DNA of 41,573 nucleotides, from positions 1 to 41,573 of IMG/VR virus record IMGVR_UViG_3300027759_000167; one strand, 5' to 3'. Positions 1-41,573 of the stretch are shown here, piece after piece. The translations under genes and the position numbers were made by a program. Positions within the stretch are counted from its first letter, which is position 1; every line of letters starts with the position of its first letter. This DNA comes from a virus. The notes beneath the pieces are model-generated. The model searched no databases, had not been told where the DNA came from, and saw nothing but the letters and a program-made list of their open reading frames with translations.

Positions 1-1315
1 GATTAGACTTGCGGTAGTCTTTGACAACGCGCTCCGCTTCTTGCGGTGAAATCTCCAACCCTGCCATCATTTTCGCTACGACTTGAAACTTGTTAGCCCC
101 GCATCCGAATCCAAGCCCTAGGACGCGAGCTTTAGCCAGTTGGCGTAATGCTTTATCGACATCTTTAAGGGGGCGAGGGTCAGTGTAGCCCATCGTCGCC
201 CGAGCGTGAGCCTCGTAGACATCGACGCCCGTGCGAAGAACATCAAGTGTGGCTTTATCTCTGGCTAGATAAAGTATGCAACGGGCTTCAATTTGAGCGA
301 GATCGCAGACCACGAGCATCTTCCCTTCTGGGGCTTCGATGAGGGAGCGAATATCTACGCCTGAAACTACGTCTCTTGGTAGGTTTTGAGCGTTCCAACC
401 GCCCGATCCCGAGTCGCGGCCTGTGGTAGCCCCGAAATACTTCAAATCGTAGCCCATTCGACCGCATGGACGGGTGCGAGTGAGCATGGTTTGGATGGTT
501 TTAAGGTGTTTATTGGCCTTTCGGTGTTCGCGAATAGCGGATACCCACGGATATTTGGCCGCGAACTCCTCTTCCCACCTCTGAGCGTCGTCTTCTTTCT
601 CCGCAAAGCTCTCTGGAGCCCAAATCCCCTCTTTAGTGCATTGATCCCTGACCGCGTGAAGCGATAAAGCAGGGCGGTCGGGGTGCCAAGGTAGGAGATC
701 GCGTGTTTTTTCACTCGTTTCGGCTAAAGTTATAGCACTTTCGCGTAACTTCTTTATATTTACGGGCACTCCACGCATTGTCATCTCGCGTGTGAGCTTA
801 GAAATTGTCCTTTCGCGCTCGGGCCACTGGTCGCCGTGCTTGAGCCAAAGATTCAGCGTATTCTCGGCATCCGAGAGGGCATATTTCCGAACATCTTCCT
901 GAAAGTCTGGCGTCATGGTCGCCCATTGCTTCTTTTTCATCTTATCCCGCACGTCTTTTGAGATTTCCAGCCCTAGCAGATGGTGAGATGCCTCTTTCAA
1001 GGATCGCGGGTAGCTGAAAAAGGCGGTCATGTCGGCGGTATCGTAGACCTTCTCCGCATAAACAGGCTGGACGATTGCTTTTTCAACGAGGCAGTCCAAG
1101 AGAGTCAGATCGAATGCCGCATTGTGCATGATCCAAGTCGCCCCGTTCACGACCTCCCAAGGGGCATCTTTTGGGTGCCCGACGAAACGCAGTCCGTTAT
1201 CCCCCGCCATAGACACTAGGTAGATGTCAGTCGCCCGAGCGTAATGCCACCCACCCAGCGTCGTTATGCTGGTTTCATTGTCGTAGTACGACTCGAAATC
1301 AATAGCACAGACCAT
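1..1315 (-). CDS. polA: DNA polymerase I family (family A), C-terminus beyond window
   Basis: Replicative phage DNA polymerase with a 3'-5' proofreading domain. The frame is open from an ATG at 1315 to the window edge, giving 438 residues. Exo I is AIDFES (residues 4-9), Exo II is HNAAFD (around 63-68) and Exo III is YALSDAE (around 142-148). Polymerase motif A is CDLAQIEAR (around 333-341). A motif B-like segment, KARVLGLGFGCG, lies around 392-403. Motif C, with the second catalytic aspartate, must lie to the left of the window. There is no 5'-3' exonuclease domain at the N-terminus, as is usual for phage enzymes. The start overlaps the stop of the upstream gene (TAATG), so the two are probably translationally coupled. 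It is the last visible gene of the leftward replication operon. Confidence 0.95.
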   Translation of the reverse strand, partial: MVCAIDFESYYDNETSITTLGGWHYARATDIYLVSMAGDNGLRFVGHPKDAPWEVVNGATWIMHNAAFDLTLLDCLVEKAIVQPVYAEKVYDTADMTAFFSYPRSLKEASHHLLGLEISKDVRDKMKKKQWATMTPDFQEDVRKYALSDAENTLNLWLKHGDQWPERERTISKLTREMTMRGVPVNIKKLRESAITLAETSEKTRDLLPWHPDRPALSLHAVRDQCTKEGIWAPESFAEKEDDAQRWEEEFAAKYPWVSAIREHRKANKHLKTIQTMLTRTRPCGRMGYDLKYFGATTGRDSGSGGWNAQNLPRDVVSGVDIRSLIEAPEGKMLVVCDLAQIEARCILYLARDKATLDVLRTGVDVYEAHARATMGYTDPRPLKDVDKALRQLAKARVLGLGFGCGANKFQVVAKMMAGLEISPQEAERVVKDYRKSN

Positions 1316-1572
1316 TATAAAAGCTCTGGCAATTGTCTCTCTTGTTTCAACTCGATGAGAACGTCGCGGACGATCTCAACGGTCGTGTAGTTTGGCTTAA
1401 CGAAAATTCCATCCTCATCCCTCCACTTAGAAAGCAAGCCGCCATCGTGGTTGAGGAGCGATCGGATTTCGTTGAGTAGGTCGTCGATGACTAGCAATGC
1501 GTCCACCCCCTTAAGGGCGTAGAGATGCTCGTTTTGTTCTTCTGGTAGATTAAATTCGAGTGTGGCTTTCAT
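1315..1572 (-). CDS. Small conserved phage protein upstream of DNA polymerase
   Basis: An 85-residue soluble protein beginning MKATLEFNLPEEQNEH. It is rich in acidic and leucine residues, with predicted helices around LKGVDALLVIDDLLNEIRSL. Small proteins of this look are common next to phage polymerase and exonuclease genes, but I know of no established function. I chose the ATG at 1572 because a TAATAACC-N4-AACC box ends 10 nt before it. The longer reading from 1638 would run through that box. The stop overlaps the polymerase start, so it is probably coupled to replication. Confidence 0.75.
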   Translation of the reverse strand: MKATLEFNLPEEQNEHLYALKGVDALLVIDDLLNEIRSLLNHDGGLLSKWRDEDGIFVKPNYTTVEIVRDVLIELKQERQLPELL

Positions 1573-1582
1573 AAGAGATATA

Positions 1583-1598
1583 GGTTGCATGGTTATTA
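1583..1598 (-). promoter_or_regulatory. TAATAACC-type box (TAATAACCATGCAACC)
   Basis: One of the recurrent bipartite boxes, ten nucleotides before the ATG at 1572 and oriented with the gene. It sits in the short gap after the stop-side of the 1622-2374 gene, so it would let the small protein and polymerase be controlled separately. Its role as promoter or operator is inferred from recurrence only. Confidence 0.6.
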
Positions 1599-1621
1599 TC
1601 CCATGCAACCCATTTGTTGAC

Positions 1622-2374
1622 TCAGGGGAGTGTGTCAATGAGTTCTTTTTGGGCTTCGGTTACGAGACCCGCCGAACGAATCGTCGGTGTCCACCATGAC
1701 TTGTCAGCCTTAGTGGTGATGAGCGAACCTAAATCCCACTGCCCACCTTTAAGACCGCAAGCTGCGAGGTGTGTGCGAAGCGAAGTTGCGATTGGAACTG
1801 CGACACCGCTGTACGAGGTCGAAGCAAATGTTGCAACGGCTCGTGTGTAGCGAGTGCCGTCGGAAGCGATGTTGTAGAACAAGGATTCACTCTCTTCGCA
1901 AAGCCCCTCGATTGCCTGAATCAGGAACTCAACGGTCGCGATCTCCGAGAAGAAATTCGCCCCACGAGTCCAATGCACCTGACCGCCTACATCCCGCACC
2001 TGTGCGGCTGTGGAGAACATTCGGACTTGCGTGTTTTCACGGTCGTCGTAGGGAATATTTTCTTGATACTGCTTCATCATCTGCAACGCGATGACGCGAA
2101 GTGCGACTCCCTTTTTCTTGTCCTTCGGATCGATCCCGCTGATCTGATGTTGCTTGTCGAGAACCCAAGTTCCTGGGCTGAATTGATCCGCTAGAACGCC
2201 CGTCTTGTTGACGAGGTTGATGCGTGGGAGCTTCGTGTCGCTTGCGCTCCAATCTCCGATGAGCCCCTTGTCGGAGTAGTCATTGGTGCTGATATTTGCG
2301 AGCGCGTTTGCTTCCGGCTGCGTTGTTACGAGTTGTTTCGTGTTTTCGATTTCATCGAATGATATGGTTGCCAT
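1622..2374 (-). CDS. Conserved phage replication-cluster protein, possible ssDNA-binding role
   Basis: A 250-residue soluble protein without transmembrane segments. The segment LPRINLVNKTGVLADQFSPG (around 49-68) resembles a family of uncharacterised phage proteins encoded beside DNA polymerase and helicase genes. I see no enzymatic motif. A single-strand-binding role would fit between polymerase and helicase, because no other SSB gene is visible, but there is no diagnostic OB-fold signature or acidic C-terminal tail. Start: ATG at 2374, preceded by an A/C-rich leader with almost no G and, 34 nt further up, a TAATAACC box. There is no Shine-Dalgarno sequence. Confidence 0.7.
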   Translation of the reverse strand: MATISFDEIENTKQLVTTQPEANALANISTNDYSDKGLIGDWSASDTKLPRINLVNKTGVLADQFSPGTWVLDKQHQISGIDPKDKKKGVALRVIALQMMKQYQENIPYDDRENTQVRMFSTAAQVRDVGGQVHWTRGANFFSEIATVEFLIQAIEGLCEESESLFYNIASDGTRYTRAVATFASTSYSGVAVPIATSLRTHLAACGLKGGQWDLGSLITTKADKSWWTPTIRSAGLVTEAQKELIDTLP

Positions 2375-2408
2375 TTTTAGTATTTTAGTGGTTTAGTTTT
2401 GTTGTTCT

Positions 2409-2424
2409 GGTTATGGGGTTATTA
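2409..2424 (-). promoter_or_regulatory. TAATAACC-type box (TAATAACCCCATAACC)
   Basis: A bipartite box 34 nt before the ATG of the 1622-2374 gene, in the gap after the helicase-nuclease gene. Between box and ATG the leader is almost G-free and A/C-rich. No consistent -35 hexamer stands upstream. Confidence 0.6.
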
Positions 2425-2451
2425 CATGAGACGCGGAATTTATCAATCCGT

Positions 2452-4839
2452 TCAAACTATTTTTGACTTTTTCAAAAAAAGAATCGTCCCTTCTACTTTT
2501 GCCGCATTCGCGTCAATGAGAGCATCTCGCAAAGCTGTTTTAGACTTAGCCATTTGCCCTCGTTCTGCGGTGCGTGAAACAGCTTTTTCTAGTTCACCAA
2601 TTTTTAGTTTGGCGCAAGCTGCGAAAGCTTCTGGGGTGATTTTATTTTTGACCACTTCCCATGCGGCTTGAGCGTCGGTGATGTCAAACGCACTAGCGCG
2701 TTCGGCGAGTTCCCAACCTGGGATTTCCACCCCCGATAGTCGAAGCTCTAGGGCGCGGGCGTCTACCTTCTCAGCCCATCCCTTGAGGATCGGCGAGAGT
2801 CTTTTCGCTAAAGCCATTTTCTCTGGATCGGTGATGATCGCGGGATCAAACTGCGGTGGGAGAGCCAGCTCGTCAGGCTGATATTTACGAGCGATGGTGA
2901 GGGCGAGGGAGTTTAATTTATGGCACTCGGCGCGGTGAGCGCACCATGCACAATGACCGCCTGTTAAATAGGCCGCTGGGTCGTTACGCTTCGCGGCCTC
3001 AATGATCGCCGTTACTTGCGCTACGAGGCGATCCAAGTCTTCCGAGCGAGTCCAAGTCACAACGTCGATGATCCCTTGGAAGGGGAGAACAACGTGAACT
3101 GTGAGGGTTTCTACTTTTTCATGCGCGTGAAAAATGCCAATGGCGTAAGCCCAAAATTGAGGCGAGTCGGCTTCATATTTTCCCCATGCAAATTTGTAGT
3201 CCACCAACTCTGCACTGGTTCCGTGAACCATGACGTGATCGATATGCCCGAACTGATCGAGTACTACATAACGACGCTCGCGAATATCCTCCACAGGTGC
3301 TTGGCACTTGGATCGCAGAGAGGTGAGGTACTGCAAACACAGCCCTGCACTTTTGCGGAGAAACTCATCATCGGCAGGGATGACATCGAGGTTTTCTTTC
3401 TCGACGGCAAGGTGCCCTAGGGAGCCTCTGTCTGCTGCGGTGGTGTCGCGGGTTTGGTCATTACGAAAGCCTGGGCATTTCGCTTTTTCTTTCAGAGAGG
3501 ACGGCGAATGCTCGGCGTGTTCTCTCTCGTTGTTTTCTGCTAACGCGAGTGAGACTTCTCTCACGTCGCGCAGTTGTGTTGTTGTGTCTGACATAATTCC
3601 TTCGTTAAAAATTGTTGTATTCTCGCGCTTGTGGGCTGTGAGGTGCAGTGCTGCTTGCTCCACGGTCCCTGAGACAAATAACCGGAGAACCAGTGCGCGG
3701 TTTTTTCCACCAAATCGTCGGATGCGACCAATTGCTTGTTCCTCGGCTGTGCCGCTGAATTGCGGGCAGATTAGGGCAGTGCGTGGCGCGTTACCATGAA
3801 CGTCGTGAAGGTCGATGGACTGGCCTCCAGCGCCGATTTGGATGACAAGACATCGGAGGATATTCGCCTGGAATTTATCGCGGCTCTGCTGTCGCATATT
3901 CTGCGACACCCTCCCGTCTATTGTCTCGGAGATGTCGCCAAGAAGCTTTGAAGCGAGATCGATGGAAGCATGGAAGTTGAGGAACGTGACTGCACTGCCT
4001 CCGTCTTCCACGATCGCTGCTGCACGCTCTACGAGGTAGGGAATCTTTATGAGTTCGATCGCTTGGCGCTGCCGGAGGTTCTTCACAGCCGCTGGGTCTT
4101 CGATGTCCACCATCTCTGAGTAGAGCTTGTGAATTTCTTCACGATCGAGTGGTGATATAAAAATGGGTTCATCGGAAAGCGTGAGGTCTGGGAGCTGCTC
4201 GCTTAATACCGCGTCAGGCGTCCGGCTCCCGCGAGTGGTGAACACGGAATCGTGGAGGTGCTGCATTCGCAGTTTGTTTTCTTTTACCTTCGGGTCCCAT
4301 TCTAGCCCGCCCCATTGACCTCGTTCGGCCCCCATGTGAGCGGCCCAGTTCCAGAATTGACGTGAGTGAAATAGCCCTAGCTTCACTCCAATACTTTTCA
4401 TTCGGAGCGGGCTCTCTGCGGCAGTTGCCGAAAGCATGAGTGTGCGGTAGGGAGACGCTTCGAGCATCTTTCCATTGGCGCTTTTCATTCCAGCGCACAT
4501 ATGAACCTCATCGACTATGAGAAGGAGCGATTCGGGCACCCATTTAAAATTAGTACCCACTTTTTTTAACCACGCGGTGTTCCCCGTGCGGAGTTTTTCA
4601 GGGTTCTCGACAAACACAGGCTCAATACCAAACGACTCCAGAGTGGCAAGCCACTTGGCTTTGACGCTCTTCGGGCAGATCACTCCGACTGGCAGCGCGT
4701 AGCGCCGAGCGACTTCACAAGCGATGATGGTCTTTCCTCCGCCGCAGCCAGTCGCCTCTAAAGAGGCACCATTTGAATCGAGCGACTTGAGGTTTTTTTC
4801 CACCGCTTCTTGCTGAAACGGATAGAGAGTAAATTTCAT
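2452..4839 (-). CDS. Superfamily 2 helicase fused to a Cas4/RecB-like (DUF2800-type) nuclease
   Basis: A 795-residue two-domain protein. The helicase (residues 1 to about 405) has Walker A TGCGGGKT (30-37), a DEVH box (around 111), SAT (around 138) and motif VI QAIGRIRR (around 370-377). The second part (416-795) has the PD-(D/E)XK pattern HIDHV followed by ELVDYKF. It also has cysteines at C455 and in CAWCAHRAEC (around 630-639), the four-cysteine layout of iron-sulphur Cas4/AddB nucleases. In other phages these are usually two neighbouring genes. At the junction lies an in-frame ATG (3594) preceded by GAAGGA at SD distance, so the nuclease may also be made alone. It probably acts in phage replication or recombination. 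The start overlaps the upstream gene by 4 nt. Confidence 0.9.
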   Translation of the reverse strand: MKFTLYPFQQEAVEKNLKSLDSNGASLEATGCGGGKTIIACEVARRYALPVGVICPKSVKAKWLATLESFGIEPVFVENPEKLRTGNTAWLKKVGTNFKWVPESLLLIVDEVHMCAGMKSANGKMLEASPYRTLMLSATAAESPLRMKSIGVKLGLFHSRQFWNWAAHMGAERGQWGGLEWDPKVKENKLRMQHLHDSVFTTRGSRTPDAVLSEQLPDLTLSDEPIFISPLDREEIHKLYSEMVDIEDPAAVKNLRQRQAIELIKIPYLVERAAAIVEDGGSAVTFLNFHASIDLASKLLGDISETIDGRVSQNMRQQSRDKFQANILRCLVIQIGAGGQSIDLHDVHGNAPRTALICPQFSGTAEEQAIGRIRRFGGKNRALVLRLFVSGTVEQAALHLTAHKRENTTIFNEGIMSDTTTQLRDVREVSLALAENNEREHAEHSPSSLKEKAKCPGFRNDQTRDTTAADRGSLGHLAVEKENLDVIPADDEFLRKSAGLCLQYLTSLRSKCQAPVEDIRERRYVVLDQFGHIDHVMVHGTSAELVDYKFAWGKYEADSPQFWAYAIGIFHAHEKVETLTVHVVLPFQGIIDVVTWTRSEDLDRLVAQVTAIIEAAKRNDPAAYLTGGHCAWCAHRAECHKLNSLALTIARKYQPDELALPPQFDPAIITDPEKMALAKRLSPILKGWAEKVDARALELRLSGVEIPGWELAERASAFDITDAQAAWEVVKNKITPEAFAACAKLKIGELEKAVSRTAERGQMAKSKTALRDALIDANAAKVEGTILFLKKSKIV
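3592..3606 (-). promoter_or_regulatory. Internal ribosome-binding site and start codon for the nuclease half
   Basis: On the minus strand the sequence reads GAAGGAATTATG, with the ATG in frame with the fusion gene. The purine run is one of the best Shine-Dalgarno matches in this SD-poor genome. It falls exactly where the helicase domain ends and the nuclease begins (MSDTTTQ). It looks like the preserved start of a formerly separate gene, or a deliberate second start. Confidence 0.55.
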
Positions 4840-5117
4840 TCTTCCTCGAATTTAGAAATCTGAGAACTGCATTTGGCGTAGCCTGCAATGTCAACGTAGG
4901 TGTCGCGTGTGGGGGTGTAGCAAGCGCGAGCCATCTTGAGCACAATCATCATGTGAGCCACATCCAGAGCGGATAGCGGAGCCTCGGGCTCTTTCCTCGC
5001 TTTGAGGTACCAGTTCCATCCATCAGCGATTCTTTGGTGGTTGGAGGTCGCTTTGTCGTAATCGCGACGACGATCACCCGTCGTCACTTCTATTGCGGTT
5101 TCAAGTATGCTGTTCAT
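4836..5117 (-). CDS. DUF6378-like phage protein
   Basis: A 93-residue protein matching the pattern of the phage DUF6378 family: an N-terminal MNSILETAIEV, then GDRRRDYDKATSNHQRIA, then LSALDVAHMMIVLKMARA and a C-terminal DTYVDIAGYAKC. The family is all-alpha and of uncertain role. Its shape resembles MazG-like nucleotide-pool proteins, but the metal-binding residues are not evident. The gene overlaps its neighbours by 4 nt on each side (ATGA-type), so it belongs to one coupled unit with the nuclease upstream and the helicase downstream. Confidence 0.8.
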   Translation of the reverse strand: MNSILETAIEVTTGDRRRDYDKATSNHQRIADGWNWYLKARKEPEAPLSALDVAHMMIVLKMARACYTPTRDTYVDIAGYAKCSSQISKFEEE

Positions 5118-5455
5118 TTAACTAGAGAGGATTCTCGGAGGATGGAAATAAAGTCTTCAGCGCGTAAAACGACGATCCATCCGTGGTCGTTGCGCTTGTG
5201 GAAAACGGTGGGAATTTTTCCTTCTTTGGCGTCTCTCACCGCCTGTTCGAGCCACACATAGGGGTTCCCCGCCTCGACGCGTTTGCATTCGATATGCAGT
5301 GGGAGCGAGTCGCAAATGACATCGTCTCCAGTTAGTCCAAATCGCCCCTGGCTGAATTGGACTCCGCGCCTGGCAGGGAACCCCTCATCGGTCAAAAAAG
5401 AGGCAAGCTCCCGCTCGCCCCTAGCGCCTTTCGCTCGTGAATTTATTTTTCCCAT
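5114..5455 (-). CDS. PD-(D/E)XK Holliday-junction resolvase-like nuclease
   Basis: A 113-residue basic protein. It starts with SRAKGARGERELASFLTDEG, a helix carrying the conserved GERE glutamate. Then come GRFGLTGDDVICDSLP with the catalytic aspartate and LHIECKR with the E-x-K pair. This order (E...D...ExK) is that of archaeal-type Hjc resolvases and phage VRR-NUC-like nucleases. It probably resolves branched DNA during replication and recombination. The ATG at 5455 is only 2 nt after a TAATAACC box, which itself lies inside the end of the upstream gene. The gene overlaps the next one by 4 nt. Confidence 0.8.
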   Translation of the reverse strand: MGKINSRAKGARGERELASFLTDEGFPARRGVQFSQGRFGLTGDDVICDSLPLHIECKRVEAGNPYVWLEQAVRDAKEGKIPTVFHKRNDHGWIVVLRAEDFISILRESSLVK

Positions 5456-5760
5456 GCGGTGATGTGGTTATTACATTTCGGCTGACCCTTAGCCCACTTG
5501 CTGAGGTCAACCTCTTTGTATACGAACTTTTTTAAACCGAGCTTCCGGTAAGGGAGGTTCATGTTGTCGCGCCAGTAGGCGAGGTTGCCACGGGAGACTT
5601 TTCTCCCGAGCAACTCGCTCAACCGCTCTATTGCTGCCTCCGCCTCGTATGAGGCTTCGGCGTCTTTCCCTTTTGGGGTAGCCCCTTTTACTTCGAGGCT
5701 TATCTTACCGTCCCCCAGAGGGGTTGCGGTGAAGGAACTGCATTCTAGTGTGAGTGTCAT
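5443..5760 (-). CDS. Small HTH/excisionase-like protein
   Basis: A 105-residue protein. Its C-terminal half, KVSRGNLAYWRDNMNLPYRK followed by KKFVYKEVDLSKW, reads like a helix-turn-helix of the MerR/excisionase type. That type shows a helix, a 'W+' turn, a hairpin and an 'xDLxxW' ending. The N-terminal half looks beta-rich. It could be an excisionase or transcription regulator given the integrase upstream, or a replication accessory factor. The upstream 53 nt contain a C/G homopolymer stretch and a box half-site at 5809-5816. It overlaps the next gene by 13 nt. Confidence 0.6.
   Translation of the reverse strand: MTLTLECSSFTATPLGDGKISLEVKGATPKGKDAEASYEAEAAIERLSELLGRKVSRGNLAYWRDNMNLPYRKLGLKKFVYKEVDLSKWAKGQPKCNNHITAWEK
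5458..5473 (-). promoter_or_regulatory. TAATAACC-type box (TAATAACCACATCACC)
   Basis: It lies 2 nt before the ATG at 5455 and within the last codons of the 5443-5760 gene, where it encodes Asn-Asn-His. The box is therefore kept inside coding sequence. If it were a promoter, the transcript would be nearly leaderless. Confidence 0.55.
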
Positions 5761-5808
5761 ATTTGATACTGGGGGGAGTTACCCCCCCCTGTAATACAAT
5801 ATCTAAAC

Positions 5809-5816
5809 GGTTATTA
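5809..5816 (-). promoter_or_regulatory. TAATAACC half-box
   Basis: An exact TAATAACC octamer overlapping the stop codon of the 5814-6005 gene, 48 nt before the ATG at 5760. The second AACC half is missing, so this is a weaker member of the family. Confidence 0.4.
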
Positions 5817-6005
5817 AGCAACTGGAATATGTTTACCCTCATATTCACGGAGACAGGCGGCCACTTCGGGGTCATTGGACGCGGACTCTACCATATCTTC
5901 TACAAATTCCGATGCTAAAACTTCGATTTCGACGCCGTTATTTTGAGCGAGGATGAGAAGTTTTTGATGGGTTGTTGAGTTTACGGTGATGGTGATTTTT
6001 AGCAT
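5814..6005 (-). CDS. Small ribbon-helix-helix-like protein
   Basis: A 63-residue protein, MLKITITVNSTTHQKLLILA, followed by a helix and an acidic tail. A short N-terminal strand followed by two helices is typical of ribbon-helix-helix DNA-binding proteins. This assignment rests on pattern only. It lies just behind another RHH-like gene and before an HTH-like gene, so these three could be the regulators of the leftward arm. Upstream is a TATAAA/ATAAAT-rich leader and a variant box at 6027-6043. Confidence 0.55.
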   Translation of the reverse strand: MLKITITVNSTTHQKLLILAQNNGVEIEVLASEFVEDMVESASNDPEVAACLREYEGKHIPVA

Positions 6006-6026
6006 ATATTTATTTTATTTGTACTG

Positions 6027-6043
6027 CGTTGCGAGGGTTAATA
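6027..6043 (-). promoter_or_regulatory. Variant box (TATTAACC-N5-AACG)
   Basis: On the minus strand this reads TATTAACCCTCGCAACG, 21 nt before the ATG at 6005. It differs from the main consensus at one base of the first half and by spacing, but keeps position and orientation. Confidence 0.4.
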
Positions 6044-6069
6044 ATTCGCAAAAAAAAGTAGGGTTCTGG

Positions 6070-6369
6070 TTAGGTGTACGCTCGGCTTCCGAGCATAGCT
6101 ATCTTTTTGAGGCGTTCGAGTGTCGCTAAGTCCAAAGACTCAGAAACTCGTTCATCGGGGCTGTCTGATTGTTTTTCAATCAAATGTTTTGCGAGTGAGA
6201 TTGTTTCTCCACTCGGGTCTTCTTTCTTCAAGAAGTCCACTACCGCTTGCCTGATTAGCGCACTAATAGTCACCCCTTTTGCTCCTGCTAGTAGGGTGAT
6301 CGCTTTGTTATTTAACTTTGATTCAACGTATGACACGCGGAGCGTGCCCTCTCGTAATTTGTTCGGCAT
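6070..6369 (-). CDS. Ribbon-helix-helix-like regulator
   Basis: A 99-residue protein. TLRVSYVESKLNNKAITLLA and VTISALIRQAVVDFLKKE give the strand-helix-helix pattern of the RHH (CopG/Arc-like) fold, in which the ISALIRQAVVDFL helix would be the second helix. The rest is a charged, probably helical tail. It probably binds DNA as a dimer. It is the first gene downstream of the integrase on the minus strand and could regulate replication or integration genes. The ATG at 6369 is preceded by an A/C-rich leader and a box at 6421-6438. Confidence 0.6.
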   Translation of the reverse strand: MPNKLREGTLRVSYVESKLNNKAITLLAGAKGVTISALIRQAVVDFLKKEDPSGETISLAKHLIEKQSDSPDERVSESLDLATLERLKKIAMLGSRAYT

Positions 6370-6420
6370 TTTATTTCAGTTTGTTAGTTGTTTGTTTGCC
6401 CGCTGTCTTTCCCGCCCATC

Positions 6421-6438
6421 GGTGAAGCTGGGTTATTA
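6421..6438 (-). promoter_or_regulatory. TAATAACC-type box with 6-nt spacer
   Basis: Reads TAATAACC-CAGCTT-CACC on the minus strand, 51 nt before the ATG at 6369. The spacer is two bases longer than in most copies. Confidence 0.45.
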
Positions 6439-6463
6439 TCTTAGACACTACACTTGCACAGGT

Positions 6464-6489
6464 GTTCAATCTTTTTGTTCAATCTTTTT
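6464..6489 (+). repeat. 13-bp tandem repeat (GTTCAATCTTTTT x2)
   Basis: Two perfect adjacent copies (6464-6476 and 6477-6489) in the 168-nt gap downstream of the integrase. They could be arm-type integrase sites or part of a T-rich terminator region. Nothing else in the gap looks like a gene. Confidence 0.7.
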
Positions 6490-6537
6490 TCTGGTTTTTT
6501 TTATCGGATAGTTTTAGGCGCATGAAAGTAAAATCTT

Positions 6538-7743
6538 TCACCAGTCTAAAGCGATCCCTTTTTTCTTGGCAAATTGACGCACCACATCGGGGGTGATGTT
6601 AAACCACTGTTCCGCTGCAACCGTGGATACAAGCGCCTTGTAGTGCTTTTTTAGCATATCGACTGAGTTCCCCGCTACCTCTGATGTCAACTCGGAGTTA
6701 CGGTGGAGTGCGATATGGTATGAGCAGAACGAGTGGCGCAGCGCGTTATCTTTTGTTTCAACCCCGCACAGCTTGAGCACGTCTTCGTCTGGCGGCGTTA
6801 TTTTTATTATCTTTGCGATCGGTCCTTTTTCAGGCGCGAATCTATCGAGCCAAACTTGGAGGTTGTCGGGGATGTTGAGAGCGCGCCCCGTTCCGGTCTT
6901 AGTTATCTCCGGCCCGAGCCGAATCATTCTTTCCGCGAACAGAATATTTTTTCTGGTGAGCTTCCGACTACTAGCCTCTGATCTTCTAGTCCCGCCAAAA
7001 GCCATCAGAGCGGTATAGGCTAAGAACCTAGGTTCAGTAGCCGCGAATATGGCGCACAGCTCGTCAGGCGTGTAGAACTCGGGGGTCACTTCTTTCTCCG
7101 AAGGAAAATTAGTCTCCATTTCAGTTTTGTCCTGAGAGATGAATCGCTGATTCTTTTTCGCCGCCCACCGCAGTAATGAGGAGAGGGTGCCGAAAAGATT
7201 TCGCTTACTCTTAGGGCTATATTTTGAGCGGCTCAAGAAGGTCAAATACTCTTCCGACGCGATAGTATCTATGAATCTTTTTCCGAATTCAGGCTCCCAA
7301 GCATTCCGGTGATTTCGGAGGGTCTGGTAGTAGCGCGAGGATAGCTGGCGTTCTTCGGCTTTCGCGTACCACAAATCAAACACTTCGGAAAAAGTATGCG
7401 GGTTCTGCGAGGTGCGCTCATGGAACTTCAAATAGAATTCAACCGCGACGTGCATCGGCGTTGATCCTAGACGCTCCTTGCACTCGTTGAAGTAGCTCAC
7501 GTCCTGCCCGCTCAGGGCCGTTACGCTTCCGTCACAGGTTGCAAGGTGCCTCACAATTCTATCCGCTTCTGCGAGTGCCGAAGCTTCCGAGTTGTAGCTC
7601 CTGCGAAAAGTTTTCTTTCCAACTTTCCATGCCAGTCGATGTGTTGTGTACGGGCCGCGATCTAGTTTGCTGATCCGCACAATGGCATGACCGCATTTTA
7701 ATATTGTTGTTTTGGCGTCAGGTTTTTCAGTCTGGATTTTCAT
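6538..7743 (-). CDS. int: Tyrosine recombinase / phage integrase
   Basis: A 401-residue site-specific recombinase that would insert the phage genome into the host chromosome. There is an N-terminal arm-binding-like part and then a SAM-like core-binding domain, FSEVFDLWYAKAEERQLSSR (around 117-136). The catalytic domain has the first arginine in GGTRRSEAS (around 250), the second box in NALRHSFCSYH (around 338-348, Asn in place of the usual His) and the nucleophile Tyr in KKHYKALV (around 368). The C-terminal WFNITP resembles integrases I associate with Verrucomicrobiota and Planctomycetota. It shows the phage is, or was, temperate. The start is the ATG at 7743, after a G-poor A/C-rich leader. 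Paired repeats lie just upstream. Confidence 0.93.
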   Translation of the reverse strand: MKIQTEKPDAKTTILKCGHAIVRISKLDRGPYTTHRLAWKVGKKTFRRSYNSEASALAEADRIVRHLATCDGSVTALSGQDVSYFNECKERLGSTPMHVAVEFYLKFHERTSQNPHTFSEVFDLWYAKAEERQLSSRYYQTLRNHRNAWEPEFGKRFIDTIASEEYLTFLSRSKYSPKSKRNLFGTLSSLLRWAAKKNQRFISQDKTEMETNFPSEKEVTPEFYTPDELCAIFAATEPRFLAYTALMAFGGTRRSEASSRKLTRKNILFAERMIRLGPEITKTGTGRALNIPDNLQVWLDRFAPEKGPIAKIIKITPPDEDVLKLCGVETKDNALRHSFCSYHIALHRNSELTSEVAGNSVDMLKKHYKALVSTVAAEQWFNITPDVVRQFAKKKGIALDW

Positions 7744-7770
7744 TTTTCAGTTCGTTTTGGTTTGTGATTC

Positions 7771-7789
7771 TGTCCCAAAAGTTGGGACA
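7771..7789. repeat. Perfect inverted repeat, putative operator 1
   Basis: TGTCCCAA-AAG-TTGGGACA, with 8-bp perfect arms and a 3-nt spacer, 28 nt upstream of the integrase ATG. The size and symmetry suit a dimeric repressor site. The half-site recurs at 7875-7901. Confidence 0.65.
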
Positions 7790-7801
7790 AAACGTGTTAT
7801 T

Positions 7802-7815
7802 GGGTGTATTAACCT
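7802..7815 (+). promoter_or_regulatory. GGGTGTATTAACCT element, first copy
   Basis: A 14-bp element repeated exactly at 9799-9812, on the other side of the terminase gene. It contains the TATTAACC variant of the box seen before many genes. Here it is 205 nt before the terminase ATG. Confidence 0.45.
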
Positions 7816-7874
7816 AACACAGTTTTATACAACCGCAAATGAAAAAACCCGTATCTTTACCTAGTGAGCGGAGA

Positions 7875-7901
7875 TTTTGTCCCAGAAAATTTTGGACAAA
7901 A
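7875..7901. repeat. Inverted repeat, putative operator 2
   Basis: TTTTGTCC and GGACAAAA (8-bp perfect arms) are separated by 11 nt. The half-site TTTTGTCCCA equals the reverse of the right arm of the 7771-7789 repeat, so both sites could bind the same regulator. Confidence 0.55.
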
Positions 7902-7921
7902 AGGGGCAGCGCATACGGGAT

Positions 7922-7950
7922 TTGAAATCGCTTACGGTTTTGTATAAATA
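7922..7950 (+). promoter_or_regulatory. Possible sigma70-like promoter for terminase
   Basis: TTGAAA (7922-7927), 17-nt spacer, TAAATA (7945-7950); alternatively TATAAA at 7943 with a 15-nt spacer. It is 20-25 nt downstream of operator 2 and would read into the terminase gene. Single sequence, no experimental support. Confidence 0.35.
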
Positions 7951-8020
7951 GTTTATAGATCAATGGTTTTTGCAAAGTCGTATTTGACCTTGAACCAAGT
8001 TAGACCTACCTTGTCCCCAG

Positions 8021-9799
8021 ATGTTCAAAAAAAGTTCGGGAACCTTTGTCGATGACGGCAAGACGCCAGTTCCAAAAGGCAGTATTGTTAGGTACGGTTT
8101 TGTTTACCCTCCAGGTACCGCCGATTGGACGATTGAGCTTCACGCTTATCGTAGCATCGCTCCTGACGGAACTCTTCGTGAAGATAATTTTCGTCGGGCA
8201 GCACAAATGTTTTTCTCGAAAAGTTCGGAGCCTTTTGTTTGGCATCCTTGGGCTGAATCTATGTTGCATGAATGCTGCACCAGCCAGTTCGTCGGGTTCG
8301 CTGGCTGCGGCTCCTCGGGCAAATCAGATTTCATGGCCGTGTGGATTTTACTCAACTGGCTCGCGGCTCCGTACCACACACTCGGGCTTCTGACCTCAAC
8401 TTCGATCCGTGATTCCAAGAAGCGTGTGTGGGGTGCGGTACAAAGATACTGGCCCGCGATTAAGGCTGTTGCCCCTGCGAAGCTGACGGATACTCCAACT
8501 CCGGCGATTTATGTTATGCGAGACGGCGCTCGAATGGAGCAGGCGGGAATTTATTTGATCCCTGCTGAAGCTAAGAAGACCGCAGAAGTGACGGGAAAGA
8601 TGCGAGGCATGAAAGCCCCGCGAGTCTTTCTAGCAGCGGATGAGCTGTCGGAGTTGTCTCACTCACTCCTTGACACTGCGATCTCCAACTTGAGTAACAA
8701 TGCGGTTCTCCACATCTGCGCGGCGGCAAATCCTGTCTCTTACTACGATCCATTCGGAAAGTTCGTTGAACCGAAAGACGGATGGTCTTCCGTGTCGGTA
8801 AACGATGATAGGTGGGAAACTAAGCTTGGTGGGGTTTGCTTGCACTTCGACGCGATGCGGAACCCGAATTATATCGCCCGTGAAAATCTCTGGCCGATTC
8901 AGAAGTTTGAGAAGATCGATGAGGCACACGATCGACTTGGCGAGGACTCTCCGATGTTCTGGCGCGACTTCAGGGGCTTTTGGCCTCCACAAGGAGTCAG
9001 CAAGGCGATCTACAGCGAGAGTGAGATTATCAAATTCAAGGGCGACCAACCTCCCATCTGGCAGGGTGGAACAACGCGCATTGCGGGAATCGACCCATCG
9101 TTTGTTTCGGGTGGTGACCGTTGCGTTCTTTATGTCGGAAGCTATGGACTTAATAGAGATGGGAACGAGCAGGTATCGTTTGACAGCTTCCATTACATCG
9201 AAGACGACGCGTCCTCTAAAGACCCGCGCACTTTTCAAGTGGCGCAGAAGATCGCAACCATTTTAGATCGCGAGAAAGTCAAGATGCAATACGTCGGGGT
9301 CGATGTGACGGGCGGCGGCGTTCCATTCTGTGACGCTTTGTCACGGGTTCTTGGAAGCAATGAATTTTTGCGAGTCCATTTTGGCGGGTCGCCTACCGAG
9401 CGTCCCCTCTCCGCTTATGACTCGACTCAGGCAAAAGACAAATACGTCAATCGCGTCACGGAACTTTGGTTCGGGGCGAAGGAGTATCTTCAGAACGGGC
9501 AACTTCGCGGCATTGTCCCCGACCTCGCCCAAGAGATGACCGCTCGAAACTTTGAAACCCGAAAGTCGGGCGGCATGAAACTTTGCGTCGAGCCTAAAGC
9601 GGATATGAAATCTCGGATGGGACGATCCCCCGACATCGCTGATGCGGCATTCGTTCTTCTCGAAACGGTTCGTGAGCGGCTGGGACTTAGACCGCCGCAG
9701 GAGGGTGGGAATGGAAACCGAGCGGGGACTCCGTGGCGGCGGATGATGGATAAAAAGTTTGCCCCTAGGAGAAATACTCCTTGTCTTTTAACCCCCTAG
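8021..9799 (+). CDS. terL: Terminase large subunit
   Basis: DNA-packaging motor ATPase and headful/concatemer nuclease. In 592 residues, Walker A is GCGSSGKS (around 95-102) and Walker B with its catalytic glutamate is VFLAADELSEL (around 201-211). The RNase H-like nuclease has acidic residues in AGIDPSF (around 354-360), VGVDVTGGG (around 425-433) and SPDIADAAF (around 537-545). The ATG at 8021 has no Shine-Dalgarno sequence. A later start at 8208 would still leave Walker A intact, so the exact N-terminus is uncertain. It is the first gene of the rightward arm. No small terminase was recognised next to it. The stop codon lies within a CCCTAGGG palindrome. Confidence 0.92.
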   Translation: MFKKSSGTFVDDGKTPVPKGSIVRYGFVYPPGTADWTIELHAYRSIAPDGTLREDNFRRAAQMFFSKSSEPFVWHPWAESMLHECCTSQFVGFAGCGSSGKSDFMAVWILLNWLAAPYHTLGLLTSTSIRDSKKRVWGAVQRYWPAIKAVAPAKLTDTPTPAIYVMRDGARMEQAGIYLIPAEAKKTAEVTGKMRGMKAPRVFLAADELSELSHSLLDTAISNLSNNAVLHICAAANPVSYYDPFGKFVEPKDGWSSVSVNDDRWETKLGGVCLHFDAMRNPNYIARENLWPIQKFEKIDEAHDRLGEDSPMFWRDFRGFWPPQGVSKAIYSESEIIKFKGDQPPIWQGGTTRIAGIDPSFVSGGDRCVLYVGSYGLNRDGNEQVSFDSFHYIEDDASSKDPRTFQVAQKIATILDREKVKMQYVGVDVTGGGVPFCDALSRVLGSNEFLRVHFGGSPTERPLSAYDSTQAKDKYVNRVTELWFGAKEYLQNGQLRGIVPDLAQEMTARNFETRKSGGMKLCVEPKADMKSRMGRSPDIADAAFVLLETVRERLGLRPPQEGGNGNRAGTPWRRMMDKKFAPRRNTPCLLTP

Positions 9800-9821
9800 G
9801 GTGTATTAACCTTAAAGGTTA
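9799..9821 (+). promoter_or_regulatory. GGGTGTATTAACCT element with TAACCTT-A-AAGGTTA palindrome
   Basis: An exact second copy of the 7802-7815 element, immediately before the fibre cluster. It runs into a 7-bp-arm palindrome (9807-9821) that ends 2 nt before the ATG at 9824. A related sequence, GGTGTATTATCTGC followed by TAAGGTTA, precedes the gene at 31183. Confidence 0.5.
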
Positions 9822-9823
9822 TT

Positions 9824-11527
9824 ATGAATCTCAGCACTATAACAAAAGTCACTACCGCAAAACTCGCTGATGGCGCGGTCTCCTTGGCGAAGTTAGACTA
9901 CGACGTAATCGAAAAGTTTGATGACAAACAGAACGTGGTTACGGGGGCTATTACTACCTGTATAACAACCAATTTAACTGCTGGAGCAGTCGTCATAACT
10001 GACGCGGCAGGCAAACTAGCGGTTTCTACCGGAGTCCAAGCGGCTGAACTAGCGTTCCTCGGTGGGGCGACTGCAAACATCCAAGCTCAACTTGACCGCA
10101 TAGGCTTTATGCCGATGACCGACGTGCTGGTGGTTGCTGGAGGGGGCGCTGGGGGTGGGGCGTACTATGCTGGCGGGGGTGGAGGTGGAGGATTTATTCA
10201 AGAGTCCGTGCAGTTTATAGCAAATCAAAAATATGTGGTTTTTGTTGGCGCAGGCGGGAGTTCGTCAACTACAACTAGCGAAGTCGGTTCATCGGGATTT
10301 AAAGGCGAACCTTCGCTTATACAAGGGCCTGGGGTCAGGGTAGTGGCTGAAGGCGGCGGCGGCGGCGGCTCAGACGACGGCTTCCAGGCACGGGGCAAAG
10401 ATGGGGGCTCAGGCGGCGGCGCTTCGGGGTATGCTAACTTTGACGGAGCCGGGGGTGACGAAACTTTTGGGCAGGGAAAGCGCGGTGGTAGAGGGGGCTG
10501 GTACGCAGGGGGAGGTGGTGGTGGCGCAGCAGCCATCGGCACAAATGGGATCGGCAACACTGATGGAGGGCCTGGAGGGGCTGGAGGACAGTTTGCCGCA
10601 GCAGAAACCACGGGGGTTGGCACTTTTTCGGGGACCACTCCCGTTATAACAAAACTTTACTTTTCAGGCGGAGGCGGAGGAGGTTCGGGGCAGTCTCCCA
10701 CCTCCACCACTAAAGTATCGGCGGGGGGGGCAGGCGGAGGAGGCACTGGGGGTAACGAAGACTTTTTAGCGCCTACTCCAGGAGCGGCTAATACCGGCGG
10801 AGGTGGGGGGGGGATGAGTAATCCTTCAACAACAGATACAACAAACGCATCTACCGCAGGAGGGTCTGGAATAGTTTGCATCAACTACCCCAAGGGATTT
10901 ATAGCCTCGGCTATTTCCGGAGGCGTTGCACAGAAGGATAAAAACGGCAAGAATGCGGCTGTTTTGTTTAAAAGCGCGGGGTTTTTTACTTGGATTGCCG
11001 AGCCTCCTACTGTAAATACTGCGAGCGTTGCTGGGACTGTAGGAGTCGCCTTAAATTACCAAGTTGTTTATACTGGTGAAGTCGATACTTTTGCGTCTTC
11101 CGTTGTAGTGAATGGGGTGATTTTCAGCACGGACGTAGGTACCTTTATTGGCATTCCGACAAAAGTGGGCACCTTCGCCACTATCGTCACTGCGAACTTC
11201 CTTGATGGCTCAACCAACGTCGGCACCGGAAAGGGAACTATTACTTTTACAATAGCTAAAGGGACTCAGACAATTACCCAAAATGATAACGCCGTATCTA
11301 TGCAAGTCGGAGACCCTGCATACTCGTTAGGAGCGGCTACATCATCGGCGCTTCCTCTTACTTATACGTCCAATAATTTAACTGTTGCTAAAGTGAGCAC
11401 TGCTGGGCTGGTTACTATTTTGGCTGCGGGGACTGCTATAATAACTATCTCTCAGGCTGGAAATACCGATTGGAAACCCGCCACCAGCCTCACTCACACC
11501 GTAACCGTAACTAATCTTAACACTTAA
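9824..11527 (+). CDS. Glycine-rich tail fibre / adhesin with Ig-like C-terminus
   Basis: A 567-residue probable receptor-binding protein. Residues 1-100 have the TTAKLADGAVSLAKL segment common in phage fibres. Residues about 105-365 are dominated by long glycine runs, as in polyglycine-sandwich adhesins (T-even gp38 type) and the glycine-rich domain family. From about 385 there are two Ig-like beta-sandwich domains: one in the TAGTVGVALNYQV style (here SVAGTVGVALNYQV) and a bacterial Ig2-type ending in ISQAGNTDWKPATSL. It probably decorates the tail and contacts the host surface. The strand opposite is proline-rich and open, a shadow of the glycine codons. A box-type element lies just before the start. 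Confidence 0.85.
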   Translation: MNLSTITKVTTAKLADGAVSLAKLDYDVIEKFDDKQNVVTGAITTCITTNLTAGAVVITDAAGKLAVSTGVQAAELAFLGGATANIQAQLDRIGFMPMTDVLVVAGGGAGGGAYYAGGGGGGGFIQESVQFIANQKYVVFVGAGGSSSTTTSEVGSSGFKGEPSLIQGPGVRVVAEGGGGGGSDDGFQARGKDGGSGGGASGYANFDGAGGDETFGQGKRGGRGGWYAGGGGGGAAAIGTNGIGNTDGGPGGAGGQFAAAETTGVGTFSGTTPVITKLYFSGGGGGGSGQSPTSTTKVSAGGAGGGGTGGNEDFLAPTPGAANTGGGGGGMSNPSTTDTTNASTAGGSGIVCINYPKGFIASAISGGVAQKDKNGKNAAVLFKSAGFFTWIAEPPTVNTASVAGTVGVALNYQVVYTGEVDTFASSVVVNGVIFSTDVGTFIGIPTKVGTFATIVTANFLDGSTNVGTGKGTITFTIAKGTQTITQNDNAVSMQVGDPAYSLGAATSSALPLTYTSNNLTVAKVSTAGLVTILAAGTAIITISQAGNTDWKPATSLTHTVTVTNLNT

Positions 11528-11529
11528 AT

Positions 11530-11823
11530 ATGCACTTTGCAAAAGTAAATGATGGAGTTGTGACTAGAGTGGTTGTTGCAGATAGCCTTGAAATTCTTCA
11601 AAGTATAGATTCAACTCCTGGTAGGTGGATTCAAACGTCTTACAACACTTACAGGGGAGTGCATTCTCAAGGCGGAACCCCCCTCCGAAAGAACTTTGCG
11701 AGCACTGGTTTTACTTACGACTACGAACTGGACGCGTTTATCCCTCCGAGACCTTCACCTGAACATACTATTCTTAACAAGGACTTTGGAGTATGGGAAC
11801 GTCCGAGCCTGCCAGAAACTTAA
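11530..11823 (+). CDS. Conserved phage structural-cluster protein (QTSYNT family)
   Basis: A 97-residue protein with the pattern RWIQTSYNTYRGVHSQGG, then LRKNFASTGFTYDYELDAFI followed by PPRPSPEH. This W-QTSYNT-GGVH and NY/FAxxGFxYD layout is shared by many small marine and cyanophage proteins encoded with tail genes. It is likely a virion-associated or fibre-attached small protein; no biochemical function is known to me. It starts 2 nt after the fibre stop and its own stop overlaps the next ATG (TAATG), so translation is coupled. Confidence 0.75.
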   Translation: MHFAKVNDGVVTRVVVADSLEILQSIDSTPGRWIQTSYNTYRGVHSQGGTPLRKNFASTGFTYDYELDAFIPPRPSPEHTILNKDFGVWERPSLPET

Positions 11824-12164
11824 TGGAGTCTACTGAATACCCACTTACTATTGAGCAAGGCAGCACGTTCCAAAAGCAACTGCGGTGGAAAGTGGACGGC
11901 GTCCTTATGAATTTGACGGGAGCTACGGCCCGTATGCAGTTGCGCCGATCCTCCCGATCAGCCGTTATTTTTGAGCTGACCGACGCCAACAGCCGCATTT
12001 TATTGGGCGGCACTCTAGGGACGATTTCTCTGGAATTAACCCCTGAAGAGAGCGCCTCCATCCCCGCTGGCAATTTTCTTTACGACTTGGAGATTGTTTT
12101 TGGTAGCGTTGTAAGAAAGCTCATAAGAGGGACAGTAGTAGTTGTGCCGGAGGTTACGGCGTGA
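11823..12164 (+). CDS. Fibre-cluster beta-sandwich protein (BppU/baseplate-upper-like)
   Basis: A 113-residue protein, MESTEYPLTIEQGSTFQKQL, with alternating strands: LTGATARMQLR, LGGTLGTISLELTPEES, YDLEIVFGSVVRKLIRG, VVVVPEVT. This is the common phage beta-sandwich found at the start of fibre or baseplate-upper proteins. Here it stands alone and may anchor the collagen-like fibre encoded next. I took the ATG at 11823 because it overlaps the preceding stop; an upstream ATG at 11793 would overlap the previous gene by 31 nt. It overlaps the next gene by 4 nt (GTGA). Confidence 0.75.
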   Translation: MESTEYPLTIEQGSTFQKQLRWKVDGVLMNLTGATARMQLRRSSRSAVIFELTDANSRILLGGTLGTISLELTPEESASIPAGNFLYDLEIVFGSVVRKLIRGTVVVVPEVTA

Positions 12165-13042
12165 GCGAGATCATCGAGATCATCGGCTCAGGACTCACGG
12201 GGCCCCAGGGCCCTAGAGGTCTTCAAGGGCTAGTAGGCCCCGTGGGCGTCATTGGACCAAAAGGCGACAAGGGCGAGGCTGGGACAAATGGGGCCGCTGG
12301 AGCACAAGGTTTGCCAGGCATCCAAGGACCTAGAGGGCTGCAAGGCCTGAAGGGCGATTCCGTTACTGGGCCCCAAGGCGCTCAAGGATTAGCTGGCGCG
12401 GTCGGCCTTCGCGGCCTCGACGGTCCGATTGGCCCAGTCGGGGTCGGGGTATCCAATACCCTTTCCATTGGGTCTGTCGGAATCGGTGTTGCCGCCGCTG
12501 CCATCACGGGCAACTCTCCGAATCAGACTCTTAACCTTGTCTTACCACAAGCAAGTTTGCTTTCTAGTGCCAAGACGACTCTCATCGGAAACGGGGTATT
12601 AAAAACATTTACGATCGCGGGCCTCAAATCCAGCGATCCCAACCATGTCATCGTCTGTGTCAACGGAGTGACGCAAGAACCCACCATCGACTACCTCGTC
12701 AACCAAGGCGCAGGCACGATCACTTTCTCAACATCCATACCTAACCTAGCCAAGGTCGTCGTCATCGCCCTTGGCCTTTACTCCCCCTCCACTCAGCGCG
12801 ACCCTGACAACTTTATTCACGCATTCGATATAAATTCATCAGGAACTTTTAGTTACTACGGGGTCATGTTGAATTATTTCATACCTTCCCCGCCTGCCAT
12901 CCCCTTCACCATTGGTTCATCAGCTAATGTAGCTAAGTGGGAGATCACTCGATCCACGCTCACTTCTGCTGGGGCAGTCGCATCCACCGCCAAGGCGAGC
13001 AATGTCGCATGGACTAACCGAGAGACCACTACCTACGCATGA
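12161..13042 (+). CDS. Collagen-like tail fibre protein
   Basis: A 293-residue protein. Residues about 12-97 are Gly-X-Y repeats (for example GPQGPRGLQGLVGPVG and GPKGDKGEAG), which form trimeric collagen-like stalks in phage fibres. Next is a fibre domain with CVNGVTQEPTIDYLV and ITFSTSIP. Last is a C-terminal module, YYGVMLNYF through KWEITRS to ETTTYA, which is shared with the 14311 gene. The GTG start is supported by GGAGG 8 nt upstream, one of few good SD sites. The stop overlaps the next ATG. Confidence 0.85.
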   Translation: MSEIIEIIGSGLTGPQGPRGLQGLVGPVGVIGPKGDKGEAGTNGAAGAQGLPGIQGPRGLQGLKGDSVTGPQGAQGLAGAVGLRGLDGPIGPVGVGVSNTLSIGSVGIGVAAAAITGNSPNQTLNLVLPQASLLSSAKTTLIGNGVLKTFTIAGLKSSDPNHVIVCVNGVTQEPTIDYLVNQGAGTITFSTSIPNLAKVVVIALGLYSPSTQRDPDNFIHAFDINSSGTFSYYGVMLNYFIPSPPAIPFTIGSSANVAKWEITRSTLTSAGAVASTAKASNVAWTNRETTTYA

Positions 13043-13269
13043 CGACGATCACCGATGCCAACCTAGCGCAGACCCTCGATCTCAGCCAGATCGATCTCAT
13101 CCTGCCCGAAATCGCCCAAAGCATCGTGGAATATCCGCTCCGTGCCGACTTCCCAGAGATCGGTCGCTCGGCCCGACTCTACATCGACCTCGCCGAAGCG
13201 CAGACCTACCGCTGGCAGGATACCACCTACGTCCTCATAAACGCTCTCATCGACTGCGGTGACTTCTAA
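13039..13269 (+). CDS. Small fibre-associated protein
   Basis: A 76-residue protein with FPEIGRSARLYIDLAEAQTY followed by RWQDTTYVLI. This is the 'G-x-LYID-x-YRW-x-YV' beta motif found at the tips or heads of many phage fibres. It probably assembles with the neighbouring fibres. It overlaps the collagen-like gene by 4 nt (ATGA). Confidence 0.65.
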   Translation: MTTITDANLAQTLDLSQIDLILPEIAQSIVEYPLRADFPEIGRSARLYIDLAEAQTYRWQDTTYVLINALIDCGDF

Positions 13270-13320
13270 TCTTCCCCAAAACAACAACACAAACCCAACA
13301 AAACCAACATAATAAATCAA
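13270..13320 (+). promoter_or_regulatory. G-free A/C-rich leader
   Basis: A 51-nt gap made only of A, C and T, with repeated CAA/CCAA units, ending in AACATAATAA shortly before the ATG. It should be unstructured. The capsid gene leader has the same AACATAATAA element, which suggests a shared translation-enhancing leader in place of an SD. Confidence 0.45.
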
Positions 13321-14259
13321 ATGGCGAATCCAATCATCAAAATCAAACGGGGCAGTGGTCAGCCCGCATCATTGCAACTCTCTGAGTTGGCTTATGATAC
13401 ACTAAACAAGTCACTTTTCATCGGAACCGCTGAAGGCGTTCTTGCGATTGGTGGCGAAAACGTCTTTGCGAAAAAGACTTACGCAGATTCCGCGGTCAGC
13501 GCAGAAGCCTCGCTTCGCTCCGCAGCGGACTCGACACTCACCTCGGCAGTCTCAGCAGAGGTTTCGCGTGCAACTGCCGCTGAAGGAGTAGTTTCTGCAA
13601 ATTTGGCAACAGAAGTTACCAATAGAACCACAGCAGTGTCCGCAGTGACATCCTCGCTGAATTCGGAAATCACACGGGCGCAGGCCGCTGAATCCACTCT
13701 CACCTCGGCAGTGAGTGCAGAGGTTTCGCGTGCGACCGCAGCAGAATCCGCTCTCGGAACTCGCATCGACAATGTGTTGAGCAATGTTGATGGCGCAGCC
13801 CTCGACTCCCTCACCGAAGTCGTCGCCGCCTTCCAGAGCGCAGACTCGACCCTCAACGGAGCCATCACTAGCCTCGCATCCAGCGCATCCAGCGCCCTCG
13901 CAGCCGAAGTGACCCGTGCGACAGGTGCGGAATCGACCATCACGACTGCCGCAACGGCACTCGCTGGTAGAGTAACGACCGCAGAGAGCGACATCAATAC
14001 GCTCGAAAGCGACCTCGCCTCCGAGGTGAGCGCACGCACCAGTGCTGTATCTTCAGAGGCTTCCGCAAGGACTTCTGCCGATTCCGCTCTCGGAGTTCGC
14101 ATCGACAACGTAGTGACTGCTGCAACTGCCCTTACCTCACGGGTTACTGCCGCAGAGGCAGACATCCTCTCAGAGGCAACCACCAGAGCATCGGCAGTTT
14201 CTGCCGTATCGGCTCGCGTGAGCGCCCTTGAAAGCACCATCGACGGAGGCACTTACTAG
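13321..14259 (+). CDS. Coiled-coil tail fibre protein
   Basis: A 312-residue protein. The N-terminus, IIKIKRGSGQPASLQLSELA, then YDTLNKSLFIGT, is the usual phage fibre head motif. From about residue 55 the chain is alanine/serine-rich with repeated units like SAVSAEVSRATAAE and a repeated LGTRIDNVLS/LGVRIDNVVT, consistent with a long trimeric coiled coil. The end, ALESTIDGGTY, is a typical fibre C-terminus. The low-complexity codons leave a long open frame on the other strand, which is a shadow. No SD; the leader is G-free. Confidence 0.8.
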   Translation: MANPIIKIKRGSGQPASLQLSELAYDTLNKSLFIGTAEGVLAIGGENVFAKKTYADSAVSAEASLRSAADSTLTSAVSAEVSRATAAEGVVSANLATEVTNRTTAVSAVTSSLNSEITRAQAAESTLTSAVSAEVSRATAAESALGTRIDNVLSNVDGAALDSLTEVVAAFQSADSTLNGAITSLASSASSALAAEVTRATGAESTITTAATALAGRVTTAESDINTLESDLASEVSARTSAVSSEASARTSADSALGVRIDNVVTAATALTSRVTAAEADILSEATTRASAVSAVSARVSALESTIDGGTY

Positions 14260-14269
14260 TCCTTCCACC

Positions 14270-14296
14270 GCCTCCGGGGTTCGATCCCTCGGAGGC
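14270..14296 (+). other. Strong hairpin resembling a tRNA T-arm
   Basis: A 10-bp stem (one G-U) closes a 7-nt TTCGATC loop, 10 nt after a fibre stop codon and 14 nt before the next ATG. CGGGG-TTCGATC-CCTCG matches the geometry of a tRNA T-arm. No D-arm or anticodon arm is visible upstream, so this is not a tRNA gene. There is no T-run, so it is not a classical terminator. Confidence 0.6.
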
Positions 14297-14310
14297 AACC
14301 CCATTCCATA

Positions 14311-14682
14311 ATGGCAACGATCATACCCAAAAAATCCACGGTAGCAGGCAAAGTCCCGACGACGAGCGATTTAGGTCTCGGAGAGATTTGCCTTAATCAC
14401 GCTGACCACATCCTCTATTCCCGCCATCCGGGTACGGGAGCGGTGTATGCCATCGGAGGAGCAAGCGCAGCGGTCGAACGCTTCTGGGCCTTTGCCTTGA
14501 GCGGCAATACCGTCTACTACCTCGCCAGCATTTCCCAATCCGACTTTCCTTCCAGCGGCAGCGTCTATGACGTGGCCCTCTGGGACATCAACAAAACAAC
14601 AACCAATGACAATGGAGACGTAGTCTCCGAAAGCTCCGCAATCGGGGCTTGGAATAACAAACAAAACCTAACCTACGCATAA
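14311..14682 (+). CDS. Short tail fibre protein sharing a C-terminal module with the collagen-like fibre
   Basis: A 123-residue protein. The N-terminus has PTTSDLGLGEICLNHADHIL, then YSR, and YAIGGAS, a fibre-head motif related to that of the 13321 gene. The C-terminal part (around 58-123), with VYYLASISQSDFPSS and VALWDINKTT and ending in NLTYA, aligns with the end of the collagen-like fibre (YYGVM..., KWEITRS, ETTTYA). The two probably share the same tip or chaperone-like module. No SD. Confidence 0.7.
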   Translation: MATIIPKKSTVAGKVPTTSDLGLGEICLNHADHILYSRHPGTGAVYAIGGASAAVERFWAFALSGNTVYYLASISQSDFPSSGSVYDVALWDINKTTTNDNGDVVSESSAIGAWNNKQNLTYA

Positions 14683-14686
14683 ACCT

Positions 14687-14971
14687 ATGAACGCTACCAA
14701 CCCGATCACAATCGACGGAAAAACCTACCCAAAATTCTCTCTCAATCTCGCCATCACCGGCAGGTATCTGGGGGATGGATCGCAAGACGCATCCATTGCC
14801 ATGCGCTTGATTCCTACACGGGTAGAAAATGAAGTAGTAGAAACTGCCGACTCCGCAGCCATCGGCCTTCTGCGCGGACATCTGCATGAGATCGCCGACC
14901 CCGCCGAGCAAGTCGCCGTTGCTGCAATTCAGACTGCACTGCAAACCTACATCACCGCGAAAGGACTCTAA
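14687..14971 (+). CDS. Conserved fibre-cluster protein
   Basis: A 94-residue protein: NPITIDGKTYPKFSLNLAIT, DGSQDASIAMRLIPTRV, then a helical C-terminus LHEIADPAEQVAVAAIQTAL. It resembles small phage proteins encoded between fibre genes. The function is unknown; it may be a fibre assembly factor or minor virion protein. It sits between two fibre genes with gaps of 4 and 3 nt. Confidence 0.65.
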   Translation: MNATNPITIDGKTYPKFSLNLAITGRYLGDGSQDASIAMRLIPTRVENEVVETADSAAIGLLRGHLHEIADPAEQVAVAAIQTALQTYITAKGL

Positions 14972-14974
14972 GTC

Positions 14975-17044
14975 ATGGCTACCTATTACGCCCGCAAATC
15001 TGGTAATATCAACGCCGCCGATGTCTGGGCGACCACGCCCAGTGGCACAGTCGCCGCCGTCACATTTGCTTCCGGCGATGTGCTTGTTGCAAACGCTTGG
15101 CCAATTGCGATCAACGTGGACACCAACCTCGGCAGCTCCGGCCAACTGCGTAATGACACTCTTGGTGGCGCGACAGCAGGCGGGACATTCACGCTTTCCA
15201 GTGGCGTAACATTAACCGCAAACTCGTTGGCTGGATCATCGGCAACAGCCTGCGTTACATTTTCTTCTACATCTCCATCTACTGCATCCATCGTTGGAAA
15301 CTGCACAGGTGGTTCAGCGAGTGGAGCCAGAGGCGTGATTAATTCATCAACCGGGACACTTACAATCACAGGAAATTTATTAGGCGGTAGTGTCTCCGTG
15401 CAAGCGAATGGTGCAGGGAACACCTCAACGGGAACCCTTAACGTCAGTGGAAATGTGACTGGTGGCACATTAGGCGAGGGAGCCAGAAATTCAGTTGGTG
15501 GCACTATTAACATTACAGGAATTGTGACGGGCGGTAGTGGTAATACAGCGTATGGAATTAACAATGTTTCGACAGGAACAATAAATGTTACTGGAACCAT
15601 AATTGGAGGTTCAACGGAAGCTGGAGCCAATAATTCTTCAACTGGGACTATCGTTGTCACTCGCGCAGTAGGCAATGGCTATGGGCCGGGGTCGGTTGGA
15701 CTTGCCGCAGCCGTTGGAGTTGTAAACTCCGCACTTGGAGTCGTGAGCGTCGAAGAGCTTGAGTATGGAACTCTAGGGATGTCGCCAACAAGTGGGGCAG
15801 GAATACGTTTAAAAAAACTCACGAGCAATGTTGCTATTTTCAACTACGCAGACACCGTAGGATCGAAGACTTTAGTGGACGCAACTCAAGGCCAAATGCC
15901 TGCGATAACGGACGTGCGCTTTGGAACAAGCTATGCAAGCGGAGCTTTGACGGGATCGGCATATATACCAGCCGCCGCCAGTGTGGCAAGCGGAGTCCCC
16001 GTCGATGCGACCGTCGGATCGGCAGTCCTAACCGCCGCCGCGATCCGCACCGAGTTAGCCGTGGAGCTGGCCCGCATTGATGCCGCCGTCTCCAGCCGCC
16101 TTGCGCCAAGCGGAACGCTTGCCACGGTTACAACCCTGACCAACGCACCAACCGTGCCCACCGCAGCCGCCATCGCCACACAGGTCCGCACGGAGCTGGC
16201 AACGGAGTTGGCCCGAGTAGACGCCGCCGTGAGCACACGCCTCGCCACTTCCGGCTACACAGCCCCGAGCACAGCGCCAACGGCAGCGGCTAACGCCAGC
16301 GCCGTCCGCACAGAGTTGGCTACGGAGCTGGCCAGAGTGGATGCCGCCGTGTCCTCGCGCCTCTCCTCGGCAAGCTACACGGCCCCGACCGCCGCACCAA
16401 CCGCCGCGCAAAACGCTTCGGCTGTCCGCACCGAACTCACAACCGAGCTAGGTCGCCTCGACGCCACGGTGAGCAGCCGCCTTGCCACTTCCGGCTACAC
16501 AGCCGCGAGCACCGCGCCAACCGCCGCTCAGAATGCCGCAGCCGTCCGAACGGAGCTGGCTACGGAACTGGCTCGGGTGGACGTAGCGACAAGCACACGC
16601 CTCGCCACAGCGGGCTACACAGCCGCACCGACAACAGCACAGATCGCCACCGCAGTCGAGTCCTCGCTCCTCAACGAAGGCGACGGACAGGCAGTCCTCA
16701 ATGCCATCGTGGGAGCAATAGGAAATACTAACGTGAGCGAAGTCGCCCTCGTCGCCGCCGTCCGCGCCGACCTTGAGCGTACCGGAGGCAAGCTCGCCAG
16801 CATCCCGACAGCAGCAGCCAACGCCAGCGCCGTGTGGGGAGCCGTTGCTCGTACTATCACGGGTGGCACGGTCACTACATTGACCAATTCGCCAAACGTA
16901 CCCAGCGCGGCCAGCATAGCTTCGCAAGTGAGAACCGAGTTGACTTCGGAACTCTCAAAAGTCTCTGCGCTCAATACCGACAGGCTGGCCCAGTGCGCCA
17001 CGACGAGCATCGTTGGGTCACTCATCGCTCAATCAAACTCATAG
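14975..17044 (+). CDS. Large repeat-containing tail fibre/spike protein
   Basis: A 689-residue protein. Residues 1-240 look like a parallel beta-helix: short T-I-N-I-TG repeats such as STGTLTITGNLLGG, STGTLNVSGNVTGG and TGTINVTGTIIGG at intervals of about 19 to 30 residues. Residues about 355-560 hold 40-residue tandem repeats with AVRTELATELARVDAAVSSR followed by L and an SGYTAPSTAPTAA linker, likely alternating helices and flexible links. The C-terminus (around 580-689) repeats the SQVRTELTSELSKV theme. It probably acts as a long spike or fibre shaft. It ends in the 19-bp tandem repeat region before the lysis cassette. Confidence 0.8.
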   Translation: MATYYARKSGNINAADVWATTPSGTVAAVTFASGDVLVANAWPIAINVDTNLGSSGQLRNDTLGGATAGGTFTLSSGVTLTANSLAGSSATACVTFSSTSPSTASIVGNCTGGSASGARGVINSSTGTLTITGNLLGGSVSVQANGAGNTSTGTLNVSGNVTGGTLGEGARNSVGGTINITGIVTGGSGNTAYGINNVSTGTINVTGTIIGGSTEAGANNSSTGTIVVTRAVGNGYGPGSVGLAAAVGVVNSALGVVSVEELEYGTLGMSPTSGAGIRLKKLTSNVAIFNYADTVGSKTLVDATQGQMPAITDVRFGTSYASGALTGSAYIPAAASVASGVPVDATVGSAVLTAAAIRTELAVELARIDAAVSSRLAPSGTLATVTTLTNAPTVPTAAAIATQVRTELATELARVDAAVSTRLATSGYTAPSTAPTAAANASAVRTELATELARVDAAVSSRLSSASYTAPTAAPTAAQNASAVRTELTTELGRLDATVSSRLATSGYTAASTAPTAAQNAAAVRTELATELARVDVATSTRLATAGYTAAPTTAQIATAVESSLLNEGDGQAVLNAIVGAIGNTNVSEVALVAAVRADLERTGGKLASIPTAAANASAVWGAVARTITGGTVTTLTNSPNVPSAASIASQVRTELTSELSKVSALNTDRLAQCATTSIVGSLIAQSNS
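16043..16640 (+). repeat. 120-bp in-frame tandem repeats in the fibre gene
   Basis: About 4.5 copies of a 40-codon unit. GTCCGCA/GTCCGAA landmarks fall at 16184, 16304, 16424 and 16544, exactly 120 bp apart. A diverged first copy at about 16043 is separated by a longer linker. Copy-number change would lengthen or shorten the fibre in 40-residue steps. Confidence 0.85.
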
Positions 17045-17078
17045 GTATGATTGATAACCATAGGTATGATTGATAACC
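17041..17078 (+). repeat. 19-bp tandem duplication at the lysis-cassette start
   Basis: ATAGGTATGATTGATAACC occurs twice without a gap (17041-17059, 17060-17078). The first copy holds the stop of the fibre gene and an ATG whose frame ends after 8 codons. The second holds the real ATG (17066) of the next gene. The duplication has therefore copied a translation start. Confidence 0.85.
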
Positions 17079-17332
17079 TAAACAAAACTCTCGATGTTGG
17101 TCTAAAAATGGCAACCCCCGTTGGGGTAGTGGTCATGCTTTTCATGCAGTCGCAATTTGTAACGCGTGGTGAGTTTGCAAACTCCAGTGAACGCGTTGAT
17201 GCCCGCTTGAGCAAAATCGAAACCGTTCTCGTTCGCATGGAAGCTGGAGCCGAAGCCGATAAACGACATGACGCTTTGTTGGCTGACCACGAAACGCGCA
17301 TACGCAATATGGAAAGAGTAACCGCGAAATGA
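17066..17332 (+). CDS. Membrane-anchored coiled-coil protein, possible i-spanin
   Basis: An 88-residue protein. Residues about 13-28 (MATPVGVVVMLFMQ region) form one N-terminal membrane segment, followed by a charged helix RGEFANSSERVDARLSKIET and a second heptad-like helix to the end. One N-terminal anchor plus a periplasmic coiled coil is the layout of inner-membrane spanins. A lipoprotein gene overlaps its stop by 4 nt, which supports a two-component spanin. The sequence itself is not diagnostic. I chose the ATG at 17066; a TTG at 17051 is also in frame but lies inside the tandem repeat. Confidence 0.6.
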   Translation: MIDNLNKTLDVGLKMATPVGVVVMLFMQSQFVTRGEFANSSERVDARLSKIETVLVRMEAGAEADKRHDALLADHETRIRNMERVTAK

Positions 17333-17523
17333 AATTACTACTACTCTCTATTTTATTAGTAACAGGGTGCGTCTCGGTACCTATTCCTCCCGCAGGAGAT
17401 CATGTTGGCGAGCTGGGCTATGTCAAAATTTCTCTCAAATTTCAGTATCTCCCCACAGAACCCCCCAAACTCGATTGGTTTAACCCAATAGTACCGCAAC
17501 CTAAATTGTATAAGGACAAATAA
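17329..17523 (+). CDS. Small lipoprotein, possible o-spanin
   Basis: A 64-residue protein with a signal peptide and lipobox, LLLSILLVTGC, giving lipidated Cys14. The mature part of 51 residues is short and proline-rich (VPIPPAG, PTEPPKL, PQPKLYKDK), as expected of an outer-membrane spanin lipoprotein. It overlaps the membrane coiled-coil gene (ATGA) and is followed directly by the holin. The lipoprotein nature is clear from the sequence; the spanin role is inferred from context. Confidence 0.6.
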   Translation: MKLLLLSILLVTGCVSVPIPPAGDHVGELGYVKISLKFQYLPTEPPKLDWFNPIVPQPKLYKDK

Positions 17524-17524
17524 T

Positions 17525-17701
17525 ATGATCGCATTAAACTACATACTCGCCCGCCTATCTGAATCCTCGACTTGGAGAGGTCTGGCTTTTGTGCTATCCG
17601 CCGCTGGAATCACTCTTGTTCCTGAGCAGGCCAATGCCATTGCTGCTGCCGGAATGGCCGTTGCAGGAGCCATCAACGTGTTTCGCCAAGAACGCAAATG
17701 A
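17525..17701 (+). CDS. Holin
   Basis: A 58-residue protein, MIALNYILARLSESSTWRGL, with hydrophobic segments AFVLSAAGITLV and AIAAAGMAVAGAINVF and a basic tail FRQERK. The 'STWRGL...SAAG...PEQANAIAAAGMAVAG' pattern is that of small phage holins with two membrane segments. It would permeabilise the inner membrane at lysis. It starts 1 nt after the lipoprotein stop and overlaps the next micro-ORF by 4 nt. Confidence 0.8.
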   Translation: MIALNYILARLSESSTWRGLAFVLSAAGITLVPEQANAIAAAGMAVAGAINVFRQERK

Positions 17702-17781
17702 TCTCCCCCGCCAAGATCGCGCTAATGATGATCGGGGCCTCTTTTATTTTTTTGGGCATCGGATTCTTTTTATTACTATGA
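17698..17781 (+). CDS. 27-residue membrane micro-protein between holin and endolysin
   Basis: MISPAKIALMMIGASFIFLG then a short hydrophobic tail: a single membrane segment with one basic residue at the N-terminus. It overlaps the holin stop by 4 nt (ATGA) and the endolysin start by 4 nt (ATGA). Such double coupling is hard to explain unless it is translated. It could be a holin partner, an antiholin or a pinholin-like peptide; there is no homology to prove this. Confidence 0.5.
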   Translation: MISPAKIALMMIGASFIFLGIGFFLLL

Positions 17782-18290
17782 TTCATAAACTTACCGCTAT
17801 CGCTCAAGCCGAGATCGGCGTCCTCGAAATCGGGGGTAATAACCGTGGCTCTAGGATCGTTGAATACCAACGCGCAACATCATTAGAGCCTGATAATTGG
17901 CCTTGGTGCGCTGCGTTTGTGGATTTTTGCATCCAGCAGTGGATCAAAGACCCCGAAGCTGCAAATTGGCTTAAACTTCAAGTGCGTACTCCCGAGGAGT
18001 GGCGACCCAAAACCGCGCTGGCGTATGGTCTAACCACTTGGGCTAAAGCAAGGCCCGCGACGACAACGATTCTCACGGAGGCGGACACGGCAAGACTCGG
18101 AGATATTGTGACTTTTGATTTCAGCCACACGGGTATCGTTCTTGAAGATGACGGCAAGTATATCGTTACCGTTGAAGGCAACACAAATGGGAAAGGCGAC
18201 AGAGATAGCGAGAGCGGAGACGGCGTGTGGAGAAAAATCCGCCGCAAAACCCTGGCAAAAAACTTTATCCGCATCCACCCTAGGGCCTAA
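17778..18290 (+). CDS. Endolysin, CHAP-type peptidoglycan hydrolase
   Basis: A 170-residue protein. WPWCAAFVDFC (around 42-52) carries the nucleophilic cysteine, FSHTGIV (around 115-121) the histidine, and VEGNTN (around 133-138) the third polar residue of a CHAP amidase/endopeptidase. The N-terminus, IAQAEIGVLEIGGNNRGSRI, is typical of this phage lysin group. It has no signal peptide, so release depends on the holin just upstream. Start: ATG at 17778, coupled to the micro-ORF. A longer in-frame reading from 17589 would overlap the holin and adds nothing recognisable. The gene ends in CCCTAGGG. Confidence 0.85.
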   Translation: MIHKLTAIAQAEIGVLEIGGNNRGSRIVEYQRATSLEPDNWPWCAAFVDFCIQQWIKDPEAANWLKLQVRTPEEWRPKTALAYGLTTWAKARPATTTILTEADTARLGDIVTFDFSHTGIVLEDDGKYIVTVEGNTNGKGDRDSESGDGVWRKIRRKTLAKNFIRIHPRA

Positions 18291-18568
18291 TGCCGCCTAA
18301 AGTATCCAACGCATACCGAGGGAAAGTTTTATCTTTTATTAAGAGATACAAGTTAAAAATGGGTTGCGCTCGCTGCAAAGAAAATGGGACCGCCGAAGCT
18401 TTAGATTTCCATCATATAAACCCCGAAACTAAAGTAAACCCCATAAATGTGTTAGTGAGAACATCAGGGCTTCTAGCTGTCTTGGAGGAGGTCGAAAAGT
18501 GCATTGTCCTCTGCGCGAACTGCCATAGAAAAGAACATAATAGAAAAACCCGTGTTAAAAAGCACTAA
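18290..18568 (+). CDS. HNH endonuclease
   Basis: A 92-residue protein. CARCKE (around 26-31) and CIVLCANCHRKEH (around 72-84) supply four zinc-binding cysteines, while LDFHHINPETK (around 40-50) is the HNH catalytic core. Phage HNH proteins often assist terminase or act as homing nucleases. Here the gene follows the endolysin (TAATG overlap) and is far from TerL, so a packaging role is less obvious. It is basic and compact and shows no intron or split gene nearby. Confidence 0.85.
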   Translation: MPPKVSNAYRGKVLSFIKRYKLKMGCARCKENGTAEALDFHHINPETKVNPINVLVRTSGLLAVLEEVEKCIVLCANCHRKEHNRKTRVKKH

Positions 18569-18833
18569 GATACGAATCCGAGGCAAATGGTGGCGGCTTG
18601 AGCTCAAACAACTTGCTCCGGTTAAGCGCGAGGGGTCTTGGGTTCCCCTCTACGGTCTATGTAATTATGAAACTCGGGTGGTTACTTTGAACCCTCAGTT
18701 TGATATGGGCGCAACCCTTCTACATGAAATCACCCATGCCTGCCAACCAGACCTAGATGAGGTCACGGTAGAGGAAATCGAAGATGCCCACATAAATGCT
18801 AAAAAAGCCCTCGAAAAACTAATTGCGAAATGA
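18552..18833 (+). CDS. SprT-like zinc metallopeptidase
   Basis: A 93-residue protein with IRIRGKWWRLELKQL at the N-terminus, GLCNYETRVVTLNPQ in the middle and the zinc motif HEITHA (HExxH), then a helical C-terminus EDAHINAKKALEKLI. This is the minimal SprT/WSS1-type fold seen in many phages. The substrate is unknown; head maturation or host-protein cleavage are both possible. There is no ATG, so I propose GTG at 18552, which overlaps the HNH gene by 17 nt. An upstream TTG at 18504 would overlap more. Confidence 0.75.
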   Translation: MLKSTKIRIRGKWWRLELKQLAPVKREGSWVPLYGLCNYETRVVTLNPQFDMGATLLHEITHACQPDLDEVTVEEIEDAHINAKKALEKLIAK

Positions 18834-18834
18834 A

Positions 18835-18850
18835 TAATAACCCTGTAACC
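18835..18850 (+). promoter_or_regulatory. TAATAACC-type box (TAATAACCCTGTAACC)
   Basis: It starts just after the metallopeptidase stop and ends 8 nt before the ATG at 18859. The same 16-mer occurs at 38900-38915 inside another gene. Confidence 0.6.
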
Positions 18851-18858
18851 TCACGACG

Positions 18859-19518
18859 ATGCTTTTAATCTTTCCCTTTAACCAAAACCATAAACCCCTT
18901 TACGAGCATATCGTCGCTCTTGGCGGGGGCGGGGGGCACGATTTGTTGCTTGTGGGGAGTAAATCCCAGGCGCGTGCTATGGAGGATGCTGTCGATGAGT
19001 TCACAAAAGTCTTTGCCCATGTGGATGTTTTCGCAGTGGACGGAGAGCCTAGCAGAAACAGGCTTTTTTCCGAGACTGTGAAATGGCTTGATCTTGTGGC
19101 AAACGAGGCTCCTTTTTATTGGTTCGAGGATAGTGTGCCAGTAAAAGCTTCTTGGCTTGACGATATTTATACGGAGTACCAAATCAAACGGACTCCTTAC
19201 CTCGGGGCTGTGGAGCCTTCTATCGAAGTTGACCCAGCTACGGAAGAGAAGTTTGAGGAAAATCCTCGCTTGATAGCTTCTAGCGTCTACCCCGCAGACT
19301 TATACGAACGATCTATTCTTATTCGGCAGCTCTGCTTCCCTAATGCCCCACTTTGGAATGTTCAAATGCGGTTTGAGATTCGCCGCGAAGCAACTGTATC
19401 GGCACACATACAGATGGTGGGTGAGCCGATCGTTGCGGCGACTAGCGTCATAACTGGAACTAATGACCCCACAATTTTAGAACCTCGAAAGAAGGAAAAA
19501 GACCATGCACGAAAGTAG
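18859..19518 (+). CDS. Glycosyltransferase-like protein (GT-A-type pattern)
   Basis: A 219-residue protein. An N-terminal LLIFPFNQNHKPLYEHIVAL strand-helix, GHDLLLVGSKSQA, and then FYWFEDSVPVKASWLDDI (around 87-104) resemble phage proteins related to GT-A glycosyltransferases. In those, a W/F-E-x-D stretch holds the nucleotide-sugar metal site. PYLGAVEP and IASSVYPADLYER follow as in that family. It could modify virion or host glycans, but the key DxD is not clean, so the activity is uncertain. It has its own box upstream and overlaps the portal gene by 14 nt. Confidence 0.55.
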   Translation: MLLIFPFNQNHKPLYEHIVALGGGGGHDLLLVGSKSQARAMEDAVDEFTKVFAHVDVFAVDGEPSRNRLFSETVKWLDLVANEAPFYWFEDSVPVKASWLDDIYTEYQIKRTPYLGAVEPSIEVDPATEEKFEENPRLIASSVYPADLYERSILIRQLCFPNAPLWNVQMRFEIRREATVSAHIQMVGEPIVAATSVITGTNDPTILEPRKKEKDHARK

Positions 19519-21829
19519 CTCTCTTGAAATAAAGGGGTTAGACCCTATAACGGGCGCAGCCCCTAAGTGCCGCGTCGATAATGTGGACGCGGGCAGGGCG
19601 ATTTACATTGCAACAAAAAAAGCCGATGAGGGTAGCAGTCGCAATCGCGCCTTGATCGACAGTATGTTCAATGGCGCTCCTCCGTTCAATGCCAACGATC
19701 TGATTGAGATGGGGCAGGGCGACCGAACGAACCTTGATTTCGGCGATGCAGCAGCTCTGAAGGAGCAGGCTCTTGCGGGGTACTACGATTTAACAAGTTC
19801 TGTGGACAAGCTGGCGCGTGTGCAGACAAGCTACGGAGCCCCTGAGCAACAAGCCGAGTGGAATGAAATCATCTCTGAGGAGTTCCATCGCACGCTAAGG
19901 GAGTGGAAGGAGTTTGAGTTTAACCATCAGCGGCTCTGTGACTACTTTGTGAGCCACGGCGTCGGGGTAACCTTCTTCGAGGATGAGGTTGACTGGCGCT
20001 GGCGCGTTGCTGGACTCTCGGAGTTCCGCATCCCTAGGGCGACTAGAGCCAGCGAGCATGAGATCGAAGTTGCGATGGCTGACCGCGAATACCGCGCCGA
20101 CGAGCTTTACGCTTTTATCAAAGACGCCGAGATCGCTGCGGAACTCGGGTGGGACGTTAAAACCACGCGATCGGCTATCCAGCGCGCCTGCCAAGAAGAC
20201 CAATCCATGAGTCTTGGAGATTGGGAAAAGCTGGAGGTGGAGCTGAAAAACAACGATATTCTGTATGGTCACGCCAAGAGCAAAGTGGTGAAGGTCGTCC
20301 ACATGTGGGTGCGAGAATTTTCAGGTAAAGTCTCGCACTTAATGTTCCTTCAAGACCCTTTGAATAGTTTAGCGAAAGACGAGAAATTCCTATTCAAGCG
20401 GGAAAATCGTTTCGAGTCTCCAACGAATTGCTTTGTGACTTTCTGCTACGGAGTGGGAAATGGAACTTACCACGGCATACGCGGACTCGGGTTTAAAATC
20501 TACCCACACATTCAAGTGTTGAACCGCTTGCGGTGTGGAATGGTGGATGGGGCTCTCTTGTCTTCTTCCCTCATTGTTCAGCCTAGCGACAGTTCCTCTA
20601 GGGCGATTGACGATCTGACTTTGACTTACTACGGGCCTTACGCGCTCTTTCCACCGGGTCTAAAGATTGTTGAAAAAGCAGTGCCGAATTTGCAACAAAA
20701 CATCATCCCTGTCATATCCGACATGGCGATGCAGATGCAGAATAACGCAGGGGCTTACCAGACTCGCGCTGCCGCCCCTGATGGACAGTCGCGAACTGCC
20801 TATGAAGTACGAAGCCAGTTGCAAAAAGAGGCAACCCTGTCTTCTGCCTCGATCAACCTTTTCTACCATCCGTGGAAACGCCTGTTGGCTGAAGTGTATC
20901 ATAGATTATGCCGCGCCGACTATAGCGCCCTAGAGCCTGGCGGTCGTGAGGCGATTGACTTCCGCAAACGCTGCATTAAACGCGGCGTCCCGCTGGAGGC
21001 TATTATCAAAGTCAAACAAGTCGATCCTGTCCGCGCTATTGGCTACGGAAGCCCTCAGATGCGAACTGCGGCGATAGACGAAACAATGAGCATATTTGGC
21101 TCGCTCGATGAACAAGGTCGCATCAATCTTTTGCGCGATCGCATTGCCTGTCGTTTTGGTCAGGAAGTCGTGGATCGCTACCTGCCGCCCCCCAATACAA
21201 ATCTACGTCCGCCGCTCGATTACAAAATTGCGGTTTTGGAAAATGCAACCATGTCGAGCGGAAGCCCGATTCCTGTCAGCCCAGGCGAAAATCATTTTAT
21301 TCACGCGGGCACTCATTTGCAAGCCCTCGATCAACTCGATCAAGCCATTGCGTCAGGTCAGGCGAACCCGCAAAACGCGCTTATGGCGATGCAGAACTTC
21401 TTGCCACATACTCAAGAGCACGTTGCCGCTCTAGGGCAGGACTTGGTACGCAAAGACCAAGTTGCGCTGATGACTCAGCGCCTCCAACAACTCGGGGCAA
21501 GCTCCAAGCGGTTGCAGGACGAACTGCAAGCTCAGGCTGAGAATGAGCAGAAAGGCGCAGAAGCCGAAGCACAGAGGCAGCAGACCGCTATGGAAGCTGA
21601 TTACCGAGCGATGCAGGAGAAGATCGCCAAGATGGAGCAACTCAGCCCTGAAGCCCAGCAAAAGCTTCTTGAGAAGCGAGCCGATATGCAGATGAAGCTT
21701 GAGAAGCACCAAATTGATATGCAGATGAAAGCCGCCGCGACCCAGCAAAAAATGATTCTTGATGACGCGGTAGCTGCATCGAAAGTTAGATCAACTTCTT
21801 CAGTTGCAAAAGTCCCGCCGCAGGTGTAA
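19505..21829 (+). CDS. Portal protein (head-tail connector)
   Basis: A 774-residue podovirus-type portal. The N-terminal ATKKADEGSSRNRALIDSMF then NGAPPFNANDLIEMGQGDRT (around 37-76) is typical of this portal group. The middle holds the clip/stem region. The end (around 650-750) is a long Gln/Ala/Glu-rich coiled coil that may line the channel or bind internal core proteins. It would form the dodecamer at the capsid vertex where the terminase docks. An AAGGA lies about 10 nt before the ATG. It overlaps the preceding gene by 14 nt and its stop codon is part of a TAATAACC box. Confidence 0.88.
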   Translation: MHESSSLEIKGLDPITGAAPKCRVDNVDAGRAIYIATKKADEGSSRNRALIDSMFNGAPPFNANDLIEMGQGDRTNLDFGDAAALKEQALAGYYDLTSSVDKLARVQTSYGAPEQQAEWNEIISEEFHRTLREWKEFEFNHQRLCDYFVSHGVGVTFFEDEVDWRWRVAGLSEFRIPRATRASEHEIEVAMADREYRADELYAFIKDAEIAAELGWDVKTTRSAIQRACQEDQSMSLGDWEKLEVELKNNDILYGHAKSKVVKVVHMWVREFSGKVSHLMFLQDPLNSLAKDEKFLFKRENRFESPTNCFVTFCYGVGNGTYHGIRGLGFKIYPHIQVLNRLRCGMVDGALLSSSLIVQPSDSSSRAIDDLTLTYYGPYALFPPGLKIVEKAVPNLQQNIIPVISDMAMQMQNNAGAYQTRAAAPDGQSRTAYEVRSQLQKEATLSSASINLFYHPWKRLLAEVYHRLCRADYSALEPGGREAIDFRKRCIKRGVPLEAIIKVKQVDPVRAIGYGSPQMRTAAIDETMSIFGSLDEQGRINLLRDRIACRFGQEVVDRYLPPPNTNLRPPLDYKIAVLENATMSSGSPIPVSPGENHFIHAGTHLQALDQLDQAIASGQANPQNALMAMQNFLPHTQEHVAALGQDLVRKDQVALMTQRLQQLGASSKRLQDELQAQAENEQKGAEAEAQRQQTAMEADYRAMQEKIAKMEQLSPEAQQKLLEKRADMQMKLEKHQIDMQMKAAATQQKMILDDAVAASKVRSTSSVAKVPPQV

Positions 21830-21842
21830 TAACCATCTAACC
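21827..21842 (+). promoter_or_regulatory. TAATAACC-type box (TAATAACCATCTAACC)
   Basis: It overlaps the portal stop and ends 3 nt before the ATG at 21846. TTGCAA lies 17 nt upstream (21804-21809), so a sigma70-like reading is possible here, but the other copies lack a matching -35. Confidence 0.6.
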
Positions 21843-21845
21843 TCT

Positions 21846-22064
21846 ATGAGAGACTACAAACGCGAATACGAAACGTATCATGCCAACCCCGAACAGAAGA
21901 AGCGACGAGCGGGTCGCAATGCAGCTCGCCGCAAATTGACTGCGGAGGGGAGAGTAAAAAAAGGCGACGGGATGGATGTAGATCACCGCAACCATAATAC
22001 GCTCGATAATAGCCCCGCCAATTTACGCGTACTGAGAGCTAAAGTAAATCGATCCCTGCAATGA
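21846..22064 (+). CDS. Small HNH-like phage protein
   Basis: A 72-residue very basic protein. EYETYHANPEQKKRRAGRNA then ARRKL leads into GDGMDVDHRNHNTLDNSPAN then LRVL. The DVDHxNxxxLDNxxxNLR pattern is the short HNH-like family found next to phage portal genes. It may be a nuclease or a DNA-binding accessory of packaging. I took the ATG at 21846, just after the box. It overlaps the next gene by 4 nt (ATGA). Confidence 0.75.
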   Translation: MRDYKREYETYHANPEQKKRRAGRNAARRKLTAEGRVKKGDGMDVDHRNHNTLDNSPANLRVLRAKVNRSLQ

Positions 22065-22282
22065 TGCTAAAAAACATTCTGACTGACGCTGCCAGATGGG
22101 CTAAGTCGGGTTTCGCAATAGCGAAGGCGGAGACAATTAAGGAACGGCTTGAAAAATGTAGTGGCTGTGAATTTTGGGATAAGAAGTCTTACGGAGGCTC
22201 TGGGAAGTGCCTTGTATGCGGGTGCAGCACTAAAGCCAAACTCGCGTTAGCAACATCCAAATGCCCTAAACAAAAGTGGTAA
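22061..22282 (+). CDS. Small zinc-binding phage protein (DUF6171-like)
   Basis: A 73-residue protein. Cysteines in CSGCEFW and GKCLVCGCSTKAKL with a final TSKCPKQKW form the pattern of a small rubredoxin-like zinc protein common in phage head clusters. An N-terminal helix, AARWAKSGFAIAKAETIKER, precedes it. The role is unknown. It is coupled to the HNH-like gene upstream. Confidence 0.75.
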   Translation: MMLKNILTDAARWAKSGFAIAKAETIKERLEKCSGCEFWDKKSYGGSGKCLVCGCSTKAKLALATSKCPKQKW

Positions 22283-22283
22283 A

Positions 22284-22568
22284 ATGACAATCGAACAATT
22301 CCGAGGCAATGAAGTGATGGTGACTTCTTTTGCATCTCTACTAAAAACAAACGAGTTCCAGGTCGCACTTGCTATTGTGCGAGAGCTAGGCATACCGCGA
22401 GAGACGGGGGCTCCTGCCGGAGCTACTTTTGCGGAGTGGAATAGCCATCAAAACACGAGGCGCGAGGGGTTCCACCTCGCTTTAGACTCTCTACTCGCCC
22501 TAGGGACGCCAACTCCCAAACGCCGAAACGACCGCGATCTCATGCCGTCACTCTCTAAGGAAGATTAA
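22284..22568 (+). CDS. Conserved head-cluster protein of unknown function
   Basis: A 94-residue mainly helical protein: SFASLLKTNEFQVALAIVRE, then a middle FAEWNSHQNTRREGFHLALD, then a basic/acidic tail. Similar short proteins are encoded between portal and scaffold genes in podoviruses. I see no motif that predicts activity. It starts 1 nt after the zinc protein and ends 5 nt before the scaffold gene. The C-terminal part spans a CCCTAGGG. Confidence 0.6.
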   Translation: MTIEQFRGNEVMVTSFASLLKTNEFQVALAIVRELGIPRETGAPAGATFAEWNSHQNTRREGFHLALDSLLALGTPTPKRRNDRDLMPSLSKED

Positions 22569-22573
22569 CTTTT

Positions 22574-23776
22574 ATGTCAGATACCAACGAAAACACACCC
22601 ACCAACGAAACATCCGCCGAAAACCTTCAAGGTAACGGAGGAATGATGAGCTTTGACGCTGCTTCGGGCATCGCTGAAGCATTTGAAAAACTACAAATCG
22701 CCCCAGAACCGCCTCCTGAGCCTGAGCCCAGCGCCGCGCCTGAGCCTGAAAAGTCTTACGCGAACGACCCCGTCGAGCGTACACGCGTTTTAGACGAGGC
22801 GAGCCGAAGGCTGCGTACCGCTGCTAAGTCAGATAAAGAGGCTCCCGTAGAGTCTGAGCCCGAAAGCTCCGAGGAGCTACCTAAAGAAGCCGCCTCTTTG
22901 AAGAAGTGGGCGGTCAACATGAAGAAGGATTGGAAGGCTGAAAGAAGTCGCCGTGAAGAATTAGAGGCTAAAGTAGCGGAGTTAGAATCAGGACGTAGCG
23001 CGGACGCGCCAGAAGAAGTCCAGCGGCTGCGAGCCCAAAATGAAGAGTATGAGCGGGAACTTCAAATCGCACGCGTAGAGGCTACGCAAGAGTTTAGGGA
23101 TGTAGTGACAATCCCAATGCAGCAGATTAGGGGAACCATCGATTCGTTTGCGTCTAAGTATGAAATGCCGCCAAAAGAAATCTATGAGGCTCTTTCAGAT
23201 GATGACGCGAGCGCCCGCGCTGATAAACTCAGCGACTTGGCGGCAGGAATGAATGACCGCGATAAATACTCTCTCTACGAGCTTGAAAAGCAGTATTTAG
23301 CTGTCGAAGCCACTCGTGAAAAAGTAGTGAGCCACGCCAAGCTCGCGCTTCAAAAAATCCAAGAGCACCGCGAGGAGGAAGCAAAACTTCAGCATGGTGA
23401 GGCTAAGAAGAGATACAGCGCAGCGTTTAACCAAGTATGGGAGATTACACAGCAAAATCTGCCTATGCTTCGACCTATCGAGGGGGACAATGAGTGGAAC
23501 TCGCAGATCAATGGAATCGTGGAGTATGCAGCCAACCCTAATTTCGAGGGTTTAGACGACACAGAGCGAGCGAAAGTCGCCATCCGTTCGGCAGCAGCAC
23601 CGCTTTTAGTAAATCAGTTTCTTCAGCTCTATGGAAAATACCAAGAGCTAGAAAAAGCTATGGGCAAGTATCAAACGGCTACTCCTAGGGCGGGCGGCGG
23701 CACCTCCCCTAGCGCGGCTCCAAAAGAGGAGTTCGAGGGGTTCCTTGAGGCGATTAGCGCCAAATTAAATACTTGA
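22574..23776 (+). CDS. Capsid scaffolding protein
   Basis: A 400-residue acidic protein. Residues 1-90 are low-complexity and rich in Glu/Pro (EPPPEPEPSAAPEPE). A coiled coil spans about 112-175 (RSRREELEAKVAELESG, RLRAQNEEYERELQIA). The second half is helical, and the last residues are basic enough to bind the coat protein. The position between portal and capsid genes and the coiled-coil composition are those of podovirus scaffolds. There is no sign of a protease domain. Confidence 0.75.
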   Translation: MSDTNENTPTNETSAENLQGNGGMMSFDAASGIAEAFEKLQIAPEPPPEPEPSAAPEPEKSYANDPVERTRVLDEASRRLRTAAKSDKEAPVESEPESSEELPKEAASLKKWAVNMKKDWKAERSRREELEAKVAELESGRSADAPEEVQRLRAQNEEYERELQIARVEATQEFRDVVTIPMQQIRGTIDSFASKYEMPPKEIYEALSDDDASARADKLSDLAAGMNDRDKYSLYELEKQYLAVEATREKVVSHAKLALQKIQEHREEEAKLQHGEAKKRYSAAFNQVWEITQQNLPMLRPIEGDNEWNSQINGIVEYAANPNFEGLDDTERAKVAIRSAAAPLLVNQFLQLYGKYQELEKAMGKYQTATPRAGGGTSPSAAPKEEFEGFLEAISAKLNT

Positions 23777-23817
23777 AAATAGCACGTTGACGGTTACGCG
23801 GTTATTATGCTATTTTC
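23775..23817 (+). repeat. 10-bp inverted repeat before the capsid gene
   Basis: GAAAATAGCA and TGCTATTTTC (perfect arms, 23775-23784 and 23808-23817) are separated by 23 nt that contain TTGACG (23787-23792). A second TTGACG lies at 23853. The pair could be an operator around a promoter, or a weak attenuator between scaffold and capsid genes. Confidence 0.5.
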
Positions 23818-23900
23818 ATTTCGACGCTGCTTGCAGGCGGTTAATCTGCATGTTGACGCTGGTTACGGCGGTAAAAGTAACAAAACTTAGTATCGCGGTT

Positions 23901-23916
23901 TAATAACCACGCAACC
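23901..23916 (+). promoter_or_regulatory. TAATAACC-type box (TAATAACCACGCAACC) before the capsid gene
   Basis: It ends 31 nt before the capsid ATG. It is followed by an A/C-rich leader whose end, AACATAATAAT, resembles that of the fibre gene at 13321. The capsid gene is likely the most expressed gene, so this copy is the best one for testing function. Confidence 0.6.
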
Positions 23917-23947
23917 CAACATTCAGATAACCAACTAACATAATAAT

Positions 23948-25255
23948 ATGGCAGCATTACAAAACATTGAACAACTCTTCGTAGAGTGGGGCGGTCTTAT
24001 CCGCAACAACGTCGCGAAGAACATCATAACCTCCGACTTCTATCTCAAATATCTTCCAAAAGATAAATGGGTTGACGGTCAGGGCAACCAAATCAGCTAC
24101 CCCATCTACGAGCGTTCGCTCTCTAGCTCGGCAGTCAGCACCCCTGGCGGCGTGACTTTTGAGAACTGGAATTCTTCTGGTGGAGACGGCGACAATGCCA
24201 CCAAGACTGGAACCTACACAGCGAGCCCCACAAACTCCAACCTCGTTGGCGCTAATGGCGGATCGCTCTCCCGTAGTGGAACGCTTGGCGGCGGTAGCAA
24301 CATCGTAGGTCAGAAGATTGATTCTTTCGGCGTAACGATCCGCACCATGTCGCTCAAAAAAGCGGCTTTGAACAGCCCTGACATCTGCTTGGACGATCTT
24401 CAGTTCGCATGGCAGGTCGAAGACCAAGTCAAGAACGTCGTTCGCGTCCTCTCTGAGAACACGAAGTATGTCTGGACGAACACCTACCAAGACGAATATA
24501 TTACCGCTTGCGGTTACAAATCTGTCGCCAAGGCAAGCTTCGACCCCTTGACAACCTCCTTCGCGGCTACTCCAGCTACGAGCAAGCTCACTTGGGGAAT
24601 CCTCGAAGCGATCTACGAGCAACTCGGCTATCAAGGTGGCTCGATCAACCCGTTCAAACGTGTTGACGAGATGACTCCGATCTACGCTGTTGTCGGTGAA
24701 CGCTACACGTTCTCCGACCTCAAGCGCCAAGACGCCAATGTTCGTGACGACTATCGTTACGCTTACATGGGCAGTGGAGAAAGCAACCCCATGATGGCTG
24801 CTCCTGGGATGAACACCATCACCCGTGGATTCCAATTCTTCACGGTGGAGCTTCCTCCTCGCTACACATTTGACGCCACTACTGGCACTTGGAATCGCGT
24901 ATACCCTTACGCACCAACCGCAACGAGCCGTGGAATGAAATGGGAAATCAGCGATGCCTATAAACTCGCTCCTTACACAGACACCGTCGTCTACCACCAA
25001 GATGTGATGAAAGTTCTCACACCTTCTGCTCGCACCAGCAAGGGTGGCGGAATGACCTACAACCCATCCTACTCATGGGCTGGTGAATTCGTCTGGCGCA
25101 ACATCCCCGACCGCGACTCCAACATTGATGGATCGACAGGCTTCTTCCGTGCGCTTTACGCCTTCGGAACGAAGGTTGAGCGTCCTGACCTAGGGTTCGT
25201 GGTACGCCACCTCCGCTGTGTCACCCGCGCTAACGATCTGGCTGCTTGTTCCTAA
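23948..25255 (+). CDS. Major capsid protein
   Basis: A 435-residue protein with N-terminal MAALQNIEQLFVEWGGLIRN, then FYLKYLPKDKWVDGQGNQIS, a Gly/Ser/Thr-rich loop (around 55-110) and mixed alpha/beta sequence afterwards. It is called capsid from its position right after the scaffold, its strong G-poor leader, its size and its even codon usage. I do not recognise a textbook HK97 motif. The virion shell would be about 435 residues per subunit with no obvious cleaved prodomain. A strong hairpin follows the stop. Confidence 0.75.
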   Translation: MAALQNIEQLFVEWGGLIRNNVAKNIITSDFYLKYLPKDKWVDGQGNQISYPIYERSLSSSAVSTPGGVTFENWNSSGGDGDNATKTGTYTASPTNSNLVGANGGSLSRSGTLGGGSNIVGQKIDSFGVTIRTMSLKKAALNSPDICLDDLQFAWQVEDQVKNVVRVLSENTKYVWTNTYQDEYITACGYKSVAKASFDPLTTSFAATPATSKLTWGILEAIYEQLGYQGGSINPFKRVDEMTPIYAVVGERYTFSDLKRQDANVRDDYRYAYMGSGESNPMMAAPGMNTITRGFQFFTVELPPRYTFDATTGTWNRVYPYAPTATSRGMKWEISDAYKLAPYTDTVVYHQDVMKVLTPSARTSKGGGMTYNPSYSWAGEFVWRNIPDRDSNIDGSTGFFRALYAFGTKVERPDLGFVVRHLRCVTRANDLAACS

Positions 25256-25271
25256 GTCGTAGCTTCAACAT

Positions 25272-25299
25272 CCGCCTCCGGCCCTAGGGTCGGGGGCGG
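25272..25299 (+). terminator. Strong GC hairpin after the capsid gene
   Basis: A 12-bp stem (25272-25283 with 25288-25299, two G-U pairs) closes a CTAG loop and has CCCTAGGG at its top. There is no T-run after it, so it would be a pause, RNA-stabilising or factor-dependent element more than a classical terminator. Confidence 0.55.
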
Positions 25300-25340
25300 C
25301 ATTGAGGTTGTGATGAACACACCTGCGCAGAAAAAATAAT

Positions 25341-25592
25341 ATGGCTGATTTAACATTCCCAATGCCGGAAGGCTTCACGCTACCAGAAGGGGCCGACAAG
25401 GGCTCTTTTGAGGCGCTTGCAACTCTTGAGCTTGAAGGTGACGGTGGTATGCTGTGCCTAAAGGCAATCGATGGCGTTCCACTTCCGTCGTCTGAAAAAG
25501 AAATGGCGTCTGAAAAAGACGAGTATGCCAAGGCGACAAATCCCGACACGGGCGATTTCCAAGAAGCTATGTCGATGGGAATGTCACGTTAA
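25341..25592 (+). CDS. Small acidic protein after the capsid gene
   Basis: An 83-residue protein, MADLTFPMPEGFTLPEGADK, then FEALATLELEGDGGMLCLKA and a helical acidic tail with a short SEKE/SEKDE repeat. Small acidic proteins with the 'F-P-M-P-E-GF' start follow capsid genes in several podoviruses and may be capsid-associated. No function is known. No SD; the ATG follows AAAAAATAAT. Confidence 0.55.
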   Translation: MADLTFPMPEGFTLPEGADKGSFEALATLELEGDGGMLCLKAIDGVPLPSSEKEMASEKDEYAKATNPDTGDFQEAMSMGMSR

Positions 25593-25610
25593 ATTAGAAA
25601 AACTAAAAAT

Positions 25611-25805
25611 ATGTTCGATCCAACAGCACTAACATTAGCGAATAGACAACTTCAAAAGGGCATCTCCCCTGGCGTTCAAGCGAGTGGTCCGTTCAAAAAC
25701 ATAATCTCGCAAGCTCAAGGGAGAAACATCCCCCGCGTTTCTCTTTTTAAGAATAAATCAAAAGCGCAAAATGTACGCGCCGCAACAGTGGCAGCGACGA
25801 TGTAA
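25611..25805 (+). CDS. Small basic protein of unknown function
   Basis: A 64-residue basic protein with no membrane segment: LTLANRQLQKGISPG, FKNIISQAQGRNIPRVSL and a tail KNKSKAQNVRAATVAATM. It is placed between the capsid-associated gene and the nozzle gene with gaps of 18 and 3 nt, which supports translation. It may be a virion minor component. I do not recognise the family. Confidence 0.45.
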   Translation: MFDPTALTLANRQLQKGISPGVQASGPFKNIISQAQGRNIPRVSLFKNKSKAQNVRAATVAATM

Positions 25806-25808
25806 AAC

Positions 25809-27974
25809 ATGATAAATGACAAGCTCAGGCTAGTTGACGGTTTCCGTGGCTTACCTGGAGGTGTCGATGGTAGCCAAGACCCCGAACTCACGCCCGCCAC
25901 ATCGGTTTACCATGCAGAAAATGTAATATTCCGAGGCGGGGCAGGCCCTAGGACGCGCTCTGGATTTACCTACGTCAAGCTGGAAGGTGCTGGGGCCTTC
26001 TATGGAGCAACTAATGTTCAATGTGCTGCCGTTTTTGAACCGCCCGCCCGCGACCCCGTAATTGTTTTAGTCGTTGATGGCACAGTTTTAGTAGTAAACG
26101 TCCGCACTAAAATATGTACGAGGGTTACTAAAACTGAGGACGGAAAATCCCTTGAGCAGTTCACTAACAAAACTAAGCCTTGTTACGCCTGCCAAGTCGA
26201 GGAGTTTCTTGTCATACAAGATGGTTCTCCTTATAACGATGGCTGGACTAACGGGCCGAAAATTTTAAGTTTTAAGAGCGACGGCACTCCTTTCTTAGAG
26301 CTGACCTCTAAGTATTGCCAAGGTAACAAACTGACGCGTATGCCGTCTGGGGCTCAAATGGTTTATGGGCAGGGAAGATTATTTGTAGCGAGTGCTTCCG
26401 GTAGAGAAATTATAGCTGGCGACATTGCTTTTGGTGGAAGTCTACAAGCAACTTCGATAGTCACTTCAGCGCCGGAAACAGTAGGGCGCACAAAAGTAAC
26501 AACCGCAGCAGCTCACGACTTTATTGTAGGGGACTATGTAACTATTACGGGGCATAGCAACCCGATTAACTCTTCGTTTAGGGTTGAGGCAGCACCTTCA
26601 AAGACCGAGTTTTCTATAAATGCTACAACCACTGCTGAAGGGGCTGGGGGGTACGCAACTGAGTTTACTGCGGGTAAATCTAGTGATGCTTTAAATTTTA
26701 GTGAGACCACTTTTATTAACGAGGGTGGTAATCTGCTGATCCCTCTCTATATGGGGCCTATTAAGTTTTTAACTTTTTTGCCAGTCCAAGACGTAGCTAC
26801 AGGTCAAGGGGATTTGATTGCGATGGGCGCGAATGGCGCGGTTAGTTTCTCAGTGACGGTACCGAGAGATAAATGGAAGGAAACAGTAGGATTTCAGCGC
26901 GTGCTATTTTCCGACATTGGATCACTTTCAAGTTCTAGTGTTTGCATAAATGGGGACATTTATTTTCGTTCTAGGCAGGGAAATGGGATTCGCACTTACC
27001 GAAGCGCCCGATCGGAGTTTGGGGGGTTTGGCATGGCTCCGATCTCCGCTGAGTTAGACCGTGTGTTTTCACAGGAGACAATCTCCTATTTATCACAAGT
27101 TTCAATGATTCATTTTGATGATCGGCTATTGATTACTTGCGATCCCGTCAAAACAAACAACAAGCTAACCTACAAGGGCATAATACCACTAGATTTTAGA
27201 CCTTGCTCTGTAAATAACGGTAAGACGGGAGCAATTTACGACGGGGTCTGGAGGGGCTTATTAGTTGTTCAGCTACTAAAAATAACCCTAGATAGTGAGG
27301 ACCGTGCCTTTGCAATATGCTACCACGATAACCTGTTTCAGGTGTGGGAAATAACTAAAGACGCGTATGTGGATAAAAATCCCCAAGAAAAGGATTCTGC
27401 AATCAAGTCTTTAGTTCTCACAAGGGGGTATGAATTTGAATCCCCATTCTCAGAGAAGAAGTTATTGCATGGAGATTTGTGGTTTAGTGATTTGGGCGGG
27501 GTGAGCACTAAAAAATTTGAAGTGGATTTAAAGTTTCGGCCTGACTCAAACCCAAATTGGACTGACTGGGGAAACTGGAACCTGTGTTTCACTGAAGGGG
27601 CTACTGGGGCTGCTCGTGGGTATTCTGAACTGAGGGCCGCTGTCCCCCCTGAAGGGAGCAATGGTTTTACTAAACGGTTAATTGGTCGAGGCTACGACTT
27701 TAAATTGCGGATCGCATGGCGTGGGCGGGGGAAACTTGAAAAGCTAATATCTCACGCAGTTCAGACGGTCGAGGCTGTCGGGGCAAGTTCGGTTGCGGAT
27801 TCTTGCATTCGCGTCAACCACGACAGCAGTACTGACACGCTCGACTACAAGGCTTGGGAATTTGACGGAACCATTACCCCGTATTCAATTTTACTACTAG
27901 TCGGGGGAACGGACTTTTTAATAACAGAAACCAACGACCTTATATCAGGAGAACTAGAATACATATCTAATTAA
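25809..27974 (+). CDS. Tail nozzle/tubular protein (T7 gp12-like by role)
   Basis: A 721-residue beta-rich protein. The N-terminal DGFRGLPGGVDGSQDPELTP and NVIFRGGAGPRTRSGFTYVK (around 8-57) resemble the beginnings of podovirus tail tubular B/nozzle proteins, which carry 'N-x-x-RxG-x-x-RPGF'. QVEEFLVIQDGSPYNDGW follows. It would form the distal hexameric nozzle of a short tail. It is the largest tail gene outside the internal proteins and precedes the connector-like genes. Confidence 0.65.
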   Translation: MINDKLRLVDGFRGLPGGVDGSQDPELTPATSVYHAENVIFRGGAGPRTRSGFTYVKLEGAGAFYGATNVQCAAVFEPPARDPVIVLVVDGTVLVVNVRTKICTRVTKTEDGKSLEQFTNKTKPCYACQVEEFLVIQDGSPYNDGWTNGPKILSFKSDGTPFLELTSKYCQGNKLTRMPSGAQMVYGQGRLFVASASGREIIAGDIAFGGSLQATSIVTSAPETVGRTKVTTAAAHDFIVGDYVTITGHSNPINSSFRVEAAPSKTEFSINATTTAEGAGGYATEFTAGKSSDALNFSETTFINEGGNLLIPLYMGPIKFLTFLPVQDVATGQGDLIAMGANGAVSFSVTVPRDKWKETVGFQRVLFSDIGSLSSSSVCINGDIYFRSRQGNGIRTYRSARSEFGGFGMAPISAELDRVFSQETISYLSQVSMIHFDDRLLITCDPVKTNNKLTYKGIIPLDFRPCSVNNGKTGAIYDGVWRGLLVVQLLKITLDSEDRAFAICYHDNLFQVWEITKDAYVDKNPQEKDSAIKSLVLTRGYEFESPFSEKKLLHGDLWFSDLGGVSTKKFEVDLKFRPDSNPNWTDWGNWNLCFTEGATGAARGYSELRAAVPPEGSNGFTKRLIGRGYDFKLRIAWRGRGKLEKLISHAVQTVEAVGASSVADSCIRVNHDSSTDTLDYKAWEFDGTITPYSILLLVGGTDFLITETNDLISGELEYISN

Positions 27975-27979
27975 GTTTT

Positions 27980-28588
27980 ATGGCAAACAAAACAATTTCA
28001 CAACTCACTGAAAATAACGCCCCCGATGGGTCGGACTATTTTGTTGTTTGGGACTCTAGCACGAGTCAAACAACAAAACTTAAAGCTGAGAACCTCGATA
28101 AAATCATATACCGAACGGCGCGTACAAATACAACCGTCGCGGCTGCAAAAATGATTCCTATTACCAGCTCTGCGGGGGTGACCGAGGATATTTCATTTGA
28201 AGATTTTAACAGCAAGCTTATTATCGAGACGGCTAACCTTAAAGCAAACGCAATAACCTCCGATAAGTTAGCTGCGAACATTCGCGAGTCGCCGTGGATT
28301 GAAAAAACCACTACCTACCAAGCTGTTGAGTATGATCGTATTTTGGCAGATACTTCGGCAGCGGCCTTCAGTATAACACTGCCAAAAATCCCAGCGGTGT
28401 ATGAGTGGTTAATAATCTCGGATGTGAGGCGGACTTGGGACACGAAAAACCTGACTGTGAAAAGGGATGCAAAGACGACGCTCATAAATGGCTTGGCCGA
28501 AGACCTTGTGTGCGATGTGACCGCAGAACTCATTTTCCGATACGAAGGTAAAGCTGACGGCTGGAGGGTATACGCTTATGGCTACTAG
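27980..28588 (+). CDS. Tail protein, possible fibre-docking protein
   Basis: A 202-residue protein. The start KTISQLTENNAPDGSDYFVV then WDSSTSQTTKLKAENL is a standard phage fibre/tail-protein head. ANAITSDKLAANI is a linker typical of fibres. The end, FSITLPKIPAVYEWLIISDV ... LTVKRDAKTTLINGLAED ... RYEGKADGWRV, is a beta domain common to phage tail proteins. It probably attaches a fibre to the tail. Its last codons overlap the next gene by 11 nt. Confidence 0.6.
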   Translation: MANKTISQLTENNAPDGSDYFVVWDSSTSQTTKLKAENLDKIIYRTARTNTTVAAAKMIPITSSAGVTEDISFEDFNSKLIIETANLKANAITSDKLAANIRESPWIEKTTTYQAVEYDRILADTSAAAFSITLPKIPAVYEWLIISDVRRTWDTKNLTVKRDAKTTLINGLAEDLVCDVTAELIFRYEGKADGWRVYAYGY

Positions 28589-29216
28589 TTTTACAGATGC
28601 GTGTGACGCTCTAGCAAGCTGCGTCGATAACGGGGTGGCGAGTACCGATACGCGGGTGGCTAAAAGAGTCAATGAAGCCCAACGCAGGCTGATTGACCAG
28701 TATAATTTCCTTGTGAGGAGAGAGGAATTACAAAGCACCCATCTTTTCTACACGCCGAACCCCACTAACCTTATCTTCGATAATATCGATGCGACAAAGG
28801 TGATGATCTTATCACTCTGGCGTGAAGAGAATAATGAGCTGGAGATGGCGGCGGTGCTAGAGAAGAAAGCGATAGATATGGTCGAGCGCGACATCTTGCA
28901 AGCCGTGGAGACAGATAGGCGAGATGTTTATCAGGGTCTCGAAGCGGGATCATACAATACTCTAGGCGGGCTCGTCGGTAGACTCGGGTTAGAGGTAATC
29001 GCCAGGTACCGCATAACCCCAGATAGAATGCGTTCGTATGTCCGCGCTAGTTACCGCATGGCAGTAGACCATCATAACTACATAGTTCGTAGAGAGTCGC
29101 TGCACCTCCCAGCGATTACCGATAATACCCTTTCTTTTGACTCTGCGGAGTTAAAAATATCTCCAGAAATTATCCGAGAATTAGTAATCAACCAAGTAAC
29201 CCAAGATAACACCTAA
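28578..29216 (+). CDS. Connector-like protein A (module copies 1 and 2)
   Basis: A 212-residue helical protein. Residues about 23-53 (RVAKRVNEAQRRLIDQYNFL then VRREEL) are a part-copy, and residues about 90-205 are a full copy of a module. In full copies the module has MVERDILQAVETDRR, then a GGLVGRLGLEVIARYR stretch, then SYRMAVDHHNYIVRRE and a beta end. The RVNEAQRRLI style is that of podovirus head-tail adaptor proteins. The same module recurs in the next two genes. It overlaps the preceding gene. Confidence 0.6.
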   Translation: MATSFTDACDALASCVDNGVASTDTRVAKRVNEAQRRLIDQYNFLVRREELQSTHLFYTPNPTNLIFDNIDATKVMILSLWREENNELEMAAVLEKKAIDMVERDILQAVETDRRDVYQGLEAGSYNTLGGLVGRLGLEVIARYRITPDRMRSYVRASYRMAVDHHNYIVRRESLHLPAITDNTLSFDSAELKISPEIIRELVINQVTQDNT

Positions 29217-29217
29217 T

Positions 29218-30096
29218 ATGGCACAACAAGACGCAAACGACTCGCTGCGAAATGCAGCAGACCCAACAAAAATATCCGCATTTGACCTCATCGAGCGCAA
29301 CATCATGCGCGACGTCGAGGGAGATCGCAAAACGCAGTTCCAAGCCCTCGAATCGTCCGGCAACCAAAACACTTTCGGGGGGTTGGTAGGTCGAATTGGG
29401 TTGGAAACCTTTGACAAATACGGAAGTACTGTGTCGCGGGTGGCGAGCTATGTAAACCAAGCTCACCAAATGTCAATCGACCACCACAACTTTCTCGTCC
29501 GCCGCGAGGAGTTAAACGAAACGGGTGCAACGGAAATGACGTTTGTTGCTAAAGACATTGCCAATACCACGGATAAAGCATTCACGTTTGACGCTAGGGT
29601 TCCTTCTGAAGTGATCCGAATGCTTTCGGTTGCCCTTATGATGATGGACGCGGGGGTGCCAATATCGGAATCCGTAGGCATGAAGCAGCAGGCAGTAGCC
29701 CTCATTGAGAGAAATGTAGTCACTGCGGTAGAGAAAGCTCGTCGGGGGGCATTTCAAACCCTAGCTACTGCGTCTAACCAAAATACATTTGGCGGACTGG
29801 CGGGTCGCATTGGGCTTGAGACCGTAGCCCGCTACCGCCTCTCTGCCGATCGTATCAAATCCTACATCAATCAAGCTTACCAATCAGCGATAGACCATCA
29901 CAACTTTATCGCTCGCCGCGAGACGTTCGACAGGGCTGCATTGACCTTTACTCCACTCACACTAAATAGCGATATATTCTCAAACGTCATCCCCGCCGAA
30001 GTCGTTCGGCTGATCGTGCTGTCCTACATCCAGAACGATCAGGCTGCAACTCCAACGGCAGGCCCCCTAACCGCATTGGCAGAAAGACAATCGTAG
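29218..30096 (+). CDS. Connector-like protein B (module copies 3 and 4)
   Basis: A 292-residue protein containing two complete modules. Copy 3 (around 20-140) has DLIERNIMRDVEGDRK, NTFGGLVGRIGLE and AHQMSIDHHNFLVRREEL. Copy 4 (around 160-285) has ALIERNVVTAVEKARR, NTFGGLAGRIGLE and AYQSAIDHHNFIARRE. The two halves are clearly alike, which shows an internal tandem duplication. It starts 1 nt after protein A and ends 1 nt before protein C, so the three are made together and may form one ring or stacked rings. Confidence 0.65.
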   Translation: MAQQDANDSLRNAADPTKISAFDLIERNIMRDVEGDRKTQFQALESSGNQNTFGGLVGRIGLETFDKYGSTVSRVASYVNQAHQMSIDHHNFLVRREELNETGATEMTFVAKDIANTTDKAFTFDARVPSEVIRMLSVALMMMDAGVPISESVGMKQQAVALIERNVVTAVEKARRGAFQTLATASNQNTFGGLAGRIGLETVARYRLSADRIKSYINQAYQSAIDHHNFIARRETFDRAALTFTPLTLNSDIFSNVIPAEVVRLIVLSYIQNDQAATPTAGPLTALAERQS

Positions 30097-30097
30097 C

Positions 30098-31156
30098 ATG
30101 GAGTCACAACAACCGACAGATAGGTACCGTTCAGAAGCTTTTGATCTTTTAGAGCGCAACATTGCTGCTGCTGTCGAAAAGGATCGCAGTAGCGTGACGG
30201 GAGATGTCGGCAGGCTTCATAACGAGCTTGTTTTGGGATTAACTGTCCCGACTGCTCGTATGACTAAGCTTTTAAACCAAGCGGTATCTGACATAATGTC
30301 GCACCAAAGCTTCTTGCAGAGGGGCGATGATGATTTAATGGCCCCACCAGCGGCAACTTTTGAACAGAAGAAGGCACTCGTTGAGAGCTACCTAGCTAAT
30401 TCTTCGGGGTCTACGGATCAGGCGAATGTTTTGAAGAAAGGCGCCCTAGAGTTTGTAGAACGCGACTATAAAGCCCAAGTAGAGTCAACTCGCCGTGATG
30501 ATAGGCTCGCTCTTTCTCTGACGGCACCAACTTCATTCGGATACTACTGGGGGAGAATCGGGCTAGGGTTTGACGGCGTGTTGGGTTTTTCCAATAACCT
30601 CATCAAGCAAGCCGTTACTTCGGCGGAGGAATCTCTTATGAACGCGGGGAAGTGGGTCGGAACCGTGGCAGAGTACACGCTCACGTTGAGCGCGAGCGGG
30701 GAAGTGTTTTTGCCGCGTGAGATTGATACGGTTCTCTTTACCTCGTTTGACGGGGACCCGCGCCCTGTGCATGATAGGTATGCGGGATATATGCGAGGGG
30801 GTAGTGGGGTTAAGTCGTTGGATAATACAGGCAGAAGCGGATTCTCTGACTTGGGAAATGCGGTTGACCCTGCGGACGGAAAAACAAAACGAAAATACTT
30901 TGTATCCGTTCCCACTGAGGGAGAGCAGACTGAGGTTCGCTACCTAGCAAAACGGAGGTTTGTTCCGCACGTTTTAGATACAGAGAAAATGTATTTAGAC
31001 AACTATAGTGCGGTGGAACAGGCTGCGCTGGCGATCTTAACGCAGGGCAAGATGGGGGTTTTTGAGGCCGCTAAAAAACTCCTCGCGGACCAAGTCGCTC
31101 AAGATTTTTTCAAGTCTCAGATTTGGAGCCCTAGGAAGATAAATTCATTGCGGTAG
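30098..31156 (+). CDS. Connector-like protein C (module copies 5 and 6, adaptor C-terminus)
   Basis: A 352-residue protein. The module recurs in more diverged form at about 14-85 (FDLLERNIAAAVEKDR ... LLNQAVSDIMSHQSFLQR) and 108-185 (LEFVERDYKAQVESTRR ... GYYWGRIGLGFDGVLGFS). The rest, SGEVFLPREIDTVLFTSFDG and AKRRFVPHVLDTEKMYLDNY, is a conserved podovirus connector/tail pattern (gp11-like by role). This gene is probably the ancestral connector from which the modules of A and B were copied; that order is inferred. Confidence 0.6.
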   Translation: MESQQPTDRYRSEAFDLLERNIAAAVEKDRSSVTGDVGRLHNELVLGLTVPTARMTKLLNQAVSDIMSHQSFLQRGDDDLMAPPAATFEQKKALVESYLANSSGSTDQANVLKKGALEFVERDYKAQVESTRRDDRLALSLTAPTSFGYYWGRIGLGFDGVLGFSNNLIKQAVTSAEESLMNAGKWVGTVAEYTLTLSASGEVFLPREIDTVLFTSFDGDPRPVHDRYAGYMRGGSGVKSLDNTGRSGFSDLGNAVDPADGKTKRKYFVSVPTEGEQTEVRYLAKRRFVPHVLDTEKMYLDNYSAVEQAALAILTQGKMGVFEAAKKLLADQVAQDFFKSQIWSPRKINSLR

Positions 31157-31182
31157 GTGTATTATCTGCTAAGGTTAATAAC
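31156..31182 (+). promoter_or_regulatory. GTGTATTA-type element
   Basis: GTGTATTATCTGCTAAGG then TTAATAAC stands between the connector stop and the ATG at 31183. It aligns with the element at 9801 (GTGTATTAACCTTAAAGG then TTATT). It is a diverged member of the box family. Confidence 0.35.
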
Positions 31183-31662
31183 ATGGAACTCACGCCTTCT
31201 TCAAGCCCTAAAATTGAAGCTTACAATAAGCTGGAGCTTGAGTTGACTAAACTCGAACAGGTTAATTTTAAATACGTCCATCGGTTTACACCTGGTTTAT
31301 ATGCGCGAGAAATGTTTATCCCGAAGGGGACTTTGCTTGGTGGCGCTCTGCACAAGACCCAGCACATGTTTGTGATCTCAATGGGGGAAATATCTACTTG
31401 CGACGTGTCGGGTAATGTCATGCACATGAAAGCCCCGTTTACAGGGATAACTGAAGTGGGTACGCGGCGGTTTGGTTTTGCTCACGAGGATACAATAATG
31501 ACTTCGTTTCACGCAACTGACGAAACAGACCCAGACAAGATCGCGGAACAAATAGTTGATATGCGAGCGAATCCCCTATTAAGCGAGTCTGACGTAGCTG
31601 CGATGCCTTTGTGGACTCGTAATCACACAACAATTATTGAACCTAATTTAATAGAGCCCTAA
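31183..31662 (+). CDS. Cupin-like phage protein
   Basis: A 159-residue protein. YVHRFTPGLYAREMFIPKGT, LGGALHKTQHMFVISMGEIS and APFTGITEVGTRRFGFAHED give the double-stranded beta-helix pattern of small cupins. Two histidines sit in the first motif region (HKTQH). Cupin-like proteins of this kind are found in phage tail clusters with unknown substrate. It could be a virion accessory protein or an enzyme. It has its own upstream element. Confidence 0.7.
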   Translation: MELTPSSSPKIEAYNKLELELTKLEQVNFKYVHRFTPGLYAREMFIPKGTLLGGALHKTQHMFVISMGEISTCDVSGNVMHMKAPFTGITEVGTRRFGFAHEDTIMTSFHATDETDPDKIAEQIVDMRANPLLSESDVAAMPLWTRNHTTIIEPNLIEP

Positions 31663-31665
31663 ACC

Positions 31666-33060
31666 ATGCCTAGTTGCCTTACTCGCCATCCAGAAGAAGT
31701 ATTATTTAATAAACACCCGCAGCAGTTCTTTATGTTCCCAACCCTTGGGGCTGCGGTCGGAGCCTTAGCTATTGGTACGGTTGTTGCTGGAGTTGCATCG
31801 GCAGGAGCTGCGATGTATAGCGCAAATAAACAAGCGGAAGCTAGTGACCGAGCGAACAGGGCTGCTGCAAAAGCAACGGCAGCTTCTAAGAAGGAATCCC
31901 TAGCCGCTTCTAAGGAGGGGTTTAAAGAAACGAATGAGTTACTCGAAACCTATCGCCCCGCGCAGGAAAAACTAACAACGAGATTCGGGGGCGGGCTCAA
32001 CGCTAACGTCGATAAGTATGCCGAAGACACGGATGCAGCTATCTACGCGTACAATAAATCGGTATCCGAACTTGCAGGGAAATCTGATGCCAACGCAAGT
32101 GCGTTTGCTCTGCGGTCTAAAAATCTAGCAGCGGAATCCGCTGATGAGACATTTAATTATAATAAATCAAAATTTGAAGAATTTTCTGCGTTTGCAGATA
32201 AGATTAGCGCAGAGAACCAAAAAACTCGTCAAGACTTAATTAACAACGCAAACCCGCTCTGGCAGGCTCAAAAACAGCAAGCGGCGACCGATAACATGCA
32301 AGCGGCACAAGGCATTCTCTCGGCTGACGCTACGGCTCAGGCTGCGCGTGCGGGGGCCCAAAGCTCCCTGGGTAGTGGGGCGCTCGGCAGCGCCCTAGGG
32401 AGAAACCTAGTTGGTCGCGACTTGGGGCTAGGCGCAATGTATTTAAAAGACCAAGCCCAGAAAAATATGTTGGCGTGGTCCGATGAGATTTACAATAAAG
32501 AAGTCGCAGGGACTCAAATCGGCGTCGGCGACGTGTATAACACGAATGGGCTTAATGTTCAGCAAGTGTATAATAACAATCAGGCAAATAACTTGGCGGC
32601 TCTCGGAGCCCAGAATGAAGGGCTTCAATATAGCATGACCGGACTGAATAACGCACTCTCCACAAAGGGGGCTTCGGCTACAAACACCATGACAAGTCGC
32701 AATGCAGCCTTGAGCCAAGCGTACACGCAGGAGTCCGAAGTCCTTCGTGATTACCTCTCGGGGAAAGTAGGTGCGGTCACGGATAGGACGAATGTCAAAC
32801 TTGGCGTAAGCTCGCAAGGGCTTTCAAATTCTTACGCTAGTGCGAACCGCACGCTCCAGAGTGGTCTAGCAAGCGCCCAACTGATCGGGGGCGCAATCTC
32901 AACAATCGGGGGTTCAGTAGGTGGCGCTATATCTGGTGGCGCATTTAGTGGTGGTGGTGGAGGATTTTCATCATACGCACAGATGCAATCAGCCACCCAG
33001 CCAGGCACAACAGGCAGCTACACTAATTCGGGATGGGTGCCAAGAGCAACAGCAGCGTGA
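31666..33060 (+). CDS. Internal virion/ejection-type protein, copy 1
   Basis: A 464-residue Ala/Ser/Gly-rich helical protein. A hydrophobic segment, AAVGALAIGTVVAGVASAGA (around 28-47), is followed by a helical region and a glycine-rich tail. Residues about 70-420 align with the gene at 33404, with blocks like RFGGGLNANVDKY, AGKSDANASAFALRS and EVLRDYLSGKVGAVTDRTNV. This size, composition and place before large internal proteins suit podovirus DNA-ejection proteins. The start could also be the ATG at 31732, just before the hydrophobic segment. Confidence 0.65.
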   Translation: MPSCLTRHPEEVLFNKHPQQFFMFPTLGAAVGALAIGTVVAGVASAGAAMYSANKQAEASDRANRAAAKATAASKKESLAASKEGFKETNELLETYRPAQEKLTTRFGGGLNANVDKYAEDTDAAIYAYNKSVSELAGKSDANASAFALRSKNLAAESADETFNYNKSKFEEFSAFADKISAENQKTRQDLINNANPLWQAQKQQAATDNMQAAQGILSADATAQAARAGAQSSLGSGALGSALGRNLVGRDLGLGAMYLKDQAQKNMLAWSDEIYNKEVAGTQIGVGDVYNTNGLNVQQVYNNNQANNLAALGAQNEGLQYSMTGLNNALSTKGASATNTMTSRNAALSQAYTQESEVLRDYLSGKVGAVTDRTNVKLGVSSQGLSNSYASANRTLQSGLASAQLIGGAISTIGGSVGGAISGGAFSGGGGGFSSYAQMQSATQPGTTGSYTNSGWVPRATAA

Positions 33061-33452
33061 ACCGTGAACTTGAACTCCAAATCCTTAATTTATACAGGCG
33101 CTACCCGCAGACGCGATCCTTCGCGGAAGAGGTCGGGCTTACCGCGTGGAATGGGGTCGTCGTCAACACCGAGGATTTCTTTTTGCTCACCCGCCCAGTG
33201 GACATTTACGACCCTGAAGAAAGGTGGCGTGATGCCTCCTACACATACAATAGGTCGCGTCAGAATTGCTGGTTTGTCACAATATATGGTGGCATCAGTC
33301 AAAAAAACCCTTTTAGTTTTGTCCCCTATGCGTTGCCTTTGGTCGCGTGGAGTAGGCGAGACAATCCCGCTCGAATCTACGAAGCCGTCAAAATCCAAAA
33401 ACGATGCGACTTACTGACCACGAGAACAATCCCATCCTTTCGGGCGTCATAG
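33033..33452 (+). CDS. Conserved phage protein between the duplicated ejection genes
   Basis: A 139-residue soluble protein. NGVVVNTEDFFLLTRPVDIY and WFVTIYGGISQ, then PYALPLVAWSRRDNPARIYE, form a pattern I associate with uncharacterised phage tail-cluster proteins. It overlaps the first duplicated gene by 28 nt and the second by 49 nt, which is unusual in this window and suggests that the duplication was placed around it. Function unknown. Confidence 0.55.
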   Translation: MGAKSNSSVNRELELQILNLYRRYPQTRSFAEEVGLTAWNGVVVNTEDFFLLTRPVDIYDPEERWRDASYTYNRSRQNCWFVTIYGGISQKNPFSFVPYALPLVAWSRRDNPARIYEAVKIQKRCDLLTTRTIPSFRAS

Positions 33453-34675
33453 TCTGGTTTGGCGGAGGTAAGCCCAAAGCCCCCAAAGGGCCTTGGTCTG
33501 CTTCAAAGAAGGAGTTTGAAGCTGCTTCAGCGGAGGGGTTTGAAGACACGAATAAGTTACTGAAAACTTATCGTCCCGCGCAGGATAAACTGACAGCACA
33601 ATTTGGAGGCGGGCTCAACGCTAACGTCGATAAGTATGCTTCGGATACTGATACCGCGCTTCTGCGATACAACGAAGCGGTTGCCTCACTTGCAGGAAAA
33701 TCTGACGCCAACGCAAGTTCGTTTGCTTTGCGGTCTCAAAATCTAGCGGCGGAATCCGCTGATGAGACATTTAAGTACAACTCAAGTAGACTTAGTGATT
33801 TTACTTCATTTGCGGATAAGATAAGTGCCGAGAATCAAACAACCCGCCAGAAGTTAATAAACAACGCGAATCCGTATTGGCAGGCTCAAAAAGACCAAGC
33901 GGGGGCAGACAACCTTCAACTGCAAAAAGGTATTCTACCAGCGGACATTGCACTTCAGTCAGCTCGCTCTGGAGCTGAAGGGCTGGTGCAGAGTGGAGTC
34001 GGCTGGGGCGCGCTAGGGGCAAACCGAGTGGCTCGCGACTTTGGGTTTACGAGTCTGGACCTAAAACAACGGGGGCAGCAAGGCGCATTGGCGTTGCAGA
34101 GCCAGATTTACAACCAAGAAGTAGCTGGGACTCATGTTGGTGGCTCAGACGTGTATAACACGAACGGGCTTAACTCCCAGCAGGTCTACTCGTACAACCA
34201 CCAGAATAATATGGGGTTGTTAGCGGCTCAAAATGAGGGGCTGCAATATAGCATGACCGCGCTAGGGAATACGCTTTCGGCTAAAGGAACCGCCGCAACA
34301 AATGAGATGTCAGCACGCAATGCAGGGCTCTCTCAATCTTACACGCAACAATCCGAAGTCCTCCGTGATTACATGGCTGGAAAAGTCGGCGCAGTCACAG
34401 ACAGAACGAACGTCAAGGTTGGTATTGCTTCGCAAGGGCTTGCAAACGCGTATGCTAGTGCCAATAGGGAATTGCAAAGTGGTCTAGCTACTGCTAACAT
34501 TATAGGAAACACAGTATCTTCTATCGGGGGCTCTCTCATAGGAGCTTTTGTCGGGGGAGCCTTCTCAGGAGGGGCCTTCTCAGGGGGTGCAAACAGTTCC
34601 ACTTACGCGGCCCAACAGCAAAAAGGGGCTACCTCGATGCAGGACTTAAATATTTCAGGGATACCTGGTCGTTAA
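33404..34675 (+). CDS. Internal virion/ejection-type protein, copy 2
   Basis: A 423-residue paralogue of the 31666 gene, similar over nearly 350 residues. Shared blocks include FGGGLNANVDKY, AGKSDANASSFALRS, NEGLQYSMTALGN and EVLRDYMAGKVGAVTDRTNV. It lacks the N-terminal hydrophobic segment and instead starts MRLTDHENNPILSGVIVWFG. Several stretches are identical at DNA level, so the duplication is fairly recent or kept alike by gene conversion. The C-terminus repeats GGAFSGGAFSGG. The start overlaps the previous gene by 49 nt and is the only ATG available. Confidence 0.65.
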   Translation: MRLTDHENNPILSGVIVWFGGGKPKAPKGPWSASKKEFEAASAEGFEDTNKLLKTYRPAQDKLTAQFGGGLNANVDKYASDTDTALLRYNEAVASLAGKSDANASSFALRSQNLAAESADETFKYNSSRLSDFTSFADKISAENQTTRQKLINNANPYWQAQKDQAGADNLQLQKGILPADIALQSARSGAEGLVQSGVGWGALGANRVARDFGFTSLDLKQRGQQGALALQSQIYNQEVAGTHVGGSDVYNTNGLNSQQVYSYNHQNNMGLLAAQNEGLQYSMTALGNTLSAKGTAATNEMSARNAGLSQSYTQQSEVLRDYMAGKVGAVTDRTNVKVGIASQGLANAYASANRELQSGLATANIIGNTVSSIGGSLIGAFVGGAFSGGAFSGGANSSTYAAQQQKGATSMQDLNISGIPGR

Positions 34676-34696
34676 ACAATCAAACTATAAAACATT

Positions 34697-35164
34697 ATGC
34701 CATTCGGAAGCCTCGGAGTTAGCCCACAACCAGTAGTAGAACAGCAAATCCCAAACTATGCCCAGTGGGACTGGGACATGGGAGGGAAGGCTCAAAAGGC
34801 TATGGAGTCAACGCATAAGATGACTCAGGATGCACAGAATCAGCCGCTTCTCAGGGAGAAGCAGTCCCTCGACAATAAGAAGCAGTCGCTCGAAAATGAG
34901 CTAGAGGATGCGTTATTCCCGACAAAGTTGACCGAGATGACGGCAAAAATAGAGCAAATGAAGGCCGATACGAATTATCGTAATGCAATGGCTCAAAGGG
35001 CGCTAGGCGAGGCTTCAACTAGTAACAGTATAGCGAGCGGGGGCAGATATGCTGACTTTATCTCTAAGAAATTGAGCTTGCAGACTCTTGGCATGACCTC
35101 TGGCTACACCCCTATGGACTCGGATAAAAAATCATCTTTTTTTAACACCAACAAAGAAGACTAA
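34697..35164 (+). CDS. Coiled-coil protein, probable internal virion component
   Basis: A 155-residue protein. The central part (around 35-105) is a coiled coil with REKQSLDNKKQSLENELEDA and KLTEMTAKIEQMKADTNYRN, flanked by disordered ends. It sits between the ejection-type genes and a large internal virion gene, 3 nt before the latter. It may be a core assembly or chaperone protein. No family recognised. Confidence 0.5.
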   Translation: MPFGSLGVSPQPVVEQQIPNYAQWDWDMGGKAQKAMESTHKMTQDAQNQPLLREKQSLDNKKQSLENELEDALFPTKLTEMTAKIEQMKADTNYRNAMAQRALGEASTSNSIASGGRYADFISKKLSLQTLGMTSGYTPMDSDKKSSFFNTNKED

Positions 35165-35167
35165 ATT

Positions 35168-37081
35168 ATGGCTTGGAACTTAATAGATACACTTAATAGC
35201 GACTTAAAAACTGAAAACTTGTTTGATGGTCTTCCTGAAAATGCCAAAAAACTCTCAGGTCAAGCTCTGCCGCCTGAAAAGGTTCAAGAAATCGCAGCGC
35301 CCCCGCGTTTAGACGATTCGCCTGAAAGCATTCGATGGGCTCGACTCAAACAAGACGTAGGGCAGGCACAAGTTTTTAATTCTGCGAAACCTGTTTCAGA
35401 GATAGGGGTTTTTGATTCGATCCCCGCAGTGGAGAAGACTCAATTTACTGAGGCCCAGCCGGTAAGGGAAGAGGCACGAAAAGCAACCCTCGGAGAAGTT
35501 TTTAATCAAGGTGTAGGGCATGTACGGGATATTGAAGCCTCGTTCAAAGCCAATAACTACGGCAAAGATGGAGAAAAGGGAGAAAATGCCGCGATTCACA
35601 CCGCTTGGAAGGCCGCGTATTTGGAAAAACTGAGTTCGCACGTCGAGGATAATTATGGGATTCCGAGGGATCAAGTGGGGACTATTTTTGCTACGCTCGC
35701 AAAAACGAACGGCGGTTTCCGAACGGCCCGAGAAATGGATGAGATCATCAAAATCCAAAAAGAGGGCGTGTCGTTTACGGGAGTGGACGGCGAAGTTACG
35801 ATAGGCCCAGATGCACCTTGGGAGGTAGCACTTGGAGCTTACAAGGCAAAACAAACGGCGGCACTTCGCGGGAAAGAGCCAGTAGACCTAGTGAAACGGA
35901 CGGGAGAAATTCAAGGGGTTTTAAAAAACGCTACTGACGCCAACGGAGAGCCTCTCCCAGGTCAAGAAGCAGTTTACGATAACGCTCTTGCTCAACTTGC
36001 TCAACTAAACGGAATCCCCACAGAAACGAGTCAATATGGATTCGGGGTCGGGCGGCTCTCTAAACAAAAGAGTGAGTTTGAAAACGCTCGGGCGGTTGGA
36101 GCTGCATCCTACGGGGGTGTAACTTCCGATCAGTTCGGCGCAAGAATCTCTGAACTGCAAAGTCAAATACAGCAGAAGGCGATTAAGTATGCCCCCACCT
36201 TTAACGATAACTCACAAAAGAATGCGTGGCTTTCAAATCCTGAAACAGCGGGCCTCCCATTCTTTATGGGTATAGGCGGTAAAAAAGCTCTGGTGAGGGC
36301 GACAGAGGACCCAAATGTAATGGAACAATTTGTAGAAAAGGGAAAATCAGGGTCCCCTGAAATGGTAAGAGTTGACTTAGCAGCCTCACCTAAAACTGAG
36401 ACTGAAAAACCTAAGAGTGAATTTACTGGTGCGGGCGAGTCGGGTCAAAGAGTGAGAAGGGCCGTGGGAAAAGTTACTAGGGGGCTAGGAGAGGCTACTC
36501 AATCAATAGGGAACACCATTTCAGACCTTCCATTTCAAGCAGTAAACGCGGCTTCAGGGGCCGCTGAATTCGGAGCTGGAGTCGCGGGCTATAACCTAAA
36601 CATTCCAAAAATTGATACCATGACTGAAGCCCTTAATAAATTAGGTCCTGATAGCAGAAATGACTTCGCAAGGGGCAAAATGAATCTTCCAACCGTCGAA
36701 CAAATCCGTAAAGACCAGGAAATGATTGCTAAAAGGGGAAGTGACCCAGTTCCAGTTAATGAACCTTCATGGGTTCCTAACGATAAAGACATACGAGCAG
36801 ACGGGTCAAAGAAATCGACAGGATTTCTTGGCGTTCATAAACGGTTTGACGATCCAAAGCAGGTCTCAAGTGAAATTTCTATTGGGGTTGATTGGGGAGA
36901 TGGGGAGAAAGAAATCCCTACAATGGTTCCTACAATCAATCAAACAGAACTTCAATACCTTCTAAGCGTACCGCCAGACAAAATGCAATCAGAAAATCCT
37001 AAGTTGATGAAATCTATAACAGAGAAAGCAATTAAGCACGCTCGGGAGCGGGAATCTAAAGGCTTACCCTACTTTAAATAA
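35168..37081 (+). CDS. Large internal virion protein
   Basis: A 637-residue mostly helical protein. The C-terminal domain (around 535-637), with STGFLGVHKRFDDPKQVSSE, EIPTMVPTINQTELQYLLS and KAIKHARERESKGLPYF, is a conserved module found in many phage internal or polyvalent proteins. It is usually written 'GFLG..KRxDG.xSTEISxGV' ... 'IPTLVPTL'. The rest shows no catalytic motif that I can see. It is likely carried in the capsid and ejected. It ends 1 nt before the giant gene. Confidence 0.65.
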   Translation: MAWNLIDTLNSDLKTENLFDGLPENAKKLSGQALPPEKVQEIAAPPRLDDSPESIRWARLKQDVGQAQVFNSAKPVSEIGVFDSIPAVEKTQFTEAQPVREEARKATLGEVFNQGVGHVRDIEASFKANNYGKDGEKGENAAIHTAWKAAYLEKLSSHVEDNYGIPRDQVGTIFATLAKTNGGFRTAREMDEIIKIQKEGVSFTGVDGEVTIGPDAPWEVALGAYKAKQTAALRGKEPVDLVKRTGEIQGVLKNATDANGEPLPGQEAVYDNALAQLAQLNGIPTETSQYGFGVGRLSKQKSEFENARAVGAASYGGVTSDQFGARISELQSQIQQKAIKYAPTFNDNSQKNAWLSNPETAGLPFFMGIGGKKALVRATEDPNVMEQFVEKGKSGSPEMVRVDLAASPKTETEKPKSEFTGAGESGQRVRRAVGKVTRGLGEATQSIGNTISDLPFQAVNAASGAAEFGAGVAGYNLNIPKIDTMTEALNKLGPDSRNDFARGKMNLPTVEQIRKDQEMIAKRGSDPVPVNEPSWVPNDKDIRADGSKKSTGFLGVHKRFDDPKQVSSEISIGVDWGDGEKEIPTMVPTINQTELQYLLSVPPDKMQSENPKLMKSITEKAIKHARERESKGLPYFK

Positions 37082-37082
37082 A

Positions 37083-40000
37083 ATGCTAACTGATAAAGAC
37101 TGGATTCCGGCGACACGCGAGGAGTTGGGTTGGGGCGAACTCCCCAAACCCCAAACTGACGACCAACCGTCTAACGTAACCTATACGAATTCCAAAGGCG
37201 AGATAATCAATGATATAGAGGAATACATTAAACCTCCCCTCACCGCAGGAGAGTTCACGGGCAAGATGATAGGTGCGGGCGTAGACCAAGTTCAAGGACT
37301 TGGGTATGGCGCATTGGGTCTCGCTGGAGACATAGCCGAAGTCGAGGGGGTTAAGAAGTGGGGGCTCGAAGGCTTTAACGAAAATATGCGGGCCGCTGCC
37401 CTCGCCAATAAAGAGGCAGGCATGGGCGAATTCTCTGACATCGAAGACGTGGGTGACGCTGCAAAGTGGGCCTATGGAACTTTCTTGCAGCAGGCTCCTC
37501 AACTCCTCCCGACGATTGCATTGGGTGGCGCAGGAGGTATAGCGGGTAAGCAGCTTGCGAAGGGCTTCATAACTAGCGCCATGCAAAAAGGAATCGCTTC
37601 AGGACTAACTGAGGAGGCGGCAGCAGCAGCAGTCGCTAACGCAGTCGCTTCCCGTGGTGGAATGAAGTGGGCGGCACGTCGGCTCATGGAAGGTGGGTTC
37701 ACCAGGGAAGCCGCTGAAGGTTCCCTAGGGCAGATAGCCAAAGCTCAAATGGCTCCCGTAGCGGGTGTCGCAGCAGGCAACATTGCAACAGGTATCGGCA
37801 TGGAGGCTGGATCAATCTACGGAGAAACCGAAGACGCTGGTCTAGCATTGAAGTACGGAATCCCTGCTGGTATGATCGAGGGCCTCAGTGATTCAATTAT
37901 TGGTGCCCCGTTTGTTAGACGGGCGTTCGGCGTTAATGCCGTCAAATCAGTTGCGAAAGAGGGAGAAGCGTCGCTCCTTAAGGACTTAGGGAAGGGCGTT
38001 GCAAAGGGGCTTGCAGTAGAAGGCCCGTTGGAAGAGTTGCCGCAGACTTACCTTGAGCAACTAGCTAACCTCGAAAAAGACCCGAACCATTATGGCCCTG
38101 GAGGCATCGATAGTGAAATGGCAAAGCGGGAGCGCATGAACGCGATGGCGGCGGGGTCACTTATTGGCAGCGCCATTGGTGGGGCTGGTGGGCTTGCCCA
38201 GCACGCTCCCATGACCAGTAGTGCGGTTATGCAAAAGTTTACCGATCCCGAGACGGGAAAGACAGACTTTACCGAGAACTCCACAGCAGAAGAAAAAATC
38301 CCATCTGGGGAACTTCTCTACGATAACGATTCGGTTGACATTGACGGAGTCACCATGCGTCGATGGACCATTGAAAAGACGGGGGACTCAGGGTGGTCAG
38401 TAGAAAATGCACCGCAGGAAACGCTGGATAAACTCGCAGCGGCTAAGAGCGGCGTCGTCTCCAATGGGAAGCTATTGATTTTTCCAAACAATGAAGAGGG
38501 AGCCACGCTCATTGATCGAGCTGAGACAGCAAGAGCGAGGGCCCTAGGGGAGCTTGACGACAAGGACGGGGACGGCATACCGGACAAAGAACAAGACGAC
38601 AAAACTCTTACTAAACTTGATCTTAGCACCAATGAATCAGTGATTCAGGCTGCAAATCAGAGAGCGACAAAGAAGGCTGTCGTCGAGGCGGGCATTCCGT
38701 CTGATGCGGCGGATGACCTTATTAAGGACTTAAGGGATAGCGGGGTCGAGGAGGATCAGATTGTCGAGGTCGCTAAGGCAACCGCTGCCACGTTATCAAC
38801 TGACTACCTTCCAACTGAAACTCCTGGGGCCGAATATGGGAGAGAGTCAGAACTCTACGATGTATTTCAAGGTGTCCGCAGGGCGGCATTACCTTCTAGT
38901 AATAACCCTGTAACCAAAGAGCCCGTTGACCCTTTTGCGACTCTAGCCGAATCGGACGCATCGGGCGATCTCGTAGAAGACTTTAAGCTCAAGCCCCTCC
39001 CTGTCGCAGAAGCTGCAACACCCGCACCAGTCACTGAGCAAGCTGAACCAGAAGTGGAAGATCAAGAAGACCTAGAGCCAGAAGAAGAGCCAGCTCCGAG
39101 TCCTGTCGAGGTCAAGCTCCAAGAGATGCAAGAAGCTCACGACAAAAGTGAAGCGGAAAAAAAGAGCGAGCGGCAGAAACTTTTGGACAGCCGCACCCCA
39201 GAGCAGGATCAGGCTTTCGTAAGGGGTTTGAAGGTAGGGGACATAATTACCAACGGAGTGACATCGGGCACCTTCGTCAAAAGGACTAGAGACGGCGGGG
39301 TTGTAGTGGCAACAAAGGAGGGGGAGAAAAAGATCGCCCAATCCACAGTCTCTAACACCACATACGATAATAGCAGCCCAGCCCCGACCCGTGACGGAGC
39401 CATTGTAAACTTATTGCAGGGCGACCGCGACTTTTTTGCCACCCAAGCCGAAGCAGACGCATCGGGCGACATAGTAGAAGATTTCAAGCTCAAACAGGTG
39501 AACTTGGAAGCAGCAGGACTCAAGGTAACTGGCGATGTTGATGAAGATGGCGTGGAGATTCTCGAAAACCCACACAAGGACAGAATAAACAAAGCGCCTT
39601 TTAAGGTTTTTACGCAGCTTTTCACAAACGCTGCTGGAGAGATAGTCCCTCGCTCATGGCACGAGTATGCCCCGAACCTCGCAACTACCGCCACAAGGAA
39701 AACAGCCAAACGAAATGTGCTCCGCGCTATGGATCAAGGGGTGGAAGTGCGAATCCCCAACAGCGTTGAAGTTCCAGCAGGAGTGAGTGTTGTTCCAGTC
39801 GAAGGTAAAAACTACTCCGTGGTCGATGCGGTCGATTATGAAGAGGATGGGGTAAACATCGGCACCTACACAGCCGCCGACTTAGCTGAACGTCAGGGCA
39901 CGTTTAGAGATGATTACAATAAGTCCCCAGAGCTGAACAATCTTAGGCTTCAAAGGTCGGTTGCAAACAACCAGGCACGAGAAGTAAACGAAACTAGCGC

Positions 40001-41573
40001 GAGTGCATCTGCTGCCGACGCCGCTTCAAAGCTGCCTCCTGCGGCACAAGCTATCTTTTCATTGTTTAATGGTAAATGGCTCCAAAGCGTCGCGTCGTAT
40101 CTGGGAAGTGACAAGATGAGCGGGATAGGCCCCGATGGCATTGACCACTTTAACATGACCGCCGCGAATAAGTTTATCAACGCCCTCTCTGCCGCCTTCG
40201 GGAAAGAAGACGGAGATGCGAACCTAGTAAAAAAGACCGCCGAGCTTTTTGTTTCTGGGGTGGAGGTATCGAAAATTGCAGGGCTAGCCCTTGAAGGGCG
40301 GGCTCAAAATAAAAAAGAGACCGCACTCGTAAACCGCACGGTTAAAAAACTGAACGGCACCTTTAAGTTTTTTGTGCTGCCTCAAAAACACAAAAGCTCC
40401 CTAGATCAAGTCGCAGGTGCCGCGTTCACATTCGATAAACTTCGCAAAAAACTATCTTTAGATGCAAAGAACGAAGGCGGGGAATCCCTAGGAGATAGCA
40501 TTAAGGGAGGCGAGGGCAAAGGCAAGGGCGTATCATTGAGCGAGTCGTCGTCTCCATACAACGTACAGCAGGGGGAAGAAGAATCTGAATCTGAGACGCA
40601 GGATTCAGTATCTCGCGGAGAACTAACTGACGAAGAGAAGCAAAAAATAGAGAAGCAAAAAAAACGCACCTCTGAAATAGCGGGCTCTCAAGGCATCGAG
40701 GAGGCGCTGGCTACTCTCGCAGATTCTTTAAGCGATACCGAACGACTCGCATACGATTACGTTTCAACACCTGAAAAAAATCTCTCTGCGGTTATCTACC
40801 GAAAGCTTGAAGAACAACTTGAACTCCTCGGGGAGGAAACATCCCCTGACGAAGTCATTGCAGATGTGAGAGGTAAGATGGCGGAAGTTGCACAGCGAGT
40901 AGCGGGCAAGGAGATTATTCTTTCTCCAGCTACTACCGCAGGGGCGGAGGCATCCGTGGGACTCAAAGGAGGAAAAGTAGAGCGCAAGAAGAGTAGTCCA
41001 CAGGTTCAGCGAATCAAACGCCGTTTCATTCAAGTTAAAGGTGGGCTATCGGATGACCAGATGGTTTCGATGGAGGATTCCGAGGCGGATCGGGCTTACT
41101 TGTCCCATACAGCAAAGGCAGATGAAACTAGGGCAGCGTCGGCCCAGAATGCCGTCGTATCGGTTTCACCAGGGATCGAGAGGCTTGTCAGCCTGGATAG
41201 TAAATCACTCGTTGGAGAGTACGCCGATGCAATAACCGCCGCCGAAGCTGGCGACTCATCTGATCTCCGCGATCTGAATTTTAAAGAGCTTGTTCGGATG
41301 GGTGCTTACCACTCTACGAAGGAATTCCTGACGCGCATTGCTGACCCCAAAAACGGGGCCCCTAGGGATATGCAGATTCGGGCCAAGGCATTCCTCGGTC
41401 TTGAAAAGCGCGGGCTGAACTTGGCTAACATCGAGGCTCAGGTTGCGAGTTTCACAAAGGCCGGAACTAAGGAGCGGGCCGCGTGGGGCGGGCTCCTAGG
41501 GCGAAACGCGGATAGCACGGCATTCGGTATCTACCTAAACCTAGACCAAGCGCATGATCGGGTTACTCCGGTT
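37083..41573 (+). CDS. Giant internal virion/polyvalent protein, C-terminus beyond window
   Basis: Open from the ATG at 37083 to the window edge (1497 residues shown). The N-terminal 30% has many Ala/Gly-rich helices and hydrophobic stretches (QLLPTIALGGAGGIAG; AAGSLIGSAIGGAGGLA), like membrane-penetrating ejection proteins. A calcium-type loop, DKDGDGIPDKE, lies at about residues 493-503. A 21-residue motif (FATLAESDASGDLVEDFKLK and FATQAEADASGDIVEDFKLK) occurs twice. Long charged and disordered parts follow. The last visible segment, DSTAFGIYLNLDQAHDRV, resembles the strand before a zinc-metallopeptidase helix in phage polyvalent proteins. That domain, if present, lies outside the window. 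Confidence 0.75.
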   Translation, partial: MLTDKDWIPATREELGWGELPKPQTDDQPSNVTYTNSKGEIINDIEEYIKPPLTAGEFTGKMIGAGVDQVQGLGYGALGLAGDIAEVEGVKKWGLEGFNENMRAAALANKEAGMGEFSDIEDVGDAAKWAYGTFLQQAPQLLPTIALGGAGGIAGKQLAKGFITSAMQKGIASGLTEEAAAAAVANAVASRGGMKWAARRLMEGGFTREAAEGSLGQIAKAQMAPVAGVAAGNIATGIGMEAGSIYGETEDAGLALKYGIPAGMIEGLSDSIIGAPFVRRAFGVNAVKSVAKEGEASLLKDLGKGVAKGLAVEGPLEELPQTYLEQLANLEKDPNHYGPGGIDSEMAKRERMNAMAAGSLIGSAIGGAGGLAQHAPMTSSAVMQKFTDPETGKTDFTENSTAEEKIPSGELLYDNDSVDIDGVTMRRWTIEKTGDSGWSVENAPQETLDKLAAAKSGVVSNGKLLIFPNNEEGATLIDRAETARARALGELDDKDGDGIPDKEQDDKTLTKLDLSTNESVIQAANQRATKKAVVEAGIPSDAADDLIKDLRDSGVEEDQIVEVAKATAATLSTDYLPTETPGAEYGRESELYDVFQGVRRAALPSSNNPVTKEPVDPFATLAESDASGDLVEDFKLKPLPVAEAATPAPVTEQAEPEVEDQEDLEPEEEPAPSPVEVKLQEMQEAHDKSEAEKKSERQKLLDSRTPEQDQAFVRGLKVGDIITNGVTSGTFVKRTRDGGVVVATKEGEKKIAQSTVSNTTYDNSSPAPTRDGAIVNLLQGDRDFFATQAEADASGDIVEDFKLKQVNLEAAGLKVTGDVDEDGVEILENPHKDRINKAPFKVFTQLFTNAAGEIVPRSWHEYAPNLATTATRKTAKRNVLRAMDQGVEVRIPNSVEVPAGVSVVPVEGKNYSVVDAVDYEEDGVNIGTYTAADLAERQGTFRDDYNKSPELNNLRLQRSVANNQAREVNETSASASAADAASKLPPAAQAIFSLFNGKWLQSVASYLGSDKMSGIGPDGIDHFNMTAANKFINALSAAFGKEDGDANLVKKTAELFVSGVEVSKIAGLALEGRAQNKKETALVNRTVKKLNGTFKFFVLPQKHKSSLDQVAGAAFTFDKLRKKLSLDAKNEGGESLGDSIKGGEGKGKGVSLSESSSPYNVQQGEEESESETQDSVSRGELTDEEKQKIEKQKKRTSEIAGSQGIEEALATLADSLSDTERLAYDYVSTPEKNLSAVIYRKLEEQLELLGEETSPDEVIADVRGKMAEVAQRVAGKEIILSPATTAGAEASVGLKGGKVERKKSSPQVQRIKRRFIQVKGGLSDDQMVSMEDSEADRAYLSHTAKADETRAASAQNAVVSVSPGIERLVSLDSKSLVGEYADAITAAEAGDSSDLRDLNFKELVRMGAYHSTKEFLTRIADPKNGAPRDMQIRAKAFLGLEKRGLNLANIEAQVASFTKAGTKERAAWGGLLGRNADSTAFGIYLNLDQAHDRVTPV
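38559..38594 (+). other. Calcium-binding-type loop in the giant protein
   Basis: Encodes DKDGDGIPDKE, the DxDxDGxxD pattern of thrombospondin type-3, dockerin-like or EF-hand-like calcium loops. It occurs once and lies between helical and disordered parts. Confidence 0.5.
38900..38915 (+). promoter_or_regulatory. TAATAACCCTGTAACC inside the giant gene
   Basis: An exact copy of the 18835-18850 box within coding sequence (encoding Ser-Asn-Asn-Pro-Val-Thr). No gene starts near it in this window. It may be fortuitous, an internal promoter or a decoy site. Confidence 0.3.

Follow-up and report, generated by a model that had tools for sequence, protein, structure and literature searches.

The bipartite box that stands before many genes of this phage is a non-random, phage-specific control site. 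The window in which it was studied is the whole analysed stretch of 41,573 nt. The box is asymmetric, specific to one phage family and about 16 bp long; it consists of two 8-bp units in tandem, TAATAACC and then nCRYAACC. Each boxed genome has roughly 12-31 copies. A repressor-binding 'stop' site is more likely than a promoter, and on comparative grounds the box is read as a putative operator/stoperator of a phage-encoded repressor, akin to those of mycobacteriophages L5 and Bxb1, with slightly less than an even chance of being right. The boxed phages are a family of uncultured temperate phages that probably infect Verrucomicrobiota, and the box is the first handle on gene control in this large family.

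The strict pattern, TAATAACC-N4-(A/C)ACC, has eight copies in the window against 0.00 in 100 dinucleotide shuffles, and the reversed pattern, used as a control, has no match there. The observation of the earlier note is confirmed in part. The coordinates and strands of its six sites are exact, and two further copies (23792-23807 and 38900-38915) had been missed. The strict copies and the two variants that stand out are the following:

1583-1598, minus strand: strict box TAATAACC-ATGC-AACC, 10 nt before the ATG of 1315-1572 (minus); 23.4 bits; copy kept in the close relative G006
2409-2424, minus strand: strict box TAATAACC-CCAT-AACC, 34 nt before the ATG of 1622-2374 (minus); 25.2 bits; retained in G006 and present as a variant in G001
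5458-5473, minus strand: strict box TAATAACC-ACAT-CACC, 2 nt before the ATG of the RusA-like gene 5114-5455 (minus); 20.5 bits
18835-18850, plus strand: strict box, 8 nt before the ATG of 18859-19518 (plus)
21827-21842, plus strand: strict box, starting on the TAA stop of the gene 19505-21829 and 3 nt before the ATG of the HNH gene 21846-22064
23792-23807, minus strand: strict box, intergenic, antisense to the capsid operon, inside the spacer/-10 of a sigma70-like promoter
23901-23916, plus strand: strict box, 31 nt before the ATG of the major capsid gene
38900-38915, plus strand: strict box, within a giant open reading frame starting at 37083
6421-6438, minus strand: variant box, TAATAACC and CACC with 6 nt between them; the ATG of the ribbon-helix-helix (RHH) gene follows after 51 nt; 13.9 bits
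7807-7823, plus strand: variant box TATTAACC; the terminase gene starts about 215 nt further on; 13.3 bits; same-place box in relatives

Each of the six strict boxes of the earlier note precedes an ATG, by 2-34 nt; the upper limit of 51 nt given earlier belongs to the variant at 6421. The rule that box and gene share one direction fails in one of the eight strict copies (23792-23807), and its placement before a gene start fails in two (the same copy and 38900-38915). Six variants had been proposed. Two of them are the sites at 6421 and 7807, the latter backed by one relative with TAATAACC about 213 nt before the terminase start, whereas the others score near background: 5809 (9.3 bits), 9804 (10.3 bits, a palindrome), 6027 (6.1 bits) and 31159 (5.3 bits in the orientation of the gene, 9.2 in the opposite one). 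The sites at 21827 and 5809 both start on the stop codon of the preceding gene, as had been noticed. Site 5458 sits in the 3'-terminal part of the gene before it (5443-5760), which the earlier note did not mention. Orthologues of 18859-19518 have kept their box in L009, L014, L018, L040, G027, G015 and G018.

Within the box one 8-bp unit, nnRYAACC, is directly repeated. Direct repeats of RYAACC number 42 at a period of exactly 8 bp in the boxed genomes and do not exceed about 10 at other spacings, a count that is partly circular because the box is itself such a repeat. The two halves covary: where the first half has no last C (G009/G012 and G013-G020), the second half has no CC. No -35 element accompanies the box at 83 non-redundant sites, in agreement with the earlier note.

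Relatives were found with the major capsid gene as the query. A position matrix gives about 10-33 sites per genome in 14 related genomes, against 0-4 in reversed controls. None of five distant relatives has sites above the control level. The earlier note had named absence before the same genes in related phages, or random scatter relative to gene starts, as grounds for abandoning the motif; in the related phages it consistently precedes genes and shows no random scatter. Most boxes stand 12-45 nt before gene starts and almost none are antisense inside genes. Among the distances from box to start, none falls at 0-10 nt, 35 fall at 10-20 and 54 at 20-30. The box often abuts the ATG (six sites at exactly 12 nt, 20 at 16-17), and 46 of 142 sites start on the upstream stop codon, with the stop at position 3-5 in eight more. 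Positions 11 (Y) and 12 (A) hardly vary, and this holds even where the ATG overwrites the rest of the second half. A Shine-Dalgarno sequence is found in none of the 80 genes whose box distance is below 27 nt and in 34 of the 77 at or above it. The floor of the distance varies by sub-clade: it is 12 in those whose motif stops at 12-13 and 16 in those whose motif extends to 15; since it tracks the end of the motif, it need not mark the start site of an RNA.

The capsid gene shows how boxes meet a conventional promoter.

23948-25255, plus strand: major capsid protein gene, assigned by its position after the scaffold; no PHROG match
23787-23816, plus strand: capsid-gene promoter of sigma70-like type, TTGACG-N18-TATTTT; most relatives have an equivalent 154-230 nt upstream of their capsid gene

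An antisense box lies in the spacer/-10 of this promoter in the window phage and is kept in L009, L013, L014, L015 and L018, where its register to the -35 shifts. In L020, L023, L029, L036, L043 and L057 a sense box lies at the -35, and L016, L026, L030, L048 and L050 have no box overlap at the promoter. Few sigma70-type promoters were detected for the other gene blocks. A terminator stands just before the capsid gene in G001, G004, G013 and G020; terminators are too few to tell whether genes behind them have a box or a sigma70 promoter, and the capsid gene has both.

The candidate regulator is encoded next to the integrase.

6070-6369, minus strand: RHH protein, candidate box-binding; RHH_1 19.0 bits, just under the Pfam cut-off
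6538-7743, minus strand: tyrosine integrase
7905-7926, minus strand: attP core TTCAAATCCCGTATGCGCTGCC, a perfect match to the 3' end of a tRNA-Glu(CTC) gene from a Chthoniobacter MAG (L212)

The RHH protein and the integrase each occur in 10 of 10 long boxed genomes and in none of five unboxed relatives, a co-occurrence confounded by descent because it lies within one clade. The two genes are adjacent in every boxed phage. The structure model of the RHH protein is of low confidence, and its own gene has no clear box in several genomes. Antisense boxes near that gene were considered as a sign of auto-regulation and rejected, being codons of the integrase C-terminus. RHH proteins were also tried as an independent test of the link to the box, and every box-bearing locus found belongs to the same phage family. 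The attP core, the 3' end of tRNA-Glu(CTC), points to Verrucomicrobiota hosts. The box has no match in 18 candidate-host genomes, as a host promoter or host regulatory motif would, and a GTDB scan for prophages by means of the capsid alignment found none. The prophage search also turned up one contig of 6.7 kb, lacking TAATAACC, in a genome from the order of the candidate host.

Stoperators of the L5 type are asymmetric, lie along the direction of transcription and occur in promoters and short intergenic gaps (PMC9283540, PMC6550527). In Cluster A phages, the repressors of L5 (gp71), Bxb1 and TipsytheTRex act on 20-30 such short sites per temperate genome. The boxed phages resemble them in their many single-orientation, mostly intergenic sites, in sites within promoters and in a temperate genome with an integrase, and in both groups the sequence drifts between sub-clades. 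Applied to Bxb1, the same analysis gives 28 13-mer-type sites; most are intergenic and 21-36 nt from the start that follows, and a few lie just within a gene. On the other hand, the Cluster A site is a 13-mer of unrelated sequence in phages of a different host phylum, whereas the box is a 16-bp tandem direct repeat that often abuts the start codon. Likewise, the L5-type repressor joins an HTH to a stoperator domain, whereas the candidate here is an RHH protein.

RHH regulators use tandem operators, such as the 8-bp met boxes of MetJ and the 7-bp heptads of omega. The box is likewise a short tandem direct repeat at a fixed period; it differs in having two units only, the second degenerate, in being a predicted RHH site, and in occurring tens of times per genome where MetJ and omega have a few operators. 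In the prophage state, the regulator, possibly as RHH dimers on adjacent octamers, would occupy the boxes. Occupied boxes would block initiation at the capsid promoter and stop or impede polymerase read-through of the gene blocks, so that lytic genes stay silent. On loss of the regulator, the host RNA polymerase would read the operons. That orientation-dependent, genome-wide silencing of the stoperator kind arose independently in Verrucomicrobiota phages, with an RHH protein on tandem octamers and not a two-domain actinophage repressor, seems rather unlikely. If the boxes are stoperators, silencing by an elongation block would be a convergent strategy and not one known chiefly from actinophages.

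The operator/stoperator reading draws support from the number, orientation and placement of the boxes, which match those of real stoperators, from the direct repeat and joint change of both halves, and from the capsid gene's own promoter with its overlapping box. The co-occurrence with RHH protein and integrase, the lack of a phage polymerase or sigma gene and the absence of the box from candidate hosts add to it. It is weakened by the more than half of boxed genes that lie too near the box for a Shine-Dalgarno sequence, where Bxb1 stoperators leave room, by the scarcity of other sigma70-type promoters, by the five relatives without the capsid-promoter overlap, by the sub-cut-off match and low-confidence model of the RHH protein and by the want of a clear box at its gene in several genomes.

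The earlier note had offered both a repressor or activator site and a phage-specific promoter; both survive, and the evidence tilts to the former. A promoter without a -35, read by the host RNA polymerase with an unrecognised phage factor, is a possibility to be taken seriously though it falls well short of even. RTAATAACC would be its -12 to -5 element and the following CRYA the initiator, most transcripts would begin some 12 nt downstream of the first T, and many mRNAs would be leaderless or have leaders of 4-15 nt. The codirectional boxes at 12-45 nt with a sharp edge at 10 nt, their contact with the ATG at many sites, the restriction of Shine-Dalgarno sequences to distant boxes, the near-invariant Y11 and A12 and the few other promoters all favour it. 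So does the layout of the T4 late promoter, with TATAAATA at -13 to -6 (PMC1524935); the box has a comparable 8-bp, A+T-rich core without a -35 immediately upstream of genes. Unlike the T4 late promoters (gp55/gp33/gp45), it carries a conserved AACC repeat after the core, also precedes replication genes and overlaps another promoter in antisense. The repeat at +8 and the joint changes of the halves are unexpected for a -10 plus initiator, the antisense copy in the capsid promoter has no obvious promoter role, and the leaderless promoter drawn from a hard 12-nt floor is weakened because the floor shifts with the motif end in each sub-clade. No Sigma70_r2 match was found, HTH matches to Sigma70_r4_2 are sub-threshold only, and none of four relatives (G015, G018, G022 and G023, apparently complete because of their terminal repeats of 123-127 nt) has a convincing sigma factor. 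A promoter role would mean that these phages have a specificity factor of an unknown kind and that many of their messages are near-leaderless.

An intercistronic mRNA signal for translation start, re-initiation or processing at stop/start junctions is improbable. The sites that start on or near a stop, the strict strand bias and the nearby AUG suit it, but the distance to the AUG varies between orthologues (24, 25, 27 and 16-17 nt for one gene, 26-47 nt for the capsid gene), many sites are far from any stop, and copies overlap a promoter in antisense or stand about 200 nt upstream of the terminase and capsid genes. Before some genes a box and a Shine-Dalgarno sequence occur together, and the box has no match in Rfam. 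A promoter for a T7/T3-like single-subunit RNA polymerase, suggested by the podovirus-like gene set and by the superficial likeness of TAATAACC to the T3 promoter start, is very improbable and largely refuted. Such promoters also occur in many codirectional copies per phage genome, but their conserved positions differ. The PF00940 profile has no match in 30 relatives, including the four apparently complete ones, and recovers the T7 RNAP control at 1e-110, and the giant protein of 3.4-4 kaa has no RNAP motifs; the reading would need a polymerase so diverged that the profile misses it.

A literature search for octamer or leaderless phage motifs gave nothing relevant. Whatever its role, the box marks these phages sharply: of 53 IMG/VR stretches retrieved by a 17-mer of the box alone, at least 30 have a tenfold or higher excess of TAATAACC, as this family does.

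The strict form of the box (TAATAACCNNNNMACC), a short asymmetric site of about 16 bp lying ahead of genes, matches the 41,573-base window eight times, versus 0.00 matches expected from shuffles, and the reversed pattern gives none in the window. The coordinates of the six strict sites listed in the earlier note (1583, 2409 and 5458 on the minus strand; 18835, 21827 and 23901 on the plus strand) are exact. The list was incomplete, lacking two copies:

23792-23807, minus strand: strict box, antisense to the capsid operon
38900-38915: strict box within a long ORF

Two of its looser variants are conspicuous, 6421 and 7807, whereas 5809, 6027, 9804 and 31159 are near background. It is nearly certain that the box is real and biologically meaningful.

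The window, a linear record in IMG/VR, encodes an integrase, a terminase, a helicase, a RusA, a DNA polymerase and, at its right end, a giant protein. Its first 25 kb have no close DNA match among phages, and for its terminase the matches in other phages are distant ones only. The capsid protein, whose gene was assigned by position and conservation, has no match among GenBank phages and 55 related loci in IMG/VR. Many relatives are 67-83 kb long, and four related genomes (G015, G018, G022 and G023) are apparently complete because they carry terminal repeats of 123-127 nt. The giant protein of the boxed phages (3.4-4 kaa; window 37083-41573, and 91-12057 of L102, a stretch of the related genome G001) contains a stretch resembling ADP-ribosyltransferases and has a virion-protein C-terminus.

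In most box-bearing genomes TAATAACC is the top or near-top octamer upstream of genes, and 83 aligned non-redundant sites give the consensus (G/A)TAATAACC-n-C-(A/G)-(C/T)-AACC. A position matrix with a cut-off of 11 to 12 bits detects about 10-33 sites per genome versus 0-4 in reversed sequence; in five distant relatives the counts are not above the control. A called start lies 12-75 nt downstream of 59% of 270 sites, against a random expectation of 4%; for antisense positions within genes the observed figure is 3% and the random one 44%. Among 142 sites, 46 have a first TAA that doubles as the stop codon of the gene before. The box comprises two tandem 8-bp units, TAATAACC and then nCRYAACC; among direct repeats of RYAACC an exact 8-bp period is far commoner than any other spacing, which partly restates the box itself. 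Sub-clade forms are TcATAACC (G022/G023), TAATAACt (G009/G012) and TAATAAC. (G013-G020), the trailing C being gone from both halves together in the last two groups.

Sequence conservation, placement and co-occurrence tentatively suggest that the box is an operator or stoperator, a site at which a bound repressor would block transcription, and this is the preferred reading. In most relatives a conserved promoter of the sigma70 type lies 150-230 nt ahead of the capsid gene (window 23948..25255, plus strand); in several genomes a strong terminator precedes it. Within the window's sub-clade, the spacer/-10 of this promoter contains an opposite-strand box, which is kept despite a shift in its register to the -35 between the window and locus L018 and loci L009, L013 and L014; in a second sub-clade, the box overlaps the -35. 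Judged from sequence, this retention and this overlap are operator-like behaviour. The same analysis of Bxb1 gives 28 stoperators placed similarly to the box sites, and published stoperator descriptions agree with the box pattern (PMC9283540, PMC6550527). From the capsid promoter to the ATG runs a conserved leader of about 150-200 nt (window 23787-23948; loci L020, L023 and L048), e.g. TCTCACGTTTACGGGTAGCGGCAATCATCCGGTAGAAATC, possibly a structured RNA.

It is possible, though somewhat less likely, that the box is instead a phage-specific promoter, and improbable that it is an RNA element. The promoter reading is favoured by a box close to and codirectional with the gene, by the lack of a -35, which the earlier note had described and which holds upstream of the 83 aligned sites, and by a pyrimidine-A where the initiator would sit. 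In more than half of the boxed genes there is no room for a Shine-Dalgarno sequence, which occurs in 0 of 80 genes with the box less than 27 nt away versus 34 of 77 with the box farther. On the other hand, the earlier suggestion of a single-subunit (T7/T3-type) polymerase promoter is not borne out, no such polymerase being found in 30 relatives searched with T7 as a positive control; sigma region 2 was not found, region 4 gave sub-threshold matches only, and the giant protein lacks RNAP motifs. The sharp 12-nt lower limit of the box-start distance was dropped as a mark of the transcription start: the limit is 16 nt in sub-clades with a longer motif, and therefore indicates no more than that the motif does not run into the gene.

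A candidate regulator for the operator reading is a ribbon-helix-helix (RHH) protein (window 6070..6369, minus strand), which has a near-invariant strand R-V/L-S-Y-V/I-E and whose gene adjoins that of the integrase (6538..7743, minus strand). Each of the ten long boxed genomes encodes both proteins and no unboxed genome encodes either, a correlation within one clade. Further box-carrying RHH relatives in IMG/VR are no independent test because all are members of the same phage family. RHH regulators that bind tandem repeats include MetJ and omega.

The integrase-terminase gap contains the phage attachment core, whose reverse complement is a tRNA 3' end. A GTDB scan with the degenerate core gives 54 stretches, about half from Verrucomicrobiota, chiefly Chthoniobacterales; ARAGORN calls tRNA-Glu(CTC) in 20 of 22 tested stretches, and the exact window form is found in a Chthoniobacter MAG. 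This match points indirectly to a Verrucomicrobiota host. The box is absent from 18 candidate-host genomes searched. Two Verrucomicrobiota MAGs (L218 and L226) contain fragments of a tRNA-Glu 3' end that are not part of a tRNA gene and resemble attachment-site remnants left by integrated elements. The same gap holds inverted repeats TGTCCCAA-n-TTGGGACA (window 7770-7786 and 7880-7900), kept in G001, G004 and G006, which are perhaps integrase arm or repressor sites.

Other elements recur in these genomes. A second pre-gene element, TGCTGGCCTCTTAAT-n-n-TGAAC, has at least 10 copies in G015 (L187-L188) around 37041-43053 on the minus strand and occurs in G027 (6894), G013 and G020, mainly 13-55 nt ahead of starts in the early region and at times immediately 3' of the box. 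The palindrome-like GGTGTAWTA-N-AAGGTTAWTA, with the box half-sites in inverted order, adjoins the ATG ahead of tail-fibre-like genes:

window 9802-9828 and 31158-31185
G006 16063 and 42714
G001 34674

The palindrome CCCTAGGG is strongly over-represented in the window and G006 (24 strand-counts in G006), and G022 carries palindromic GAATCAGA/TCTGATTC repeats (16 strand-counts), several of them upstream of genes.
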